Shown here: in pieces, positions 1 through 64,000 of the stretch
Layout of the letters: each line of letters starts with the position of its first letter
Position numbering within the stretch: position 1 is the stretch's first letter
Source: Catellatospora vulcania
GTDB lineage: Bacteria > Actinomycetota > Actinomycetes > Mycobacteriales > Micromonosporaceae
DNA length: 64,000 nucleotides
Direction of reading: 5' to 3'
NCBI RefSeq assembly: GCF_009720385.1
Contig: NZ_WARX01000001.1
Location: 248,001-312,000 of the forward strand
Notes under the pieces: generated by a model
The model's input: only the letters and a program-made list of their open reading frames with translations
Database searches by the model: none
Told to the model about the DNA's origin: nothing
Position numbers and translations under genes: made by a program

Positions 1-117
1 CTGCACTTCACGCCCTCGTTCGTGTCACGTCAGCCGAACGAGGTACGCCGCATCGTCACCGAAGCCGCGACGCTGAGACGAGGATTCCGCACCAGCGTCC
101 GCGTGGTCCGGAGTTAA
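1..117 (+). CDS. C-terminal end of an unidentified protein (5' truncated by window)
   Basis: An open frame enters from the left edge and stops at TAA 115-117, giving 38 residues ending ...RTSVRVVRS. It is rich in Arg, Val and Thr, with codon use like the rest of the window (G/C in third position). I do not recognise the family from this short tail. The stop is followed directly by a family A repeat, the arrangement seen at other gene ends in this window, which supports it as a real 3' end. Confidence 0.5.
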   Translation: MHFTPSFVSRQPNEVRRIVTEAATLRRGFRTSVRVVRS

Positions 118-121
118 GCAG

Positions 122-176
122 AGTTAAGAAGGTGCCCTTCCTCTACGAAAACCGATGGGAAGGTGCCCTTCCTTCG
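122..176. repeat. Dispersed repeat family A, copy 1 (direct pair)
   Basis: Two identical 15-mers GAAGGTGCCCTTCCT lie at 128-142 and 159-173 in the same orientation, preceded by TTAA. Each monomer is itself a small hairpin (GAAGG, three-base centre TGC, CCTTC). The element sits between the convergent partial gene at 1-117 and the minus-strand prim-pol gene. Other copies are at 6046-6096, 11392-11443 and 33704-33745. Confidence 0.8.
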
Positions 177-447
177 CCTGTCAGCGGGTGGGGCGGTGGG
201 TGCTGGTGGGGCGGGATCCCGAAGGGCGGGAACCGTGCGGGCGGGTTCCGGCGGGTCGGGTGCCTGCCCAGCGCGCTGCCGACGATCGTATGACCCCAAA
301 TTGGGACTCGACGTGCGCCAGGTGCCGTTCTACGTTGTCAGGTGCCATGTCGGACCTCCTCGATACCTCACCTAACGACCGCGCTGCCGGGCGGTCGCTG
401 CCCGGTGCACGTCACCAGGCGGGTTCGAGGGGTGGAAGGGCTGCTGC

Positions 448-1221
448 TCAGACGGCTCGGCGCAGGGTCGGGGTGGGTTTGAGGGCGGCGGGCCGGGGCA
501 GGGCCGGTGGGGCGAGCCGGCGGCGCGCGGTGACGGGCAGGTCCAGGAACGAGGCGTCGAGCGCCACCAGTGCCTGCACCAGGGCGGCCTGGAACTCGTC
601 CGGGTCGGGCAGTTGCCAGCCGATGCTCTGCGGCGACACCTTCCAGCGGATCGGCCCGTCGGGCAGCACCGTGGGCGGGGCGGGGATCCACGAGCCGAGC
701 GAGTGGCGCACCACGTCGACCCGGTGGTCCAGTTCCGGGGCGAGCGTGCCGCCCGAGCGCATCAGGAACATCCAGCTGCCCGTGGCGGTGACCGCGACGG
801 GTCCGCGCACGTGGCCCGCGGAGGTCGCGCGGCCGGGGCCGGTCGGCGGCCCGCACACGGCCCGTGAGCCGAGCAGGGCGGGCACCTCCAGCACGTCGAA
901 GGCGTGGCCGGTGGGCAGCAGCAGTGCGTGCGGGCGCTCGCTCCACCACTCGTCGAACTGCTCGGAGCTGGTGCTCGTCCGGGTCTCCCAGTCGTCGTAC
1001 AGCGGGTGGCTGCTGGTGGCGAAGCAGTTCACGCGGTCGCAGGCCATGCGTCGGCCGTTGAAGTATCCGCCGGGCATCACCGACCAGCCGTGGTCGGCGA
1101 AACGCTGCGCCGCCAGGCGCAACCGCCGCCGTAACAGGCCTCTGCCGAACGGCGCCTGTGGCCACCGCATGAGTCCGACCCCCTCTTCCGGGTTAAGGGC
1201 GTCGATCCTAGAGATCGACAT
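448..1221 (-). CDS. Short bifunctional primase/polymerase (prim-pol) N-terminal domain protein
   Basis: The product has 257 residues. Features typical of the actinobacterial prim-pol-like family are GWSVMPGGYF (45-54), CDRVNCF (61-67, resembling the Cys-rich turn of the fold) and PTGHAFDVLEVP (103-114), which aligns with the active-site strand. Canonical enzymes carry D-x-D or D-x-E there; here Asp109 is followed by V-L-E, so catalysis may be altered. No helicase or primase C-terminal domain follows, unlike replicative phage or plasmid enzymes of 600 residues or more. The ATG at 1221 is used; Met18 is an alternative. It is divergent from the XRE regulator, and there are no phage genes nearby, so this is probably a stand-alone chromosomal protein of unknown role. 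Confidence 0.8.
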   Translation of the reverse strand: MSISRIDALNPEEGVGLMRWPQAPFGRGLLRRRLRLAAQRFADHGWSVMPGGYFNGRRMACDRVNCFATSSHPLYDDWETRTSTSSEQFDEWWSERPHALLLPTGHAFDVLEVPALLGSRAVCGPPTGPGRATSAGHVRGPVAVTATGSWMFLMRSGGTLAPELDHRVDVVRHSLGSWIPAPPTVLPDGPIRWKVSPQSIGWQLPDPDEFQAALVQALVALDASFLDLPVTARRRLAPPALPRPAALKPTPTLRRAV

Positions 1222-1345
1222 CCACGAAAGCCGTCACCGACGCGCCGAGTCGTCGTTACATCGACAACAGTCCAGAGCAACCGTCTGAATGCATTGTCCA
1301 ACTGCAACTTGCATCTGAAGATACGAGTGTCGGACCGGATGTGGG

Positions 1346-1375
1346 CGCACAGACTGTGCGACTCGGTCAGACCGA
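1346..1375. promoter_or_regulatory. Two adjacent perfect palindromes, candidate operators
   Basis: CGCACAG-A-CTGTGCG occupies 1346-1360 and TCGGTC-A-GACCGA occupies 1363-1375. Both are perfect and share a single A centre; the centres are 16 bp apart. They lie 24-53 bp before the start of the XRE regulator and within the divergent promoter region shared with the prim-pol gene. Autoregulatory binding by the XRE protein is inferred, not shown. Confidence 0.55.
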
Positions 1376-1398
1376 CCCGATGAGGGGAGGGCTGGAGG

Positions 1399-2625
1399 AT
1401 GGACGAGCTGCCGATAGGCCGCCGGGTGTCGTACTGGCGCAACCGCCGCAAGATGTCGCAGCAGGTCTTCGCCGACCGCCTGGGCAAGTCGAAGAGCTGG
1501 GTCGACAAGGTGGAGCGCGGCGTGCGCCGGCTCGACAAGTTCTCGGTCGTGTACGAGATCGCCGACGTGCTCCAGCTCGACGTCCAGCTGCTGCTGGGCA
1601 AGGACCCGGAGCGCCGCCCCGACAGCATGAACTGCATCGACCAGATCGAGGTCGCCGAGATCCGCTCCGCGCTGGAGCGCTACGACCAGATCAGCGCGTT
1701 CTTCTACGCGGCCCCCGAGCCGCCGCCGATCGCGGAGATGCGCAAGGCGGCCCTGCACGCCTGGCAGACCTGGGAGCACGGCCGCTACGGCGTGCTGGCC
1801 CGCGCGCTGCCCAAGCTGCTGCGCGACGCCCAGGCCGCCGACACGGCGTACGCCCACTCCGACGACTCCCGTGAGGCAGCCCACCTGCTCGGCCAGGTGT
1901 ATCAGCTGGCCTCGTCGGTGCTGCGCAAGCTCGGCGAGCTGGACCTGAGCTGGCTGGCCGCGGACCGTTCCATCGCGGTGTCGCAGCGGGCGGGCGACCA
2001 GCTGCTCGCCGGGGTGGCCACCACCCGGGTGGCGAACGCGCTGCGGGCCCTGGGCCGGCACCGGGCGGCGCTGGAGGTCAACGTCAACATCGCCAACCGG
2101 CTCTGCCCGACCCCGGGCGAGACGGCCGACGACCAGCTGTCGGTGTACGGCTTCCTGCTGCTGCAGGGCGCGATGGCGGCCTCCTGCATCGGCGACAGCG
2201 CGACCATGCGCGACCTGCTGTCCGCGGCCGCGGACGCGGCGGCCGGTCTGGGCGGCGACAAGAACCACTACTGGACCAGCTTCGGCCCGACCAACGTGCT
2301 GGTGCACCGGGCCGCCGCCGCGGTCGAGCTGGGCGAGGGCGGCCTGGCCATCTCCATCCACGACGGGCTGGACCCGGCCGCGTTCAACGCGCTGCTGCCG
2401 GAGCGCCGGGCCCACCACTACCTCGACATGGCGCGCGGCTTCGCGCAGGTCGGCGAGGTCGAGCGGGCGGGGGAGATGCTGCTGGAGGGCGACCTGCTGG
2501 CGCCCGCCGAGATCCGCTGCCGGCCGATCGCGCACGAGGTGCTCAGCGACGTGCTGCGGCGCACCCGCGGCACGCCCACCGCCGCGCTGGCGGAGCTGGC
2601 CGAGCAGATGGGGGTGGGCGTGTGA
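1399..2625 (+). CDS. XRE-family regulator with C-terminal TPR-like helical repeats
   Basis: The 408-residue product starts with a lambda-repressor-type helix-turn-helix domain (about residues 6-66; recognition region SQQVFADRLGKSKSWVDKVE). A long Ala/Leu-rich helical region follows to the end, typical of the TPR-like sensor of actinobacterial XRE/TPR regulators that bind peptides or small ligands. A GGGGAGGG Shine-Dalgarno sequence lies about 9 bp before the ATG. The stop overlaps the next gene's GTG by 4 bp (GTGA), so the regulator and flavoprotein are translationally coupled. Two palindromes upstream suggest autoregulation. The ligand and regulon are unknown. Confidence 0.9.
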   Translation: MDELPIGRRVSYWRNRRKMSQQVFADRLGKSKSWVDKVERGVRRLDKFSVVYEIADVLQLDVQLLLGKDPERRPDSMNCIDQIEVAEIRSALERYDQISAFFYAAPEPPPIAEMRKAALHAWQTWEHGRYGVLARALPKLLRDAQAADTAYAHSDDSREAAHLLGQVYQLASSVLRKLGELDLSWLAADRSIAVSQRAGDQLLAGVATTRVANALRALGRHRAALEVNVNIANRLCPTPGETADDQLSVYGFLLLQGAMAASCIGDSATMRDLLSAAADAAAGLGGDKNHYWTSFGPTNVLVHRAAAAVELGEGGLAISIHDGLDPAAFNALLPERRAHHYLDMARGFAQVGEVERAGEMLLEGDLLAPAEIRCRPIAHEVLSDVLRRTRGTPTAALAELAEQMGVGV

Positions 2626-3164
2626 CGGTGCTCTACGTCATCGCCTGCGGATCACCGGTGACCCGGGACGTCGGGCTGCTGGTGGGGCTCGCGCAGGAGC
2701 GCGGGTACGACGTGTGCGTCGTGGTCACGCCGGACGGGCGCAAGTTCGTCGACGTGCCGGCGCTCGCGGCGCAGACCGGGCACCCGGTGCGCAGCACGTA
2801 CAAGAATCCCGGCGATCCCGACGTGCTCCCGTCGCCGGACGCGCTGATCGTGGCGCCGGCGACGGTGAACACCGTGAACAAGTGGGGCGCCGGCATCGCG
2901 GACACGCTGGCGCTGGGGCTGATCGTGGAGAGCCAGGGCAAGGGGCTGCCGATCGTCGCGATGCCGTTCACGAACGCGGCGATGGCCCGGCACCCGGCGT
3001 TCCAGGAGAACATCGTCCGGCTGCGCGGCTGGGGCATCACCGTGTTGTACGGCGACGACGTGCTGAAACTGCCCGCTCCCGGCGAGGGGGACGCGTACCG
3101 TCACGAGTTCGGCTGGACGCTGGCCCTGGACGCGGTGGAGAAGCTCTGCCCGCCGGGAGCCTGA
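2622..3164 (+). CDS. Flavoprotein of the HFCD (FMN-dependent decarboxylase-like) family
   Basis: The 180-residue single-domain product has an N-terminal Rossmann strand (VLYVIACGSPVTRD). PATVNTVNKW (79-88) matches the PASANT-type FMN-binding motif of homo-oligomeric flavin Cys decarboxylases (EpiD, Dfp/CoaC). A P-x-x-N-x-x-M stretch (PFTNAAM, near 119) corresponds to the substrate clamp PAMNxxM. It lacks the CoaB ligase domain and is not the housekeeping Dfp. Coupling to the XRE/TPR regulator suggests a regulated oxidative decarboxylase or flavin-binding partner. The substrate is unknown. Confidence 0.85.
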   Translation: MTVLYVIACGSPVTRDVGLLVGLAQERGYDVCVVVTPDGRKFVDVPALAAQTGHPVRSTYKNPGDPDVLPSPDALIVAPATVNTVNKWGAGIADTLALGLIVESQGKGLPIVAMPFTNAAMARHPAFQENIVRLRGWGITVLYGDDVLKLPAPGEGDAYRHEFGWTLALDAVEKLCPPGA

Positions 3165-3213
3165 GCCGCCCGCGCCACACGGCAGGCCGCCCGCTGCGCA
3201 GTAGTCTGTCCGG

Positions 3214-4032
3214 GTGACCTGGACTGTCGCGTCTTTCACCGCCCTGCTGGAGACCGAGTTCCCGCCCCGGTGGGCGGAGCCGTGGGACCGCGTCGGGCTG
3301 GTGACCGGACGCCCGGAGCAGCCGGTGACTCGGGTGCTGGCGGTGGTCGACGTGCTGCCGGCCACGGTCGCCGAGGCGCTCGACGCCGGCGCCGACATGA
3401 TCATCGCCCACCATCCGCTGCTGCTGAGCGGCGTGTCGTCGGTGGCGGCCACCACCTACCAGGGCCGGATCGTGCACGACCTGATCGGCAACGGGGTGGC
3501 GCTGTACGTCGCGCACACCAACGCCGACGTCGCGAAGCCCGGGGTCAGCGACGCGCTCGCCGACCTGCTCGGCCTGACCGACACCCGCCCGCTGCGGGCC
3601 ACCGAGGAAGGCCGCGGGTTCGGGCGGGTCGGCCGCCTGCCCGCGCCGCTCACCCTGGGCGAGTTCGCGCACCTCGCGGCCACGGCGCTGCCGGTCGCGA
3701 GCTGGGGCGTACGCGTCTCGGGCGATCCGTCCCGGCCGGTGTCCACCGTCGCGGTCTGCGGCGGCTCGGGCGACGAGTTCATCCCCGACGCGGTCGCCGC
3801 CGGAGCCGACGTCTACCTGACCGGCGACCTCAAACACCACCGCGTCGCCGACCTGCTGGCCACCGGCGGCCCGGCGCTGGTCGACGCGGGTCACTACGGC
3901 ACCGAGCGGCCCTGGCTGACGCCGCTGGCGGCCTGGCTGCGCGCGGCGACCGGACTTGAGACCATCGTCTCCGAGACCACGACCGATCCGTTCGGTTTCC
4001 ACGCGTGCGCGACACTTGACCCGGTCGCCTGA
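3214..4032 (+). CDS. NIF3-family dinuclear metal-centre protein
   Basis: The 272-residue product starts at GTG. It shows the NIF3/DUF34 metal ligands: AHHPLL (65-70), AHTNADVA (near 100), DLKHH (near 208) and GHYGTERP near the C-terminus. NIF3 proteins form hexameric rings with two metals per subunit; some members have been annotated as GTP cyclohydrolase I type 2, but the physiological role is unsettled. It sits directly upstream of the CT398-type zinc ribbon gene and the RNase H fusion gene, the same trio as M. tuberculosis Rv2230c-Rv2229c-Rv2228c (recalled). Confidence 0.92.
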   Translation: MTWTVASFTALLETEFPPRWAEPWDRVGLVTGRPEQPVTRVLAVVDVLPATVAEALDAGADMIIAHHPLLLSGVSSVAATTYQGRIVHDLIGNGVALYVAHTNADVAKPGVSDALADLLGLTDTRPLRATEEGRGFGRVGRLPAPLTLGEFAHLAATALPVASWGVRVSGDPSRPVSTVAVCGGSGDEFIPDAVAAGADVYLTGDLKHHRVADLLATGGPALVDAGHYGTERPWLTPLAAWLRAATGLETIVSETTTDPFGFHACATLDPVA

Positions 4033-4078
4033 ACGTGGCCTTTGACAACTGGACAACCGCGAAAGAAGGAGTGCCGAC

Positions 4079-4819
4079 GTGAAGGCCGACCCCAAGGACC
4101 AGCAGCGGTTGCTCGACCTGCAGGCGATCGACACCACGCTGCAGCAGCTCGCGCACCGGCGCAAGAGCCTGCCGGAGATCGCCGAGCTGGACGTGCTCGG
4201 CAAGGCCATCGGCCGGCTGGAGGACGAACGGGCCCGCGCCGAGGTCGACGTCGACGACCTGGACCGCGACATCGCCCGGCTCGAACGCGAGGTCGACACC
4301 GTACGCCAGCGCCAGGCCAAGGACCAGCAGCGCCTCGTCGACGGCCGGCTGCCGGCGCGGGAGCTGACCGCGCTGGAGCACGAGATCGGCTCGCTCAAGC
4401 GGAGGCAGGGCGAGCTGGAGGACGCCGAGCTGGAGCTGATGGAGAAGCGCGAGTCGGCGCAGGGCGCGCTGGACTCCGTCGACGAGAAGATCTCGGTCGC
4501 CCGGGAGAAGCGCATCGCCGCGGAGAACCGCCGGGACAACGCCGTCTCCGAGATCACCAAGGAGGCGGAGTGGAAGCAGAACGCCCGCCGCCCGCTGGCC
4601 GCCGATCTGCCTGCCGAGCTGGTCCAGCTGTACGACAAGATCCGTGAGTCGTCGGGCGGGCTCGGCGCTGCCCTGGTGCAGCACGGCCGCTGCGGCGGCT
4701 GCCGCCTGGAGCTGTTCGGCGCGGACCGCAACCGGGTCAAGGCGGCCCCGCCGGACGAGGTCGTGCGCTGCGAGGAGTGCCGGCGCATCATGGTCCGCAC
4801 CGCGGAGTCCGGCCTGTGA
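4079..4819 (+). CDS. Coiled-coil protein with C-terminal C4 zinc ribbon (CT398-like)
   Basis: The 246-residue product begins at GTG 4079 after an AAAGAAGGAG Shine-Dalgarno region. Residues about 10-170 are a long antiparallel coiled coil rich in Glu, Arg and Leu. The C-terminus carries two Cys pairs, CGGCRLEL and CEECRRIM, forming a C4 zinc ribbon. Family members are widespread in actinobacteria and proposed to bind nucleic acid or act as adaptors; no enzyme activity is established. The stop overlaps the following GTG by 4 bp, so it is coupled to the RNase H/phosphatase gene. Confidence 0.9.
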   Translation: MKADPKDQQRLLDLQAIDTTLQQLAHRRKSLPEIAELDVLGKAIGRLEDERARAEVDVDDLDRDIARLEREVDTVRQRQAKDQQRLVDGRLPARELTALEHEIGSLKRRQGELEDAELELMEKRESAQGALDSVDEKISVAREKRIAAENRRDNAVSEITKEAEWKQNARRPLAADLPAELVQLYDKIRESSGGLGAALVQHGRCGGCRLELFGADRNRVKAAPPDEVVRCEECRRIMVRTAESGL

Positions 4820-6039
4820 CCATCGGGAAGGTCATCATCGAGGCCGACGGCGGGGCGCGCGGCAACCCCGGCCCGGCCGGGTACGGGGCTGTGGTGCGCG
4901 ACCCGGCCAGCGGCGAGGTGCTCGCCGAGCGGGCCGCCGCCCTCGGGGTGGCCACGAACAACGTCGCCGAGTACCGGGGGCTCATCGCCGGGCTGGAGGC
5001 CGCCGCCGAGCTGGGCGCGTCGCAGGTCGAGGCCCGGATGGACTCCAAGCTGGTGGTCGAGCAGATGTCCGGCCGCTGGCAGATCAAGCACCCGGGCCTG
5101 CGCCCGCTGGCGGCCGAGGTGGCCACGCTGGTGCGCAAGTTCGACCAGGTCACGTACACGTGGATCCCGCGCGAGCGCAACCGCGCCGCCGACGCCCTGG
5201 CCAACGCGGCCATGGACGCGGCCGCGCGCGGCGGCGCGGTCGCCGAGGAGGGCACGACGGCCCTGGGGATCGTCACCGCATGGGACTCCGACGCCTACCC
5301 GGGGATCGCCGAGGCGGACGGGGCAGCGGGTTTGTCCGCCACTGTGACGTCGGCGGGGCGCAAGGCGGAGGCCGCCGCGTCGGCGCGGCCCCGCGAGGAC
5401 TGGGCGCCGCGCACGTCCCCGGCCACCCGGCTGGTGCTGGTGCGGCACGGGGAGACCGCGCTGACCGCGCAGAAGCGCTACTCCGGGCGCGGCGACGTGC
5501 CGCTGTCGGCGATCGGGGAGGAGCAGGCCGCAGCCGCCGGACGGCGCGTCGCGGGGTTGCGCCCCGACCGGGTGGTCACCTCGCCGCTGAGCCGGTGCCG
5601 GGCCACCGGCGCGGCGATCGCGGCGGCCGCGGGCGGCATCCCGGTAGGCGTGGAGGCCGACCTGATCGAGTGCGACTTCGGCGTGTGGGAGGGCCTGACC
5701 TTCAGCGACGTGCGCGAGCAGTACCCGGCCGAGCTGGACGCCTGGCTGGCCTCGACGTCGGTCGCGCCGCCGAAGGGCGAGTCGTTCCAGCAGGTCGCCA
5801 AGCGGGTGCGCGGGGCCATGGGCAGGCTGCAGAAGGCGTACGAGGGACAGACGGTCGTCATCGTGTCGCACGTGTCGCCGATCAAGCTGATCCTGCGGGA
5901 CGCGCTCGCGGCCGGTGACGCCTTCCTGTACCGGCTGCTGCTCGACCCGGCGGGCATCTCGATCGTCGACGTCTGGCCCGACGGCGGCATCTCGGTCCGC
6001 TCCGTCAACGACACCGCCCACCTGCTGCCCAGGCCCTGA
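4816..6039 (+). CDS. Bifunctional RNase HI / histidine-phosphatase (CobC-like) protein
   Basis: I place the start at GTG 4816, which overlaps the upstream stop, giving 407 residues; an upstream in-frame ATG at 4777 would overlap the neighbour by 43 bp. The N-terminal domain (about 1-140) is RNase H: EADGGARGNPG, AEYRGLIAGLE, MDSKLVVEQM and NRAADALAN carry the acidic active-site residues. The C-terminal domain (about 205-407) is a histidine phosphatase with LVRHGET followed by the RYSGRGD motif and a second His in VSHVSPIK. M. tuberculosis Rv2228c has this fusion; it degrades RNA-DNA hybrids, and its phosphatase domain resembles alpha-ribazole phosphatase of cobalamin synthesis. Confidence 0.93.
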   Translation: MTIGKVIIEADGGARGNPGPAGYGAVVRDPASGEVLAERAAALGVATNNVAEYRGLIAGLEAAAELGASQVEARMDSKLVVEQMSGRWQIKHPGLRPLAAEVATLVRKFDQVTYTWIPRERNRAADALANAAMDAAARGGAVAEEGTTALGIVTAWDSDAYPGIAEADGAAGLSATVTSAGRKAEAAASARPREDWAPRTSPATRLVLVRHGETALTAQKRYSGRGDVPLSAIGEEQAAAAGRRVAGLRPDRVVTSPLSRCRATGAAIAAAAGGIPVGVEADLIECDFGVWEGLTFSDVREQYPAELDAWLASTSVAPPKGESFQQVAKRVRGAMGRLQKAYEGQTVVIVSHVSPIKLILRDALAAGDAFLYRLLLDPAGISIVDVWPDGGISVRSVNDTAHLLPRP

Positions 6040-6045
6040 CAGGCG

Positions 6046-6096
6046 TTAAGAAGGGCACCTTCTACAACGCATAGCGATGTGAAGGTGCCCTTCCTT
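6046..6096. repeat. Dispersed repeat family A, copy 2 (inverted pair); likely bidirectional terminator
   Basis: GAAGGGCACCTTC (6050-6062) and GAAGGTGCCCTTC (6081-6093) are exact reverse complements separated by 18 bases, with TTAA just before the left arm. The 13-bp stem lies seven bases after the RNase H fusion stop and just past the stop of the convergent RNB gene, a placement fitting bidirectional termination. Confidence 0.8.
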
Positions 6097-6100
6097 CGTG

Positions 6101-7504
6101 CTAGGCGAGGGTGAAGCGGACCAGGCGCTTCGTCGGGTCGGCCTGGGTGAGGCGGACGGTGATCTGGTCGCCCGCGGTGAGCTGGCCGTCGCAGCGGGCG
6201 CGGACGGCGGGCTCGGTGAGGGACACCGTGCCGCCGGGCTTGCCGTGGTTGGTGTCCAGCACGGTCGCGGGGAAGGTCTCGCCGATGCGGTCGGCCAGGA
6301 TGGTCGCCTCGACGAGGTCGATCGCGCCGCGTTCGGCGGCGGACGAGACCCGGTCGGTGCCGGACATGACGGCGGGCAGCTCGGGCAGCGCCGCGGCGGC
6401 CCAGGCGGGCACCTCACGGCCGTCGTGCAGGGCCAGGCACACCTCGGTGACGTACCGGTCGGCCAGGCGCCGCAGCGGGGCCGTCACGTGGGCGTACGCC
6501 GCCGCGACCGCGCTGTGCAACGGCTGGTCCGGCAGCTGCCCGGCGAACGCCGTGTAACCCGCGCCGCGCAGCAGCTCCGCGGCCTCGTCGACGAAGGCGG
6601 CGTCCTTGGGCCGGGCCGGGTCCAGCCGGGCCAGCACCTGGCCCACGGTCATGTCCGCAGGCCAGTCCACGCCCAGGCCTTTGGCCGCCACGCGCAGCCG
6701 GGCCACCGCCTCCGGGTCCGGGGCGGGCATGGTGCGCAGCAGGCCGATCCGCCCCGCCAGCATGATGTCCGCGGCTGCACGGCCGGTGAGCAGCGAGATC
6801 TGGGCGTTCCACTCCTCGGCGGGCAGCGGGGCGCGCAGGCGCAGCTGCCAGCCGTCGCCGTGCGGCTCGATCTCCTGCTCCGGCATGGGCAGGTTGATGG
6901 CGCCGCGCGCCAGGCCCCGCGCGGTCAGCAGCTTTCCCAGTTCCGGCAGCAGCGCGATCGGCTCGGCGAGCATGCCTTTGTCCACATCGGCCTGCACACC
7001 CTCGTAGGCGAGCTTGGCCCGGCTGCGCACCCGCGCCCGTTGCATGTGCACGCCGACCGTGTCGCCGTCGGCGGAGACGTCGATCGTCCACACCACCGCG
7101 GCCCGGTCCACGCCGGGCAGCAGGCTGACCGCGCCCTCGCTGAGCACCGGCGGGTGCAGCGGCACCTTGCCGTCGGGCAGGTAGACGGTCTGCCCGCGCC
7201 GCCAGGTCTCGGCCTCCAGTGGGCTGTCCGGCACCACGTACGACGCGACGTCGGCGATGGCGTAGTGCACCCGGTAGCCGCCGTCCCGGCGGAACAGGCA
7301 CACGGCCTGGTCGAGGTCGCGCGAGCCGGGCGGGTCGATGGTGACGAAGGGCAGCTCGGTGCGGTCGGCGTCGGGCAGCTTCACCTCGGCGGCCGCCGCC
7401 TCGGCCTGCGCCTGCGCGGCGGGCGGGAAGCCGTCGGGCAGTTCCAGCTCGTGACGCAGTGCGGTGAAGTCGATGGCCTCGGCGTGCAGGCGGCGGTATG
7501 CCAT
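6101..7504 (-). CDS. RNB-domain ribonuclease (RNase II/R family), short form
   Basis: The 467-residue product has its active-site motif at 57-68, DPPGSRDLDQAV. Relative to RNase II, Asp57, Asp63 and Asp65 match the catalytic aspartates, but the fourth position (Asp210 in E. coli RNase II) is Gln66. The RNB fold continues to about residue 390 (APLRRLADRYV is the conserved RNA-clamp helix), followed by a short OB-like tail. N-terminal cold-shock domains of full RNase R are missing. It is predicted to be a cytoplasmic 3'-5' exoribonuclease. The ATG start at 7504 has no strong Shine-Dalgarno sequence. Confidence 0.9.
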   Translation of the reverse strand: MAYRRLHAEAIDFTALRHELELPDGFPPAAQAQAEAAAAEVKLPDADRTELPFVTIDPPGSRDLDQAVCLFRRDGGYRVHYAIADVASYVVPDSPLEAETWRRGQTVYLPDGKVPLHPPVLSEGAVSLLPGVDRAAVVWTIDVSADGDTVGVHMQRARVRSRAKLAYEGVQADVDKGMLAEPIALLPELGKLLTARGLARGAINLPMPEQEIEPHGDGWQLRLRAPLPAEEWNAQISLLTGRAAADIMLAGRIGLLRTMPAPDPEAVARLRVAAKGLGVDWPADMTVGQVLARLDPARPKDAAFVDEAAELLRGAGYTAFAGQLPDQPLHSAVAAAYAHVTAPLRRLADRYVTEVCLALHDGREVPAWAAAALPELPAVMSGTDRVSSAAERGAIDLVEATILADRIGETFPATVLDTNHGKPGGTVSLTEPAVRARCDGQLTAGDQITVRLTQADPTKRLVRFTLA

Positions 7505-7633
7505 TGGTCATTCTTACCAGGTGTCCGCGAGCCGCCGCCCCGCCCGTACGGGCGGTACCGCCGTCGGGGACGCGACTCGGTGCCATCCGCAGGTCACGCT
7601 GTGGATGACACCGATCAGGGCGACACTGCCCCG

Positions 7634-8794
7634 CTAACGCACGGCCTTGCGGGTCATCTTCTTCATGGCCGTCTTGCGCATGGTCGTCTTGCGGGCCGGG
7701 GCGGTCTTCGCCATGGCCTTGCGGGCCGGCGCGCTCTTGCGGGCGGTGGTCGCCTTCTTCATCGGCGTCACCTTCTTGGCGGCCATGGCCTTCTTCGCCG
7801 TGGTGCGGCCGGTGGCGGTACGGCGTACCGCCGCGGTGATCTTCTTGGCCCCGGTCGCCTTGCGGGTGGCGGTGGTCTTCTTCACCCCGATGGTGGTCTT
7901 CTTGGCGGTGGCCGACTTCCGGGCGGTCGCCTTGCGCGCGGGTGCGGTCTTCTTCGCGGCCGTCGTCTTGCGGACCGTGGTCGTCTTGCGGGCCGTCGCC
8001 TTGCGGGCGGGCGAGGACTTCTTGGCGACCGTGGTCTTCTTCACGGCGGTGGACTTTCTGGCAGGCGACGCCTTCTTGGCGGTCGTCTTCCGGGCTGCCG
8101 CGGCCTTCTTCATCGGCGTCGACTTCCTGGCAGCCGTGGTCTTCTTCGCGGCAGCCGTCTTCTTCACCGCAGCAGTGATCGTCCGGGTGCCGGTGCTGCG
8201 GGCCGCCGCCGTGGTCTTCTTGGCGGTCGCCTTCTTCGCCGTGGTCTTACGCGCGGTCGTGGTCTTCTTCGCGGCGGTGGTCTTCCTGGCCGCGGTCGTC
8301 TTCTTGACCGCGGTGGCCTTCCTGGCCGGGGACGTCTTCTTTGCGGCGGTGGTCTTCTTCGCCGTCGTCGTCTTCCGGGCCACCGCGGCCTTCTTCATCG
8401 GCGTCGTCTTCTTGGCGGCAGTGGTCTTCTTGGCGGTCACGGCCTTCTTGGCCGCCGTCTTCTTCACCGCGGCGGTCACCTTCTTGACGCCGGTGCTGCG
8501 GGCCGCCGCCGTGGTCTTGCGCGCGGCGGTGGTCTTCTTCGCGGCCGTGGTCTTCTTGACCGCGGTGGTCCTCTTCGCGGTGGCCTTCTTGGCCGGGGAC
8601 GTCTTCTTGGCGGTGGTCTTCTTCGCCGTCGTCGTCTTCCGCGCTGTCGTGGTCTTCTTGGCGGGCGAGGTCTTCCTGGCAGGCGCGGCCTTCTTCGCCG
8701 CGGCCGGCCGGCTCGGCGCCTTCTTGGCTACCGCCTTCTTGGCAGCGGCCTTCTTCGCTGGGGCCTTCTTCGCTGCGGCCTTGGCTACGGCCAT
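7634..8794 (-). CDS. Stand-alone histone H1-like Lys/Ala/Thr-rich repeat protein
   Basis: The 386-residue product is built almost wholly of Lys, Ala, Thr and Arg in AKK, TAKK, SPARK and PAKK units, like the tails of eukaryotic H1 and actinobacterial HupB, but without any HU domain. A higher-order repeat is visible: AAARSTG recurs at 97-103 and 197-203 (exactly 100 residues), TAAVKKT or TAAVRRT at 107, 207 and 320, and TPMKKA at 131, 226 and 343. An AGGAGG-type Shine-Dalgarno precedes the ATG. Inferred role: nucleoid compaction or DNA bridging, perhaps regulated by Lys acetylation or phosphorylation. The repeats make length variation between strains likely. Confidence 0.85.
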   Translation of the reverse strand: MAVAKAAAKKAPAKKAAAKKAVAKKAPSRPAAAKKAAPARKTSPAKKTTTARKTTTAKKTTAKKTSPAKKATAKRTTAVKKTTAAKKTTAARKTTAAARSTGVKKVTAAVKKTAAKKAVTAKKTTAAKKTTPMKKAAVARKTTTAKKTTAAKKTSPARKATAVKKTTAARKTTAAKKTTTARKTTAKKATAKKTTAAARSTGTRTITAAVKKTAAAKKTTAARKSTPMKKAAAARKTTAKKASPARKSTAVKKTTVAKKSSPARKATARKTTTVRKTTAAKKTAPARKATARKSATAKKTTIGVKKTTATRKATGAKKITAAVRRTATGRTTAKKAMAAKKVTPMKKATTARKSAPARKAMAKTAPARKTTMRKTAMKKMTRKAVR

Positions 8795-9038
8795 CGCTTG
8801 TCCTCCTCACGGGAACGTCCTGCCGGAATGTCTCCGGCGGAACCGCGAAACAGCGGTGGCCACGGCGCTTTGTCCGCGCACTGCTGCTCCAGACATCACT
8901 GTGCGCCGCAAAAGACCCATGTGCTGGCGAAATCCGTAAAAAAGTCAAATTGCTATGACTGCCGATGTGACCACTCCACAGTGCACGTATCGCGGCATCG
9001 CTTGCCCCGCCGCGCTTTGCGGCACGCGGGGCGCAGGT
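8795..9038. other. Upstream region of the H1-like gene
   Basis: This 244-bp gap carries the promoter region of the minus-strand H1-like gene and the 3' end of the phosphatase gene. It is unusually AT-rich in part (an A-run near 8938-8948). A weak GC-rich hairpin lies near 9003-9036 (GCCCCGC paired with GCGGGGC), possibly the phosphatase terminator. No further gene is seen. Confidence 0.4.
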
Positions 9039-9536
9039 CTAGCAGGGACCCGTCATCCCGGCCAACCGCGCCAGGATCGCCCGTTGCGGCTCGGTCTCCG
9101 GCACCGGAAGCCCTCGTGCCGCACCGATCGCGGCCATCGCGTCCGCGGCGCTCGCGCCGAGCCGGATCAGCACCCCGCCGGCGATGACGGTGGCCCGGCC
9201 GACGCCGCCGTGACAATGCGCCAGCACGAACCGCCCGGCCGCCACCTCCTCGGCGAGCCGCCCGGTCAGCTCCCGGTACGCGGTGAAGTCCGGCACGCCG
9301 AAATCGGGGATGGGGAAGGAGACGAACCGCATCCCGGCCGCGCGCACCGCCTGTTCCCAGCCGGAAAGGCCCAGCAGGCCGCACTCGGGGGCGGTCAGCG
9401 CGCAGACCACGGTGTCCACCCCGTTGCGGCGCAGGCTGTCGACCTCGTCCGGCAGCCGTTCCCCGCCCGCGGGACGGGGCATCACCGCGAGCCGTCCCGC
9501 GGCGGGCCAGTCGATGACATACGCGGTGGTGGGCAC
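9039..9536 (-). CDS. Dual-specificity/tyrosine-type protein phosphatase
   Basis: The 165-residue product has the Cys-based phosphatase signature HCHGGVGRA at 107-115 (C108-x5-R114). A likely general-acid Asp78 lies in PIPDFG. The size and single domain match compact bacterial dual-specificity phosphatases. The motif varies from HCxxGxGRT by ending in Ala115 where Ser/Thr usually assists thiolate chemistry, so activity may differ. It is 4 bp downstream of a DUF1877-like gene in the same orientation, forming a probable operon of small genes. The substrate is unknown; protein or phosphoinositide phosphate are both possible. Confidence 0.85.
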   Translation of the reverse strand: MPTTAYVIDWPAAGRLAVMPRPAGGERLPDEVDSLRRNGVDTVVCALTAPECGLLGLSGWEQAVRAAGMRFVSFPIPDFGVPDFTAYRELTGRLAEEVAAGRFVLAHCHGGVGRATVIAGGVLIRLGASAADAMAAIGAARGLPVPETEPQRAILARLAGMTGPC

Positions 9537-9540
9537 GGTG

Positions 9541-10050
9541 TCAGCCGAGCAGGACCTTCACGACGGCCTCGCCGTCGGCGGCCGCGCGGTGGTAGAACTC
9601 GGCCAGGCCGTCGGCGTGCCGGGCCAGCCGCCGCGCCAGCAGCTCGTCCCAGGAGCGCGTGGAGTAGCCGCGCAGCACCGCGGCCAGCTCGCCCTCGCGC
9701 TGCGCGATCCACGACGACGGCTGCGTCTCCCGCAGGAACTCCGACACCGAGCGGACCTCACCTGCGGTGAGCACGCCGATCTCGTCGTCGGACGCCCCGG
9801 ACAGGTCCACCGGATGCCAGGCCCCGCCGGACACGACCAGCCCCGCCACCGGGTGGCCCGGCCCGGCGCTGCCCGCGAAGAGCACCTCCAGCAGCAGGTA
9901 GTGCTCCGGGACCGCGCGCAACGTGCCGTCGGCCAGCGCCCGCTCGCACGCCGCGTCGTCGAACACCGGCGAGCCGTCCCACAGCCGGCGCGGCGAACCC
10001 GCCAGATCCGCCTCCGGCACCCGCTGCCAGTACATGTCCACGCCGGTCAC
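9541..10050 (-). CDS. DUF1877-like (YfbM-type) protein
   Basis: The GTG at 10050, 5 bp after the upstream stop, gives 169 residues (MTGVDMYWQRVPEADL); ATG 10035 is an alternative. A longer frame starting at 10116 would run through the end of the upstream gene and begin with Arg-rich noise. The C-terminal half has LTAGEVRSVSEFL followed by helical regions, resembling the YfbM/DUF1877 pattern (L-P-x-E-V-x-x-V-x-x-x-L). The family function is unknown and the assignment is tentative. It is a likely operon partner of the phosphatase. Confidence 0.7.
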   Translation of the reverse strand: MTGVDMYWQRVPEADLAGSPRRLWDGSPVFDDAACERALADGTLRAVPEHYLLLEVLFAGSAGPGHPVAGLVVSGGAWHPVDLSGASDDEIGVLTAGEVRSVSEFLRETQPSSWIAQREGELAAVLRGYSTRSWDELLARRLARHADGLAEFYHRAAADGEAVVKVLLG

Positions 10051-10054
10051 GGGC

Positions 10055-10579
10055 TCAGGCCTTCGACTTCGCCGGGCTCTGCGGGCGCGCCCCGGCCGGT
10101 TTCGCCTTCTCGCCACCCGCCGCCCACTTGTCCAGGTCGAAGCGGAACCAGCCGCCCTTCACGACCCGCCCGCTGCCCAGCGCCAGCACCGCCCGGATCT
10201 TCGCGGTCTGCTTGCCATACACCTTGAGCAGCTCGGCCACGTCGGCGACCGGGACCGTCCAGGTGGCCGAGTGGTGACCCTCCACCTTGTACGGGAAATC
10301 CGGTCCCTTGCGGCTCTGCCCGCCGACCATGTGCCGCCCGCGCAGGCCCTTCACCTCGAACTCGCAGGTCACCACCTGCACCGCGCCGAGTGTCCCGTTC
10401 GTCACCGTCGTCGCGATCAGGAACTCCTTCGCGTCACCGGGCCCGAAGTTGTTGATGTGGTAGAGCCGAGCGCTCAGGGCCAGCCGGGTGCGCCGGTAGC
10501 CGGCCAGGGCCACGGCCAGGCTCAGCAGGGCGATCAGGACACCGGCGAGCGCGAGCATCCGTGCGGGGGTATCGGACAC
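10055..10579 (-). CDS. Unknown membrane-anchored protein
   Basis: The GTG at 10579 gives 174 residues; an extension upstream to 10747 would overlap the divergent membrane gene and looks non-coding. One N-terminal transmembrane helix (about residues 8-28, MLALAGVLIALLSLAVALAG) is followed by a soluble beta-rich domain (VTNGTLGAVQVVTCEFEVKG) and a Lys/Ala/Pro-rich tail. I do not recognise the family. It lies head of a three-gene minus-strand cluster with the DUF1877-like and phosphatase genes. Confidence 0.7.
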   Translation of the reverse strand: MSDTPARMLALAGVLIALLSLAVALAGYRRTRLALSARLYHINNFGPGDAKEFLIATTVTNGTLGAVQVVTCEFEVKGLRGRHMVGGQSRKGPDFPYKVEGHHSATWTVPVADVAELLKVYGKQTAKIRAVLALGSGRVVKGGWFRFDLDKWAAGGEKAKPAGARPQSPAKSKA

Positions 10580-10661
10580 GGTGCGACTATGGCACAGAAC
10601 CGGTCGGGGGAGGAACCTGCGTACACCGTGCTGCGGACCGTCGCCGGGTCGTTGGTCAGGC

Positions 10662-11420
10662 ATGAGACTCGACGTGCCCGCCTCGAAGCTGCTACGCGTG
10701 CTGCTGTGGAGCGTGGCCGCGATCCACCTGCTGAGCCTCGGCTTCACCGTCGTCTACCACGGTTTCGGGCTGTACGACCTGATTCCGTACTGGGGCCGGA
10801 TCGTCAAGTTCTTCTACGTCGACAAGGAGCAGAACCTGCCCACCTGGTTCTCCAGCGGGCTGCTGTTCCTCGCGGCGCTGCTGCTGTGGCAGCTCGGCGG
10901 CGCGGACCGGGCGTCCGGCGGGCGTTTCCACCGGCACTGGCGGGTGCTCGCAGTCGTCTTCACCGCGCTGTCGCTGGACGAGTTCTCGCAGTTCCACGAA
11001 CTCGGGGCGCAGGCCGACGTGCTCGACGCGGGCGGGGCGTCGTACCTGTCCTGGCTGGTGCTCGCCGCCCCGCTGGTGCTCGTGCTGGGCCTGTCGTACC
11101 TGCGCTTCCTGCTCGCCCTGCCGCCGCGCGTGCGCTGGCTCATGCTCGGCGCGGCCGCGCTGTTCCTCGGTGGCGCGGCCGGGATCGAAGTGCTCGGCGC
11201 GTACTCCGGCCGCGAGAACATCGGCTTCACTCCCGGCTGGGCCTCCCTGCGCTATGTGCTCGCGGCCTCGGCCGAGGAACTGTGCGAGATGCTCGGCGTG
11301 GTGCTCTTCGTGTACGCCGCCGCCCAGCACCTCCAGCACCTGCCCACCCCGACCCCCACGCCACTCCCGCGCCCGTCCCCCCGCCCCCAGTCAAGGAAGG
11401 GCACCTTCACATCGCCATAG
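10662..11420 (+). CDS. Multipass membrane protein with SLDE and EE motifs, unknown function
   Basis: The ATG at 10662 gives 252 residues; an upstream in-frame ATG at 10581 abuts the divergent gene and is unlikely. About six hydrophobic segments are visible (near 10-31, 54-71, 82-97, 116-137, 145-160, 185-205). Conserved-looking acidic motifs occur inside or next to helices: SLDEFSQFHE and ASAEELCEM. These suggest a membrane metal site or enzyme, but I cannot name the family. The last residues (RKGTFTSP) are encoded by the left arm and spacer of a family A repeat, and the TAG stop lies between its two arms. Confidence 0.75.
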   Translation: MRLDVPASKLLRVLLWSVAAIHLLSLGFTVVYHGFGLYDLIPYWGRIVKFFYVDKEQNLPTWFSSGLLFLAALLLWQLGGADRASGGRFHRHWRVLAVVFTALSLDEFSQFHELGAQADVLDAGGASYLSWLVLAAPLVLVLGLSYLRFLLALPPRVRWLMLGAAALFLGGAAGIEVLGAYSGRENIGFTPGWASLRYVLAASAEELCEMLGVVLFVYAAAQHLQHLPTPTPTPLPRPSPRPQSRKGTFTSP

Positions 11421-11443
11421 GTTGTGGAAGGGCACCTTCTTAA
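11392..11443. repeat. Dispersed repeat family A, copy 3 (direct pair) containing a stop codon
   Basis: GAAGGGCACCTTC occurs twice in the same orientation (11396-11408 and 11427-11439), with TTAA directly after the second copy. The plus-strand membrane protein gene reads into the element and stops in its spacer (TAG 11418-11420). It lies between convergent genes. Confidence 0.8.
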
Positions 11444-11544
11444 CCCCTTGCGTGCGGCGGGATAGCCAGGATGGCTCATGCGGTGATGAACGCGGCATGG
11501 TCCCGCACCGTGGAGCGCTGCGTCGCCTGGGACGCCACCTTGGC

Positions 11545-11967
11545 TTACTGCTCCAAGGCGATGACGGCGTGGCACATGTGGCCGAGCGAGGCCATCCCGG
11601 TGGGTTCCTGCGAGGCGGCCAACTCCAGCGCTGTGGCCACGCCGTGTAACGCTCGCGCCAGGCTGGTCGCCGGCACCCTGGCGGCCACCCTCGCCACTCC
11701 TGCATCATCTGCTGCGCTGACGCGCAAGGTCTGGGATCCCTCAGGGAGCTGCTTGGCAAACCTTGCTGCCATTCGAGCGAGCCGGTCGGGATCGTGGTCA
11801 GTCGTGGTCACCTCAAATGCAAGATCCACGGTGTACGCGCCGACTTCGCTCATGCTGGCCAGCATATCGAGCTGGACGTGACAGCGGTCTCGCCGCACGA
11901 TCTTCAGTTCTGCCCGGTCGCCGTGCTGGGCCGCGGCCGGGCCGTCGGAGGTGGCACGGGCCGTCAC
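11545..11967 (-). CDS. Unknown small cytoplasmic protein
   Basis: The frame encodes 140 residues without membrane segments or recognisable motifs; GTG/ATG choices inside the first 40 residues (for example Met35) are possible. The alternating pattern around VGAYTVDLAFEV and the Asp-rich helix after it could be an ACT-like or ferredoxin-like alpha/beta fold, but this is a guess. Codon bias is weaker than in neighbours. It lies just downstream of rnpB on the same strand. Moderately confident it is coding. Confidence 0.5.
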   Translation of the reverse strand: MTARATSDGPAAAQHGDRAELKIVRRDRCHVQLDMLASMSEVGAYTVDLAFEVTTTDHDPDRLARMAARFAKQLPEGSQTLRVSAADDAGVARVAARVPATSLARALHGVATALELAASQEPTGMASLGHMCHAVIALEQ

Positions 11968-12065
11968 GGGGCGGCAAATGATGGCCGACGACGACGGCCA
12001 ACGGCGGCGACTGCCCAGAGTCTTCGCAGGTCAGTGACGTTCGAAGCTCGGCGGCCGGTACAGGG

Positions 12066-12490
12066 ACGGACGAGTCGGCCTGTACGCCGGATTCTGTGCC
12101 GCGCTCGCGCGCGGCGGCGGCCATCCATCTAGGCCTGCCGTCGCCGGCAGGCTCGAGCAACCTACCCGCGGACATCGGGCGGGCCACCCTCGAACGTCCG
12201 CGCGGCCACCCGCCCGCCGAAGCGGATCGAGCGGCCTTTCTTGGTCTTGCTCCGGGTGGGGTTTACCTAGCCACCCCGGTCACCCGGGGTGCTGGTGAGC
12301 TCTTACCTCACCGTTTCACCCTTACCCGCTGCCCCGGGGGGCGGCGGGCGGTCTGTTCTCTGTGGCACTGTCCCGCGGGTCGCCCCGGGTTGCCGTTAAC
12401 AACCACCCTGCCCTGTGGAGTCCGGACGTTCCTCGGCACCGCCGGGCCGGAGCCCGTGATGACGCGACCGCCCGGCCGACTCGTCCGTCG
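12066..12490 (-). ncRNA. rnpB: RNase P RNA (bacterial type A)
   Basis: Read on the minus strand, the 5' segment CGAGTCGGCC (ending at plus position 12483) pairs perfectly with the 3' GGCCGACTCG (12071-12080), forming helix P1. Hallmark conserved stretches follow in order: GAGGAACGTCCGGACTCC, ACAGGGCAGGGTGG, GGTGAAACGGTGAGGTAAGAG, GACAGAA-like core and, near the 3' end, ACAGAATCCGGCGTACAGG. The RNA matures 5' leaders of tRNAs. A TATCAT -10-like box at 12499-12504 (minus strand) would place the transcript start close to 12490. The ends are approximate to a few bases. Confidence 0.95.
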
Positions 12491-12574
12491 CGTTGACCAT
12501 GATACGTCCCACCGCGCCCCACCTCTCCCGCCCGGTGACCGCACCCGGCCGGACCCGGCGCGCCGCCGACGGCG

Positions 12575-12639
12575 AAGATCGCTGTTTGGTGTCGAAAGCT
12601 GTGGCCGAACCACACAATCTGACACCAAACAGCGATCTT
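12575..12639. repeat. Dispersed palindrome family C, copy 1
   Basis: A perfect 19-bp inverted repeat: AAGATCGCTGTTTGGTGTC (12575-12593) and its complement at 12621-12639, with a 27-base spacer. It lies between the rnpB promoter and the TauE/SafE gene. A related element with GATCGCTGTTT arms occurs at 22352-22412. Confidence 0.8.
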
Positions 12640-12717
12640 GCCGCCGCCGCCGCCGCGCGGGCGGGTGCGGCGGGTGCGGCGGGGGTGGGCGGGGCAGGGG
12701 CGATAGCCTCGGCGGCG

Positions 12718-13470
12718 ATGGATTTCTCTGCGCTGGTGCTGCTCGGGGCTGTCGGCGCGGCAGCCGGGAGCGTCAACGCCGTGGCTGGGGGTGGGTCGCT
12801 GATCATGCTGCCGGCGCTGCTGGCGCTGGGCGTGCCGCCGGTGCAGGCCACGGTCACCAACTCGGTCTCGGTGACTGGGGGATACTCCGCCAGCGTGCTG
12901 GGAACCAGGCAGGATCTGTACGGGCAGGGCGCGCGGCTGCGGGCGCTCGCGCCGACGGTGCTGCTGGGCGCGGTCACCGGCTGTGTGCTGCTGCTGCATA
13001 CGCCGCCGGGCGTGTTCGCCAGGCTGATGCCGCTGCTGGTGCTGGCCGCGTCGCTGCTGCTGGCGTTCCAGGAGCGGGTGGGCCGCCTGGTGGGCGAGCC
13101 GCACGCGCAGCCGGGCTGGTTGCGGTTCGTGCTGCTCTTTGCCGTCGGGGTGTACGGCGGTTACTTCAACTCGGTGCTCGGCGTCATCCTGATCGCGGTG
13201 CTGAGCGTGGTCGTCGTCGAGTCGATGAACCGCATCGTGGCGTTGAAGAACATCCTCCAGCTCGTCGTGGGCCTGGTCGCCACGACGATGTACTCGCTGT
13301 TCGGGCCGGTCTACTGGCCGGCGGTGGCGGTGCTGGTGCCGGCGACGCTGCTGGGCGGGTTCGCGGGCGCGCGGGTGGGGCGCCGGCTGCCGGCGCGGAC
13401 GCTGCGGGCGGTCATCGTGGCCTTCGGGGTCACTGTCGCAGGTGTGCTGTTCCTGCGAGCCATGTCATAG
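12718..13470 (+). CDS. TauE/SafE-family membrane transporter (anion exporter)
   Basis: The ATG at 12718 gives 250 residues; upstream in-frame codons run through the family C palindrome and are not membrane-like. Seven or eight hydrophobic helices are visible. The N-terminal signature GSVNAVAGGGSLIMLPALL is diagnostic for TauE/SafE (DUF81), and the second half-repeat has VYGGYFNSVLGVILI. Members export sulfite, sulfoacetate or related anions; the substrate is not predictable here. The next gene starts 34 bp downstream. Confidence 0.9.
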   Translation: MDFSALVLLGAVGAAAGSVNAVAGGGSLIMLPALLALGVPPVQATVTNSVSVTGGYSASVLGTRQDLYGQGARLRALAPTVLLGAVTGCVLLLHTPPGVFARLMPLLVLAASLLLAFQERVGRLVGEPHAQPGWLRFVLLFAVGVYGGYFNSVLGVILIAVLSVVVVESMNRIVALKNILQLVVGLVATTMYSLFGPVYWPAVAVLVPATLLGGFAGARVGRRLPARTLRAVIVAFGVTVAGVLFLRAMS

Positions 13471-13504
13471 CGCGATGAACGCCCGTTCAGTGCGAAGATC
13501 GGGT

Positions 13505-14191
13505 ATGGCATTGGACCTGGCTTCCCTTCCCGACGTCAGCGAGCTGACCGTCGGCATCCTCGGTGGCACCGGCGATCAGGGCCGCGGCCTGGCGTACCGG
13601 CTGGCACTGGCCGGGCAGCGCGTGCTGATCGGCTCCCGCAGCGCGGACCGGGCGGCGGCCTCGGCGGCCGAGCTGGCGGAGCTGTCCGGCGGGGACGTCA
13701 GCGGCGGCGACAACGCCGACGTGGCGGGGCGCTCGGACGTGCTGATCGTGGCGGTGCCCTATGCCGGGCACGCCGATACGCTGGCCGGGCTGGTCGAGCA
13801 GCTCGTCGGCAAGATCGTGGTGGACTGCGTGAATCCGCTGGGCTTCGACAAGCAGGGGCCGTACGCGCTGAAGGTCGACGAGGGCAGTGCCGCGCAGCAG
13901 GCGGCGGCGATCCTGCCCGAGGCCCGGGTGACCGCGGCGTTCCACCACGTCAGCGCGGAGCTGCTGGCCGACCCCGCGGTGGCCCGCATGGACCTGGACA
14001 TCCTGGTGCTCGGTGACGACCGCGACGCCGTCGCCGTGGTGCAGGCGCTGGCGGGCCGCATCCCCGGCATGCGAGGCATCCACGCGGGCCGCCTGCGCAA
14101 CGCGGGCCAGGTCGAATCCCTGACCGCCAACCTGATCGCCATGAACAAGCGCTACAAGGCCCACTCCGGCATCCGCGTCACCGACGTCTGA
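13505..14191 (+). CDS. npdG: NADPH-dependent F420 reductase (F420H2:NADP oxidoreductase)
   Basis: The ATG at 13505 gives 228 residues. The N-terminal dinucleotide motif GILGGTGDQGRGLAYRLA followed by IGSRSADRA (NADP-phosphate binding Ser/Arg) and VPYAGHADTL are characteristic of Fno/NpdG. Later, DCVNPLGFDKQG and AFHHVSAELLAD match the F420-binding side. The enzyme transfers hydride between F420H2 and NADP+. A precursor enzyme for F420 (fbiD) is present at 37.9 kb, consistent with use of the cofactor. Confidence 0.9.
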   Translation: MALDLASLPDVSELTVGILGGTGDQGRGLAYRLALAGQRVLIGSRSADRAAASAAELAELSGGDVSGGDNADVAGRSDVLIVAVPYAGHADTLAGLVEQLVGKIVVDCVNPLGFDKQGPYALKVDEGSAAQQAAAILPEARVTAAFHHVSAELLADPAVARMDLDILVLGDDRDAVAVVQALAGRIPGMRGIHAGRLRNAGQVESLTANLIAMNKRYKAHSGIRVTDV

Positions 14192-14221
14192 CCCACCCCC
14201 ACCGCCCACCGCCCACCGCTG

Positions 14222-14284
14222 CGCAACTCTTAAAGAGTCGCGCCTTCACGACCGCCTGCAGGCCGCGACTCTTTAAGAGTTGCG
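14222..14284. repeat. Dispersed palindrome family B, copy 1
   Basis: A perfect 21-bp inverted repeat (14222-14242 with 14264-14284) whose arms contain CGCAACTCTTAAAGAGT. Each arm is itself near-palindromic around TTAA. It lies between convergent npdG and panB. Other copies are at 46120-46183, 50551-50614 and 63651-63716. Confidence 0.85.
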
Positions 14285-14319
14285 GCCTGCGGCGGGCGTG
14301 GGCGCGCCCTTCCGGCGCT

Positions 14320-15159
14320 TCAGAAGGTGTGGTCGGCGGTGGGGAAGGCGCCGTCGTGGACGTCGGCGGCGAATTCGGCCGCCGCGCGGGCCAGGACGCT
14401 GTGGAGGTCGGCGTACTTCTTGACGAAGCGGGGGGTGGGGCCGGCGGAGGCGGGGCGCAGGCCGGCCATGTCCTGCCAGACGAGGACCTGGGCGTCGGTG
14501 TCGGGACCCGCGCCGATGCCCACGGTGGGTACGCCGATCTCGGCGGTGACCTGCTTGGCGACGTCGCCGGGGACCATCTCCAGGACGACCGCGAACGCGC
14601 CCGCGTCGACGACCTCGCGGGCCTGGCGCAGCAGCGTGGCGGCCGCGTCGTCGCCGCGGCCCTGGACCCGGTAGCCGCCGAGCTGGTGCTCGGACTGGGG
14701 GGTGAAGCCCAGGTGGGCCATGACGGGGATGCCCGCGCCGGTGATCATCTCGATCTGGGCTGGGCGGAAGCCTTCCAGCTTGACCGCGTGGCAGCGGGCT
14801 TCCTTCATGAAGCGCACCGCGGTGCGCAGCGCTACCTCGGGGGACTCCTCGTACGTGCCGAAGGGCAGGTCGCCGACGACCAGCGCCCGCTTGGTGGCGC
14901 CGACCACGGCGCGGACCAGGGGCAGCATCTCCTCGACGGTCACCGGCAGGGTCGACTCGTAGCCGAACACGTTGTTGGCCGCCGAGTCGCCGACGAGCAG
15001 CACCGCGATGCCGGCCTCGTCGAAGATCTGCGCGGTGTACTGGTCGTACGAGGTGAGCATGGCCCACTTCTCGCCGCGCTCCTTGGCCAGCTGCAGGTGG
15101 CGGGTGCGCACCCGCGAGCCGGCCGGCCCGCCGTAGAGGGAGGGCACACTGTCGGACAT
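14320..15159 (-). CDS. panB: 3-methyl-2-oxobutanoate hydroxymethyltransferase
   Basis: The ATG at 15159 follows GAGGAGA with good spacing and gives 279 residues, the usual PanB length. Conserved motifs: TSYDQYTAQIFDEAGI, VGDSAANNVFGYEST (56-70, metal Asp58), VGDLPFGTYE (95-104), HLGFTPQ and VLEMVPGDVA (catalytic Glu). It transfers the methylene of 5,10-methylene-THF to 2-oxoisovalerate to form ketopantoate for pantothenate and CoA. coaD, the penultimate CoA step, is at 52.7 kb. Confidence 0.97.
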   Translation of the reverse strand: MSDSVPSLYGGPAGSRVRTRHLQLAKERGEKWAMLTSYDQYTAQIFDEAGIAVLLVGDSAANNVFGYESTLPVTVEEMLPLVRAVVGATKRALVVGDLPFGTYEESPEVALRTAVRFMKEARCHAVKLEGFRPAQIEMITGAGIPVMAHLGFTPQSEHQLGGYRVQGRGDDAAATLLRQAREVVDAGAFAVVLEMVPGDVAKQVTAEIGVPTVGIGAGPDTDAQVLVWQDMAGLRPASAGPTPRFVKKYADLHSVLARAAAEFAADVHDGAFPTADHTF

Positions 15160-15273
15160 CGCTGTCTCCTCTCGCCTCGAGGCCGCGTTCACGGTCCCCG
15201 GGTCTCAGGAGAATGTTTCCACCTGTTGAACACCCGATGTCAGGGTTCAGTGCACTAATTCACTCAGCGCTGC

Positions 15274-17025
15274 TCAGCTTTCGCGCCAGCGGTTGGTGAT
15301 GGGCAGGCGGCGGTCGCGGCCGAACGCCTTGAACGAGATCTTGGTGCCGGGCGCGGACTGGCGGCGCTTGTACTCCGCCCCGTCGACCAGCCGCAGGATC
15401 CGGTCCACCAGCGCCGGGTCGTGCCCGTCGGCGACCAGCTCGTCGCGGCCCTGGTCGCCGTCGACGTAACCGGCCAGGATCGCGTCCAGCTGCTCGTACG
15501 GCGGCAGCGAGTCGGTATCCAGCTGCCCCGGGCGCAGCTCCGCGCTCGGCGGCTTGGTGATCGAGTTCTCCGGGATGACCTCGCCGACCGTGTTGCGCCA
15601 GTGCGCGAGCTTCCACACCAGCGTCTTCGGCACGTCCTTGAGCGGGTTGAACGCGCCCACCGAGTCGCCGTACAGCGTCGAGTAGCCCACGGCCAGCTCG
15701 CTCTTGTTGCCGGTGGTGAGCACCAGGTGCCCTTCCTGGTTGGACAGCGCCATCAGGATCACCGCGCGCACTCGCGCCTGCAGGTTCTCCACGGCCAGGC
15801 CGGACAGGTTCAGGTTGGACAGGAAGGCGTCCACCATGTGCTGGATCGGCTCGACCCGGTAGTCGAGGCCGGTGAGGCGGGCCATCTCGGCGGCGTCGTC
15901 GCGGGAGTGCTGCGACGAGTGGCCGCTGGGCATGGATACGCCGACGACGTGCTCGGCCCCGAGCGCGTCCACCGCGATGGCGGCGACGACCGAGGAGTCG
16001 ATGCCGCCGGACAGGCCCAGCAGGACCGACTTCGCGCCGTTCTTGCGTACGTAGTCGCGCAGGCCCATCACCAGGGCGTTCCACACCTCGGCCTCGTCGG
16101 CGAGGCGGTCGGCGAGACCCGCGTCGGCGGCAGGTCCCTCGGGGGCCGCCCAGGAGGTGGTCAGCGGGACCCGGGCGACGCGCATGGTGCCCAGGTGCCC
16201 GGCGGGGGCGTCCGGGTCGGCCTCGGGCAGGTGCAGGTCGTGCACGAGCAGCGCCTGGTGGAACTGCGGGCCGCGGGCCAGCAGCGTGCCGTCCGTGGCC
16301 ACGATCATCGAGTCGCCGTCGAAGGTCAGCTCGTCCTGGCCGCCGATCATGTTGACGTACGCCACGGCCGCCCCGGCCTCGGCGGCCCGGCGCTGCACCA
16401 GCGGCAACCGCAGGTCGTCCTTGTTCAGCTCGTACGGCGAGCCGTTGATGTTGATCACGAGCCCGACCCGGGCCGACGCCGCCACCGCGAACGGGCCGCC
16501 CGCCTGCCAGATGTCCTCGCAGATGGTCAACGCGAGGTCGGCCTGGCTGCCGTCGGCCCACTGCGCCCGCACCACGGTCAGCGTGTCACCGGGCACGAAG
16601 TAGCGGTCCTCGTCGAAGACGCCGTAGTTGGGCAGGTGGTGCTTGTCGTAGCGGGCGGCGACCACGCCGCGGTGCAGCAGCGCCAGCGAGTCGCGGGGGC
16701 CGACCGGGGAGGTCGAGTCCGCGCCGAGCCGCGCCGGGCCGTCCGCGTCCAGGTAACCCACGATCACGGCCAGCTCGCCCAGCCCGTCGGCGGCCAGGTC
16801 GGCGGCCAGCTTCAACAGCGCCTGCTGGGAGGCCTCGACGAAGGACTGCCGGAACACCAGGTCCTCGACCGGGTATCCGGTCAGCATCATCTCCGGGAAG
16901 GCGACCAGGTGCGCGCCGGCGTCGGCGGCCCGCGCGGACCACTCGCGCACGATGGCGGCGTTGCCGGCGAGGTCGCCGACCGTCGGGTTGACCTGGGCGA
17001 GAGCGAGACGCAGCGTGGCGGTCAT
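15274..17025 (-). CDS. nadE: Glutamine-dependent NAD+ synthase
   Basis: The ATG at 17025 gives 583 residues; a frame open further upstream runs through a palindromic repeat and was not used. The N-terminal nitrilase-type glutaminase (about 1-275) has the triad Glu45 (FPEMMLTGYP), Lys in DKHHLPNYGV and Cys in LTICEDIW. The C-terminal synthetase carries the PP-loop SGGIDSSVVAAI and the NKSELAVGYSTLYGD motif. It amidates nicotinic acid adenine dinucleotide to NAD+ using ammonia channelled from glutamine. Confidence 0.96.
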   Translation of the reverse strand: MTATLRLALAQVNPTVGDLAGNAAIVREWSARAADAGAHLVAFPEMMLTGYPVEDLVFRQSFVEASQQALLKLAADLAADGLGELAVIVGYLDADGPARLGADSTSPVGPRDSLALLHRGVVAARYDKHHLPNYGVFDEDRYFVPGDTLTVVRAQWADGSQADLALTICEDIWQAGGPFAVAASARVGLVININGSPYELNKDDLRLPLVQRRAAEAGAAVAYVNMIGGQDELTFDGDSMIVATDGTLLARGPQFHQALLVHDLHLPEADPDAPAGHLGTMRVARVPLTTSWAAPEGPAADAGLADRLADEAEVWNALVMGLRDYVRKNGAKSVLLGLSGGIDSSVVAAIAVDALGAEHVVGVSMPSGHSSQHSRDDAAEMARLTGLDYRVEPIQHMVDAFLSNLNLSGLAVENLQARVRAVILMALSNQEGHLVLTTGNKSELAVGYSTLYGDSVGAFNPLKDVPKTLVWKLAHWRNTVGEVIPENSITKPPSAELRPGQLDTDSLPPYEQLDAILAGYVDGDQGRDELVADGHDPALVDRILRLVDGAEYKRRQSAPGTKISFKAFGRDRRLPITNRWRES

Positions 17026-17121
17026 GCCCTCATCTTCTCGCACACCCCACCCGCCGCGTGTTTCCCACCAGGCGTGTGCCCTGCCACAGTCCCGCCCGAC
17101 CCCTTCCGGTCGGCCCGCCCC

Positions 17122-17261
17122 ATGATCGCTCGACTTGCCAGGCACCTGAGCGTATCTTGCGACCGCATTCGCCCACCTGCCAGGCAAGTCGGGCGATCAT
17201 GGGCGGGTCTGGGGCGCGCGGGACCGCATTCGGCCACTTGCCAGGCAAGTCGGGCGATCAA
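17122..17261. repeat. Dispersed palindrome family D, copy 1, with an internal 40-bp tandem-type duplication
   Basis: The left arm 17122-17144 and right arm 17178-17200 form a 23-bp near-perfect inverted repeat containing CTTGCCAGGCA. The right half, from GACCGCATTCG to GGGCGATCA, is repeated at 17222-17261 with about four changes. ACTTGCC-A-GGCAAGT in the last copy is itself a palindrome. The terminal GATCA supplies the stop codon of the minus-strand antiporter gene. A second copy of the family is at 41887-41964. Confidence 0.8.
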
Positions 17262-18307
17262 GCGGGGGTGCGGGTGCGGGCGCGGCGGTCGAGGAGGTGG
17301 TTTGCGGCGTAGTGGGTCAGGTTGGTGACCAGGACGGCGGGGGCGACGACGGCGACCACGCCGGCGAACTGGGCTTCCAGGCGCAGCGCGAGGATGATCG
17401 CGGTGATCCCGTTCTGCTGGGCGAAGGCCAGGTGCAGCCGGTCGGCGGCGGGCATGTTCCGGGTGAGCAGCCAGCCGACCAGGATCTGCGCGGCGAACGC
17501 GGCCACGCCCAGGCTGATGCCCTGCGGCAGCGCGATCCCGCCGATGAGCAGCAGCCCGAGCAGCACCGTCGCGGCGTACAGCGCGCCCTGGGTGATCCGG
17601 GGGAGCAGCCGTTCCAGCCAGGCGGGGCGCAGGAACAGGCCGACCAGCGCGAGGCCGAGCATCCAGAACTGCCACACCGCCACGGCCACGGCGAGCGCGA
17701 GCAGGGCGGTCGCCCAGCGGGGCCGATTCCGGACGCCGTACCGCCACAGCAGCCACACCAGGCCCGCGAAGGCGAGATTCAAAGCCAGATCCGCGGCGTA
17801 CGCCAGCAGCCCGTCCGCGACGTGCACCCCCTGCGCGCCGGGCGTGCCCAGGCCGAACGTGTCGACCGCGACAGCGGCGGCGTACACGGTGAGCACCACC
17901 GTGATCGGGTCGTCGAACGAGGACCACGCGGCCAGCACGGTGCGCGCCCGCGGCGAGAGCCGGTCGTCGCCCAGCAGTGCGGCGACCGACAGCGGGTCGA
18001 TCTGCGCCACCACGATGCCCAGCAGCAGGAACAACGGGTCCTGCCAGGCCAGCGCGAGGGCGACGCCGATCACGGCGGCCTTGACGACCACGCCGACGGT
18101 GACCGCGGTGACGATGAGCCGACGGTCCTGCCGGGCGGCCGCGAGGTCGATGCCGTACGTGCTGCCGTACAGGCCGATCGCCAGCAGGGCCGCGGTGGCC
18201 AGCAGGTAGGGCGTCGAGTCGGTGGCGTCGGCGATCCGGACACCGGTGACCGCGGCGGTGCCGAGGCCGATCAGGACGGCGAGGGCGAGCCAGGCCAGGC
18301 GGCGCAA
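17258..18307 (-). CDS. Cation:proton antiporter-like membrane protein
   Basis: The 349-residue product has roughly ten hydrophobic helices. AQIDPLSVAAL (101-111) resembles the ATDPVxV motif of CPA-type Na+/H+ antiporters and FDDPITVVL (131-139) their ion-binding helix. No cytosolic regulatory domain follows. The TGA stop is formed by the last bases of a family D repeat. The gene is 10 bp downstream of the next minus-strand membrane protein gene (18318-19262), so the two probably share a transcript. The ion specificity is unknown. Confidence 0.8.
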   Translation of the reverse strand: MRRLAWLALAVLIGLGTAAVTGVRIADATDSTPYLLATAALLAIGLYGSTYGIDLAAARQDRRLIVTAVTVGVVVKAAVIGVALALAWQDPLFLLLGIVVAQIDPLSVAALLGDDRLSPRARTVLAAWSSFDDPITVVLTVYAAAVAVDTFGLGTPGAQGVHVADGLLAYAADLALNLAFAGLVWLLWRYGVRNRPRWATALLALAVAVAVWQFWMLGLALVGLFLRPAWLERLLPRITQGALYAATVLLGLLLIGGIALPQGISLGVAAFAAQILVGWLLTRNMPAADRLHLAFAQQNGITAIILALRLEAQFAGVVAVVAPAVLVTNLTHYAANHLLDRRARTRTPA

Positions 18308-18317
18308 CGTGTACCCC

Positions 18318-19262
18318 CTAGGTGTTCTGCTGGGTGATGGGCAGGCGGCCGGAGCGCCGCCGCAGCTCGACGGAGAGCTTCTCCAGGGCGTCGTCGGCGG
18401 TGTGGATCTGGGCCTGGTCCAGGGTGACGCCGATGACGTGCACGGCCGGGCTGCTGTTGATCATGTAGTAGTAGATCGCGCCCTGCTCCACGTCGAAGAC
18501 CATGCGGATCAGCGGACCCGTCTCCAGCGGGCTGAACCGCCCGTCCAGCTCCGCCATCAGGTCGATGATCTGCGGCCCGTTCTCGTGGTACTTCTCGCGC
18601 CGCTGCGCCTGGGTGGTCTCCACCGGCTGGAAGTCCTCCAGGCGGTCGAAGACGTCGATGGCGAAGACCTGGTTGCGGCCCTCGTAATAGGCGACGTAGT
18701 GCAGCACGTCCAGGCTGAGCGCGGCCCGGCAGGCGTCGAAGTACTTGGTGTGCTTGGCGGTGTCGTAGCGGCCCTGGGCGCGTACGAACGAGACCGTCTC
18801 GATCGGCAGCGGCTCGCGCGGGGCGGGGATCGCGACCGCCTCCGCCACCGGAGCCTCGACCCGGAAGTAGAACCAGCCCATGGCGAACACCGACAGGCCC
18901 AGGATCAGGGTGATCATGCCGACGATGCCCTCGATCGGGTCGCCGCGCAGCCACTCGGGCCGCGCCGCCTGCAGGAAGCCCTGGGTGGCGGTGGCGAAAC
19001 CGGCGACGATGAGGAAGCCCGCCCGCGCCCGCTGGAAGACGATGCGGCCGACCTGCGAGGCGTACAGGATCGCCGCGCCGACGCCCAGCACCATGGCCGT
19101 GATGGCGGTGCGCAGGTAGTCGAAGTCCTCGTTGTTCAGCACCGCCAGCAGGATCTCGCCGAGCAGCGGGATCGCGAACGACCCGGCGAGGATGCCGGCG
19201 AACCGCTCCGCCCAGACCGCTTTCGGCTGCGCGGGCGCGTTGTCAGACGGGGGCATGGACAC
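18318..19262 (-). CDS. Four-helix membrane protein with large soluble C-terminal domain, unknown
   Basis: The 314-residue product starts at ATG 19262 (Met3 also possible). Four hydrophobic stretches lie in the first 135 residues (near 22-42, 50-72, 80-98, 112-132). The remaining 180 residues form a soluble domain with the motif YYEGRNQVFAIDVFDRL and C-terminal ligand-like features (AIYYYMINSSPAVHVIGV). I do not recognise the family. It is probably cotranscribed with the antiporter. Confidence 0.75.
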   Translation of the reverse strand: MSMPPSDNAPAQPKAVWAERFAGILAGSFAIPLLGEILLAVLNNEDFDYLRTAITAMVLGVGAAILYASQVGRIVFQRARAGFLIVAGFATATQGFLQAARPEWLRGDPIEGIVGMITLILGLSVFAMGWFYFRVEAPVAEAVAIPAPREPLPIETVSFVRAQGRYDTAKHTKYFDACRAALSLDVLHYVAYYEGRNQVFAIDVFDRLEDFQPVETTQAQRREKYHENGPQIIDLMAELDGRFSPLETGPLIRMVFDVEQGAIYYYMINSSPAVHVIGVTLDQAQIHTADDALEKLSVELRRRSGRLPITQQNT

Positions 19263-19344
19263 ACCTTGGGGGAGGGGTGGGGCCGGATCAGGCCGAGATC
19301 CCCGCCATCCTAAACGGACGCCTCAATGGTGATCAATGTCCAGG

Positions 19345-20166
19345 TCAGCCCTGCGGCCTCGGCTGTGCGCCGCCGAGGGTGATGGGCAGCAGCTTCTTCG
19401 CGGCCTGCTCCAGCAGCCCGGTGAACCGGCCCAGGTCGGCGACCGCGCCCCGGCGTTCGCCGGACTCCATCTCGCGCAGCATCGACAGCACCCCGCCGAC
19501 CCGGCCCAGCGCCAGATATCCGGTCATCGTGCGGTCCTTGCCGGTGAGCGTGAACCGCAGCGCGTACGCGTCGCCCTCCAGCTTCAGCAGGTCCGCCGGG
19601 AGCCGGTCACGGGGCACGTCCTCGACGCGTACCCGCACCGCCGTGCCGTCGTCGAGCACCGCGTTGAAGTCCCGGCAGCGCTGGCCCATCCGGCGCAGCT
19701 CGTTCAGGGTGCCCAGGGCGCCGTCGCCGGAGAAGGTGCTGAGCACCTGCGTTATCAACGTCGGTCCGCGGTGCCCGGAGACCGCCTGGGCGGAGGGCTG
19801 CACGCGGGCCTTCGGGTGGGTGGCCACCGTCGCCGCGGCCGTGCGGATCAGCTCGTCCGGCGCGCCCAGCAGGGCCGCGCAGCGCTCCGGCCGGGGCGCG
19901 CGGACCCGCGGCGACGGGCTGGGCAGCTGCGGGGCGTAGCTGGCCGGCAGGTCGACCTCGGCCAGCAGCGCCGCCTGCAGCTGCGGCTGGGTGGCGGTGA
20001 TCGGCAGGGTCTTGCGGATCGCCTCGGTCGCCTGGGCCTGCTGCTGGCGATGCGTCGCGCCGAGCACCCCGGCCAGGGTGAGCGCGCCGATCAGCAGCCC
20101 ACCCAGGGCGATACCGCCCGCGATGGTGCGGTGGCGCACCGGGAAGAGGGAGTCCAGGCGGTTCAT
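19345..20166 (-). CDS. Membrane-anchored extracellular protein, unknown
   Basis: The 273-residue product has a short cytoplasmic N-terminus (MNRLDSLFPVRHR) and one signal-anchor helix (about 15-36, IAGGIALGGLLIGALTLAGVL). The exported domain holds two Cys (RCAALLG and RCRDFNAVL) that could form a disulfide, as in the PknH-type sensor or lipoprotein folds of actinobacteria. The family was not identified. It is divergent from glnA2. Confidence 0.75.
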   Translation of the reverse strand: MNRLDSLFPVRHRTIAGGIALGGLLIGALTLAGVLGATHRQQQAQATEAIRKTLPITATQPQLQAALLAEVDLPASYAPQLPSPSPRVRAPRPERCAALLGAPDELIRTAAATVATHPKARVQPSAQAVSGHRGPTLITQVLSTFSGDGALGTLNELRRMGQRCRDFNAVLDDGTAVRVRVEDVPRDRLPADLLKLEGDAYALRFTLTGKDRTMTGYLALGRVGGVLSMLREMESGERRGAVADLGRFTGLLEQAAKKLLPITLGGAQPRPQG

Positions 20167-20340
20167 GGGCGCTCCTTGCGCATCGAGGGGAGCTCCGTGT
20201 CACTGACCCTTCCAACGGGGTGAAGGGCGTCGAAGTTGCGGCATCACCGTGCTCCGGCGTACAGCTGGAGGATGGCGTAACGTGCGCGTAATGAGGCCGC
20301 GCCAGACTGGCCCGGAGATCTCGTCCGAGAGAGGCATGCC

Positions 20341-21693
20341 GTGGATCGTCAGCAGGAGTTCGTGCTGCGTACGCTTGAGGAGCGCGACATCCGCTTCGTG
20401 CGCCTCTGGTTCACCGACGTGCTCGGCACCCTGAAGTCGGTCAGTGTCGCCCCGGCGGAGCTGGAGGCGGCCTTCGAGGAGGGCATCGGCTTCGACGGCT
20501 CGGCCATCGAGGGCTTCGCCCGGGTGTACGAGTCCGACATGATCGCCATGCCGGACCCGACCACGTTCCAGGTGTTCCCGTTCGAGGGCGGCGGCTCCGG
20601 CGAGAGCGCCCGCATGTTCTGCGACATCCTCATGCCCGACGGCACCCCGAGCTGGGCCGACCCGCGCCACGTGCTGCGCCGGGCGCTGTCGAAGGCGGCC
20701 GACAAGGGCTTCACCTTCTACACCCACCCCGAGGTCGAGTTCTTCCTGCTCGCCGACGCGCCCGCGGACGGCGGCGTGCCGACCCCGGTCGACTCGGGCG
20801 GCTACTTCGACCACACCACGCACGCCATCGCCCGCGACTTCCGCCGCCAGGCGGTGCTGGCGCTGGAGCGCATCGGCATCTCCGTGGAGTTCAGCCACCA
20901 CGAGGTCGCCCCCGGCCAGCAGGAGATCGACCTGCGGTACGCGGACGCGCTGACCACCGCCGACAACATCATGACCTTCCGGCACGTGATGCGGGAGGTG
21001 GCGCTGTCGCACGGGGTGCGGGCCACCTTCATGCCCAAGCCGTTCACCGACCAGCCCGGCAGCGGCATGCACACGCACCTGTCGCTGTTCGAGGGCGAGC
21101 GCAACGCCTTCCACGACCCGGCCGACCCGCACAAGCTGAGCAAGACCGCCAAGGCGTTCATCGCTGGCGTGCTAACCCACGCGCGGGAGTTCACCGCGGT
21201 CACCAACCAGTGGGTCAACTCCTACAAGCGGCTGTTCCCGCAGATGATCCCGGACCGGATCAGCGAGGCCCCGGCGTACGTCTGCTGGGGCCACCTGAAC
21301 CGTTCCGCCCTGGTGCGGGTGCCCGCGTACGGCAAGCCGAACTCGGCCCGGGTCGAGGTCCGCTCGATGGACTCGGCCTGCAACCCCTACCTGGCCTTCG
21401 CGGTGCTGCTCGGGGCCGGTATGAAGGGCATCGAGGAGGGCTACGAGCTGCCCCCGGGCGCCGAGGACGACGTGTGGGCGCTGTCGAACGCCGAGCGCCG
21501 TGCGATGGGCTACTCGGCGCTGCCGGAGAACCTGTCCGAGGCGATCGACGTCATGGCCGGCTCGGAGCTGGTCGCCGACGTGCTCGGCGAGCACGTGTTC
21601 GACTTCTTCCTGCGCAACAAGCGCGCGGAGTGGGAGGAGTACCGGCGCGAGGTGACCCCGTACGAGCGGATCAAGTACTTGGGTGCGCTGTAG
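20341..21693 (+). CDS. glnA2: Type I glutamine synthetase, GlnA2-like (unadenylylated type)
   Basis: GTG 20341 gives 450 residues. GS motifs are present: WFTDVLG, GFDGSAIEGF, FYTHPEVEFFL, GSGMHTHLSLF and NRSALVRVP. Where GSI-beta has NLYDLP with the adenylylated Tyr, this protein has DVWALS, so it cannot be controlled by GlnE at that site. This matches M. tuberculosis GlnA2 (Rv2222c) and the Streptomyces GlnA2-4 group, some of which glutamylate polyamines or ethanolamine rather than ammonia. The true substrate is therefore open. Confidence 0.92.
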   Translation: MDRQQEFVLRTLEERDIRFVRLWFTDVLGTLKSVSVAPAELEAAFEEGIGFDGSAIEGFARVYESDMIAMPDPTTFQVFPFEGGGSGESARMFCDILMPDGTPSWADPRHVLRRALSKAADKGFTFYTHPEVEFFLLADAPADGGVPTPVDSGGYFDHTTHAIARDFRRQAVLALERIGISVEFSHHEVAPGQQEIDLRYADALTTADNIMTFRHVMREVALSHGVRATFMPKPFTDQPGSGMHTHLSLFEGERNAFHDPADPHKLSKTAKAFIAGVLTHAREFTAVTNQWVNSYKRLFPQMIPDRISEAPAYVCWGHLNRSALVRVPAYGKPNSARVEVRSMDSACNPYLAFAVLLGAGMKGIEEGYELPPGAEDDVWALSNAERRAMGYSALPENLSEAIDVMAGSELVADVLGEHVFDFFLRNKRAEWEEYRREVTPYERIKYLGAL

Positions 21694-21712
21694 ACAACCT
21701 GGCCTGACCCGT

Positions 21713-21739
21713 GCGGACGCCCGTGTTGCGGGCGTCCGC
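21713..21739. terminator. GC-rich hairpin after glnA2
   Basis: GCGGACGCCCG (21713-21723), loop TGTTG, then the exact complement 21729-21739. No U tract follows, which is common for actinobacterial terminators. It lies 20 bp after the glnA2 stop. Confidence 0.65.
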
Positions 21740-21777
21740 TAGCCTCCCGAGCGACATCGGATGCAGTGGAGGCGTAC

Positions 21778-22203
21778 ATGGTGCAGGACCTGGTCACGGG
21801 TGCGTGGCAGAGCGTGGTGTTCGGGGTGGCCGGGATCTGCCTGATGGCGGTCGGCTTCGTGGTGGTGGACCTGCTGACGCCGGGGCGCCTGCGGGAGCTG
21901 ATCTGGCACCAGCGCAGCAGCAACGCGGCGCTGCTGCTGGCCGCGAACCAGCTCGGCATCGCCCTCATCGTGTTCACCGCGATCTTCACCAGCTACGAGG
22001 ACTTCGGCAAGGGCCTGGCCTCGACGGTGATCTTCGGTGTGCTCGGCATCGGCCTGATGGCCCTGGCCTTCCTGGCCCTGGACTGGCTGACCCCGGGCCG
22101 CCTGGGCGAGATGATCGCCGAGATCGAGCCGCACCCCGCCGCCAAGGTCACCGCGGCCACCCACTTCGGCGCGGCCCTCATCGTCTGCGCCTGCATCGCC
22201 TGA
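21778..22203 (+). CDS. DUF350 membrane protein
   Basis: ATG 21778 lies 8 bp after a GTGGAGG Shine-Dalgarno and gives 141 residues (ATG 21766 is upstream of that). Two similar halves each contain a helix followed by DLLTPGRLREL or DWLTPGRLGEM and a second helix, the tandem arrangement of DUF350. The function is unknown; relatives are often coupled with glutathionylspermidine-like or membrane-stress genes. Confidence 0.85.
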   Translation: MVQDLVTGAWQSVVFGVAGICLMAVGFVVVDLLTPGRLRELIWHQRSSNAALLLAANQLGIALIVFTAIFTSYEDFGKGLASTVIFGVLGIGLMALAFLALDWLTPGRLGEMIAEIEPHPAAKVTAATHFGAALIVCACIA

Positions 22204-22231
22204 CCCGGCGCCACCAGCGCCTGCTCGCCCC

Positions 22232-22412
22232 GATCACCGTCGCGCCGTCCCGGCCGACGGTGATCGCCGTTTCCGGTCGGAAGTACGCCTGCGGGGCGGT
22301 GATCGCTGCTCGCGGGCGGAAAGTGCGGCCGTGCGCCGGTTCAGGGGCGAAGATCGCTGTTTGCGGTCAAAACCTGTGGTCAAAACGCAGATCTTGACAC
22401 GAAACAGCGATC
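22232..22412. repeat. Hairpin plus degenerate repeats ending in family C palindrome copy 2
   Basis: A perfect 11-bp inverted repeat (GATCACCGTCG, 22232-22242 with 22255-22265) follows the DUF350 stop and may terminate it. Three degenerate units beginning GATCGC occur at 22262, 22301 and 22352. The last forms family C copy 2, with arms GATCGCTGTTT (22352-22362) and AAACAGCGATC (22402-22412). Confidence 0.65.
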
Positions 22413-22415
22413 ATG

Positions 22416-22488
22416 ACCGGGAGCCGGGAGCCGGGAGCCGGGAGCCGGGAGCCGGGAGCCGGGAGCCGGAGCCGGAGCCGGAGCCGGG
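22416..22488. repeat. GGGAGCC heptamer tandem repeat (microsatellite)
   Basis: About seven consecutive GGGAGCC units grade into three or four GGAGCC hexamers, ending directly at the stop codon of the minus-strand gene at 22489. The array is expected to vary in copy number by replication slippage. It abuts but does not extend the coding frame. Confidence 0.9.
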
Positions 22489-23391
22489 TCAGCCGTGGGC
22501 GGCGAGGAGGTGGTCGCAGGCGGTGGTGAGGGCGGCGCGGAGGGGGGCGGCGCGGTCGGCGAAGGAGCGCTGGGCGGCGGCGTACTCGGCGCGGCCTTCG
22601 GGGGTTTCGATGCGGACCGGGGGGAAGCCCAGGTCGGCGAGGTCGTAGGGGCTGGCGCGCATGTCGAGTTCGCGGATCTCGCGGGAGAGGGCGAAGCAGG
22701 CGGTGACCAGCTCGCTCGGCACCAGCGGGGAGAGTTTGTAGGCCCACTTGTAGAGGTCCATGTTCGCGTGCAGGCAGCCGGGCTGTTCCAGGACCGGTTG
22801 CAGCTCGCGGGTGGGCTGGTGCGCGTTGAGGGGGCGGGCCGGGGCGGTGAAGAAGCGGAAGGCGTCGAAGTGGGTGCAGCGTACGCCCCGGTCCTGCACG
22901 ACCTCGGCGGTCGCGGCGGGCGACAGGCGCAGCGGCCAGGAGTTGTGCCGGACCTCCTGCTGGGTCTGCCGGTAGACCATGGCCCACTCGTGCATGCCGA
23001 AGCAGCCGAGCTGGGCGGGGCGGGAGGCGGTCGCGGCCAGCAGGTCGCGGATCCAGCGCACCGAGTCGGCCCGCTTGGCCAGCAGCGCGGGGTCGAGCCG
23101 CACCCCGCCGTCGACGGCGAGGTAGTCGCGGTCCGGCTCGCCGTCGCGCAGCAGCACGCCGTGGCCGGGGTGCCAGCGGCGCAGCTGCGCGGGCCGCAGC
23201 GAGTAGTACGTGAACAGGAAGTCGTGGACCGGGTGCTTCACGCCGTCGCGGCGGCGTGCCAGGTGCAACGCCAGCCAGCCGTCCACGAGGTTCTCGTGCG
23301 CCTGCCGGCGGGCACGCCAGACGTCGGGAGCCAGGATCTCGACGGCGGGCGCGGCGGTTTCCACCAGGCCAGGGTACCGAGTGGCGGGCAC
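22489..23391 (-). CDS. Conserved actinobacterial protein often annotated 3-methyladenine DNA glycosylase
   Basis: The 300-residue soluble product contains HDFLFTYYSLRPAQLRRWHPG and FGMHEWAMVYR, motifs I associate with a conserved actinobacterial family carrying the historical label 3-methyladenine DNA glycosylase. I see no helix-hairpin-helix or MPG-type active site, so that function is unverified. It has several Trp and His residues and a likely all-helical fold. It is divergent from padR with only 44 bp between starts; the shared control region holds a TAGTT-N5-AACTA palindrome. Confidence 0.7.
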   Translation of the reverse strand: MPATRYPGLVETAAPAVEILAPDVWRARRQAHENLVDGWLALHLARRRDGVKHPVHDFLFTYYSLRPAQLRRWHPGHGVLLRDGEPDRDYLAVDGGVRLDPALLAKRADSVRWIRDLLAATASRPAQLGCFGMHEWAMVYRQTQQEVRHNSWPLRLSPAATAEVVQDRGVRCTHFDAFRFFTAPARPLNAHQPTRELQPVLEQPGCLHANMDLYKWAYKLSPLVPSELVTACFALSREIRELDMRASPYDLADLGFPPVRIETPEGRAEYAAAQRSFADRAAPLRAALTTACDHLLAAHG

Positions 23392-23395
23392 TAGG

Positions 23396-23410
23396 TAGTT
23401 ACACCAACTA
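23396..23410. promoter_or_regulatory. Candidate PadR operator TAGTT-N5-AACTA
   Basis: TAGTT (23396-23400), ACACC, AACTA (23406-23410) is a perfect inverted repeat in the 44-bp divergent promoter between the 22489 gene and padR. PadR/PadR-like repressors such as LmrR bind AT-rich dyads of this form next to their own genes. This is the only AT-rich patch in the gap. Binding is inferred. Confidence 0.6.
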
Positions 23411-23435
23411 GCTTGCTGTGCTACCGTCTCGCGCC

Positions 23436-23774
23436 ATGGAGCTGGAGCGGCGCAGTCAATGGCTGCGGGGAGTGCTCGACCTGTGCGTGCTCGGCGTGCT
23501 CGCCCAGCGCGAGTCCTACGGCTACGAGCTGATCCAGTCGCTGCACGCGGCGGGGCTGGACGGCATCCAGGGCGGCACCCTCTATCCGGTGCTGCTGCGG
23601 TTGCAGCGTGGCGGTCAGGTTGCCGCGCACTGGCGTGAGGGCGGGTCGGGTCCGGCCCGCAAGTACTACCGGATCACCCCCGAGGGCGCCGAGACGCTGC
23701 GGCGTTCCGCCGCGGACTGGGAGTCCTTCGCGGGCGGGGTGAGCGCGATTCTGCGAGAGGTGGCGGCACGGTGA
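23436..23774 (+). CDS. PadR-family transcriptional regulator
   Basis: ATG 23436 gives 112 residues, the short PadR-s1 type. The winged-helix core LDLCVLGVLAQRESYGYELIQSL is followed by GGTLYPVLLRLQRGG and the wing segment RKYYRITPEGAETLR. It overlaps the ABC ATPase gene by GTGA, so it should repress the transporter operon it heads, probably relieved by the exported compound, by analogy with LmrR and multidrug ABC operons. Confidence 0.93.
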   Translation: MELERRSQWLRGVLDLCVLGVLAQRESYGYELIQSLHAAGLDGIQGGTLYPVLLRLQRGGQVAAHWREGGSGPARKYYRITPEGAETLRRSAADWESFAGGVSAILREVAAR

Positions 23775-24592
23775 GACACGACACCTGGCTCGATGCCCTC
23801 GCCGGCGAGCTGCGCCGGCACGGGGTGGCCCCGGAGACGGCGGGCAACGTGCTCGCCGAGACCGCCGCCCACCTGTGGGAGAGCGGCGACGACCCGGTCC
23901 GGGCGTTCGGCCCGCCGCAGGCGTACGCGGCGACCGTCGCCGACAGCGTGCGCGCGGACCTGCCCCGGCGCGCGCAGGCGGGGCCGGTGCGGCTGGAAGT
24001 CGACGGGATCACCAAGCGCTACGGCCGCCGGACCGTGCTGCGGGAGGTGAGCCTGAGCGTGCGGGCGGGCGAGGTGGCCGCCGTGGTCGGCGCGAACGGG
24101 TCCGGCAAGAGCACGTTCCTCGGCATCTGCGCGGGGCTGGTCAGCCCCGACAGGGGCGAGGTGCGGGTGCACGGCAGCCTCGGCTACTGCCCGCAGGGCG
24201 GCGGCACCAGCGACTTCCTCGTGCCCGACGAGCACTTCGTGCTGGTCGGCGCGGGACGTGGGATGTCGCGGGCGGACGCCCGGGACACCGGCCGGGCGGG
24301 CGCTGCGGCGCTGGACTGGGATCCGCGCGACGGCACGCAGGCCCGCCATCTGTCCGGCGGCACCCGGCAGAAGCTCAACCTGGTCATGGCCGGTCTGGGG
24401 GACCCCGACGTGCTGCTGCTGGACGAGCCGTACCAGGGCTTCGACCAGGGCTCGTACCTCGACTTCTGGCAGCAGGTGCGGCGCTGGCGCGACTCGGGCA
24501 AGGCGATCGTGGTGGTGACCCACCTGCTGAACACCCGTGACGGCGTCGACATCGTGCTGGACCTGGGCAAGCGCAGGGAGGAGCGGGCATGA
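23771..24592 (+). CDS. ABC transporter ATPase with N-terminal HAAS-like domain
   Basis: The GTG start overlaps padR; the product has 273 residues. Residues 1-55 form a small helical domain (WLDALAGELRRHGV, then FGPPQAYA) resembling the HAAS/DUF1700 domain usually encoded separately next to PadR. The ATPase follows: Walker A GANGSGKST (107-115), Q-loop YCPQGG, signature LSGGTRQK, Walker B VLLLDEP and switch His in VTHLL. It energises the membrane protein at 24660. Confidence 0.9.
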   Translation: MRHDTWLDALAGELRRHGVAPETAGNVLAETAAHLWESGDDPVRAFGPPQAYAATVADSVRADLPRRAQAGPVRLEVDGITKRYGRRTVLREVSLSVRAGEVAAVVGANGSGKSTFLGICAGLVSPDRGEVRVHGSLGYCPQGGGTSDFLVPDEHFVLVGAGRGMSRADARDTGRAGAAALDWDPRDGTQARHLSGGTRQKLNLVMAGLGDPDVLLLDEPYQGFDQGSYLDFWQQVRRWRDSGKAIVVVTHLLNTRDGVDIVLDLGKRREERA

Positions 24593-24664
24593 GCGAGCTT
24601 GTCGAGCGAATCATGAGGCTCAGCGGACATGTCCGCGACGAGCGCAGCGAGGAGCGGGCATGAG
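24571..24664 (+). repeat. 71-bp duplicated coupling unit in ABC operon
   Basis: A 23-bp sequence ending GAGGAGCGGGCATGAG occurs at 24571-24593 and again at 24642-24664, with one mismatch, 71 bp apart. Both copies carry a Shine-Dalgarno (GGAGGAG or GAGGAG) and an ATGA stop-start overlap. The unit between them is an open 24-codon frame, so coupling is preserved. Confidence 0.8.
24589..24663 (+). CDS. 24-residue micro-ORF bridging the ABC genes
   Basis: ATG 24589 overlaps the ATPase stop (ATGA) and the TGA at 24661-24663 overlaps the permease ATG. The peptide begins MSELVERIMRL and is charged. It probably serves only to carry ribosomes across the inserted 71 bp, not as a functional peptide. The wording MSELVxERIM resembles a motif I recall between genes in other Micromonosporaceae (recollection, not checked). 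Confidence 0.45.
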   Translation: MSELVERIMRLSGHVRDERSEERA

Positions 24665-25352
24665 GAAGACGTTCACGGTTGCCGAGACGGCGCTGCGGGA
24701 GATCGCGCGGCGGCGCGGGGTGCTGGCCATCCTGGTGCTCTTCCCGCTGGCGTTCTACCTGTCCCGCCGTGACTCGCACCTGGGGCAGTCGATCCGCTTC
24801 GTGTGCCTGGGCCTGGGCTGGGCGCTGAGCACGGCGGCGCTGTTCGCGGGCAGCGCGGCACGGTCCATCGAACCCCGGCTGCGGCTGTCCGGCTATCGGG
24901 GGCATCACCTGTACCTGGGCCGGCTGGTGGCGCTGTGGACCGTCGGCCTGCTGCTGGCCGCCCCCTACTACGTGCTGATCCGCATCGACACCGACGGCGT
25001 CCGGTACGGCGCGATCGGGCTCATCATGGTGCTGACCGTGGCGGTCGCCGCCCCGTTCGGGCTGGCGCTCAGCGCGGCCCTGCCGCGGGAGCTGGAAGGC
25101 ATGCTGGTGCTGCTCATCATCGTGGGGCTGCAGATGATGATGGATCCGGCGGACTCGGCCTCGCGGCTGCTTCCGTTCTGGTTCAGCCGGGAGATAGGCA
25201 CCTACGCGGTGGACCACACCGACGGCGGCTACCTGACCCGCGGGCTGCTCCATGCGGTGGTGTGCCTGGCGGCGTTGCTGGCGGTGGTGGCGATCGCGTC
25301 CGGATACCGGCTGCGGCAGCGGTCACACCTGCGGTTCGTCGCCCGGCGCTGA
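24660..25352 (+). CDS. ABC transporter permease
   Basis: ATG 24660 gives 230 residues. Six hydrophobic segments are visible (near 18-35, 44-62, 82-105, 112-135, 142-160, 195-218), typical of ABC-2 type permeases with one six-helix domain. It shares its operon with the PadR regulator and the HAAS-ATPase. The export substrate is unknown; toxin, antibiotic or lipid are all possible. Confidence 0.85.
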   Translation: MRKTFTVAETALREIARRRGVLAILVLFPLAFYLSRRDSHLGQSIRFVCLGLGWALSTAALFAGSAARSIEPRLRLSGYRGHHLYLGRLVALWTVGLLLAAPYYVLIRIDTDGVRYGAIGLIMVLTVAVAAPFGLALSAALPRELEGMLVLLIIVGLQMMMDPADSASRLLPFWFSREIGTYAVDHTDGGYLTRGLLHAVVCLAALLAVVAIASGYRLRQRSHLRFVARR

Positions 25353-25453
25353 AGCGGCCGCGGAGTCCGTCGCGGGTGGAGCGAGCGAGGTCACACCGTG
25401 CCCACGGCGTAAGTTGGAGCTGAAATCCCGATAAAGATCTTCAGCTGGGGGCT

Positions 25454-26242
25454 GTGGTGCGCATCGCACGCTTTGTTCATCCGGGTGGTATGTCGTTCGG
25501 GGTGGTGGAGGGCGATCCGGAGGCCGGCGCCCAGGCGCTGACCGTACGCGCGATCAACGGCCACCCCTTCGGTGACCTCGATCTCACCGAGCAGCGCTAC
25601 GCGCTGGCCGACGTACGCCTGCTGTCCCCGATCCTGCCCAGCAAGGTGATCGGGGTCGGGCGCAACTACGCCGACCACGCCGCCGAGCACCAGGCGGAGG
25701 TGCCCAAGGAGCCGCTGCTGTTCCTCAAGCCGTCCACATCGGTGATCGGGCCGCACGACATCATCCGGCTGCCCGAGCAGTCGCACCAGGTCGAGCACGA
25801 GGCCGAGCTGGCCGTGGTGATCGGCGCCACCGGCGCCCGCCGGGTGGACCGGGCCGGGGCCGAGAAGGCGATCTTCGGGTACACCATCGCCAACGACGTC
25901 ACCGCTCGAGACCTGCAGAAGAGCGACGGCCAGTGGACCCGGGCCAAGGGATTCGACTCGTTCTGCCCGCTCGGCCCGTGGATCGACACCGCCGTCGACG
26001 TCTCCGACGCCGAGGTGCGCTGCGAGGTCAACGAGGAGGTGCGCCAGCTCGGCCGCACCTCGCAGATGGTCTTCGACGTGCCGACGCTGGTGTCGTACGT
26101 GTCCCACGTCATGACGCTGCTGCCCGGCGACGTCATCCTCACCGGCACGCCCGCCGGGGTGTCGCCCCTGGTGGCGAAGGACGTGGTGGCCGTGCGGATC
26201 CAGGGTCTGGGGGAGCTGCGAAACCCCGTCGCCGCGCGATAG
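25454..26242 (+). CDS. Fumarylacetoacetate hydrolase (FAH) family enzyme
   Basis: Adjacent GTG codons at 25454 and 25457 are both possible starts; the product has 261-262 residues. Motifs: KVIGVGRNYADHAAEH, PLLFLKPSTSVIGP, VEHEAELAVVIG (metal Glu residues), YTIANDVTARDLQ, KGFDSFCPLGPW and TGTPAGVSPL. This is the single-domain FAH type acting on 2-hydroxyhepta-2,4-diene-1,7-dioate, acylpyruvates or oxaloacetate. Its location upstream of glutamyl/glutaminyl tRNA genes is common in actinobacteria near gltX (recollection). Confidence 0.92.
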   Translation: MVRIARFVHPGGMSFGVVEGDPEAGAQALTVRAINGHPFGDLDLTEQRYALADVRLLSPILPSKVIGVGRNYADHAAEHQAEVPKEPLLFLKPSTSVIGPHDIIRLPEQSHQVEHEAELAVVIGATGARRVDRAGAEKAIFGYTIANDVTARDLQKSDGQWTRAKGFDSFCPLGPWIDTAVDVSDAEVRCEVNEEVRQLGRTSQMVFDVPTLVSYVSHVMTLLPGDVILTGTPAGVSPLVAKDVVAVRIQGLGELRNPVAAR

Positions 26243-26251
26243 GGATACCGA

Positions 26252-26281
26252 TTTGGCGCTGCCGGGGAGGTCAGGTAAAGT
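26252..26281 (+). promoter_or_regulatory. Candidate tRNA-Gln promoter
   Basis: TTTGGC (26252-26257), an 18-bp spacer and TAAAGT (26276-26281) precede tRNA-Gln by 28 bp. The same TAAAGT box recurs at 26435-26440, upstream of tRNA-Glu. Assignment is by resemblance to sigma-70-type promoters. Confidence 0.45.
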
Positions 26282-26309
26282 TCATCCCCGGCAGCGGAAA
26301 CGGTGCCAA

Positions 26310-26381
26310 TGGGGTATGGGGTAATTGGCAGCCCAACTGATTCTGGTTCAGTTAGTCTAGGTTCGAGTCCTGGTACCCCAG
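26310..26381 (+). tRNA. tRNA-Gln (anticodon CUG)
   Basis: A 72-nt cloverleaf: acceptor TGGGGTA pairs with TACCCCA, discriminator G at 26381. The anticodon arm AACTGATTCTGGTTCAGTT places CTG in the loop, and the T arm contains GGTTCGAGTCC. CCA is not encoded. It reads CAG, the dominant Gln codon at this GC content. Confidence 0.95.
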
Positions 26382-26514
26382 CAACCAAGCAAGATCGGGC
26401 AGCTGCCTGATTCGCGCGAGGGTGCTGGACCTGCTAAAGTTCAGCGGGCCGCCGAGCTGAGTGATCAGCAAGGCGGTCGAAAACTGAAGAAGATGTTCTC
26501 CGGAACATCGACCT

Positions 26515-26587
26515 GGCCCCGTCGTCTAGCGGCCTAGGACGCCGCCCTCTCAAGGCGGTAGCGAGGGTTCGAATCCCTTCGGGGCTA
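26515..26587 (+). tRNA. tRNA-Glu (anticodon CUC)
   Basis: Acceptor GGCCCCG pairs with CGGGGCT, with a G-U closing pair, and discriminator A at 26587. The anticodon arm CCGCCCTCTCAAGGCGG places CTC in the loop; the T arm contains GGTTCGAATCC. CCA is encoded at 26588-26590. It reads GAG. Confidence 0.95.
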
Positions 26588-26597
26588 CCAGGTTTTC

Positions 26598-26631
26598 AAG
26601 AAGCTCACGAGCCAGGCTCGTGGGCTTCTTT
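26598..26631 (+). terminator. Rho-independent-type terminator of the tRNA pair
   Basis: AAGAAGCTCACGAGC (26598-26612), loop CAG, then GCTCGTGGGCTTCTT (26616-26630) form a 15-bp stem with one G-U pair, followed by a short T run. It starts 8 bp after the encoded CCA. Confidence 0.85.
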
Positions 26632-26689
26632 CGTTGTGCCGACGATCCGGGGCAGCGGCGGTTGCGCAGGTCAGGTACCGTCCGCGTCC

Positions 26690-26887
26690 ATGAAGTTCCT
26701 GCTCTTTGCCGGTGCACTGCTGGCGTTCATCCTGGTGCTGGCGTTCATCGCGGACCGCCGCGGAAAACGGCACGGCCACGTCAACCCGCCGCGGGACTAC
26801 TACGACGGCAACCCGATGATCCATGCCGCGCGCGAAGTCGACAGCCCTCACACGACCGGCGGCGCCATGGGCGGCGGCGGGGTGTAG
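26690..26887 (+). CDS. Small single-pass membrane protein
   Basis: ATG 26690 gives 65 residues. One N-terminal helix (about 2-20, KFLLFAGALLAFILVLAFI) is followed by a basic stretch ADRRGKRHGH and a Pro/Gly-rich tail. Orientation is likely N-out, C-in by the positive-inside rule. I do not recognise the family. The frame has clear codon bias, which supports it as coding. Confidence 0.65.
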   Translation: MKFLLFAGALLAFILVLAFIADRRGKRHGHVNPPRDYYDGNPMIHAAREVDSPHTTGGAMGGGGV

Positions 26888-26948
26888 CCGTGCGAGGGGG
26901 CTGCCGGCACTGCCGTCAAGCCGCGTCAACGCCGTCGGCGAGCGCAGA

Positions 26949-26990
26949 GACGCGGAACGCCGGCCACGACCGTGGCCGGCGTTCCGCGTC
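26949..26990. terminator. 42-nt perfect palindrome, bidirectional terminator
   Basis: A 20-bp perfect stem (26949-26968 with 26971-26990; core AACGCCGGCCACG) has a two-base AC loop, so in RNA it would form a slightly shorter helix with a larger loop. It lies between convergent genes, 12 bp past the DUF3352 stop. There are no T tracts. Confidence 0.75.
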
Positions 26991-27002
26991 TGAGCCAGTC
27001 CG

Positions 27003-28808
27003 TCAGCTCATGACCAGGCGGAGCACGCCGGTCTGGTCGCCGTTGTCGACGCCCTGCAGCAGCACCAGCGCCTGGAACGGCGTCTTGGCCCGCTCAGCGG
27101 GCGGCAGCAGCTCCGCCAGGTTGACGTAGACCGCGACGTCGGTGCCCGCCGGAGCGTCCGCCACGGCGTGCTGGAAGGCCGTCTGGCCCGCCAGCGTGCC
27201 GGAGCCGGCGGTGTAGCCGCTGCTGGTGGCGGTGACGACGGTGCCTTCGGCCGTGGCGGTCAGGCCGGACGAGCCCATACCGGAGAGCATCTCCACGAGC
27301 TTGCCCGCCGCCGCGGCGTCGAGCGCCTCCGCGACGATCCGGACCGCGGGGTCCTGCTGCGCCTTCGTGCGCACCGCGACGCTGAGCACCGCCCCGTCGA
27401 GCGCGGGCAGCGCCGCGAACGGGCCCGCACCGCCCAGTGGGCCGTCGCCGATGTCGCCCATGGCGTCCGCAGGCAGGCCCAGCAGCTTCTCCACCCGCTT
27501 GCGCTCGGCCGGGGTGAGCTTGTCGAAGCCCTTGTCCAGCAGGGCGTCCAGCTCCGCCTCCTCGGCCGGGGTCAGTTCGGGGCTCTCCGGGATCACGGGT
27601 GTGTCGACCACCCCTGTCGGCACGGGCTCGTCGAGCGCGTCGAGGTCGACCTCGTCCCCGATCCCGGACGTCATCCCGCCCATGGCCATGGCCATCAGCA
27701 GGCCGTACGGGGAGCCGAGCGCGCCGGCACTCGCGGACAGGTCGCGGGGCAGCTGCGCCACGACACCGACGTGGGTGTCCGCGGGCAGCGCGCCGAGCCG
27801 GGCCACCGCGTCGCGCAGGCCCGACGGAGTCGCCTTCGCGCCGAAGGTGCGGTACCGGGCCTCGACGCCGTGGTCGGTGGCCCGGACTCCGGCGATGAAG
27901 CGGCCCTGCTCGGCCGGTGAGGTCTCGGCCGAGGTCAGGCCCATCATCTCCTTCTCCTCGGCGGTCATGCCGACCTGGATCATCGAGGTGACGGCGTCGC
28001 CGTAGCGGGCGAGATCGGCCCAGATCACGGCGAGCTGGTCGCCCTGCAGCCAGGCCCGGTCCGCGGAGAAGGAGGCTGCGGTCGCCAGCGGGGCCCGCTC
28101 CGCCTCGGCGAAGGCCTTCTCAGCCGCCTGCTGGCCGTTCTTGGCGCCGACGGCGATCAGGGCCACCCCGTCCCGGACCACGAAGCCCAGGCTGGCGTCC
28201 TTGAGCCCGGCGCGCACCCGGCCCAGCCCGGCCTCGGCGTCGCCGGAGTCGGTGCTGCTCGCCGTGATGAGGGCGTACCCGTCCTCGCCGTCGAGCCAGA
28301 AGCTGACCGCGACCCGGCGGCCGAGCCAGCTCAGCAGGTCCCGGTCGACGTCCACGCCGTCCAGCCCGAGGCGGTGCAGCAGGTCGCCCATCGCCTTGTC
28401 GCGCTGCTCCTCGGTGTCGCCACCGGTGGACTGCGGCGTCTTCGCGCCCAGCTTCAGCAGCTTCAGCTGCTGCTCCAGGCCGACTTCCAGGTCGATCGAG
28501 GCGAACGCGACGACCGAGGCCGGGGTGAACTCCTCAGCCTTGCGGCCGTCGGCGAAGGCGAAACGGTAGACGGCGTACGCGCCGACGCCGAGCAGCAGCA
28601 CCACCGCCACGGCGGCGGCGATGAGCACGGGCATCCGGCGGGGCCGGGCTGGGGCGTCGATTGCGGGGACGGATCCGTCCCGGTCGAGCGTGATCACGGC
28701 GGCCGTGCCGGGCTCGGCCGGGGGGGCGGGGTCCGTCGGCTCGGTGGGCGGCACGGATGCAGAGGCGCCGGTGGACGAGTCGTCCACCGGCGCCAAGGGG
28801 TCTGCCAT
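27003..28808 (-). CDS. DUF3352 membrane-anchored protein
   Basis: The 601-residue product has a Pro/Thr/Ala-rich cytoplasmic tail (1-55), one transmembrane helix (about 60-82, VLIAAAVAVVLLLGVGAYAVY) and a large exported domain. VVAFASIDLEVGLEQQ starts the DUF3352 region, which shows internal duplication (AWLQGDQLAVIWADL and GTDVAVYVNLAELLP). An Asp/Glu/Pro segment near 390-440 is low complexity. Function unknown; members occur across actinobacteria. Confidence 0.88.
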   Translation of the reverse strand: MADPLAPVDDSSTGASASVPPTEPTDPAPPAEPGTAAVITLDRDGSVPAIDAPARPRRMPVLIAAAVAVVLLLGVGAYAVYRFAFADGRKAEEFTPASVVAFASIDLEVGLEQQLKLLKLGAKTPQSTGGDTEEQRDKAMGDLLHRLGLDGVDVDRDLLSWLGRRVAVSFWLDGEDGYALITASSTDSGDAEAGLGRVRAGLKDASLGFVVRDGVALIAVGAKNGQQAAEKAFAEAERAPLATAASFSADRAWLQGDQLAVIWADLARYGDAVTSMIQVGMTAEEKEMMGLTSAETSPAEQGRFIAGVRATDHGVEARYRTFGAKATPSGLRDAVARLGALPADTHVGVVAQLPRDLSASAGALGSPYGLLMAMAMGGMTSGIGDEVDLDALDEPVPTGVVDTPVIPESPELTPAEEAELDALLDKGFDKLTPAERKRVEKLLGLPADAMGDIGDGPLGGAGPFAALPALDGAVLSVAVRTKAQQDPAVRIVAEALDAAAAGKLVEMLSGMGSSGLTATAEGTVVTATSSGYTAGSGTLAGQTAFQHAVADAPAGTDVAVYVNLAELLPPAERAKTPFQALVLLQGVDNGDQTGVLRLVMS

Positions 28809-28890
28809 GGAGGGTTCCTTTCCCCGTTGAAGATCGCGCTCAGGTTAGAGGCCCTGGTCAACGACGATCATCGGAGTGTGGATCCCCCTT

Positions 28891-29577
28891 TCAGAGTCCG
28901 GAGAGCCGCTGCCCGGCGCGTACCACGGCCATCGCGTGCCGGTCGCCGGGGCGGCGGCCGAGACGCTCTATCGGGCCCGAGACGCTGATCGCGGCGATGA
29001 CGCGGCCGGTGCGGTCGCGCACGGGGGCGCTGACCGAGGCCACCCCGGCCTCGCGCTCGGCCACCGACTGGGCCCAGCCGCGGCGGCGCACCTCGGCCAG
29101 CGTGCGGCCGGTGAACTTGCAGCGGGGGAGCAGGGGCATGACCGCCTCGGGGGGTTCCCAGGCGAGCAGGATCTGGGCCGCCGACCCGGCCGTCATCGGC
29201 AGGATCGCGCCGACCGGCACGGTGTCGCGCAGGCCGCTGGCCCGCTCGGCGGCGGCGACGCAGAGCCGTTCGTCGGCCCTGCGCAGGTAAAGTTGTGCGC
29301 TCTCGCCGGTGGCGTCCCGCAGTGCGGACAGCAGCGGCTCTGCGGCTGTCAGCAGGACGTCGGGGGCGGCGTTCGCTAGCTCTCCGAGGCGGGGACCGGG
29401 ACGCCAGCGTCCCTGCGTGTCCCGTACCAGCATCCGATGAATCTCCAGCGCCTGCGCCAGCCGGTGCGCCGTTGCTCTCGGCAGCTTGGTGCGATCGACG
29501 AGTTCGGCGAGGCTGGCGCCGTCGACACACGCGGCAAGGATCACTACCGCCTTGTCAAGGACGCCCACGCCAGACAT
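28891..29577 (-). CDS. ndgR: IclR-family regulator, NdgR/AreB type
   Basis: ATG 29577 gives 228 residues; a longer open frame antisense to leuC was rejected. [13 protein letters not shown] at the N-terminus matches Streptomyces NdgR. The winged helix (about 20-65) contains [23 protein letters not shown]; the IclR effector domain follows, ending [10 protein letters not shown]. NdgR/AreB regulates leuCD and amino-acid metabolism and is divergent from leuC in Streptomyces; here too, with 66 bp between starts. No Shine-Dalgarno is evident and the message may have a very short leader. Confidence 0.92.
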
Positions 29578-29578
29578 A

Positions 29579-29591
29579 CTGTGTCCCACAG
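29579..29591. promoter_or_regulatory. Candidate NdgR operator CTGTG-TCC-CACAG
   Basis: A perfect inverted repeat with 5-bp arms and a 3-bp centre lies one base upstream of the ndgR ATG and 52 bp before the leuC start. The position suits autorepression and control of leuCD. Binding is inferred from position and symmetry only. Confidence 0.5.
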
Positions 29592-29643
29592 ACCGAAACA
29601 TACCTCCCAAGATGCGGGATGTCCAGATGGTGGGAGCAACCCA

Positions 29644-31056
29644 GTGAGCAGGACCCTTGCCCAGAAGGTCTGGGACGCACACGTGGTACGCCGAGCTGAC
29701 GGTGAACCGGACCTCCTCTATATCGATCTTCATCTGCTGCATGAGGTGACCAGCCCGCAGGCCTTCGACGGCCTCCGGCTGGCCGGGCGCAAGGTCCGCC
29801 GGACCGATCTCACGATCGCGACCGAGGACCACAACACGCCCACCGACAACCTGCTGACGATCGCCGACCCGGTGTCGCGTACGCAGATCGAGACACTGCG
29901 CGGAAACTGCGCCGAATTCGGCGTGAAACTGCATCCGCTCGGCGATCCGCAGCAGGGCGTCGTCCACGTCATGGGCCCGCAGCAGGGCCTGACCCAGCCG
30001 GGCATGACGATCGTCTGCGGCGACTCGCACACCTCGACGCACGGCGCTTTCGGCGCGCTGGCCTTCGGCATCGGCACCTCCGAGGTGGAGCACGTGCTGG
30101 CGACGCAGACGCTGCCGCAGGCGCTGCCCAAGCAGATGGCGGTCACCGTCACCGGCGAGCTGCCCCCGGGCGTCTCGGCCAAGGACCTGATCCTGGCCCT
30201 GATCACCCAGGAGGGCACCGGCGGTGGTCGGGGCTACGTGGTGGAGTACCGCGGCCCCGCCATCGAGAAGCTGAGCATGGAGGGGCGGATGACCGTCTCC
30301 AACATGTCCATCGAGTGGGGCGCCAAGGCCGGCCTGATCGCGCCGGACGAGACCACGTTCGCCTGGCTGAAGGGCCGCAACTTCGCGCCCAAGGGCTCCG
30401 ACTGGGACGACGCGGTGGCCTACTGGCGGACCCTGCCCACCGACGCCGACGCGGTGTTCGACAAGGAGGTGTTCCTCGACGCGAGCGCGCTGACGCCGTT
30501 CGTCACCTGGGGCACCAACCCTGGCCAGGGCGCCTCGCTGGACGCGGTGATCCCCGATCCCGAGTCGTTCGCGTCCGAGTCGGAGCGTGCGGCGGCCCGC
30601 CGCGCCGTGGAGTACATGGACCTCACCCCGGGCACGCCGCTGCGCGACCTGGCTGTGGACGTGGTCTTCGTCGGCTCCTGCACCAACGGGCGGCTGGAGG
30701 ACCTGCGCACCGCAGCGGACGTGCTGCGTGGCCGCAAGGTGGCCGACGGCGTGCGGATGCTGGTGGTGCCGGGTTCGGCCGCGGTGCGCGCGCAGGCCGA
30801 GGAGGAGGGCCTGCACGAGGTCTTCACCGAGGCGGGCGCCGAGTGGCGCTTCGCGGGCTGCTCGATGTGCCTGGGCATGAACCCGGACACCCTCAAGCCG
30901 GGCCAGCGCTCGGCGTCGACGTCCAACCGCAACTTCGAGGGGCGGCAGGGCAAGGGCGGCCGTACCCACCTGGTGTCCCCGGCGGTGGCCGCGGCGACCG
31001 CCGTGACCGGCCACCTGTCCGCTCCCGCCGACCTGTACGCCGTCGGCGCCCGCTGA
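29644..31056 (+). CDS. leuC: 3-isopropylmalate dehydratase large subunit
   Basis: GTG 29644, seven bases after GGGAG, gives 470 residues, the usual LeuC size. Aconitase-type motifs: [47 protein letters not shown] (first cluster Cys) and [11 protein letters not shown] (the other two Cys of the [4Fe-4S] cluster). With LeuD it isomerises 2-isopropylmalate to 3-isopropylmalate in leucine synthesis. Confidence 0.97.
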
Positions 31057-31072
31057 ACCGAGGTAGATCGAA

Positions 31073-31660
31073 ATGGAGAAGTTCACCGTTCACACGGGCA
31101 CCGCGGTGCCGCTGCGGCGTTCCAACGTGGACACCGACCAGATCATCCCGGCGGTGTACCTCAAGCGGGTAACCCGCACGGGGTTCGAGGACGGCCTGTT
31201 CAGCGCCTGGCGTGAGGACCCGTCCTTCGTGCTGAACAACCCGGTCTACGACGGGGCCAGCGTGCTGCTCGCCGGCCCGGAGTTCGGCACCGGATCCTCG
31301 CGGGAGCACGCGGTCTGGGCCCTCAACGATTACGGCTTCCGGGTGGTCATCTCCCCCCGGTACGGCGACATCTTCCGGGGCAACTCGCTCAAGCAGGGTC
31401 TGCTGACGGTCGAGCTGCCGCAGGCGGCCGTGGAGACGTTGTGGGACCTCGTGGAGGCCGACCCGGCCACCGCGATCGAGGTCGACCTGGTCGCCCGCGA
31501 GGTGCGCGCCGGGGGTCAGAGCTGGGCTTTCGACCTCGACGACTTCCTGCGCTGGCGGCTGATGGAAGGCTTGGACGACATCGGTTTGACGCTTCGCCAC
31601 GAAGAGGCGATCACCGCGTTCGAGGGCCATCGCCCGGCTTTCGGAGTACTTGTCGGATAG
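31073..31660 (+). CDS. leuD: 3-isopropylmalate dehydratase small subunit
   Basis: 195 residues, ATG 31073, 16 bp after leuC in the same operon. The swivel-domain motifs are [17 protein letters not shown] and [13 protein letters not shown], followed by [18 protein letters not shown]. It completes the heterodimeric isomerase. A strong terminator follows 24 bp downstream. Confidence 0.97.
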
Positions 31661-31683
31661 GTGCTGAACCACGACAGCAACGT

Positions 31684-31722
31684 AATTGCCCCCGTCCTGT
31701 TATCAGGATGGGGGCAATTTTC
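31684..31722 (+). terminator. Rho-independent terminator of leuCD
   Basis: AATTGCCCCCGTCCTG (31684-31699), loop TTAT, and the perfect complement (31704-31719) make a 16-bp stem followed by TTTTCTTT. This is one of the clearest U-tract terminators in the window. Confidence 0.92.
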
Positions 31723-31755
31723 TTTGCGACACATAGGTGGTTTTTAACCCTCCTG

Positions 31756-31785
31756 TTGGCATATTGCTGACGTTGGGCCTAATGT
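31756..31785 (+). promoter_or_regulatory. Promoter of the HU gene
   Basis: TTGGCA (31756-31761), 18-bp spacer, TAATGT (31780-31785): close to the sigma-70-type consensus. Initiation would fall near 31792, giving a leader of about 44 nt before the GGGAGG Shine-Dalgarno and GTG 31836. A strong promoter fits an abundant nucleoid protein. Confidence 0.6.
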
Positions 31786-31835
31786 GCGCACAGAATGACT
31801 GTTATGAGTCCAGTAGCACCATACGGGAGGAATCC

Positions 31836-32462
31836 GTGAACAAGACTGAGCTGATCGACGCGATCGCCGCTCACCCGACCGTGGTCGACAAGAAGACCGC
31901 CGCGGCCGTGCTGGAGGCCACGCTCACCGAGATCCAGAACGCGGTCACCAAGGGCGACAAGGTTTCGCTGACCGGCTTCGGTGTCTTCGAGAAGCGGGCC
32001 CGGGCCGCTCGCATGGCGCGCAACCCGCGCACCGGCGAGGCGGTCAAGGTGAAGAAGACGTCGGTGCCGGCCTTCCGGCCCGGCGCGGGCTTCAAGGACA
32101 CGGTGGCGGTCGGCAAGGTCGCCGCCCCGGCGAAGAAGGCGACGAAGTCCGCCGCCAAGAAGACCGCCGGCGCCAGCACCCGCCCGGCCGCGAGCAAGGC
32201 CACCGCCGCCTCGAAGACGGCCCCGGCCAAGAAGACCGCGACCAAGAGCACCGCGACCAAGAGCACCGCCAAGGCCACCACTGCCAAGGCCACCGCGGCG
32301 AAGGCGACCGCGGTCAAGGCCACCGCCAAGAAGACCGCGGCGGCGAAGACGGCTCCGGCCAAGAAGACCGTGACCGCGAAGGCGACGCCTGCGGCGAAGA
32401 AGACGACCGCCAAGGCGACCACGGCCAAGAAGGCCCCCGCCAAGAAGGCCGCCAAACGCTGA
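31836..32462 (+). CDS. hupB: HU-family nucleoid protein with histone H1-like Lys-rich tail
   Basis: GTG 31836 after GGGAGG gives 208 residues. Residues 1-92 are a complete HU domain ([40 protein letters not shown]; arm [20 protein letters not shown]). Residues 93-208 are Lys/Ala/Thr repeats ([19 protein letters not shown]) like M. tuberculosis HupB and Streptomyces HupS. It binds and compacts DNA. The location downstream of leuCD is conserved in mycobacteria. It resembles in composition the stand-alone H1-like gene at 7634. Confidence 0.97.
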
Positions 32463-32493
32463 CCGGTCCCGTTATCCCTTCCTGAATAAAGCC

Positions 32494-32527
32494 GCGCCCA
32501 CGCCGATCTGAGACAAGGCGTGGGCGC
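32494..32527. terminator. Hairpin between convergent hupB and tetR genes
   Basis: GCGCCCACGCC (32494-32504) pairs perfectly with GGCGTGGGCGC (32517-32527), loop 12 bases. The placement suits bidirectional termination. Confidence 0.75.
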
Positions 32528-32545
32528 AGCTCTGTGCGAACCTGG

Positions 32546-33211
32546 TCAGCGCTGGGGCGGCTGGGCGCGGCCCTGGCAGCCGGAGATGCGCAGCATGGCG
32601 CGGTAGGTCTGGCGCGGCGTCGGGGCCGCGGGCAGCGCTTCGGCCTCCCCGCCGGTCCGGAACGCCTGCAGCAGGTAGCCGACCAGCCGCTGCCACGCCT
32701 TGGGCGCCGCCTGGGCCGTCCCGCGCAGCACCCCGGCATTGGCCATCAGCATCAGCGGCAGGTCCTCGGGCACGTAGTCCTCGCGCAGCGAACCCTCGGC
32801 CTTGGCGCGTTCCACCAGGCCCACGAAACCGTGGTAGAGCGCGGTGCGGCGGGCCTCGAACTCCCGCGCCCCCGGAAACGACATGGTGAGCACGTCGGCG
32901 AGTCCGCCGTCGGCGGCCTGCATCCGGCACACCTCCTGCACGTAGCCGGCGAAGCCGGTCCAGCCGTCGGGGGCCTGCCGGGCCTCGTGCAGCGCGTGCT
33001 CGTACTGGTCGAACTTGCGCGAGGCTGCCGCGACCATCAGGTCGTCGCGGGCGGGGAAGCGGCGGTAGAGGGTGGCGATGCCGACCCCCGCCCGCGCGGC
33101 GATCTCCTCCAGCGGCACGTCGAAGCCCCGTTCGGCGAAGGCGTCGCAGGCGGCGTCGACTATGCGCTCGCGGTTGCGGGCGGCGTCGGCGCGCAGCGGG
33201 GGTTCCACCAT
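32546..33211 (-). CDS. TetR-family transcriptional regulator
   Basis: ATG 33211 (VEPPLRADAARNRERI) gives 221 residues; a longer frame to 33289 would cross the promoter dyad. The N-terminal helix-turn-helix is PLEEIAARAGVGIATLYRRF, followed by a helical ligand domain of the type paired with small-molecule efflux or detoxification. It is divergent from doxX with a 39-bp imperfect dyad between them, so doxX is a likely target. Confidence 0.92.
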   Translation of the reverse strand: MVEPPLRADAARNRERIVDAACDAFAERGFDVPLEEIAARAGVGIATLYRRFPARDDLMVAAASRKFDQYEHALHEARQAPDGWTGFAGYVQEVCRMQAADGGLADVLTMSFPGAREFEARRTALYHGFVGLVERAKAEGSLREDYVPEDLPLMLMANAGVLRGTAQAAPKAWQRLVGYLLQAFRTGGEAEALPAAPTPRQTYRAMLRISGCQGRAQPPQR

Positions 33212-33220
33212 GATCACTAG

Positions 33221-33259
33221 GGTAGCAGGACTGGAGGAGCGCCTCCGGTTAGTGCTACC
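33221..33259. promoter_or_regulatory. Imperfect dyad in tetR-doxX intergenic region, candidate operator
   Basis: GGTAGCAGGACTGGAGG (33221-33237) faces CCTCCGGTTAGTGCTACC (33242-33259); the ends GGTAGCA/TGCTACC and centre GGAGG/CCTCC match exactly. It is 9 bp before the tetR ATG and 59 bp before doxX, a usual TetR operator position. Confidence 0.55.
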
Positions 33260-33318
33260 GTCGCGACGCAAACGGAGGAGATCCACCACTTAGCCTCGCG
33301 TTCGACAAGGAGATTTCC

Positions 33319-33675
33319 GTGAACATCGCCCTTTGGGTCGTGCAGATCCTGCTCGGCGCGGCCTTTCTCGGGGCCGGCCTGATGAAGTCCACCAAGAGCA
33401 AGGAGGACCTGGCCCCGAAGCTGCCGTGGGTGAACGACTACTCGACCGGCACGCTGCGGCTGATCGGTGTCACCGAGCTGCTGGCGGGCATCGGCCTGAT
33501 CCTGCCGTGGGCGACCGGCATCGCCCCGATCCTCACCCCGCTGGCCGCGTCCGGCCTCGTCCTCATCATGGTGCTGGCGGCCGTGGTGCACGCACGGCGC
33601 AAGGAGTACTCCGGGATCGTCTTCAACGTGGTGCTCGGCGCGCTGGCGCTGTTCGTGGCGATCGGCCGCTTCTGA
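33319..33675 (+). CDS. DoxX-family membrane protein
   Basis: GTG 33319 after AAGGAG gives 118 residues with four hydrophobic helices (near 3-20, 45-65, 72-90, 98-115). LGAAFLGAGLMKSTKSKEDL and GVTELLAGIGLILPW match the DoxX/DoxX-like family. Members act with redox or thiol-stress proteins, but the molecular role is unclear. Regulation by the divergent TetR protein is likely. Confidence 0.88.
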   Translation: MNIALWVVQILLGAAFLGAGLMKSTKSKEDLAPKLPWVNDYSTGTLRLIGVTELLAGIGLILPWATGIAPILTPLAASGLVLIMVLAAVVHARRKEYSGIVFNVVLGALALFVAIGRF

Positions 33676-33703
33676 CCTAGCGGATCACCGGGTGAGGTTT
33701 GAT

Positions 33704-33745
33704 AAGGGCGCCTTCTTATTCGCGCAGCGACAAGAAGGCGCCTTT
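33704..33745. repeat. Dispersed repeat family A, copy 4 (inverted pair) supplying a stop codon
   Basis: AAGGGCGCCTTCTT (33704-33717) and AAGAAGGCGCCTTT (33732-33745) form a 14-bp stem with one G-U. The minus-strand CYTH-CHAD gene reads through the right arm and takes its TAA stop (33716-33718) at the edge of the left arm. It is between convergent doxX and the CHAD gene. Confidence 0.8.
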
Positions 33746-35239
33746 CCTTGCGGTCTTGCGCCAGCGGCGGGGGTAGGTGGTGCGGGCGTGGGTGGCGAGG
33801 GTGCGTTCGTGGGTGGCGAGGCGCCCGAGGGTGGCGGCGAGGTGGGGGTGGGACTCCGCCAGCTCCAGCCAGGTCGCGGCGGCCAAGGCGGCGTCGGTGT
33901 GCTCGCCGAGGGCGTCCTGGAGGCCGGCCAGGGACTTGGCCAGGCGGCCGATCCGGCGGTCGCCGGCGGTCGCGGCGGCTTCGGCGGCGTACCGGGCGCG
34001 CTTGACGTGGATGCGCACCCGGTGCCAGTCCACATCGGGCGCGGAACGTTTCAGGGCGGCCGCCCCGGGCACGTCCTTGGTGCCCTGGACCAGGCGGCGC
34101 CAGGGACGGGCGACCAGGCCGGGCAGCGCCTGCGCGGCGGGGGCTGCGGCCGCGGGCGACAGCGGGATGCGGCGGGTGGCGGCGGTGAGCCGCTCCAGCA
34201 GGGCCAGGTAGCGGCGGGTGCGCATCGCGGCCAGCAGGGCCGTGCGCGCCTGCTCGCGCCGGGCGGCCAGGACCGTGTCGAGGGCGGCCAGGTCGCCGCC
34301 GTCGGTCGGGCCCGCCGGGTCGGCGGCGGCCGTGGCACGCAGCCGGTCGCGCAGCACCTCGGCGTCGCGCGCTGCGCCCAGCAGGCCGCCGAGCCAGGCC
34401 AGCTCCGCCCGCAGCGGCCGGGCCCAGCGCTGATCGACCAGTGGCTTGCACGTGCGCAGGTCCGAGCGCAGCCGGCGGACGCCGACCCGCATCTGGTGCA
34501 CGGCGGTGTCCCCGTCCGGCAACGGCTCGTCCAGGCGTACCAGGGGATCGTGCGCGACGATGCGCGCCACCGCGCCGCGCACCGCGGCGATGACCACGTC
34601 GGCGGCCCGCGCGGTCGGCGGCAGGGTCGCGGCCGGGGGCAGCAGATCCGGGGGGTACGCCGCCGCGGCCCCCAGCGCCCGCACGTGCTTGGGCGTGAAC
34701 CCGCCCGCCCGGGCCCCCGCCGCCAGCAGCTGCTCCTCCACAGCGGACAGCAGCTCTGGCGGCCCGCCCAGCCGCTCGACCTCGATCTCGCGGAACGTGT
34801 GCCGCACCGCCGTGCCGGACAGCACCTCGACGGTGTCGTCGGCGACCTCGGCCAGCCGGGAACCCGCGGCGTCGCACAGGTCCACCCGCTGCCGCCGGGT
34901 GCGCAGCACCGCGACCGGGGTCAGCGGCGACCCCCTGGTCAGCGCCGCGACCAGCCAGGTCAGCGCCTCCGGTGGCGAGTTCGGGTCGGCCCCCGGCAGC
35001 GAGATCTCCTGCCGCACCCCGGGCGCCGCGGTGGGCAGCTTGACCGTCCACGGCAGCGGATCGCCGACCCGGTGCCGCAGCGACGCCCCGGCCCGCGCCA
35101 GCCGCAGGCTCGCCGTGTCGAAGTAGGTCGCGGTCAGGGTCACGGCAGCCCGAGCCACCGGGCGCACCTGCTCGACGGTCAGCTCGGGCAGCGCGAACGA
35201 CGGCGGGACGTCGTACTTGCGCTCCTCCTCCAAGGTCAC
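33716..35239 (-). CDS. CYTH-CHAD domain protein (polyphosphate-associated)
   Basis: GTG 35239 gives 507 residues, overlapping ppk by GTGA. The N-terminal CYTH triphosphate-tunnel domain has EEERKYDVP (ExExK) and a mid-domain [15 protein letters not shown]; later [21 protein letters not shown]. The C-terminal CHAD domain (about 215-500) has [16 protein letters not shown] and [15 protein letters not shown], His/Arg helices known to bind polyphosphate. Adjacent ppk strengthens the link. The last residues ([10 protein letters not shown]) come from the family A repeat. Confidence 0.93.
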
Positions 35240-37626
35240 CGTTTAAGCATCCGCTCCAGCAGCGAAGCCTGCAAATCCACCCGAGGCTGCTCCGAAGTGG
35301 AGATGTGCCGGGTCCAGGAGCCGTCCGGATTGAGGTCGAACGCCTCGATCCGGTCCGACATCGACACGTTCAGCAGCTCGGCCAGCTCGGTCCGGGACGG
35401 CTGGTCGGTCACCTGGATCAGCGCCTCGACCCGGCGGTCCAGGTTGCGGTGCATCATGTCGGCCGAGCCGATCCAGAACTCGGCCCGGCCCCGGCCCGCG
35501 GCCACGTCGCCGTTGCCGAACCGGAACAGCCGCGAGTGCTCCAGGAACCGGCCCAGGATCGAGCGCACCCGGATGTTGTCCGACAGCCCCGGCACCCCGG
35601 GCTTCAGCGCGCACATGCCGCGGATCAGCAGGTCGACCTGCACCCCCGCCTGCGAGGCGCGGTAGAGGGCGTCGATGACCTGCTCGTCGACGAGCGAGTT
35701 CACCTTGATCTGCACCAGTGCGGGCCGGCCCGCGCGGGCGTGCTCGACCTCGCGCTCGATGCGCTCGATGATGCCCGCCCGGATGCCATGCGGCGCCACC
35801 AGCAGCCGCCGGTACGCCGTCTGGCGGCTGTACCCGGTCAGCGTGTTGAACAGGTCGGTCAGGTCCGCGCCGACCTCCGGATCGGCGGTGAGCAGGCCGA
35901 AGTCCTCGTACAGCCGGGCGGTCTTGGGGTGGTAGTTGCCCGTGCCGACGTGGCAGTAGCGGCGGATCTGGCCACCCTCCTCGCGTACCACCAGCGCGGT
36001 CTTGCAGTGCGTCTTCAGGCCGATCAGGCCGTAGACGACGTGGCAGCCCGCCCGCTCCAGCATGCGGGCCCAGCCGATGTTGGCCTTCTCGTCGAACCGC
36101 GCCTTGACCTCGACCAGCACCACCACCTGCTTGCCCGCCTCGGCCGCGGCGATGAGCGCGTCGACGATCGGGGAGTCGCCCGAGGTCCGGTACAGCGTCT
36201 GCTTGATGGCCAGCACGTGCGGGTCGGCCGCGGCGTGCTCGATGAAGCGCTGCACGCTGGTGGAGAACGAGTGGTACGGGTGGTGCACCAGGATGTCGCC
36301 GTCCCGCAGGATGTTGAACATGCTGCGGGTCGACTCGCCCTCACGCAGCCGGGCGTGAGTGGCCGGGACGAAAGGGGGGTCCTTCAGATCCGGGCGGTCG
36401 CAGTCGTAGAGCTGCATCAGCCCGGACAGGTCCAGCGGGCCGGGCACCCGCAGCACGTCCCGTGAGTCCACCTCCAGCTCGGTGGCCAGGGTCTGCAGCA
36501 CGTTGTCGGAGATGTCGGCGGCGACCTCCAGCCGCACCGGCGGGCCGAACCGCCGCCGCATCAGCTCCCGCTCCATGGCCTGCAGCAGGTCCTCGTCGCG
36601 GTCCTCGTCGATCTCGACCTCGGCGTTGCGGGTCACCCGGAAAGCGTGCCGCTCCACCACCTCCATGCCGGAGAAGAGCTGGCCGAGTTCGTTGGCGATG
36701 AGTTCCTCGATCGCCAGGAAGCGGTAGGTGCTGCGGCCGTCGGCCGTGGTGCGGGCCAGCGGTTCGATCCGGACGAAACGCGGCACGTTGTTGGGCACCT
36801 TGACCCGCGCGAACAGCTCCTGGCCGGTCTCCGGCTCGCGCACCACCGCGGCGAGGTTGAGCGACAGGTTGGAGATGTACGGGAACGGGTGTGAAGGGTC
36901 GAACGCCAGTGGCGTCAGCACCGGGAAGACGTGCTCGCGGAAGTAGACCCGCATCTGCTCGCGCTCGGCGTGCTCCAGGTCCGCCCAGCCCAGAATGTGG
37001 ATGCCGGCCTTGGCCAGCGCGGGACGGATCACCTTGGTGAACTCGGCGGCGTGGTCGGCGACCAGTTCGGCGGTGCGCTCGGAGACCATCTCCAGCTGCG
37101 CCCGGGGCGGCAGCCGGTCGGCGCCACGGGTCGGCAGCCCGGTCTCCAGCCTGCGGCGCAGCCCGGCGATGCGGACCATGAAGAACTCGTCGAGGTTGCT
37201 GGCGAAGATCGCCATGAACTTCATCCGCTCCAGCAGCGGCAGGCGCGGGTCCTCGGCCAGCGCCAGCACCCGGGCGTTGAAGTCGAGCCAGGAGACCTCG
37301 CGGTTGAAGTAGCGATCCTCGGGCAGCTCGGTCAGCGCGGTGCTGGCGAACTCCGGGACGACCACGGTGACCGGTGGGGAGGCCGGGTGCGCCCGGGGAG
37401 CCTGTTCGGGCGCGGCCCGCACGACAAGGGGCGCGGCCTGTTCGGGTGAGCCCTTCGCGACGGCGGTGTCGGCGGGCGGGGCCGGGACGTCCGTCACGAC
37501 GAGGGGCGCGGCGGACGGGGGCGAGGGGACGTCCGCGGAAGCCGTCGTGGCTTCCACAGGTGGGGACGGGGCCGGTGTCGGGGCATTTCCGGCCTTTTTG
37601 CGGGGACGTCGCGGGGCTGCGCTCAC
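35236..37626 (-). CDS. ppk: Polyphosphate kinase 1
   Basis: The 796-residue product synthesises polyphosphate from ATP, reversibly. After a Pro/Ala/Val-rich extension (about 1-98) the PPK1 fold starts at [37 protein letters not shown] carries the catalytic, autophosphorylated His; [19 protein letters not shown] and [15 protein letters not shown] are further conserved stretches, and RRVEALIQV is near the C-terminus. The long disordered N-terminus is unusual. It is cotranscribed with the CHAD protein gene downstream. Confidence 0.97.
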
Positions 37627-37727
37627 CAGCTCATTTTTGCCCTATCGGGGTGAACAAGAGATGAACTCGGCTGAGCGCGGCGATGTCGGACGCGCAGCAA
37701 CCGGACGCCGGTCGCATCCGGCACGGA

Positions 37728-37934
37728 TCAGGGCATGGTGGGGATGGTGACCCGGCACAACCGGCCCTGCCCGTCGTGCTCCAGGCGCACCCGCTGGCCC
37801 AGGCGCAGCAGCCGCAGCCCGGAGGCGTCGAACGCGGCCCGGTCGAAGGCGACCGGGGTGCCGTCGTCGAGCAGCAGCGAGCCGGTCCGGGTCTCGGGGT
37901 CGAATGTCGCGACGGTGCCCTGCATGGCGTTCAC
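37728..37934 (-). CDS. Small cold-shock-like (CSD/OB) protein
   Basis: GTG 37934 overlaps the upstream fbiD stop by 4 bp and gives 68 residues; ATG 37925 is the alternative. The pattern GTVATFDPETRTGSLLLDDG, then VAFDRAAFDASG and LRLGQRVRLEHDGQG, follows the five-strand cold-shock domain (GTVKWFN...GFGFI...), although the RNP aromatic residues are mostly lost. Binding of nucleic acid is therefore uncertain. Such genes often sit next to cofC/fbiD in actinobacteria (recollection). Confidence 0.75.
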   Translation of the reverse strand: MNAMQGTVATFDPETRTGSLLLDDGTPVAFDRAAFDASGLRLLRLGQRVRLEHDGQGRLCRVTIPTMP

Positions 37935-38638
37935 GCTACTCCGCCGGCGGCTCGTCCCGGTGGCCCGCCTGGACGGCGAACCACCTCGGACTGCTGGGTC
38001 ACGTCCGCGTGGAGCACCCCCCAGGCCCGTACCACGGCGAGATCGTCGGCGGTGTCGACGTCGCGGCGCAGCGTCGGCCAACCCCCGGCCAGCCGCAGCG
38101 CGCCGGAGTGCTCATGCGCGGCGGCCGACCCCGGGCCGAACCGCGGGTCGAGCGGGGCGCCGGGCGCGGCCACCAGCAGCACCGTGCCGACTCCCGCGGC
38201 GTCGGACACGAACGCCCGCCGCCCGGCGGCCACGGCCAGCGCCTGGGCCAGTTCCTCGGGCCGCAGGGCCGGCACGTCGGCGGGCAGCGCCGCCACCAGC
38301 GGCACATCCTCGGCCGGCCGACGGCCGTGCACGGCTCGGCCTGATCCGTCGCTCCGGCCGGCCACCAGGGCGGCGGCCCGGCGCAGCGCGTCGTTCAGGT
38401 CCCGGCCCTCGTCGGGCAGCACGCCCGCGCCGCAGGCACGCAGCGCCGCCGCGGCGCGGGAGTCCCGGGTCACCACCAGCACCCGGGCCACCCCGGCTGC
38501 GGCCAGCGCGGCGGACACGGTGGCGCGGGCGAGATCCAGCACCAGATCCTCGTGCCCGGCAGCGGCACCGCGCAGCCGGGTCTTGGCTTCGGCCAGCGGC
38601 TTCAGCGGCACCAGCAGGGTGACTCCGGGTGCGTACAC
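37931..38638 (-). CDS. fbiD: Phosphoenolpyruvate guanylyltransferase of F420 synthesis
   Basis: The 235-residue nucleotidyltransferase has LLVPLKPLAEAKTRL, VTRDSRAAAALRACGAGVLPDEGRDLNDALRRA, LPADVPALRPEEL and a C-terminal RDVDTADDL (metal Asp residues). These define the CofC/FbiD family. In actinobacteria FbiD activates phosphoenolpyruvate with GTP for dehydro-F420 synthesis. The position next to ppk and gpsA matches M. tuberculosis Rv2983 (recalled). An F420 reductase gene is at 13.5 kb. Confidence 0.93.
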   Translation of the reverse strand: MYAPGVTLLVPLKPLAEAKTRLRGAAAGHEDLVLDLARATVSAALAAAGVARVLVVTRDSRAAAALRACGAGVLPDEGRDLNDALRRAAALVAGRSDGSGRAVHGRRPAEDVPLVAALPADVPALRPEELAQALAVAAGRRAFVSDAAGVGTVLLVAAPGAPLDPRFGPGSAAAHEHSGALRLAGGWPTLRRDVDTADDLAVVRAWGVLHADVTQQSEVVRRPGGPPGRAAGGVA

Positions 38639-38820
38639 TCGGCCATTCTGGCAGCCCGTCCGGTCGGTCAGCGGGGCGGCGGCCTCCGGCGGCTGAGGCC
38701 GTCACCCGGGCGGACATGGCATGATGCGCTGAACATGGGACGGCACGACGGCGGGTCGCGACAGCGACAGGCCGCCCGGCCGAGCGCCCCGGTGCGTGGC
38801 GGAACGCCGGGGGAGGGACC

Positions 38821-39693
38821 ATGATCCGTGAGGTTTCCCTCGCGGGCGGTGTTACAGACACCCTGGCGCGGGCATGCGAACGGGTGGACGACAGGGAGGC
38901 TTCGTTGGCGCGGCGCAGGCTGGGCTTCTGGTCACGATTCGCGGTGTGCTTGGTCAAGCCGCCGATGATCGCGCTGACCAGGCGGGACTGGCGCGGCTGG
39001 GAGCACATCCCGGCCGAGGGCGGTGTGATCCTCGCGGTCAACCACGTGTCGCACGCGGACCCGTTCACCACAGCCCACTACGTCTACGACTCCGGCCGCT
39101 GGCCGCAGTTCCTGGGCAAGGAGAGCGTCTTCCGCATCCCGCTCGCCGGGAAGATCCTGTACTGGTGCCGGCAGATCCCGGTGCACCGGGGCACGGCCGA
39201 CGCGGTCAAGGCGCTCGACGCCGCGGTCGAGGCGGTCCGGGCCGGCGGCGCGGTCGTCATCTACCCCGAGGGCACCACCACCAAGGAGCCCGACCTGTGG
39301 CCGATGCGGGGCAAGACCGGGGTGGCCCGGCTGGCGCTGGCCACCGGCGCCCCGGTGATCCCGATCGCGACCTGGGGCCCGGAGAAGATCTTCGACCCGC
39401 GTACCAAGAAGGTCCGGCTGCTGCCGAAGATCCCGGTGTCGCTGTGGGCCGGACCGCCGGTGGATCTGTCCAAGTGGGCCGGTGCCGAGCCGACCGCGAC
39501 GGTGCTCAACGAGATGACGGACGCGGTCATGATCCGCCTGCGCGACCTGCTCGCCGAGATCCGCGGCGGCCAGGCCCCGCCGATCTGGAGCCCCGGCGGC
39601 AGCGATGCCGTCGCCGAACGCGCCGCGAACGGCGACGCCGCCGCGGCGAACCCGGTCGCGACGGATGCCGCCACCAAGGACGGTGCCCGATGA
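38821..39693 (+). CDS. plsC: 1-acyl-sn-glycerol-3-phosphate acyltransferase
   Basis: ATG 38821 after GGGGAGGG gives 290 residues; the conserved domain starts near residue 30, so a later start is possible. Acyltransferase motifs: NHVSHADP (H-x4-D), PFLGKES-like [12 protein letters not shown], and [12 protein letters not shown]. The C-terminal 40 residues are Ala/Asn/Asp-rich and disordered. It forms phosphatidic acid at the membrane. The stop overlaps the gpsA ATG, linking two consecutive steps of phospholipid synthesis. Confidence 0.92.
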
Positions 39694-40682
39694 GGGCGGC
39701 CGTGCTCGGCGCGGGGTCCTGGGGCACCGCGTTCGCGAAGATCCTCGGCGATGCGGGCAACGACGTGGTGCTGTGGGCGCGCCGGCCGGAGATCGCCGCC
39801 GCCATCCGCGACACCGGCCGCAACCCGGAGTACCTGGAGACCACGCCGCTGGGCGAGCGGGTGACCGCCACCGCGTCCGCCACCGAGGCGATCAAGGGCG
39901 CGGAGCTGGTCGTGCTCGCGGTGCCGTCGCAGACGCTGCGGGTCAACCTCGGCGACTGGGCCGCCGACCTGACCGACGACTCCACCCTGATCTCGCTGAT
40001 GAAGGGCATCGAGCTGGGCACCACCCAGCGGATGAGCCAGGTCATCGTCGAGGCGGCCCGGGTCGCGCCGGATCGCGTCGCCGTGGTCAGCGGGCCTAAC
40101 CTGGCCGGGGAGATCGCCCTGGAGCAGCCGGCCGCGACCGTGGTCGCCTGCAGCGACATCGACCGGGCCACCCGGGTGCAGCACGCCATCACCACGCCCT
40201 ACTTCCGGCCGTACACCAACGACGACGTGGTGGGGTGCGAGCTGGGCGGGGCGGTCAAGAACGTGATCGCGCTGGCGTTCGGCATCGCGCACGCCATGGG
40301 CCTGGGCGACAACACCAAGGCGACATTGATCACGCGTGGGCTGGCCGAGACCGCGCGGCTGGGCGTCGCACTGGGCGCGGACCCGCTGACCTTCTCCGGC
40401 CTGGCCGGGCTCGGCGACCTCGTCGGCACCTGCATGTCGCCGCTGTCGCGCAACCGCACCTTCGGCGAGCACCTGGGCCGGGGCAAGACCCTGGAGCAGG
40501 CGCAGGCCGCGACGAAGTACACCGCCGAGGGCGTCAAGAGCTGCCTGGCCATCCGGGACCTGGCCCGCTCGCACGGGGTCGAGATGCCGATCACCGAGCA
40601 GGTGGAGCGGGTCTGCCACGAGGGCGTCGACCCCAAGGCCGCCGTCGCGGCCCTGATGTCCCGCTCGACCAAGGCCGAGTGA
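39690..40682 (+). CDS. gpsA: NAD(P)H-dependent glycerol-3-phosphate dehydrogenase
   Basis: ATG 39690 overlaps plsC (ATGA) and gives 330 residues. [15 protein letters not shown] is the dinucleotide-binding motif; [32 protein letters not shown] (catalytic Lys in GAVKN) and [19 protein letters not shown] are GpsA signatures. It reduces dihydroxyacetone phosphate to glycerol-3-phosphate, the substrate for phospholipid synthesis by the plsB/plsC route. Confidence 0.97.
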
Positions 40683-40702
40683 CCAGGCGCTACGTTCTCT
40701 GC

Positions 40703-41806
40703 ATGACATCGCAGTACGGGGACAGCACCCGTTCCCTCCATGCAGGCATGCCCGAACCCGTCCCGGGGGCGCCGATGCTGCCCGGTCCCGTGTTCGCCGC
40801 CCCCTACCACCTCGACCCCGAGGGCTACACGCCCGGCGTCGACGGGTACGGGCGGGGCGACAACCCCACCCGGCGGCTGCTGGAGGGCGCGATCGGGGAG
40901 CTGGAGGGCGGCGACTGCCTCGCCTTCGCCAGCGGCCAGGCGGCCATCACCGCCCTGCTGCTGTCGGTGCTGCGCGCCGGGGACACGCTGATGGTCCCGT
41001 CGGACGGGTACTACAACGTCCGGTCCTTCGCCGCCTCGACGCTGGCCCAGCTCGGCATCACCACCGTGGAGGCGCCCACCGCCGGGCCGTACCCGTCGTT
41101 CGAGGGCGTCCGGCTGGTGCTGCTGGAGACCCCGGCCAACCCGGGTCTCGACCTGGTCGACATCGCCGAGATCGCCGCCGCCGCGCACGCCGCCGGGGCG
41201 CTGGTCGCCGTCGACAACACCACCGCCACCCCGCTCAGCCAGCGGCCCCTGGAACTCGGCGCGGACGTGGTCGTCGCCTCCGGCACCAAGGCGCTGGCGG
41301 GACACTCCGACATGCTGCTGGGGTACGCCGCGACGAACTCGGCGACGCTGCTCGACGCGATGCGGCAGTTCCGTACCCTGGCCGGGGCCGTGCCCAGCCC
41401 GTTCGACTGCTGGCTGGCCCGGCGGTCCATGAGCACCCTGGCGCTGCGGCTGCGGCAGCAGTCGGCCAGCGGGGCCGCGGTCGCGAAGCTGCTGCGCGAG
41501 CACCCGCTGGCCGGCAGGGTCCGGTGGGCCGGTGACAGCGAACTGGCCGCCCGGCAGATGCGCATCATTCCCGGTCTGGTCTCGTTCGAGCTGCCCTCGG
41601 CCGAGCACGTGGCGGCCTTCCTGCGCGCGTCGGCGCTGGTCGCCGCGGCCACCAGCTTCGGCGGCCTGCACTCCAGCGCCGACCGCCGCCACCAGTGGGG
41701 TGACAGCGTCCCGCCCGGCTTCGTGCGCTTCTCCTGCGGCGTGGAGGACACCGAGGACCTCCTCGCCGACCTGACCCAGGCCCTGGACACCGCCGCCAAA
41801 CTCTGA
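40703..41806 (+). CDS. PLP-dependent cystathionine gamma-lyase/synthase family enzyme
   Basis: ATG 40703 gives 367 residues. GRGDNPTRRLLEGAIGELEGG and FASGQAAITALLL form the phosphate-binding region; VAVDNTTATPLSQRPLELGADVVVASGTKALAGHSDMLLG carries the PLP Lys (TKALAGH) in two adjacent motifs. The C-terminus RFSCGVEDTEDLLADL is typical. It probably acts as cystathionine gamma-lyase (cystathionine to cysteine) but synthase or methionine gamma-lyase activity cannot be excluded. It follows gpsA by 20 bp. Confidence 0.9.
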   Translation: MTSQYGDSTRSLHAGMPEPVPGAPMLPGPVFAAPYHLDPEGYTPGVDGYGRGDNPTRRLLEGAIGELEGGDCLAFASGQAAITALLLSVLRAGDTLMVPSDGYYNVRSFAASTLAQLGITTVEAPTAGPYPSFEGVRLVLLETPANPGLDLVDIAEIAAAAHAAGALVAVDNTTATPLSQRPLELGADVVVASGTKALAGHSDMLLGYAATNSATLLDAMRQFRTLAGAVPSPFDCWLARRSMSTLALRLRQQSASGAAVAKLLREHPLAGRVRWAGDSELAARQMRIIPGLVSFELPSAEHVAAFLRASALVAAATSFGGLHSSADRRHQWGDSVPPGFVRFSCGVEDTEDLLADLTQALDTAAKL

Positions 41807-41886
41807 CCCCGCGCTCACTCACGCCACCGCGCGGACCGCGCCGGTCGCGGACCGCATCCAGCGCGTCAGGCGCGTGCGGCACGCCT

Positions 41887-41964
41887 TGATCGTCGGACTT
41901 GCCTGGCAATCGTGCGTATCTTGAGGCGGGATACGACCGGTTGCCAGGCAAGTCGGTGTATCTA
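41887..41964. repeat. Dispersed palindrome family D, copy 2, supplying a stop codon
   Basis: The left arm GACTTGCCTGGCAA (41896-41909) pairs perfectly with TTGCCAGGCAAGTC (41941-41954). The spacer contains GCGTATCTTG, also present in copy 1 (17122-17261), so the family has conserved internal sequence. The last bases (CTA 41962-41964) are the TAG stop of the minus-strand membrane gene. It is between convergent genes. Confidence 0.8.
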
Positions 41965-42519
41965 GACGGCGGCGGCCGGGGTCGCGGCCGGGACGGCCGG
42001 GGTGGGGCCGGGTTCGGTCGCGGCGAGGGCCAGGATGTGGCGGCGGACGATCAGCAGCGGGATGATGCCGAACAGGCCGAACGAGATGTCGATCGGGATC
42101 CACCACCAGGGCAGGCCGCGGATCGGGGCGGCGATCAGCGCCAGCGGGACCACCGCGACGCAGCAGAGCATGCCCCAGTGGATCACCCAGAGGTTGCGGA
42201 CCGGGTCGCGCAGCGGGCCGTAGAAGGCCATCGCGATCACCAGGTGGGCGAAGGCCAGCCAGTCCGTGCCGTACGCCAGGAACGGGAAGTCCCGGTCGGC
42301 GGTCTCGACGCCGACGCGGACCGTGCCGATGAAGTCGACCAGCGCGCCCGGAGCGGGCACCCAGTCCTCGTGCAGCAGCCCGTCCACTAAGCGCAGCTCG
42401 GTGAGCAGGGGGAAGGCGGTCACGCCGCTGAGCACGAGGCCGATGATGAAGAAGACGATCCATTGCCGGATGCGCCGCAGGCGCGCCTGAGGGGTCACGC
42501 TCCGAGAGGGTAGTGCCAC
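41962..42519 (-). CDS. Small multipass membrane protein, unknown
   Basis: Starts at ATG 42519 (185 residues) or GTG 42498. Four hydrophobic segments are visible (near 20-40, 82-98, 112-132, 138-160) with an extracytoplasmic loop rich in Asp/Glu after the first. The C-terminus is Pro/Ala-rich and its stop lies inside the family D element. No family recognised; it is divergent from ddl. Confidence 0.75.
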
Positions 42520-42581
42520 CCTGGGGTGCCGTGCGACGTGCTCTTCACCGGATCACCACAACGCACGGTAGGGTCAGCCGC

Positions 42582-43691
42582 GTGAGTGAAAGCAGCCAGC
42601 GTAAGACCCGTGTCGCCGTCGTCTTCGGCGGTCGCAGCACCGAGCACGCCATCTCCTGCGTCAGCGCCGGCAGCATCCTGGCCGCGCTCGACCCGGCCGA
42701 GTTCGAGGTCGTGCCGGTCGGCATCACGAAGGAGGGCCGCTGGGTGCTCACCTCGGGCGACCCGGCGCAGCTCGCCATCTCCGGTCGCAGCCTGCCCGAG
42801 ATCACCGCCGCCTCCGGGCAGGCCATCGTGCTGCCCGCCGACCCGACCAGCCACGAGCTGGTCGTGCTGGAGCCGGCCGAGGGCGCCGCCGCGCTGGCCG
42901 GGGTCGACGTGGTCTTCCCGGCCCTGCACGGCGCGTACGGCGAGGACGGCACCATCCAGGGGCTGCTGGAGATGGCGGGCATCCCGTACGTCGGGGCCAA
43001 CGTGTTCGCCTCCGCGGCCGCCATGGACAAGGAGTTCACCAAGAAGCTCGCCGCCGCCGAGGGCATCCCGATCGGGCCTTACACGGTGCTGCGCAACGGC
43101 CAGGAGCTCAGCGAGGCCGACAAGGACCGGCTGGGCCTGCCGGTGTTCGTCAAGCCGTCGCGGGCCGGGTCCTCGTTCGGCATCACCAAGGTGAGCAGCT
43201 GGGATCAGCTCGACGCGGCGCTGGCCAAGGCGCGCGCCATCGACCCGAAGGTGCTCGTCGAGGCGGGCATCGTGGGCCGTGAGGTCGAGTGCGGCGTGCT
43301 GGAGAACGAGGCGGGCGGCGGGGCTGAGGCCTCCGTGCTGGCCGAGGTGCGGGTGGTCGCCGGCGGGCACGAGTTCTACGACTTCGAGGCGAAGTACCTC
43401 GGCGAGGACTGCGAGTACGACCTGCCCGCGAACCTGCCCGCCGAGATCGCCGCCGAGGTGCAGGAGCTGGCGGTGCGTACGTTCACCGCGCTGGACTGCG
43501 CGGGCCTGGCCCGGGTCGACTTCTTCGTCACCGACGACCTGAAGGTCTACCTCAACGAGATCAACACCATGCCGGGCTTCACCTCGAGCAGCATGTTCCC
43601 GCGGATGTGGGCGGCCAGCGGCCTCGACTACCCGAAGCTCGTCTCCCGCCTGATCCGCACCGCCCAGCGCCGCGGCACCGGCCTGCACTAG
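42582..43691 (+). CDS. ddl: D-alanine--D-alanine ligase
   Basis: GTG 42582 gives 369 residues. [59 protein letters not shown] (ATP loop), [30 protein letters not shown] cover the ATP-grasp fold and metal Glu/Asn. The Tyr-type active site and MPGFT support D-Ala-D-Ala rather than D-Ala-D-Lac. It makes the dipeptide for peptidoglycan precursors in the cytoplasm. The order gpsA-ddl-DUF3515-thiL is conserved in mycobacteria. Confidence 0.96.
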
Positions 43692-43700
43692 AGCAGCGGG

Positions 43701-44270
43701 TCAGGCGCGGTTGCCGCAGCCCACGGGGATGCGCTCGGCGTGCGGCACGGTGGCTATCAGCGTCTTGGAGAAGTTGATCAGCAACTGCTCGTTGTGCTCC
43801 GCCGGGACGGTGACCCGCACGGGCACCTCGCGGTCGACCGTCGTCCACGCGCCGCCGCCCTTGTGCCAGCAGACACCGTCCAGGGTGTACACGTCGTCGG
43901 TGGGCGGGTAGCTCGGCGTCGGGCCCCCGCACGCCACGGTCAGCGCCGGCTCGCCGTACGCCGCGTTCTGCTCGTGGCCCGCCGTGACCTCGCGGCGCGG
44001 CAGGTCGCGCACCTGGTCGGGCAGCTGCGACAGCAGCGCGCGGCACACCGTGGCCTGCCGCTCGTTCAGGGCGGGGGCGGCCATCGTCACCGGCGTGGTC
44101 GGCATCACCTGCGGCCCGGCCGCAGTGCTGGGCGCCGGTGCGGGCTCCGTCGGCGGGCGCATGGCCTGGAAGAAGCCGAACCCGGCGAGCAGCGCGAGCG
44201 GCAGGGCGACCACGGTCGCGATCGTCTTGGGAGACGTTCGGCCCGACCGTGCCGTCTGGTCGTTGTTCAT
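43701..44270 (-). CDS. DUF3515 membrane-anchored protein
   Basis: ATG 44270 gives 189 residues, overlapping the upstream small gene by 4 bp. One transmembrane helix (about 22-38) is followed by an exported domain with LSQLPDQVRDLPRREV, AACGGP-like VACGGPTPSYPPTD and VCWHKGGG; four Cys may form disulfides. M. tuberculosis Rv2980 occupies the same position. The function is unknown; presence beside ddl hints at the cell envelope. Confidence 0.88.
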   Translation of the reverse strand: MNNDQTARSGRTSPKTIATVVALPLALLAGFGFFQAMRPPTEPAPAPSTAAGPQVMPTTPVTMAAPALNERQATVCRALLSQLPDQVRDLPRREVTAGHEQNAAYGEPALTVACGGPTPSYPPTDDVYTLDGVCWHKGGGAWTTVDREVPVRVTVPAEHNEQLLINFSKTLIATVPHAERIPVGCGNRA

Positions 44271-44500
44271 AGGTGGATGATGGGGCACGTCAGGGTGCGG
44301 GTGATGTTGGGTATCAACTGGATCTGTGACAGCACCAGTTTGCCGAGCTCGTCGACGGTGTGCGCCTCGACCATCGCGATCACGTCGTAGGGGCCGGTCA
44401 CCGCGTCCACCCGGGTGACACCCTGGATCTCGCCGATGGCCGCGGAGACGTCGACGGACTTGCCGACCGACGTCTGAATCAGGATGTAAGCGTGTACCAC
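44267..44500 (-). CDS. Stand-alone Lrp/AsnC ligand-binding (RAM/ACT) domain protein
   Basis: GTG 44500, six bases after a perfect AAGGAG Shine-Dalgarno, gives 77 residues; GTG 44515 lies inside the Shine-Dalgarno and is unlikely. The beta-alpha-beta pattern YILIQTSVGKSVDVSAAI, VTRVDAVTGPYDVIAMVEA and VLSQIQLIPNITRTLT is the effector domain of Lrp/AsnC proteins without the DNA-binding part. Such proteins assemble into rings and bind amino acids. It overlaps DUF3515 and is divergent from thiL. Confidence 0.88.
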   Translation of the reverse strand: MVHAYILIQTSVGKSVDVSAAIGEIQGVTRVDAVTGPYDVIAMVEAHTVDELGKLVLSQIQLIPNITRTLTCPIIHL

Positions 44501-44619
44501 GGACGACTCCTTCACACGTGCCGCCTGTGAAAGTACCTCACTGAGGGTGCACAGGCTGCGGCAGGAGGCGCAAGGGTGAGGAAGGAAGCCAATTTGAGCC
44601 GGCGCAGCGGGGATGAAAC

Positions 44620-45561
44620 ATGAGCATCGCGCGGACGGGTGAGTTCGGGCTGATCGAGCGGGTGGTCGCGCGACTGGGCACCGGACCTGCCACGATCATC
44701 GGTCCGGGCGATGACGCGGCCGTGGTCATCGCGTCCGACGGGCGGGTCGTCGCCTCCACGGACGTGCTCGTCGAGGGACGGCACTTCCGGCGGGACTGGG
44801 CCGAGGCCGAGGACATCGGCCGTCGTGCGGCCGCGGCCAACCTCGCCGACATCGCCGCGATGGGCGCCACCGCCACGGCGCTGCTGGTGGGCCTGTGCGC
44901 CCCACCGGACCTGGACGTGGCCTGGGCCGAGCAGCTCTCCGACGGGCTGGCCATGGAGGCCGCGCTGGTCGGCGCGAGCGTCGTCGGCGGGGACATGACC
45001 GCCAGCCCCACGCTGACCATCGCGGTGACCGCCCTCGGCGACCTGCACGGGCTGCCGCCGGTGCTGCGCTCGGGCGCGCGGGTCGGTGACGTGGTGGCGC
45101 TGGCGGGGCGGGTCGGCTTCGCGGCAGCCGGGTACACGGTGCTGTCACGCGGCTTCCGGACCCCGAAGATCCTGGTCGAGGCGTACCGTCGGCCGCTGGT
45201 GCCGTACGCGCTCGGCCCGGCGGCGGGCCGGGCCGGGGCGACCTCGATGATCGACGTGTCGGACGGGCTCATCGCCGACCTCGGGCACATCGCGCACGCC
45301 AGCAAGGTCGGCGTCAACCTGCACCGCAGCGCCTTCAAGGTGCCCGAGCAGATGCGCGACGCGGCGCTCGCGCTGGGCGTGGACCCGTACCAGTGGCTGC
45401 TGGCCGGTGGCGACGATCACGCGCTGGCGGCGACGTTCCCGGTGGACGTGGCGCTGCCGGAGGGCTGGCAGGTGATCGGCGAGGTGATCGAGGGCAGCAC
45501 GGTCACGCTGGACAACCGGCCTTGGTACGGCCCGAAGGGGTGGGACCACTTCCGGGCATAG
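44620..45561 (+). CDS. thiL: Thiamine-monophosphate kinase
   Basis: 313 residues, ATG 44620. GEFGLIERVVARL, IIGPGDDAAVV (Mg-binding Asp pair), VASTDVLVEGRHFRRDW, NLADIAAMGATATALLVGL and SMIDVSDGLIADLGHIA are ThiL signatures of the PurM-like fold. It converts thiamine phosphate to thiamine diphosphate. A tentative GNAT gene follows at 26 bp. Confidence 0.96.
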   Translation: MSIARTGEFGLIERVVARLGTGPATIIGPGDDAAVVIASDGRVVASTDVLVEGRHFRRDWAEAEDIGRRAAAANLADIAAMGATATALLVGLCAPPDLDVAWAEQLSDGLAMEAALVGASVVGGDMTASPTLTIAVTALGDLHGLPPVLRSGARVGDVVALAGRVGFAAAGYTVLSRGFRTPKILVEAYRRPLVPYALGPAAGRAGATSMIDVSDGLIADLGHIAHASKVGVNLHRSAFKVPEQMRDAALALGVDPYQWLLAGGDDHALAATFPVDVALPEGWQVIGEVIEGSTVTLDNRPWYGPKGWDHFRA

Positions 45562-45587
45562 CGGGCATGCGCAGTATCCTCTGCGCC

Positions 45588-46052
45588 GTGACCGAGATAG
45601 AGATCAAAGCGACCCGCTACGGCGGGTCGGTCGCCCGAAAGCTGATCGCCGAACTCATGGCCGACCTGGCCGAACGTTACGGCGACTCCGACGCGACCCC
45701 GATCGAGGCCGTCGAGTTCGACCCGCCGGACGGCGGCTTCTTCGTGGCGTACCTCGACGGCTCGCCGGTCGGCTGCGGCGGCTGGCGCAGCTGGGCGGGC
45801 TCGGAGGAGATCGCCGAGATCAAGCGCGTCTACACCTCGGCCGCGGTGCGGGGCAAGGGCGTGGGCAGGGCGATCATGACGGCGCTGGAGTCCGATGCCC
45901 GCTCGCACGGCCGGGTCCGCGCGATCCTCGAAACCGGCACCGCCCAGCCCGAGGCCATCGCGCTGTACCACGCCATCGGCTACCAACTGATCAAGAACTT
46001 CGGCCACTACCGCGACGAGCCCGGCTGCCGCTCCTTCGGCCGCGACCTCTGA
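45588..46052 (+). CDS. GNAT-family N-acetyltransferase
   Basis: I prefer GTG 45588 (154 residues); ATG 45567 is possible. TATCCT at 45574-45579 is a -10-like box that would start the RNA at or next to the GTG, a leaderless arrangement. Acetyl-CoA motif: IKRVYTSAAVRGKGVGRAIMTALE (in part) followed by ETGTAQPEAIALYHAIGY. Substrate unknown; the family includes aminoglycoside and protein N-acetyltransferases. Confidence 0.9.
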   Translation: MTEIEIKATRYGGSVARKLIAELMADLAERYGDSDATPIEAVEFDPPDGGFFVAYLDGSPVGCGGWRSWAGSEEIAEIKRVYTSAAVRGKGVGRAIMTALESDARSHGRVRAILETGTAQPEAIALYHAIGYQLIKNFGHYRDEPGCRSFGRDL

Positions 46053-46119
46053 CCAACCCCCGACCCCCGACCCCCACCCGCCCCACCCGCCGTCCACGCC
46101 CGGCCGGCCCCTTCCGGGC

Positions 46120-46183
46120 CGCAACTCTTAAACACTCGCGCCTTCACTCCGCTCGTGAAGGCGCAGGTCTTTAAGAGTTGCGC
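46120..46183. repeat. Dispersed palindrome family B, copy 2
   Basis: CGCAACTCTTAAA on the left and TTTAAGAGTTGCG (46170-46182) on the right are complementary, with an inner stem GCGCCTTCA/TGAAGGCGC. The element is between the convergent GNAT gene and rpmB. Confidence 0.8.
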
Positions 46184-46230
46184 CAGGTGGGGGTGGGGGC
46201 GGGGCGGGGTGGTGGGGGTGCAGGGCACGG

Positions 46231-46263
46231 CAAAGGCCGCCGAGCGGAGCTCGGCGGCCTTTT
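46231..46263. terminator. Bidirectional terminator between GNAT gene and rpmB
   Basis: AAAGGCCGCCGAGC (46232-46245), loop GGA, perfect complement (46249-46262). A/T runs flank both sides, so it can act for either strand; it lies 12 bp past the rpmB stop. Confidence 0.88.
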
Positions 46264-46274
46264 GAAGTCTCGCG

Positions 46275-46466
46275 TCAGGCGCGGGTGACCTTGCCGGCCT
46301 TCAGGCACGAGGTGCACGCCTGAACCTTGCGGGAGTTGCCGCCACCAGCGGGGGTACGCACCGTCTGGATGTTCGGGTTCCAGCGGCGGTTGGTCTTCTT
46401 CTTCGACCAGGGCACGTTGTGACCGAAGCCCGGTCCCTTGCCACAGACGTCGCACACGGCAGCCAC
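46275..46466 (-). CDS. rpmB: 50S ribosomal protein L28
   Basis: 63 residues, GTG 46466 after AGGAGA. CDVCGKGPGFGHNVPWSKKK is followed by RRWNPNIQTVR and CTSCLKAGKVTRA; the two CxxC pairs make this a zinc-binding (C+) L28. Bacteria with such forms often carry a zinc-independent paralog under Zur elsewhere. It is divergent from the DAK2 gene. Confidence 0.96.
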   Translation of the reverse strand: MAAVCDVCGKGPGFGHNVPWSKKKTNRRWNPNIQTVRTPAGGGNSRKVQACTSCLKAGKVTRA

Positions 46467-46670
46467 GGAAATCTCCTGAGTTCGTCTTGATCAAACAACC
46501 CGACCAAGCGTCACTGTGCCGGGAACTTCGCCAGGTTACCTGACTCGCCGGGCACGTGCCCAATCGGGGCGGAGCCGCACGACGGCTTCTGGCGCGTACG
46601 ACGGCTGACTCACTCTACCGTCCGCCACGCCGACGTGAGAACCGGGTGCGGCACAGATAGGCTGACGCCC

Positions 46671-48275
46671 GTGCTGGAGGTCCTGGACATCGCGGCGGTA
46701 CGGCGCTGGAGCTCGCTGGCCGTGGCCGGTTTGAGCAGGCACGAGCGGGCGCTGAACCAGCTGAACGTGTATCCGGTGCCCGACGGCGACACCGGCACCA
46801 ACCTGCTGCTGACGCTGTCCGCCGCGGAGCAGGCGCTGGCCGGCTCGCTGACCGAAGCGCCGTCGGCGGGGGTGGTGCTGCGCACCATGGCCCGTGGCGC
46901 GCTGCTCGGCGCGCGCGGCAACTCCGGCGTCATCAGTGCGCAGTGGCTGGCCGGCCTGGCCGACACCGTGGACGGCGACGGGCTGGCGGCGGCACTGGAC
47001 GCGGCTGCCAAGTCGGCGTACGCCGCGGTGGCGAGGCCGGTGGAGGGCACGATCCTCACCGTGGCCCGAGCGGCTGCCGAGGCGGCCGATCAAGGCTCCG
47101 ACGAGCCGTCGGCGGTACGCGCAGCGGTGCTGGGCGCGCGGGAGGCGCTGGCCCGCACGCCGGAGCAGCTGCCGGTGCTGGCCGCGGCCGGGGTGGTGGA
47201 CGCGGGCGGGCAGGGTCTGGTGCTGCTGCTGGAGGCGCTGCTGGAGGCGCTGACCGGCGAGCACGACGAGAGCGAGGTCGACGGCGCGGCGGTGGGCGAC
47301 GGCGACCACGGGCATGACCATGATCATGCCGGGCACGGCCACGGGGCGGGGCGGGCGGCGCTGACTTACCGCGGGCCCGCGTACGAGGTGCAGTTCCTGC
47401 TCGACACGGGCGCCGCGGAGATCGCGGAGCTGCGGGGCGCGCTGGACCGGTTGGGGGACTCCCTGGTCATCGTCGGCGGCGCGCCGACCTGGCGGGTGCA
47501 CGTGCACGTGGACGACGCGGGCGCGGCGCTGGAGGCGGGGCTCGCGGCCGGGCGGCCGTACCAGATCCAGGTCACCCACCTGACCAGCTCGACCGCCGAC
47601 GGCGCGCCCCGGCGGCCCGACCCGACGGCCCGGGCTGTGGTCGTCACCGCGGCCGGTGACGGCATCGAGGAGCTGCTCATCGCCGAGGGCGCGGTGGCCA
47701 TCGGCGGCAACCCGTCCACCGCGGAGGTGCTGGACGCGATCCTCGCCACCGGCGCGGGCCGGGTGGCGGTGCTGCCCACCGACTCCAACCTGCGCGCGGT
47801 GTGCCAGGCCGCGGCCGAGGAGGCATTCGGCGAGGGCGTGAAGGTGCGCGTGGTGCCCACCCGCTCGCCGGTGCAGGCCCTGGCCGCGCTGGCGGTGCGC
47901 GACCACGCCCGCCGCTTCGAGGACGACGTGATCGCGATGGCCGAGGCGGCCGGCGCGTGCCGCTCGGCGGAGGTCACCACGGCCAGCCGGGAGGCGCTGA
48001 CGGTGGCCGGGCGCTGCCGCCCCGGGGACGTCATCGCCCTGGTCGAGGGCGAGGTCAACCTCATCGGCGACGACCTGCACACGGTGTGCTGCGGGCTGCT
48101 GGACCGGATGCTGGCCAGCGGCGGCGAGCTGGTGACCCTGCTCACCGGCGCGCAGGCCCCGGACGGCCTGGTCGAGGCGCTGACCGCGCACGTGGCGACG
48201 CGCTGGCCGTTCGTCGAGGTGCACGCGTACGCGGGTGGCCAGCCGCACTACCCGCTGCTGGTGGGCGTCGAGTGA
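46671..48275 (+). CDS. DAK2-domain kinase-like protein (FakA/YloV family)
   Basis: GTG 46671 gives 534 residues. N-terminal DAK2 domain: LNQLNVYPVPDGDTGTNLLLT (in part), ARGALLGARGNSGVISAQWL and DAGGQGLVLLLEALLEAL. The C-terminal region (from about 235) matches the YloV/FakA DegV-like extension (VIVGGAPTWRVHVHVDD). FakA phosphorylates fatty acids held by FakB. Residues 210-225 contain six His in a Gly/Asp setting (GDHGHDHDHAGHGHG), a probable metal-binding linker that is unusual in the family. recG follows at 37 bp. Confidence 0.92.
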   Translation: MLEVLDIAAVRRWSSLAVAGLSRHERALNQLNVYPVPDGDTGTNLLLTLSAAEQALAGSLTEAPSAGVVLRTMARGALLGARGNSGVISAQWLAGLADTVDGDGLAAALDAAAKSAYAAVARPVEGTILTVARAAAEAADQGSDEPSAVRAAVLGAREALARTPEQLPVLAAAGVVDAGGQGLVLLLEALLEALTGEHDESEVDGAAVGDGDHGHDHDHAGHGHGAGRAALTYRGPAYEVQFLLDTGAAEIAELRGALDRLGDSLVIVGGAPTWRVHVHVDDAGAALEAGLAAGRPYQIQVTHLTSSTADGAPRRPDPTARAVVVTAAGDGIEELLIAEGAVAIGGNPSTAEVLDAILATGAGRVAVLPTDSNLRAVCQAAAEEAFGEGVKVRVVPTRSPVQALAALAVRDHARRFEDDVIAMAEAAGACRSAEVTTASREALTVAGRCRPGDVIALVEGEVNLIGDDLHTVCCGLLDRMLASGGELVTLLTGAQAPDGLVEALTAHVATRWPFVEVHAYAGGQPHYPLLVGVE

Positions 48276-48312
48276 GCGGGCGGGCTGTCGGGGGGCCGCG
48301 GGAGGATCGGGT

Positions 48313-50508
48313 ATGACCTCCGCGGACGTGGACACCGACCTGGGCAAGCTGGTCGGGGAGAAGACCGCCAAGGCGCTGAAGACGCACCTCGACCTGTACA
48401 CCGCCGGTGACCTGCTGTATCACGTGCCCCGGCGCTACGACCAGCGCGGCGAGCACACCGACATGCGCACGCTGGAGATCGGCGAAGAGGTCACCGTGCT
48501 GGCCCAGGTGCTCCGCACGACGACCCGGCCGATGCGGCAGCGGCGCGGCAGCATGCTGGAGGTCGTCGTCGGCGACGGCGCGGGCGGGCAGCTCGTGCTG
48601 ACGTACTTCCAGCAGGCCTGGCGCGAGCGCGACCTGCGTCCCGGGCGCTGGGGCCTGTTCGCGGGCAAGGTCAGCGACTTCCGCGGCCGCCGCCAGCTCA
48701 ACAGCCCCGAGTACGTGCTGCTCGACCAGGGCGCCGCCGACGGCGAGGTGGCCGCCGAGGTGGAGGAGTTCGCCGGGGCGCTGATCCCGGTGTACCCGGC
48801 TGCCGCGGCCGTGCCGACCTGGGTGATCGCCCGCTGCGTACGGGTGGTGCTGGACACGATCACGATGCCGCCGGACGCCATGCCGTCCCGCATCCGCGCG
48901 GAACGCAAGCTGCTCGACCTGGACACGGCGCTGCGCGAGATCCACCGCCCGTCGTCGAAGGAGATGCTCTACATCGCCAAGCGCCGGCTCGCCTGGGACG
49001 AGGCGTTCGCGGTGCAGCTGACGCTGGTCCGGCGTAAGCGGGAGGCGGCGGCGTGGCCCGCCAGGCCACGGCCACGCCGCGACGACGGCCTGCTCGGCGG
49101 GTTCGACGAGACGCTGCCCTTCACGCTCACCGACGGGCAGCTCGCGGTCGGCGAGGAGATCGCCGCCGACCTGTCCGTGCCGCACCCCATGCACCGGCTG
49201 CTGCAGGGCGAGGTCGGCGCGGGCAAGACGCTCGTCGCGCTGCGGGCCATGCTGCAGGTGGTCGACGCGGGCGGGCAGGCTGCGCTGCTGGCCCCGACCG
49301 AGGTGCTGGCGACCCAGCACCACCGGGGCATCAGCCGGATGCTCGGCCCCGCCGGGCGCGCCGACGAGCTCGACGGCGACCCGAACGGCACCCAGGTCGC
49401 GCTGGTCACCGGCTCACAGGGGGCGGCCGCGCGGCGCAAGGTGCTGGCCAAGGTCGCCGACGGCAGCGCCGGGCTGGTCATCGGCACGCACGCGCTGCTC
49501 TACGAGGGCGTCGACTTCCAGGACCTGGGCCTGGTCGTGGTCGACGAGCAGCACCGCTTCGGGGTGGAACAGCGCGACGCGCTGCGGGCCAAGGCCGAGC
49601 AGCCGCCGCACGTGCTGGTGATGACGGCCACCCCGATCCCGCGCACGGTCGCCATGACCGTCTACGGCGACCTGGAGGTGTCGACGCTGTCGCAGCTGCC
49701 CGGCGGGCGCTCGCCGATCGCCTCGCACGTGGTGCCGGTCGCCGAGAAGCCCGCGTTCCTGGAGCGGGCGTGGCGGCGCGTGGTCGAAGAGGTACAGCAG
49801 GGCCATCAGGCGTACGTCGTCTGCCCGCGCATCGGTGACAACGCCACCGACGACGACACCCCGCCGCCCGACGACGCCGTCGAGGACGAGCGCCGCCCGC
49901 CGGTGGCGGTGCTGGACGTCGCCCCGCTGCTGGCCGAGGGCCCGCTGCGCGGGCTGCGGATCGGGGTGCTGCACGGCAAGCTGCCCGCCGACGAGAAGGA
50001 CGCGATCATGCGCTCGTTCTCGGCCGGGCAGCTCGACGTGCTGGTCGCCACGACGGTGATCGAGGTCGGGGTGGACGTGCCCAACGCCACCGCGATGGTC
50101 ATCCTCGACGCGGACCGGTTCGGCGTATCGCAGCTGCACCAGCTGCGCGGCCGGGTCGGCCGGGGCAGCGCGCCGGGCCTGTGCCTGCTGGTCACCGAGG
50201 CCGTGGCGGGCACCCCGGCCCGCGAGCGCCTGGACGCGGTCGCCTCCACCCTGGACGGCTTCCGCTTGGCGGAGCTGGACCTGGAGCAGCGGCGCGAGGG
50301 CGACGTGCTGGGCGCGGCCCAGTCCGGCCGGCGCTCGCACCTGCGGCTGCTGTCGCTGCTGCGCGACCGGGAACTGATCGGCGAGGCCCGTGCCGAGGCG
50401 GAGGCGCTGCTCACCGGCGACCCGGACCTGTCCGCCCACCCGCTGCTCGCCGCCCAGATCACCCGCCTCGTCGACGACGACCGCGCCGAATACCTCCAAA
50501 AGGGCTGA
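48313..50508 (+). CDS. recG: ATP-dependent DNA helicase RecG
   Basis: ATG 48313 gives 731 residues. The N-terminal wedge/OB region (LYHVPRRYDQRG; VTVLAQVL) precedes the helicase motifs LLQGEVGAGKTLVAL (Walker A), LLAPTEVLATQH, VVDEQHRFGVEQR (DEQH), MTATPIPRT, ATTVIEVGVDVPNA and LHQLRGRVGRG. RecG reverses stalled forks and resolves R-loops. An acidic insert near 515-530 (DDDTPPPDD) lies between motifs. Order DAK2-recG-rsmD-coaD matches mycobacteria. Confidence 0.97.
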   Translation: MTSADVDTDLGKLVGEKTAKALKTHLDLYTAGDLLYHVPRRYDQRGEHTDMRTLEIGEEVTVLAQVLRTTTRPMRQRRGSMLEVVVGDGAGGQLVLTYFQQAWRERDLRPGRWGLFAGKVSDFRGRRQLNSPEYVLLDQGAADGEVAAEVEEFAGALIPVYPAAAAVPTWVIARCVRVVLDTITMPPDAMPSRIRAERKLLDLDTALREIHRPSSKEMLYIAKRRLAWDEAFAVQLTLVRRKREAAAWPARPRPRRDDGLLGGFDETLPFTLTDGQLAVGEEIAADLSVPHPMHRLLQGEVGAGKTLVALRAMLQVVDAGGQAALLAPTEVLATQHHRGISRMLGPAGRADELDGDPNGTQVALVTGSQGAAARRKVLAKVADGSAGLVIGTHALLYEGVDFQDLGLVVVDEQHRFGVEQRDALRAKAEQPPHVLVMTATPIPRTVAMTVYGDLEVSTLSQLPGGRSPIASHVVPVAEKPAFLERAWRRVVEEVQQGHQAYVVCPRIGDNATDDDTPPPDDAVEDERRPPVAVLDVAPLLAEGPLRGLRIGVLHGKLPADEKDAIMRSFSAGQLDVLVATTVIEVGVDVPNATAMVILDADRFGVSQLHQLRGRVGRGSAPGLCLLVTEAVAGTPARERLDAVASTLDGFRLAELDLEQRREGDVLGAAQSGRRSHLRLLSLLRDRELIGEARAEAEALLTGDPDLSAHPLLAAQITRLVDDDRAEYLQKG

Positions 50509-50550
50509 CCCGCCCTCCCCGGCCTTCGGCCGGGCCACGCCTCCCACCTG

Positions 50551-50614
50551 CCGCAACTCTTAAAGAGTCGCGGCATCCCGGCGCTACTGAAGCTGCAACT
50601 CCTTAAGAGTTGCG
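50551..50614. repeat. Dispersed palindrome family B, copy 3
   Basis: CCGCAACTCTTAAAGAGT begins at 50551; GCAACTCCTTAAGAGTTGCG ends at 50614, each arm being self-complementary. It lies between convergent recG and the surface-protein gene, just before a strong terminator. Confidence 0.8.
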
Positions 50615-50619
50615 ACAGG

Positions 50620-50653
50620 AAAAGGGCGGGTCCGGAACGGACCCGCCCTTTTT
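50620..50653. terminator. Strong bidirectional terminator
   Basis: AAAAGGGCGGGTCCG (50620-50634), loop GAA, perfect complement (50638-50652), with A-runs on the left and T-runs on the right, giving U tracts on both strands. It separates recG from the LPKTG gene. Confidence 0.93.
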
Positions 50654-50669
50654 CAGGTGCTCAGTGTGG

Positions 50670-51881
50670 TCAGACCTCGGTGAGGTTCAGACGGCGGCGG
50701 CGGGCCAGCATGAAGACCGCGAAGCCGACGGCGACCAGGAGCAGGCCGGCGACCACGAAGATCGTGACGTTGGCGCCGGTCTTGGGCAGGGTCGGCGGGG
50801 CCGACGGGGAGGCCGACGGCGTCGGCGACGGGCACTCCTTGGCCTCGGCCTGGTACTCGTCGATCTTGACGCCGTTCTCGTACACCTCGATCGCCGTGGC
50901 GGCGGCCTTCGGCACGGTCACCTTCACCGGGTCCTCGCCCGGCTGGATGGTGATCTTCTCGGTGGTGAAGCCGCCCGCGCCCTTGACCTCGAACACGGCC
51001 GCCTTGGTGGCGTCCTTGCCGTTCATCAGGGTGACGGTGGCGACACCGGTGCAGTCCGAGGCGAACACGGCCGACGGCTTCGGCGCGTTCTTCACGCAGG
51101 TGCCCTCGAAGGCGACCACGCGCGACTGGGTGTCACCCGGCTGGCCGTCCCAGTTAAGGCGGATCTTCAGGCGCACCGCGGTGGCGTTGCCGGGCACCGC
51201 CTGGGTGGCCTGGACCGTGCCGCCGCCCGGGATGCTGACGCCCCCGGACAGGCCGACGACGCTGGCCAGATCCGTCAGCGGCTCCCAGTTCTCGGTGCCG
51301 AACTCGATCGCCGAGAACTTCGGGTCGTTCGGGTTCTCGGCCTTGTTGATGATCGTGACCTTGGCCGGGTCGGTGTAGTGCTTGTTGATCGCCGACCAGG
51401 AGACCTTCCAGTTGCCGGTCTCGGTGTCACACGCGGCCTGACCGGTGAGGTCGGCCTTGTAGTTGCCGCACTCGGCCTTGTTCAGTGCGATGTGGCCCGA
51501 GTTGGTCTGCGTGTTGTTGTTGGTCCACTTGCCGAAGACGGTCAGGTCGGCGGTCGTGGTGTCGAGGCTGACGTGCTGCTCGCCGACGAGCTTGCCGAGC
51601 TTGCCGTCAGCCTTGCCCGGCAGGGTGGCGCCGTCGACGATGTTCGTGATCGCACTGTCGGGCGACGACTTGTCGTCCACGACGTCGATCACGGCGCTCA
51701 TCTTGGTGTCCCAGTTCTCGACCGTCCAAGTAATGATCCACTCGTTCGGCGTGCACTTCGCCTTGGCGGTGATCGTGGTGTGGTGCGCCTGGGCGGGGCT
51801 TGCCAGAACGGCGACGCCCGCGAGGCCGAGCAGCACACTGCCGGAGTAGGCCGCCAGGCGGCGCAGGAGGGGGCTCTTCAC
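50670..51881 (-). CDS. LPXTG-type cell-wall-anchored surface protein
   Basis: GTG 51881 gives 403 residues. A signal peptide (about 1-32, cleavage after SPAQA) is followed by two Ig-like modules with Trp and Cys landmarks (CTPNEWIITWTVENWDT; CDTETGNWKVSWSAIN), further beta-rich repeats, a Pro/Ser stalk and LPKTG, a hydrophobic helix and RRRR tail. Sortase should link it to peptidoglycan. Third-position GC is lower and Asn/Lys richer than in neighbours, as often in secreted proteins. The ligand is unknown and no sortase gene is in the window. Confidence 0.92.
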   Translation of the reverse strand: MKSPLLRRLAAYSGSVLLGLAGVAVLASPAQAHHTTITAKAKCTPNEWIITWTVENWDTKMSAVIDVVDDKSSPDSAITNIVDGATLPGKADGKLGKLVGEQHVSLDTTTADLTVFGKWTNNNTQTNSGHIALNKAECGNYKADLTGQAACDTETGNWKVSWSAINKHYTDPAKVTIINKAENPNDPKFSAIEFGTENWEPLTDLASVVGLSGGVSIPGGGTVQATQAVPGNATAVRLKIRLNWDGQPGDTQSRVVAFEGTCVKNAPKPSAVFASDCTGVATVTLMNGKDATKAAVFEVKGAGGFTTEKITIQPGEDPVKVTVPKAAATAIEVYENGVKIDEYQAEAKECPSPTPSASPSAPPTLPKTGANVTIFVVAGLLLVAVGFAVFMLARRRRLNLTEV

Positions 51882-52121
51882 ACGTGCTCCAGTTCGGGGT
51901 GTGTGGGACGAGGGTGAAGCGTGAAGCGACCGCCTGACCCTAGTGAAGTGCCAACCTGGGCACGAAGTGCTCAGAGAGCAGTTAAAGGAACCGTTGCCGA
52001 ATCGTTATCGCATTTGCGAGAATGGCTTCCTCGCGGTGGCGCTGCGCGCATGAACAGGTGAACCAGCGTCACCGAGCGGACGACGACCGTCCCCATCCGG
52101 CCATGCCGTAGCGTCGAGATC

Positions 52122-52718
52122 GTGACCAGGATTGTGGCCGGCCGGTACGGCGGGCGCCGACTGCATGCCCCGACCGGCCGCGACACCCGACCCACCTCCG
52201 ATCGCGTACGCGAGGCGCTGTTCTCGGCCCTGGAGGCGATGACGGACCTGTCCGGCGCGCGGATGCTGGACCTGTTCGCCGGCTCCGGCGCGGTGGGCCT
52301 GGAGGCCCTGTCCCGCGGTGCGGCGCACGTGCTGCTGGTGGAGTCCGACGCCAAGGCCGTCCGGGTGATCCGGGAGAACATCGCCACGCTGGGCGCGGGA
52401 GCCGTGGCCCGGGTGGCGGCCGGCAAGGCGGCGACGGTGCTGGCGGGCGGCCCGGCCGACGGGGCCTACGACGTCGTCTTCGTCGATCCGCCGTACGCGC
52501 TGAGCGAGGAGGACCTCACCGCCGTGCTGTCCGGGCTGGCCGAGCACGGCTGGCTCGCTGACGACGCGGTGCTGGTCGTGGAGCGCTCCAGCCGCTCGCC
52601 GGAACCCGGCTGGGTGCAGGGTGTCACTGGCGAGCGCAGCCGCCGCTACGGGGAGACCGCCCTTTGGTACGGTCGCGCCGTTGCGCAGAGTGGCGGAGCG
52701 GTCTTACCGGAAGGGTGA
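52122..52718 (+). CDS. rsmD: 16S rRNA (guanine966-N2)-methyltransferase
   Basis: GTG 52122 gives 198 residues. TRIVAGRYGGRRLHAP, RPTSDRVREALFSAL, MLDLFAGSGAVGLEALSRGA (SAM binding) and VVFVDPPYALS (DPPY catalytic motif) identify RsmD. It methylates G966 of 16S rRNA. coaD follows at 7 bp, the standard actinobacterial pairing. Confidence 0.96.
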   Translation: MTRIVAGRYGGRRLHAPTGRDTRPTSDRVREALFSALEAMTDLSGARMLDLFAGSGAVGLEALSRGAAHVLLVESDAKAVRVIRENIATLGAGAVARVAAGKAATVLAGGPADGAYDVVFVDPPYALSEEDLTAVLSGLAEHGWLADDAVLVVERSSRSPEPGWVQGVTGERSRRYGETALWYGRAVAQSGGAVLPEG

Positions 52719-52725
52719 GCAGCTA

Positions 52726-53214
52726 GTGAGGCGTGCGGTCTGTCCCGGGTCTTTCGACCCGGTCACCCGGGGACATCTGGACATCATCGATCGGTCGTCG
52801 CGGCTGTTCGACGAAGTGATCATCGCGGTGCTGGTGAACCAGACGAAGCAGGGCCTGTTCTCCATCGCGGAGCGCATCGAGATCCTGCGCGAGGTCACCA
52901 AGAACCTGCCCAACGTGCGGGTCGAGTCCTTCCAGGGGCTGCTGGTCGACTACTGCCGGGACAACGACGCCCAGGTCGTGGTCAAGGGCATCCGCGCGGT
53001 CAGCGACTTCGACTACGAGCTGCAGATGGCGCAGATGAACATCGGCCTGTCCGGGGTGGAGACCCTGTTCATGCCGACCAACCCGCTGTACTCGTTCGTG
53101 GCGTCCAGCCTCGTCAAGGAGATCGCCAAGTGGGGCGGCGAGGTCTCCTCCTTCGTTCCCGAACTGGTGGAACGACGGCTGCTGGAGAAGTTCCGGGACG
53201 TCGGAACCGGCTGA
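52726..53214 (+). CDS. coaD: Pantetheine-phosphate adenylyltransferase
   Basis: GTG 52726 gives 162 residues. VCPGSFDPVTRGHLDIIDR holds the (T/H)xGH nucleotidyltransferase motif; VVVKGIRAVSDFDYELQMA and YSFVASSLVKEIA are CoaD signatures. It transfers AMP to phosphopantetheine in CoA synthesis, complementing panB of this window. Confidence 0.97.
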   Translation: MRRAVCPGSFDPVTRGHLDIIDRSSRLFDEVIIAVLVNQTKQGLFSIAERIEILREVTKNLPNVRVESFQGLLVDYCRDNDAQVVVKGIRAVSDFDYELQMAQMNIGLSGVETLFMPTNPLYSFVASSLVKEIAKWGGEVSSFVPELVERRLLEKFRDVGTG

Positions 53215-53325
53215 ACCGCAGGTCCGTCGCGGCGACGCGCCGCAGGGGTCCCCGGTCTGCCGTGCGGGTGGACGGGGGACGCATCATGGTGTGGACAAAC
53301 AACGCTGGACAAGGAGTGACCGTCG

Positions 53326-53820
53326 GTGGACCCACTCGACCGTATTGACGACATCATCGCGCTGGTGGAAGCCGCGCGATCGGTGCCGATGTCGCGTAAC
53401 TGCATGGTCGACCGCGGTGAGCTGATCGGCGCGCTGGACCAGCTCCGGGCAGAGTTGCCCGGCGAGCTGCGGCGATCCGCCGCCCTGCTGGAGGAGCGCG
53501 ACAAGATCCTCGACTCCGGGCGGCGCGAGGCCGACCGGATCATCCACGAGGGTGAGCAGGAACACGCCCGGCTCGTATCGGTGAACGAGATCACCGTCTC
53601 GGCCGAGCACGAGGGCTCGCGCATCGTCGGCGACGCCCGCGCCGAGGCGCAGCGCCTGCGCGACGAGGTCGACGAGTACGTCGACACCGCGCTGGGCAAC
53701 TTCGAGCAGTTCCTGACGCGTGCGCTGGCCTCCATCGAGCGCGGTCGGGACAAGATGCACGCCCTGCGTGAGATCGGCTCGTTCGTCCCCGGTGACGACG
53801 ACCGCCCGCTGCCCTTCTGA
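53326..53820 (+). CDS. sepIVA: DivIVA-like septation protein, SepIVA type
   Basis: GTG 53326 gives 164 residues. DPLDRIDDIIALVEAARSVPMS is followed by an unbroken coiled coil (about 28-140) rich in Glu, Arg and Ala. The size, fold and location between coaD and DUF177 fit M. tuberculosis Rv2927c, shown to be the essential septation factor SepIVA. Predicted function: cytoplasmic scaffold of division or polar growth. Confidence 0.85.
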   Translation: MDPLDRIDDIIALVEAARSVPMSRNCMVDRGELIGALDQLRAELPGELRRSAALLEERDKILDSGRREADRIIHEGEQEHARLVSVNEITVSAEHEGSRIVGDARAEAQRLRDEVDEYVDTALGNFEQFLTRALASIERGRDKMHALREIGSFVPGDDDRPLPF

Positions 53821-53828
53821 CGAGGGAG

Positions 53829-53849
53829 CCCGCCGACCGCTCCGGCGGG
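53829..53849 (+). terminator. Short hairpin after sepIVA
   Basis: CCCGCCG (53829-53835) pairs with CGGCGGG (53843-53849), loop seven bases, 9 bp after the stop. No U tract. A TAATCT box at 53894-53899 downstream may start the next transcript. Confidence 0.5.
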
Positions 53850-53950
53850 TCCCGCATGCCGTGGCCGGTTCGACGGGGACCTGCCGCTTCAGGTAATCTT
53901 CTACGTCGGCCTGCGATAACGGCCTCCATCTACCTGCTCAGTGAAAGCTC

Positions 53951-54544
53951 ATGCCTGCACACTCGACGAAACACCACCTCGACCCGCGCGCTCCGCTCGT
54001 CCTCGACACTCGGGACCTGCCGCGAGGCGCGGGGTCGATGCGTACCATCCAGCGGGTGGTGCCGGCGCCGGCGGAGCTCGGCCTGGCGATGATCGGTGTG
54101 CCCGAGGGCGCGGACCTGACGCTGGATCTGCGGCTGGAGTCGGTGTCGGAGGGCGTGCTCGTCTCCGGGACCGTCTCCGGCGAGGTGACGGGCGAATGCG
54201 CCCGCTGCCTGGCCGACATCGGCGAGCCGCTGACCGTGAACATCCAGGAGCTCTTCGCTTACGCGGACAGCGCCACGGACGAGACCACGGACGAGCACGA
54301 GGTGGGTCGGCTCCAGGACGACATGATCGACCTTGAGCCGACGCTGCGGGACGCGGTGGTGCTGGAGCTGCCGGTCAACCCGCTGTGCCGAGAGGACTGC
54401 CCAGGGTTGTGCCCCGATTGCGGGGTGCGCTGGGACGACCTGCCCGAGGGTCACACCCACGAGCAGATCGACCCGCGCTGGGCGAAGTTGAGCAAGCTGA
54501 CCGGCTCTTCAGGGCCGGACGAGCCGGCCGAGCCGGCGCCCTAG
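53951..54544 (+). CDS. DUF177 (YceD) protein
   Basis: 197 residues, ATG 53951. LVLDTRDLPRGAGSM, TGECARCLADIGEPL and NPLCREDCPGLCPDCGVRW (six Cys-rich, likely zinc) define YceD/DUF177. The family pairs with rpmF and is implicated in 23S rRNA maturation in plants and bacteria. Here rpmF follows at 115 bp. The acidic C-terminus (PDEPAEPAP) is disordered. Confidence 0.93.
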   Translation: MPAHSTKHHLDPRAPLVLDTRDLPRGAGSMRTIQRVVPAPAELGLAMIGVPEGADLTLDLRLESVSEGVLVSGTVSGEVTGECARCLADIGEPLTVNIQELFAYADSATDETTDEHEVGRLQDDMIDLEPTLRDAVVLELPVNPLCREDCPGLCPDCGVRWDDLPEGHTHEQIDPRWAKLSKLTGSSGPDEPAEPAP

Positions 54545-54659
54545 ATCGGCTGTCGCCCGCCGCGTTTCGCCGCGACGGGTGCCGAGACCCGGGTACGACG
54601 GCTGCGGCCGTACCGAGATAATGGTCGGCGACCGCCGACTACTACTGAGGAGTAAGACA

Positions 54660-54833
54660 GTGGCAGTCCCGAAGCGCAAGATGTCGCGCAGCAACACCCG
54701 TCACCGCCGGGCGCAGTGGAAGGCGACCGCGGTCGCGACCGTGGCCTGCCCGCAGTGCAAGTCGGCCAAGCTGCCGCACGCCGCGTGCAGCGTGTGCGGC
54801 ACCTACAACGGCCGCCAGGTTCTCGAGGTCTGA
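54660..54833 (+). CDS. rpmF: 50S ribosomal protein L32
   Basis: GTG 54660 after GAGGAG gives 57 residues. VAVPKRKMSRSNTRHRRAQW and CPQCKSAKLPHAACSVCG: four Cys form the zinc ribbon of C+ L32. It pairs functionally with the DUF177 protein upstream. A perfect stem-loop follows. Confidence 0.97.
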   Translation: MAVPKRKMSRSNTRHRRAQWKATAVATVACPQCKSAKLPHAACSVCGTYNGRQVLEV

Positions 54834-54875
54834 GCATCAGGCGATTCCCGGTGGCCCCGGGAACTCTGAATCGTC

Positions 54876-54909
54876 ACGTCGCCGGCTGGTTGTCGCCAGC
54901 CGGCGACGT
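54876..54909 (+). terminator. Perfect stem-loop between rpmF and rnc
   Basis: ACGTCGCCGGCTGG (54876-54889), loop TTGTCG, exact complement (54896-54909). A terminator or partial attenuator for rpmF; rnc follows 43 bp later. RNase III cleavage of this 14-bp stem, as in rnc autoregulation elsewhere, is possible. Confidence 0.75.
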
Positions 54910-54951
54910 CGCCGTACCTGTGCTGCCCCTCAGCCGCCGGGAGGGGAGTGA

Positions 54952-55728
54952 ATGATGGCCTCGAAGCCGTCCCAGGACGCGCGTGCCGCCGAGCGGTCCG
55001 CGGAGGCCGCCGCGGCCGATCTCGCCGCCGCGTTCGGTGTGACGCTCGAACCCGAGCTGCTGGAGCGGGCGCTGACCCACCGCTCGTACGCGTACGAGCA
55101 CGGCGGGCTGCCCACCAACGAGCGCCTGGAGTTCCTCGGCGACTCGGTGCTGGGCGTGGTCATCACCGCCTCGCTCTACGGGGCGCATCCCGACCTGCCC
55201 GAGGGCCGGCTGGCGAAGCTGCGGGCCAGCGTGGTCAACTCGCGCGCCCTGGCCGGGGTGGCCCGTTCGCTGGGCGCCGCGGGCATCGGCCCGCACCTGC
55301 TGCTGGGCAAGGGCGAGGAGACCACCGGCGGGCGCGACAAGGAGTCGATCCTCGCCGACACGCTGGAAGCGCTGCTGGGCGCGATCTACCTCGAGCACGG
55401 CATGGAGAAGGCCGCCGAGGTGGTCCGTGCGCTGTTCGACCCGCTGATGGCGGAGTCCGCGCGCCGTGGCGCGTCCCTGGACTGGAAGACCAGCCTGCAG
55501 GAGCTGACCTCCGCGCACGGCTGGGGCGTGCCCGAGTACGCCATCGAGGAGCAGGGCCCCGACCACGCCAAGATGTTCACCGCCTGGGCGGTCGTCGGCG
55601 GCGAGCGTTTCGGCGGCGTCACCGGCCGGACCAAGAAGGACGCCGAGCAGCGCGCCGCCGAGGATGCCTGGCAGGTGCTGTCGCACCGGGCCGTGGACAC
55701 CTCCCACCCGGAGGCCCGCGAGGCGTGA
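54952..55728 (+). CDS. rnc: Ribonuclease III
   Basis: ATG 54952 or 54955 (258 or 257 residues) after [27 protein letters not shown] is the signature with metal Glu and Asp, [20 protein letters not shown] the second catalytic segment; the C-terminal dsRBD (about 170-245) ends [18 protein letters not shown]. It cleaves dsRNA, including rRNA precursors. Confidence 0.97.
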
Positions 55729-55836
55729 GCCGCCCGGCACCGACTCCGGCGTCAGAGGTGTTGGTCATGATGTGGGGCGCGCCCGGCACCGGCCGGCGCG
55801 CACCTGATCACGGGACGTGGGAAGAGGGCGGGAGCC

Positions 55837-56694
55837 ATGCCGGAGTTGCCTGAGGTCGAGACGGTCCGCAGTGGGCTGGCCCGCTGGGTGGTCGGCCGCA
55901 CCATCGCCACCGTGGAGGTGCGGCACCCGCGTGCCGTGCGCCGCCACCCGGCCGGGGCGCAGGACTTCGCCGACGTGCTGGCCGGGCGCACGATCACCGA
56001 GGCCAAGCGGCGGGGCAAGTATCTGTGGCTGCCGCTGGACAGCGGGGACGCGGTCGTCGGCCACCTCGGCATGTCCGGTCAGCTGCTGGTGCAGCCCGCC
56101 GACGCGGTCGAGGAGAAGCACCTGCACATCCGGTTCGACTTCGCCGACGGCGGCCCGCAGCTGCGCTTCGTCGACCAGCGCACCTTCGGCGGTCTGGCCG
56201 TCTCGCCGGGCGGTGCGACCTTGCCCGCGGAGATCGCGCACATCGCGCTGGACCCGATGGATCCCACCTTCGTCGAGGCGGACTTCCTGGCCGCGCTGCG
56301 GCGCAGGCGCACCGCGGTCAAGCGGGCGCTGCTCGACCAGACGCTCATCTCGGGGGTCGGCAACATCTACGCCGACGAGGCGCTCTGGCGGGCCAAGCTG
56401 CACGGCGAGCGGCCCAGTGACGAGCTGACCAGACCCGCCGCGTCGCGGCTGCTCGGGCACGTGCGCGACGTGCTCGGCGAGGCGATCGAGGTCGGCGGGA
56501 CGACGTTCGACGCGCTGTACGTCAACGTCAACGGCGAGTCGGGCTACTTCGACCGCTCGCTCAACGCGTACGGCCGCGAGGGTGAGCCGTGCAGCCGGTG
56601 CGGGTCGCCGATCCGGCGCGAGCAGTTCATGAACCGCTCGTCGTACTCCTGCCCCCGCTGCCAGCCCCGGCCGCGCACGGTGGGCCGGGCCTGA
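55837..56694 (+). CDS. mutM: Formamidopyrimidine-DNA glycosylase
   Basis: 285 residues, ATG 55837. [13 protein letters not shown] (Pro2 nucleophile, Glu3), [27 protein letters not shown] (helix-two-turn-helix) and zinc finger [25 protein letters not shown] (in part) are complete. It excises 8-oxoguanine and cleaves the AP site. The gene order rnc-mutM is standard. Confidence 0.97.
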
Positions 56695-56715
56695 CCCGGA
56701 CAGCGGGTAGGGCGC

Positions 56716-57303
56716 TCAGCCCGGCGGCCGGTCGGGGGAGTCGGGCACGGTCAGGTCGGCGTGGGCGTGCACGGCGTCGAGCAGCCCTACCGGCAGCGAC
56801 ATCCGGTGTGCCTGGGTGACCAGCTGGTCGACCACGCTGCGCGGCGCGCCGGCGAGCTGGTCCAGCGCGGCCGCGTCGAAGCCCTTGTCCCGGCACAGCC
56901 GCAGCCGGTCGGTGAGGATCGGGGCGATCCGGGTGCGCAGCTCGTCCTCGGGCGCGTCCCAGCGGACCCGCCCGGCCTCGTCCGTCAGCTCGGCGGGGAA
57001 CCGGGCGGCGTCGGGCGAGTCACGTTCGACCGAGGCCAGCGGCAGGTAGCAGACCGCCCGGCGGCGGGCGCGGTGCAGGTCCTCGACGGTGGATGCGGCG
57101 GTGGTGAATCCGTCCAGCACGAACACGTCCGCCGCGGACGCCTCCGGCGGCTCGGCCAGTGCCCACTGCCAGCGCAGGAGCTCAGGCACCGCGGCCGGCG
57201 GCGGGGCGTCGTACCAGTGCGACGGCCGGGCGGGCGTGGCACAGGCGACGCAGCCCAGCACGACCAGCGCGCTGACCGGCACGCGTACCCCCGCGACGCG
57301 CAC
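56716..57303 (-). CDS. GH114-like (endo-alpha-1,4-polygalactosaminidase-type) lipoprotein
   Basis: GTG 57303 gives 195 residues. A lipobox VVLGC (Cys18) follows a hydrophobic signal. The barrel-like core WQWALAEPPE..., DVFVLDGFTTAAS, AVCYLPLASVERDSPDAARFP and the end GLLDAVHAHADL matches the GH114 TIM-barrel pattern (D-x-D/F at the start, CYxxxGxxE at strand 3). It is shorter than typical domains (about 230-260), so truncation is possible. It lies 2 bp after the spherulin-4-like gene, translationally linked. Confidence 0.7.
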   Translation of the reverse strand: MRVAGVRVPVSALVVLGCVACATPARPSHWYDAPPPAAVPELLRWQWALAEPPEASAADVFVLDGFTTAASTVEDLHRARRRAVCYLPLASVERDSPDAARFPAELTDEAGRVRWDAPEDELRTRIAPILTDRLRLCRDKGFDAAALDQLAGAPRSVVDQLVTQAHRMSLPVGLLDAVHAHADLTVPDSPDRPPG

Positions 57304-57305
57304 GG

Positions 57306-57932
57306 CTAGACCGGCACCGGCACGACCGCGGACGCGCCGTGGATCGAGGCCTCGTGGGTGGCCAGGCCGAACCGGGCGCCGCGGCCGCGCATCAGCTCGT
57401 GGCAGGCGGCGATCTGGTCCAGCGGCACCGAGTGCACCAGGTGCGCGTCACCGGGGCGTACGCCGGACTCGGTGCCGTGCCGGTAGCGGTCCCACGGGCC
57501 TTCGTAGGTGCACAGCACCGCCCCCAGGCCCCGGTAGATCGAGTCGGTGGGGCGGCCGGGGTTCACCAGGAGCGTGTCGAAGCCGATGCGGCGTGCGGCG
57601 CGCACCGCGACGGCGACCGGGCCGATCGAGTACGGGCTGGTCGGCGCCTGGTCGAAGAAGACGCCCCGGACCGGGTAGCCGGCCCAGCGGCCGAGCTCGG
57701 CCCGCACCTGCTCGGCGGGGCGCGCGCCGAACGCGAGGTCGACGTAGCCGAGCAGGCCGGCCCCGGCGCGGGCCAGCCGTGTGGTCGCCGCGGTCCAGGT
57801 CGGGTCGAGCCCGCTGCCGGGTCCGGCGTCGATGTTGAGCAGGACGGTGGCGCCGACGCCGACGGCCTCGATCGTCGCCCACAGCTCCGGGTTCAGTTGC
57901 GGGTGTGCGGGAAGTGGCAGCAGGGGGGTCAC
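57306..57932 (-). CDS. Spherulin-4-like (GH135-related) protein
   Basis: GTG 57932 is the only start after the upstream in-frame stop; 208 residues. Motifs: LNIDAGPGSGLDPTWT, LGYVDLAFGARP (62-72), VRGVFFDQAPTSPYS (88-102) and CTYEGPWDRY (141-150) match the spherulin-4/Sph3 barrel. Sph3 has an adjacent Asp-Glu at FFDE; here it is Asp94-Gln95, so activity may be altered or absent. Glu144 remains. No signal peptide is visible, so export is not supported by this sequence. It is the first gene of the pair with the GH114-like lipoprotein. Confidence 0.75.
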   Translation of the reverse strand: MTPLLPLPAHPQLNPELWATIEAVGVGATVLLNIDAGPGSGLDPTWTAATTRLARAGAGLLGYVDLAFGARPAEQVRAELGRWAGYPVRGVFFDQAPTSPYSIGPVAVAVRAARRIGFDTLLVNPGRPTDSIYRGLGAVLCTYEGPWDRYRHGTESGVRPGDAHLVHSVPLDQIAACHELMRGRGARFGLATHEASIHGASAVVPVPV

Positions 57933-58010
57933 GCTCGTACAACGACCGATCTCGGGGTGCCGCGACTGCCCGGAGGTGACTGTCGGCTAGCCGACCGACC
58001 CGTGCCGGAA

Positions 58011-58706
58011 CTACTCGCGGCCGAACTCCTGGGTCCAGTACGCCGTGCGGCCCTGGTAGGCCAGTCCGACGCCGCTCGCCCGCGCGGCGCAGTTCATGAT
58101 GTTGCTGCGGTGACCGGTGCTGCCCATCCAGGCGTCGACGACGGCGTTCGCGGTCGAGTAGCCGTAGGCGATGTTCTCGCCGGCCGCGTGCCGGCGCGGG
58201 TAGCCGGCGTCCTCCAACCGGTCGACGAAGCTGCTGCCGTTGCGCCCGGTGTGGCTGAAGTAGTCGTTGCGGGCCATATCGGCGCTGTGCCGCCGGGCCG
58301 CGGCGCCCATGCGCGGGTCGCTGCGCAGACGGCGGCAGCCGGCCCGCTCACGCTCGCGGTTGATCAGGGTGGCGACCTGGCCCTCCAGCACCGTGATCCG
58401 GTCACTTTCGGGGCTGGTGCGCCCTGTGGTGGCGGCGGTCCGCGGCGCCGCGGGTCGGGACGCCGTTGGGGTGATCCGCGATGACGCAGTGTCACCGGAA
58501 AGGGAGACCGGGCTGTCACCCGTACCGGTGACATAGGCGGCGCCGGCAGCGGGCGGATCGCCGGGCGCGGCGGAGGTGGCGGCCGGACGGTTCAGGGCTA
58601 GCACGCCCCCGAGCAGGACGGCGACCAGCGCACCCGAGCCGGCGAGCGCGGGCAGCCACTGCAGGGACGCACGATGCCGGCCGGGATAACGGCCACGAAG
58701 TGCCAC
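58011..58706 (-). CDS. CAP (SCP/PR-1) domain secreted or membrane-anchored protein
   Basis: 231 residues. A basic N-terminus and one transmembrane/signal-anchor helix (about 22-38) are followed by a Pro/Thr/Ala linker (40-100) and a CAP domain: LINRERERAGCRRLRSDPRM, AARRHSADMARNDYFSHTG, AGENIAYGYSTANAVVDAWMGSTGHRSNIMN with the His-Glu-His cavity. A Cys pair is likely. CAP proteins bind lipids or polysaccharide; bacterial roles are varied. It is separate from, but on the same strand as, the GH114/spherulin-4 pair. Confidence 0.9.
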   Translation of the reverse strand: MALRGRYPGRHRASLQWLPALAGSGALVAVLLGGVLALNRPAATSAAPGDPPAAGAAYVTGTGDSPVSLSGDTASSRITPTASRPAAPRTAATTGRTSPESDRITVLEGQVATLINRERERAGCRRLRSDPRMGAAARRHSADMARNDYFSHTGRNGSSFVDRLEDAGYPRRHAAGENIAYGYSTANAVVDAWMGSTGHRSNIMNCAARASGVGLAYQGRTAYWTQEFGRE

Positions 58707-58943
58707 GGTCTGACGCTAGCAAGTCGCGGCGGTTTGTCGGCTCCCGACACCTTCCGTGACATGTGGCGCAGAGCAACTTGACGTCACGGGTCTATCGGCG
58801 GAGTATGGATACGTCGCCAGTCGCGCCCGACCGCGCTCGCCAGCCATATCCGGAGAAACATTCCGGGTGGCACGGGCCGGGAGCCGCGAATAACTGGGCG
58901 CGCGTTTGGCCGGCGAACCGGCAGCGCTTCACAAGGAGACGAT

Positions 58944-59138
58944 ATGGCGAAGGCCCTCTATGGCCACGTCACCGCTGCGCCTGATCGGCGTATGCTCGAC
59001 GAGGTCACCCGGTTGCGTGCCACGGTGCGGGCACTGGAGTTCGAGGTAACCCGGTTGCGTGCGGAGAATGATCGGCTGGCGGCTGCGGCTGCCGAGGCCG
59101 ATGAGTTCTTCCGGATCGCCGAACCGGCTCTCACCTGA
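58944..59138 (+). CDS. Conserved small coiled-coil protein upstream of smc
   Basis: 64 residues, ATG 58944 after AAGGAG. MAKALYGHV is followed by one coiled coil (about 15-55, LDEVTRLRATVRALEFEV). Streptomyces has a closely similar MAKALLGYV... protein near smc (recollection). Unknown function; association with SMC or the nucleoid is a guess from position. Confidence 0.85.
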   Translation: MAKALYGHVTAAPDRRMLDEVTRLRATVRALEFEVTRLRAENDRLAAAAAEADEFFRIAEPALT

Positions 59139-59208
59139 ACGATTCCCGCGTCAGCGGGACCGTGGTCGACCCCTTGATTGCGGGTCGCCACAGTGCACCA
59201 GTCCTTAT

Positions 59209-59241
59209 GCGCGCCTCCACTCCTGTGGTGGCGCGCTTTTT
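59209..59241 (+). terminator. Rho-independent terminator of the small coiled-coil gene
   Basis: GCGCGCCTCCAC (59209-59220), loop TCCT, GTGGTGGCGCGC (59225-59236) with one mismatch, followed by TTTTT. It separates the small gene from smc. Confidence 0.85.
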
Positions 59242-59446
59242 CATGCCCCACCGTTCCCGCCCGTCTCGTGAGCCTTTTTCGCGCCCGGGACGGTTTAACC
59301 GTCGGGCAGGGTAGGGCATACGACTGCGGCGGCAACGGCGGCGCGTCCGGAGGCCGATCTCCTCGCCGGGTACCCTGCAGCTTTGACCAGATAGCATGTG
59401 CCACCCGCCGACCGGCGGGATCGCTGATGATCATTTTCGGAGCGCC
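59242..59446. other. Leader region of smc
   Basis: This 205-bp gap holds the smc promoter region; no open frame with coding bias or strong palindrome is visible. Approximately 59355-59400 is slightly AT-richer. I cannot pick out a clear -35/-10 pair. Confidence 0.3.
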
Positions 59447-62400
59447 GTGCACCTCAAGAGCCTGACGGTGAAGGGCTTCAAGTCCTTCGCCTCCGCGACC
59501 ACGCTTCGGCTGGAGCCGGGCATCACCTGCGTGGTGGGCCCCAACGGCTCCGGCAAGTCCAACGTGGTGGACGCGATCTCCTGGGTGCTCGGCGAGCAGG
59601 GCGCGAAGGCGCTGCGCGGCGGCAAGATGGAGGACGTGATCTTCGCCGGCACGTCCGGCCGGCAGCCGCTGGGGCGCGCCGAGGTCACCCTCACCATCGA
59701 CAACGCCGACGGCGCGCTGCCGATCGACTACACCGAGGTCTCGATCACCCGCCGGATGTTCCGCTCCGGCGAGAGCGAGTACGAGATCAACGGTGACGCC
59801 TGCCGCCTGATGGACATCCAGGAGCTGCTGTCCGACTCCGGCATCGGCCGGGAGATGCACGTCATCGTCGGCCAGGGCCAGCTCGACGCGGTGCTGCACG
59901 CCAAGCCCGAGGACCGGCGCGCGTTCATCGAGGAGGCCGCGGGCGTCCTCAAGCACCGCAAGCGCAAGGAGAAGGCGCTGCGCAAGCTGGACGCGATGCA
60001 GGCCAACCTGAACCGCGTCACCGACCTCACCGACGAGCTGCGCCGCCAGCTCAAGCCGCTGGGCCGGCAGGCCGAGGTGGCCCGCCGCGCCGCGACCATC
60101 CAGTCCGACCTGCGCGACGCCCGGCTGCGGCTGCTCGCCGACGACCTGTACACGCTGCGCACGACCCTGGACAAGGAGGTCGCCGACGAGGCGGCCCTGC
60201 GCACCAAGCGCGAGCTGGTCGAGGAGGAGTACGAGCAGGTCCAGCTGCGGCTGTCGGCGCTGGAGACGGCGCACGCCGCCGACGCGCCCGCGCTGACCCA
60301 GGCCCAGGACGTCTGGTACCAGCTCTCCGCGCTGCAGGAGCGCTTCCGCTCCACCGCCCAGCTGGCCGCCGAGCGGCACCGCCACCTGGCCGCGCCGACC
60401 GAGGAGGAGCGGTCCGGCCGCGACCCGGAGCGGCTGGAAGCCGAGGCCGAGGCGGTCCGCGAGCAGGAGGAGGCGCTGCGCGAGGCGCTCACCGACGACC
60501 AGGTGCGCCTGGCCGAGGCCGTCGAACGCCGCCAGGAGCTGGAGCGCCAGCTCGCCGGGGCGGAGCGGGCGCTGGTCGTCGCCGTGAAGGCGATCGCGGA
60601 CCGGCGCGAGGGCATGGCCAAGCTGTCCGGCCAGGTCAACGCCGCGCGTACGCGTACCGCGACAGCCTCCGAGGAGATCGAGCGCCTGTCCACGGCGTAC
60701 GGCGACGCCGCGATGCGCGCCGAGGCAGCCCAGGAGCAGGTCGACGCGGTCGCCGAGCAGACCTCCGACGCCGACCGCGACAACGCCGACCTGGACACCG
60801 CCCACGCCCTCGCGGTCGCCGCGTACGACGAGGCCAACGCGGCGGTCAAGCGGGCGTCCGACGCCGAACGCGCCGCCGAGAAGGAGGCCACCGGCTGGAA
60901 GGCCCGCGAGGAGGCGCTCGCGCTCGGCCTCAACCGCAAGGACGGGGCCGGCGCGCTACTGGCCCGCGGCGGCGAGGTGCCCGGCCTGCTGGGCAGCGTC
61001 GCGTCGCTGCTGGCCGTCGAGCCCGGCTGCGAGGCGGCGCTGGCCGCGGCGCTGGGCGCGCTGGCCGACGCGGTCGCGGTGTCCGGCGTCGACGAGGCGG
61101 CCGAGGCGATGCGGCTGCTCAAGATCCAGGACGCGGGCCGGGCGGCGCTGCTGATCGGCACGCCCACCCCGCAGTCCCGCCCCGACGTGGCCCTGCCGCC
61201 CGGCGCTCGCTGGGTGCTGGACGTGGTGCGCTGCGCCGACACCATCCGCCCCGCGATCACGGTCGCGCTGCGTGACGTGGTCCTGGTCACCGACCTGCGG
61301 GCCGCGTCGGCGCTGGTCGCGGCACACCCGGCGCTGCGCGCGGTGACCGCCGAGGGCGACCTGGTCGGCGCGTTCTCCGGAGCCGGCGGCTCGGCGAAGG
61401 CCCCCAGCTACATCGAGGTCCAGGCGGCCGTCGACGAGGCCCGCGCCAAACGCGCCGCGGCCGAGGAGTCGATCGCCGTGCTGCGCGAGGAGATCGCCGA
61501 GGCCCGCGAAGTCGCGACCGAACGCAAGCGCGACGTGGACTCCGCCGCCGCGGCCAAGCGCGCCGCCGAGGGCGAGCGCAACGCCGCCGCCCGTCGCCTG
61601 GCCGAGGTCGGCGCCGCGGCCCGCTCGGCCCAGGCCGAGGCGCAGCGCCTGGCCGCCTCCCGGGACAAGGCCGTCGCCGCCCGCGAGCAGGATCTGGAGC
61701 ACCTGACCGAGCTCGAAGAGCGGCTGATGGCCGCCGAGGCGGTGCCGGTCGACGAGGACCCGTCCACCGCCGAGCGCGACCAGCTCGCGGCGCTGGTGCC
61801 GCAGGCCCGCCAGAACGAGGTCGAGGTCCGCCTCGCGGTGCGCACCGCCGAGGAGCGCGTCTCGCAGATCGCGGGCCGCGCCGACTCGCTGCTGCGCCAG
61901 GCCGCCGCCGAGCGTGCCGCCCGGGAGCGGGCCGCCGCCCGCCGGGCCGCCCGCGAGCGCGGGGCGGCCGTCGCCAAGGCCGTCGAATCCGGCACCCGGG
62001 AGGTGCTGACCAGGCTGAACGTGGCGCTGGAGGAGGCCGCCGAGCGCCGGGACACGATCGCCGAGGCGCGTACGGCCCGCGAGGCCGAACTGGCCCAGGT
62101 GCGCAACGGAGCCAAGCGGCTCGGCGACGACCTGAACCGGCTCACCTCCGAGGTGCACCGCGACGAGGTCGCCCGCGCCGAGCAGCGCATGCGCATCGAG
62201 CAGCTGGAGACCCGCGCCGCCGAGGAGTTCTCGCTGGACGTGGAGACCCTGCTCGGCGAGTACGGCCCCGACGTGCCGGTGCCGGTGGTCCTGCTCGGTT
62301 CCACCGACTTCGCCGACCCGGAGCCCTACGACCGGGCCATCCAGGAGAAGCGCGCCGCCAAGGCCGAGCGCGACCTGGCCCTGCTCGGCAAGGTCAACCC

Positions 62401-62986
62401 GCTGGCCCTGGAGGAGTTCGCGGCGCTGGAGGAGCGCTACAAGTTCCTCTCCGACCAGCTCGAAGACCTCAAGGCGACGCGCAAGGACCTGCTCACCGTG
62501 GTCAAGGACGTCGACGACCGCATCCTGGAGGTGTTCGCGACCGCGTTCGAGGACACCGCCCGCGAGTTCCAGGTGGTCTTCCCGATCCTGTTCCCGGGTG
62601 GCGAGGGCCGCCTGGTGCTGACCGACCCGGACAACATGCTCACCACCGGCGTCGAGGTCGAGGCACGCCCGCCGGGCAAGAAGATCAAGCGGCTGTCGCT
62701 GCTGTCGGGTGGCGAGCGCTCGCTGACCGCGGTGGCGATGCTGTGCGCGATCTTCCGCGCCCGCCCCAGCCCCTTCTACATCATGGACGAGGTGGAGGCG
62801 GCGCTCGACGACGTCAACCTCGGCCGACTGATCACCCTGTTCCAGGAGCTGCGCTCGCGCAGCCAGCTGATCATCATCACGCACCAGAAGCGCACCATGG
62901 AGGTCGCCGACGCCCTGTACGGCGTGACCATGCGCAACGGTGTCACCGAGGTGATCAGCCAGCGGCTGAAGGGCGAGTCCGAATGA
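59447..62986 (+). CDS. smc: Chromosome segregation protein SMC
   Basis: GTG 59447 gives 1179 residues. Walker A GPNGSGKSNVVDAISW (31-46), two long coiled coils (about 165-500 and 660-1000) flanking the hinge (about 510-650, LGSVASLLAVEPGCEAAL), C-terminal signature LSGGERSLTAVAML and Walker B FYIMDEVEAALDDVN. It works with ScpA/ScpB (not in the window) in chromosome compaction. Stop overlaps the following HAD gene by 4 bp, an unusual coupling. Confidence 0.97.
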   Translation: MHLKSLTVKGFKSFASATTLRLEPGITCVVGPNGSGKSNVVDAISWVLGEQGAKALRGGKMEDVIFAGTSGRQPLGRAEVTLTIDNADGALPIDYTEVSITRRMFRSGESEYEINGDACRLMDIQELLSDSGIGREMHVIVGQGQLDAVLHAKPEDRRAFIEEAAGVLKHRKRKEKALRKLDAMQANLNRVTDLTDELRRQLKPLGRQAEVARRAATIQSDLRDARLRLLADDLYTLRTTLDKEVADEAALRTKRELVEEEYEQVQLRLSALETAHAADAPALTQAQDVWYQLSALQERFRSTAQLAAERHRHLAAPTEEERSGRDPERLEAEAEAVREQEEALREALTDDQVRLAEAVERRQELERQLAGAERALVVAVKAIADRREGMAKLSGQVNAARTRTATASEEIERLSTAYGDAAMRAEAAQEQVDAVAEQTSDADRDNADLDTAHALAVAAYDEANAAVKRASDAERAAEKEATGWKAREEALALGLNRKDGAGALLARGGEVPGLLGSVASLLAVEPGCEAALAAALGALADAVAVSGVDEAAEAMRLLKIQDAGRAALLIGTPTPQSRPDVALPPGARWVLDVVRCADTIRPAITVALRDVVLVTDLRAASALVAAHPALRAVTAEGDLVGAFSGAGGSAKAPSYIEVQAAVDEARAKRAAAEESIAVLREEIAEAREVATERKRDVDSAAAAKRAAEGERNAAARRLAEVGAAARSAQAEAQRLAASRDKAVAAREQDLEHLTELEERLMAAEAVPVDEDPSTAERDQLAALVPQARQNEVEVRLAVRTAEERVSQIAGRADSLLRQAAAERAARERAAARRAARERGAAVAKAVESGTREVLTRLNVALEEAAERRDTIAEARTAREAELAQVRNGAKRLGDDLNRLTSEVHRDEVARAEQRMRIEQLETRAAEEFSLDVETLLGEYGPDVPVPVVLLGSTDFADPEPYDRAIQEKRAAKAERDLALLGKVNPLALEEFAALEERYKFLSDQLEDLKATRKDLLTVVKDVDDRILEVFATAFEDTAREFQVVFPILFPGGEGRLVLTDPDNMLTTGVEVEARPPGKKIKRLSLLSGGERSLTAVAMLCAIFRARPSPFYIMDEVEAALDDVNLGRLITLFQELRSRSQLIIITHQKRTMEVADALYGVTMRNGVTEVISQRLKGESE

Positions 62987-63582
62987 GGCGCAGGCCGGCC
63001 GAGGCCCTGCTGATCGACTTCGACGGGGTGCTGCGCCACTTCGACTCCTCGGTGTACGGCGACTTCGAGTCCCGGCACGGCGTCGCGCCCGCGAAGCTGC
63101 TGGAGTCCGGGCTGGAGTGGGCCCGCCAGATTCCGGCGATCACCGGTCACTGGACCCGGCAGCAGTGGCTGGACGAGATCGCCGCGCACACCGGCGCGTC
63201 CGCCGCAGCGCTGACCGAGTGGGACGCCTACCGGGGGTACGTCGACGAGACAGTGCTGGCGTTCGTACGCGAGGTGCGCGCCTCCGGCCGCAAGGTGGGC
63301 CTGGGCACCAACGCCACCGACGACCTGCACGACGACCTGGCGCTGTTCGGCCTCAAGGACGACTTCGACGCGATCGTCTCCTCGGCGGAGCTGGGCGTGC
63401 ACAAGCCGTCGAAGGAGTTCTTCAAGGCCGCCTGCCTGGCCCTGGATACCCCCGCCGACCGCTGCCTGTTCATCGACGACGTCGACCGCAACATCCGCGG
63501 CGCCCGCGTCGCGGGCCTGTCCGCCCTCCGCTGGACCAGCCCCGCCGACCTCACCTACGCCCGCGCCGCCCTCGGCCTCTGA
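62983..63582 (+). CDS. HAD-superfamily hydrolase (subfamily IA)
   Basis: ATG 62983 overlaps the smc stop (ATGA); 199 residues. ALLIDFDGVLRHFD is motif I (DxD nucleophile and acid), VGLGTNATDD motif II, HKPSKEFFKAACLALD motif III Lys, and CLFIDDVDRNIRGARVAGL motif IV. The helical cap between motifs I and II suits small phosphorylated substrates. The substrate is unknown; it may be a metabolite phosphatase. Confidence 0.92.
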   Translation: MRRRPAEALLIDFDGVLRHFDSSVYGDFESRHGVAPAKLLESGLEWARQIPAITGHWTRQQWLDEIAAHTGASAAALTEWDAYRGYVDETVLAFVREVRASGRKVGLGTNATDDLHDDLALFGLKDDFDAIVSSAELGVHKPSKEFFKAACLALDTPADRCLFIDDVDRNIRGARVAGLSALRWTSPADLTYARAALGL

Positions 63583-63885
63583 CCCTCCCGCCGCCCTCCC
63601 GCCGCCCGCCGGCCCGCCCTCCCGCCGCCCGCCGGCGGCCCCCCCGTCGGCCGCAACTCTTAAAGACTTGCGGCCTTTCGGCTGCCCGTTGACCGCAACT
63701 TTTTAAGAGTTGCGGCGAGGGCGGGCGGGGCGCGTGGCGCGGGGCGCGCGGCGCGGGGCGCGCGGGGCGGGGCGCGCGGGGCGGGGCGGGGTGTCCGGCG
63801 GGTGGGCGGGGGTGTGAAAGTTTCTCTCGGGATGTGGAATCGGTAAGGGGCGGTGACAACCGGATCTCCGGGCTGCGCGTGACTA
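63583..63885. other. GC-rich intergenic region with low-complexity GGGGCGCG run
   Basis: After the HAD stop, CCCGCCGCCC-type repeats (63590-63640) precede family B copy 4. From 63718 to about 63790 the plus strand is almost only G and C, as GGGGCGCG units. No gene is visible. It is between convergent genes. Confidence 0.7.
63651..63716. repeat. Dispersed palindrome family B, copy 4
   Basis: CCGCAACTCTTAAAGACTTGC starts the left arm (63651) and GTTGCGGC ends the right arm (63716); arms pair with a few mismatches and each contains TTAA. It lies between the convergent HAD gene and the partial minus-strand gene. Confidence 0.8.
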
Positions 63886-64000
63886 CTACCGGACCTTGAC
63901 GATCTCCAGGGCCGCCTCGCGTGCAGAGAGCGGTTTCCGGCGGGGAGCGCGGGGGTGCATGACCCGAATCGGCGAGGGGAGCGCGGCGATGTCGTCGTCG
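63886..64000 (-). CDS. C-terminal end of an unidentified protein (5' end outside window)
   Basis: Reading the minus strand from the right edge, an open frame of about 38 codons ends at TAG (plus 63886-63888) with REAALEIVKVR. It begins DDDIAALPSPIRVMHP. Too short for a family call. Codon bias is good and the gene would be convergent with the HAD gene. Confidence 0.5.
   Translation of the reverse strand, partial: DDDIAALPSPIRVMHPRAPRRKPLSAREAALEIVKVR

What the first reader, a model, noticed from the sequence alone, without database searches (positions are those of the whole stretch)
122..63716. Two palindromic repeat families (A and B) occur only between convergent genes, 8 of 8 copies
Family A (GAAGG-N3-CCTTC pairs at 122, 6046, 11392, 33704) and family B (GCAACTCTTAAAGAGT pairs at 14222, 46120, 50551, 63651) each lie in a gap where both flanking genes point inward. 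I count about 14 convergent gaps in the window, so most carry one. This argues for a shared role (bidirectional termination, transcript end protection, or RNA duplex control between overlapping 3' ends) or for selective retention there.
Basis: partly seen in the sequence, partly recalled or inferred. Interest (0 to 1): 0.85.

Follow-up and report, generated by a model that had tools for sequence, protein, structure and literature searches.

The report
Interchangeable hairpin repeats at gene ends
Two DNA repeats thought to sit only between head-on genes turn out to be two of several scattered hairpin families placed just after the ends of genes in a soil bacterium, where they appear to take the place of ordinary transcript-ending hairpins; the general kind is known, but these families look new and seem to swap with one another between species.

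Summary
The two repeat families are real: 204 A pairs and 98 B pairs in an 8.83-Mb Catellatospora genome, with nearly constant monomer spacing (31 and 42 bp) and no reversed-control hits. "Only between convergent genes, 8 of 8" is too strong. In the window it is 7 of 8 (63651 is tandem; 11392 counts only through the RNase P RNA gene). In 1.2 Mb, A is 25 convergent, 20 tandem, 3 divergent, 1 genic; B is 19, 11, 0, 0. Of 31 tandem copies, 28 lie nearer the upstream gene's 3' end. Family-hairpin density is similar in convergent gaps (2.68/kb) and tandem 3' zones (2.37/kb), and almost nil before starts. So the rule is "3' end", not "convergence".

A and B are two of about nine dispersed hairpin families. 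Gaps with a family hairpin less often hold an ordinary unique hairpin. At orthologous convergent gaps the family often differs between species while a hairpin is present in both. Orthologous stems change in compensated pairs. Most repeat families lack U-tracts.

Best reading: mobile or once-mobile palindromes serving as 3'-end-forming/protecting hairpins. Neutral retention in safe sites is the main rival. No RNA data were available.

The parts
123..176 (.). Family A copy (core AAGGNNNCCTT-N20-AAGGNNNCCTT at 129-170), convergent gap; left monomer flipped (direct order)
6045..6098 (.). Family A copy (core 6051-6092) filling the 61-nt gap between an RNase H/phosphatase gene (+) and an RNB exonuclease-domain gene (-); RNA fold z about -7 on either strand
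11391..11444 (.). Family A copy (core 11397-11438); overlaps the end of ORF 10698-11420 (+, no Pfam match); the RNase P RNA gene (minus) lies to the right, 628 nt away, with no certain gene between
33698..33751 (.). Family A copy (core 33704-33745, 1 mismatch); spans the 3' end of the CYTH/CHAD gene 33716-35239 (-); convergent with a DoxX-like gene (+)
14222..14286 (.). Family B copy (61-nt core 14223-14283) between an F420-oxidoreductase gene (+) and panB (-), convergent; just downstream of panB, C. sichuanensis and C. bangladeshensis hold A
46120..46184 (.). Family B copy (core 46121-46181) between a GNAT gene (+) and rpmB (-), convergent
50552..50616 (.). Family B copy (core 50553-50613) between a RecG-like helicase gene (+) and an LPXTG-protein gene (-), convergent; no A/B in the orthologous gap of G071, G129 and G118
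63652..63716 (.). Family B copy (core 63653-63713); TANDEM: HAD hydrolase (+) then ABC transporter (+) starting at 63959
12575..12639. Family E hairpin (AAGATCGCTGTTT...AAACAGCGATCTT) between the 5' ends of the RNase P RNA gene (-) and a TauE gene (+): divergent, a counterexample (itself labels it tandem, because the gene caller does not know the RNA gene)
41896..41954 (.). Family H hairpin (GACTTGCCTGGCAATCG...), convergent gap without A/B (clustered with E by the script, set apart by eye)
26948..26991 (.). Unique 21-bp hairpin, convergent gap without A/B
46232..46262 (.). Unique compact hairpin (AAAGGCCGCCGAG...CTCGGCGGCCTTT) in the same gap as B 46120, next to the rpmB 3' end
50620..50652 (.). 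Compact terminator-like hairpin (AAAAGGGCGGGTCCG...CGGACCCGCCCTTTT) in the same gap as B 50552; a related hairpin is alignable in G071 and G129, and a GC-rich stretch in G118
12067..12483 (-). RNase P RNA (bacterial class A), partner of A 11392

Best explanation
A and B are dispersed palindromic repeats that act as hairpins at the 3' ends of genes. Shown: they lie mostly just after stop codons, in convergent and tandem gaps alike; they belong to a pool of about nine such families; gaps that hold a family hairpin less often hold an ordinary unique one; the family often differs between species at the same gap; stem changes are compensated more often than chance. Inferred: the transcribed hairpin marks and protects the RNA 3' end, either by stalling RNA polymerase as a U-poor terminator, or more likely by stopping 3'-to-5' exonuclease trimming after Rho-dependent release further downstream. 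B's C-rich, G-poor leader on both strands fits Rho. The near-symmetric stem works on both strands, so one copy can serve two convergent genes. Copies spread by an unknown route and were kept, or replaced older hairpins, where they landed behind genes.
For: Position: 28 of 31 tandem A/B copies lie nearer the upstream 3' end (in the relatives 5 of 6, 7 of 9 and 1 of 2). In gaps of 150-500 nt, family hairpins per kb are 2.68 convergent, 2.37 tandem 3' zone, 1.01 tandem middle, 0.04 tandem 5' zone, 0.19 divergent. General rule: of 507 inverted repeats (score 13 or more) in 2.4 Mb, 235 are convergent, 235 tandem, 13 divergent, 24 inside genes. Same slot: unique compact hairpins occur in 6 of 102 tandem gaps (120-500 nt) with a family hairpin against 92 of 343 without (p=1.3e-6); convergent 120-500 nt, 19 of 89 against 23 of 54 (p=0.008); convergent 40-119 nt, 1 of 49 against 52 of 93; tandem 40-119 nt, 0 of 9 against 52 of 351 (p=0.37, no power). 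Swapping: convergent gaps with a hairpin in both genomes are same family / different family / family-to-unique / unique in both = 15/1/6/5 (G129), 5/6/7/4 (G071), 3/6/2/2 (G118); tandem gaps 11/1/2/11, 8/1/4/5, 3/2/0/9. Just behind panB there is B or A according to species. Structure: B stem 85.4% paired, covariation score 0.153 against at most 0.072 for slid controls and 0 of 500 shuffles. Orthologous hairpins: 69 stem pairs changed on both sides, 51 still Watson-Crick, 16.6 expected if independent; unique hairpins alone 34 (27 still Watson-Crick) against 7.6. RNA level: on the transcribed strand in tandem gaps G-U exceeds A-C 84:44 (p=0.0005 pooled). B leader C 0.59-0.61, G 0.23-0.24 against C 0.35-0.39, G 0.33-0.34 in 3' flanks without A/B.
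Against: No transcript 3'-end data. For repeat families alone the G-U excess is weak (51:33, p=0.063) and absent in convergent gaps (29:37), where none is expected; for B and A alone it is 24:19 and 4:2. Two of the five B covariation measures are no better than shuffles (pairs changed on both sides 44 of 500, further pair types 147 of 500). Family A shows no covariation between copies: it scores below its own shuffles, and 15 of 60 copies have an unpaired centre. U-tract terminators are not rarer but more frequent in convergent B gaps (5 of 52 flanks) than in gaps without A/B (13 of 476), though absent with A (0 of 70). The B gap at 50552 also holds a compact terminator-like hairpin, alignable in two relatives lacking B there, and the B gap at 46120 holds one too, so B is not needed for ending those transcripts. 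Swaps are few in tandem gaps. Hairpin presence in both genomes does not exceed chance for convergent gaps of G118 (13 against 13.6). One E copy lies upstream of the RNase P RNA gene. B's C-rich/G-rich skew is the same on the downstream side in tandem gaps, where no second 3' end is present. Exclusion is partly lack of room, most of all in short gaps.
Confidence: 0.56

Rival explanations
1. Neutral retention: A, B and the other families are mobile palindromes that insert widely and survive only where they break neither a gene nor a promoter, that is behind genes. They need no function.
For: Copy numbers vary widely between close genomes (B 0 to 112 in 11 same-genus genomes; A 0 to 158 among genomes of genus g4). 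Presence/absence differs at orthologous gaps. Density is similar in convergent and tandem 3' zones. Two window B gaps already hold another hairpin, and U-tract terminators are not depleted in convergent B gaps (5 of 52). An 88-nt family I insertion sits behind a stop codon where G071 has none.
Against: Family and unique hairpins avoid each other even in gaps of 120-500 nt. Orthologous stems keep pairing through changes on both sides. Unique, non-repeated hairpins have much the same placement and a clear G-U excess (33:11).
Confidence: 0.29
2. DNA-level role: the palindromic monomers are protein sites (for example nucleoid protein or gyrase sites that absorb supercoils between converging polymerases). 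The constant 31- and 42-bp spacings are close to 3 and 4 helical turns (10.5 bp per turn, recalled) and put both monomers on one face.
For: Spacing is nearly invariant: of 28 B arm pairs 26 at 42 bp; A 47 pairs at 31 bp, every other spacing at most 2. Triple-monomer arrays keep the same period. In A the monomer stays AAGGNNNCCTT even when flipped. No clear G-U excess for A/B alone.
Against: In B the inner half of the monomer loses self-symmetry while left-right pairing is kept (columns 19-51 and 21-49). The similar density behind tandem genes is not predicted by supercoil collision between convergent genes.
Confidence: 0.1
3. Classical bidirectional intrinsic terminators (A-tract, GC stem, U-tract on both strands).
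For: Some unique hairpins here fit: TTT within 10 nt downstream in 19 of 126 sense against 3 of 126 antisense tandem cases; AAAAGGGCGGGTCCG...CCCTTTT at window 50620.
Against: Repeat families mostly do not: B has TTT in 0 of 54 convergent and 0 of 12 tandem sense flanks and G-rich downstream bases; C in 2 of 42, and the eight G118 copies shown mostly carry T-runs before and A-runs after the stem, the wrong way round. For A, TTT is in 8 of 60 convergent flanks and in 1 of 18 sense against 9 of 18 antisense tandem flanks.
Confidence: 0.04
4. RNA duplex or antisense control specific to overlapping convergent 3' ends, as the first reader also proposed.
For: Enrichment in convergent gaps over base-pair expectation.
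Against: The enrichment nearly disappears when compared with tandem 3' zones (2.68 against 2.37 per kb).
Confidence: 0.01

Closest known systems
Intergenic stem-loop structures (SLS) biased to convergent gaps and 3' ends (Petrillo et al. 2006, PMC1590033; passages and section 9 read) and SLS repeat families (PMC2267715; passages read)
   Same: Same placement rule: convergent enriched, divergent poor, and near the 3' end in co-directional gaps; some SLS are repeat families.
   Different: The part of their genome table that I saw lists no Micromonosporaceae. Exclusion of unique hairpins and family swapping at orthologous gaps were not mentioned in the passages read (the word 'orthologous' does not occur in PMC1590033).
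REP / GTAG- and CGTC-tagged palindromic repeats (PMC3733652; passages read)
   Same: High-copy short palindromes, often close together in opposite orientation, between co-directional and convergent genes, plausibly transcribed.
   Different: No GTAG or CGTC tag at the A or B ends; no Y1 transposase found in this genome; constant paired spacing of 31 or 42 bp; about nine families in one genome.
Uptake-sequence pairs acting as terminators in Haemophilus (PMC5217627; passages read)
   Same: A repeated word in inverted pairs forming 3'-end hairpins.
   Different: About 1300 uptake words in that genome, many single (the last point recalled); B arms here are mostly paired (48 of 52 in own C1).
Long, U-poor terminator hairpins of Streptomyces (PMC12207403; passages read)
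   Same: High-GC actinobacteria with long stable hairpins, few downstream U, RNA ends close to the stem, covariation; authors consider Rho and trimming.
   Different: Dispersed repeat families are not mentioned in the passages read.
IS insertion into REPs (PMC1525189; search listing with start of abstract only)
   Same: An IS30-like element sits in the loop of a family C hairpin in G118 ('IS30-like' is recalled from the look of the protein, no family search run).
   Different: Single case, other repeat family.

Membership tests
Intergenic 3'-end stem-loop repeat families (SLS) | Repeated sequence able to fold into a stable stem-loop | tested here: met
   A and B: 204 and 98 pairs; RNA fold z -2.3 to -7.6 for the 8 window copies on both strands, weakest for the two A copies with flipped monomers
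Intergenic 3'-end stem-loop repeat families (SLS) | Concentration at 3' ends, avoidance of divergent gaps | tested here: met
REP (GTAG type) | Terminal tetranucleotide GTAG | tested here: not met
   A consensus ends GTTAAG/CCTTCG, B TGCCGCAAC/GTTGCGGCA
REP (GTAG type) | RAYT (Y1 transposase) in the genome | tested here: not met
   PF01797: 0 matches in own genome and 0 in G051, G118, G016, G133, which carry 60-273 A pairs; 6 of 11 genomes have some
CGTC-REP | Terminal CGTC tag | tested here: not met
   Not at A or B ends; family C has GACG/CGTC 3 nt inside its ends, not analysed further
Canonical intrinsic (Rho-independent) terminator | GC stem followed by U-tract | tested here: not met
   TTT within 10 nt in B 0 of 54, C 2 of 42, A 8 of 60 convergent flanks
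Canonical intrinsic (Rho-independent) terminator | RNA 3' end at the hairpin | not testable with these tools
   needs Term-seq
Rho-dependent terminator with stem-loop end | C-rich, G-poor leader before the end | tested here: inconclusive
   B leader C 0.6, G 0.23; A leader not different from other 3' flanks (C 0.39-0.40, G 0.32-0.33), mildly C-rich (0.44-0.49) at 20-60 nt upstream of the element
MITE | Terminal inverted repeats of an autonomous element plus target-site duplication | tested here: inconclusive
   Inverted arm pairs 300-4000 bp apart were listed in part (at most 6 per row; the A pattern did not pair A's own hairpins); 11 of them, 0.5-1.3 kb, were looked at and none is clearly an element ending in these arms; one 88-nt empty site without clear duplication

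The most novel reading that the evidence does not exclude
In Catellatospora, gene 3' ends are served by a pool of about nine unrelated, dispersing hairpin cassettes that are functionally interchangeable. Cassettes spread without a REP transposase, displace native terminator hairpins and replace one another at the same gap within a genus, so that the function stays and the sequence turns over.
Probability: 0.36. Interest if true: 0.68.

Novelty: new member of a known kind. Interest (0 to 1): 0.5.

Why it matters
It turns "two repeats between convergent genes" into a testable statement about how a high-GC actinobacterium ends transcripts where U-tract terminators are rarely recognisable (13 of 476 convergent 3' flanks without A/B, 27 of 825 tandem, 1 of 708 divergent controls). 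Different hairpin families at orthologous gaps are a natural experiment: if 3'-end position and RNA level stay constant across a swap, stem-loop structure rather than sequence defines the transcript end. It also suggests that selfish palindromes can be recruited as terminators.

Tried and rejected
Convergence-specific role: rejected by density in tandem 3' zones. REP/RAYT: rejected for this genome. Canonical U-tract terminators: rejected for most repeat families, kept for some unique hairpins. Families as ends of an IS: of the inverted arm pairs listed, 11 of 0.5-1.3 kb were looked at; they flank ordinary-looking genes (by eye, no family search), and in one case an IS30-like gene lies inside the loop of a C hairpin. 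Longer pairs were not inspected. Rfam: no match at A/B (gathering threshold, window only). Orientation of A's TTAA side in tandem gaps: 20 against 8, 6 undecided, p=0.036, not built upon. Search for clean empty sites: 10 candidate alignments, only one (family I, 208878) covers a repeat hairpin with both flanks well aligned. G-U test on A/B alone: no signal. Covariation of A: none.

Limits: genes were called with a simple codon-usage caller written here (1057 genes in 1.2 Mb). It misses some genes and all RNA genes, so single assignments can be wrong. Families were built by single linkage on 10-mers; cluster 0 pools E with at least one H copy; G and H were set apart by eye. 'Unique' means not in clusters 0-7 and may include a few G, H or small-cluster copies. 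Rows dropped: the B alignment used 38 of 42 distinct copies (the four rows of triple arrays left out), the A alignment 60 of 77 (six overlapping or neighbouring rows and all 11 G129 rows left out; G118 copies had no reference). Orthologous comparisons require a hairpin in both genomes and 72-99% identity, which favours kept pairing; arm-to-arm template switching could also make paired changes.


Full report
WHAT IS THERE. The window is contig 1, 248001-312000, of an 8.83-Mb, 36-contig genome. The panB protein is 98-100% identical to Catellatospora paridis, methionotrophica and sichuanensis and 89% to C. bangladeshensis, so this is most likely a Catellatospora, family Micromonosporaceae (lineage). 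Family A is AAGGNNNCCTT-N20-AAGGNNNCCTT (42 nt; 204 places, up to 1 mismatch, reversed control 0). Family B is GCAACTCTTNAA-N37-TTNAAGAGTTGC (61 nt; 98 places, up to 3 mismatches, control 0). Spacing between monomers is nearly fixed at 31 and 42 bp (47 A pairs at 31, others at most 2 each; 26 of 28 B pairs at 42); a few arrays of three monomers keep the period. Among 300 family genomes, A (up to 1 mismatch) occurs in 102, in 15 of 44 genera, but with very uneven numbers, and single hits may be chance; B occurs in 10, in 3 of 44 genera, nearly all of it in this genus.

THE CLAIM OF 8 OF 8. I took 1.2 Mb of the genome, called genes with a simple codon-usage caller and classified copies. In the window seven of eight are convergent, one of them only through the RNase P RNA gene; 63651 is tandem. 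In 1.2 Mb, A is 25 convergent, 20 tandem, 3 divergent, 1 inside a gene (49 merged places); B is 19, 11, 0, 0 (30 places). Convergent gaps offer 15.6% of possible intergenic positions, so the excess is real (p about 5e-9 each). In tandem gaps 28 of 31 copies are nearer the 3' end of the upstream gene. In smaller samples of three relatives: G071 A 8/6/1/1 (convergent, tandem, divergent, inside), G129 A 4/6/1/0 and B 7/3/1/0, G118 A 1/2/0/0; tandem copies nearer the 3' end 5 of 6, 7 of 9, 1 of 2.

THE WIDER PATTERN. A search for the best inverted repeat in every gap of 40-400 nt (score 12 or more; shuffled 0) found long hairpins in 19 of 22 convergent A gaps and 18 of 19 convergent B gaps, but also in 66 of 97 convergent gaps without A or B, 94 of 352 tandem and 3 of 173 divergent gaps without A/B. 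A full scan of own 1.2 Mb and 3 x 0.4 Mb of relatives found 507 inverted repeats (score 13 or more): 235 convergent, 235 tandem, 13 divergent, 24 inside genes. Besides A and B they include C (ATAGACGTTGGCCTATC), D (GTTGATCATGAACTTATGG), E (GATCGCTGTTT), F (TGCAGTTTCGGGGAAACTGC), I (TGTTTTTGTGGACGC), and by eye G (CCACAACTTCTGGGTTGT) and H (GACTTGCCTGGCAATCG); 236 are singletons or pairs.

3' END, NOT CONVERGENCE. In gaps of 150-500 nt, family hairpins per kb are 2.68 in convergent gaps, 2.37 within 75 nt behind a stop in tandem gaps, 1.01 in the tandem middle, 0.04 within 75 nt before a start, 0.19 in divergent gaps. Unique hairpins give 1.49, 1.76, 0.21, 0.27 and 0.06. A convergent gap simply has two 3' ends.

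SAME FUNCTIONAL SLOT. Gaps with a family hairpin less often hold a separate unique compact hairpin: tandem 120-500 nt, 6 of 102 against 92 of 343 without (p=1.3e-6); convergent 120-500 nt, 19 of 89 against 23 of 54 (p=0.008); convergent 40-119 nt, 1 of 49 against 52 of 93, where lack of room contributes; tandem 40-119 nt, 0 of 9 against 52 of 351 (p=0.37). Against this, the stricter scan for U-tract terminators found them in 5 of 52 convergent B flanks, 0 of 70 A flanks and 13 of 476 flanks without A/B. At orthologous gaps the family often differs. Just downstream of panB there is B here and in C. paridis, A in C. sichuanensis and C. bangladeshensis, and an AAGGGCCCCTT-type A (1 mismatch) in Micromonospora chalcea and M. 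endolithica; 5 of the 80 loci held any A or B, and in all five one copy lies within 40 nt of the panB match (the gene beyond was not checked there). In the syntenic stretches the panB gap holds A in G071, B in G129 and neither in G118. Among convergent gaps with a hairpin in both genomes, same / different family / family-unique / unique-unique are 15/1/6/5 for G129, 5/6/7/4 for G071 and 3/6/2/2 for G118 (median protein identity 96, 89 and 83%). In tandem gaps the figures are 11/1/2/11, 8/1/4/5 and 3/2/0/9, so swaps are fewer there. Hairpin presence in both convergent gaps exceeds chance for G129 (27 against 20.5) and G071 (22 against 17.1) but not for G118 (13 against 13.6).

STRUCTURE. B folds as one stem of about 27-31 bp with a loop of 7 nt or more; 38 copies pair in 85.4% of cells, with a covariation score of 0.153 against 0.031-0.072 for slid partners and 0 of 500 shuffles; two cruder measures (pairs changed on both sides, further pair types) do not stand out from shuffles. 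A is different: it is conserved in sequence, has a direction (GTTAAG on one side, CCTTCG on the other), 15 of 60 copies have an unpaired centre because one monomer is flipped, and it shows no covariation. Orthologous hairpins (58 comparisons) show 69 stem pairs changed on both sides, 51 still Watson-Crick, 16.6 expected if independent; for unique hairpins, where exchange with another copy is a less likely cause, 34 (27 Watson-Crick) against 7.6. On the transcribed strand of tandem hairpins G-U exceeds A-C 33:11 for unique and 51:33 for family hairpins, pooled p=0.0005, which points to RNA; in convergent family hairpins there is no bias (29:37).

HOW IT MAY WORK. U-tracts are mostly missing after the repeat hairpins: B is followed by G-rich sequence and preceded by C-rich, G-poor sequence (C about 0.6, G about 0.22), symmetrically on both strands, also in tandem gaps. 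C-rich, G-poor RNA as a Rho loading region is recalled, not tested. In Streptomyces, Term-seq found long U-poor hairpins with RNA ends close to the stem, and the authors weigh Rho and exonuclease trimming (PMC12207403, passages). I therefore favour hairpins that define the RNA 3' end by blocking trimming after Rho-dependent release, or by U-poor termination. This step is inferred, not shown.

AGAINST. Two of four B copies in the window share the gap with a compact hairpin, one of them also alignable in relatives lacking B there. One E copy lies between the 5' ends of the RNase P RNA gene and a TauE gene. Copy numbers fluctuate widely between species. Neutral survival of mobile palindromes behind genes explains the placement as well; it does not easily explain the avoidance of unique hairpins and the paired changes.

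NOVELTY. That stem-loops prefer convergent gaps and 3' ends is reported for the 40 genomes of PMC1590033 (passages and section 9 read; one genome had no convergent gaps), and REPs show the same bias (PMC3733652, passages). The families here had no Rfam match (window only) and eight answered literature searches gave no paper describing them, judged from listings; most subscription journals are not held. Filing: new members of a known kind, with different families at orthologous gaps and avoidance of unique hairpins as the less expected part.

Noticed in passing
window 12575-12639: Family E hairpin in the divergent space between the RNase P RNA gene (-) and a TauE gene (+), an exception to the 3'-end rule.
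   Followed up: partly
L278:5981-7182 (G118): An IS30-like transposase gene (label recalled, no family search) inserted in the loop of a family C hairpin between convergent genes.
   Followed up: partly
window 7634-8794: Gene with many short direct repeats of 15-18 nt, seemingly coding a repetitive lysine/alanine-rich protein (by eye), perhaps histone-like; a similar repeat stretch at 32122-32453.
   Followed up: no
G000 contigs C1 beyond 1.15 Mb and C2 1-354 kb: No exact A pair is listed there, and no B pair with exact arms is listed on C2, suggesting that the repeats avoid part of the chromosome; copies with mismatches were not listed in full.
   Followed up: no
window 63723-63792: G/C-only 14-nt tandem repeat right after B 63652.
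   Followed up: no
genus g18 genomes: A-type elements with AAGGGNCCCTT monomers and a recurrent inner part CGCTTTCCGCATAG, a lineage-specific version of family A.
   Followed up: no
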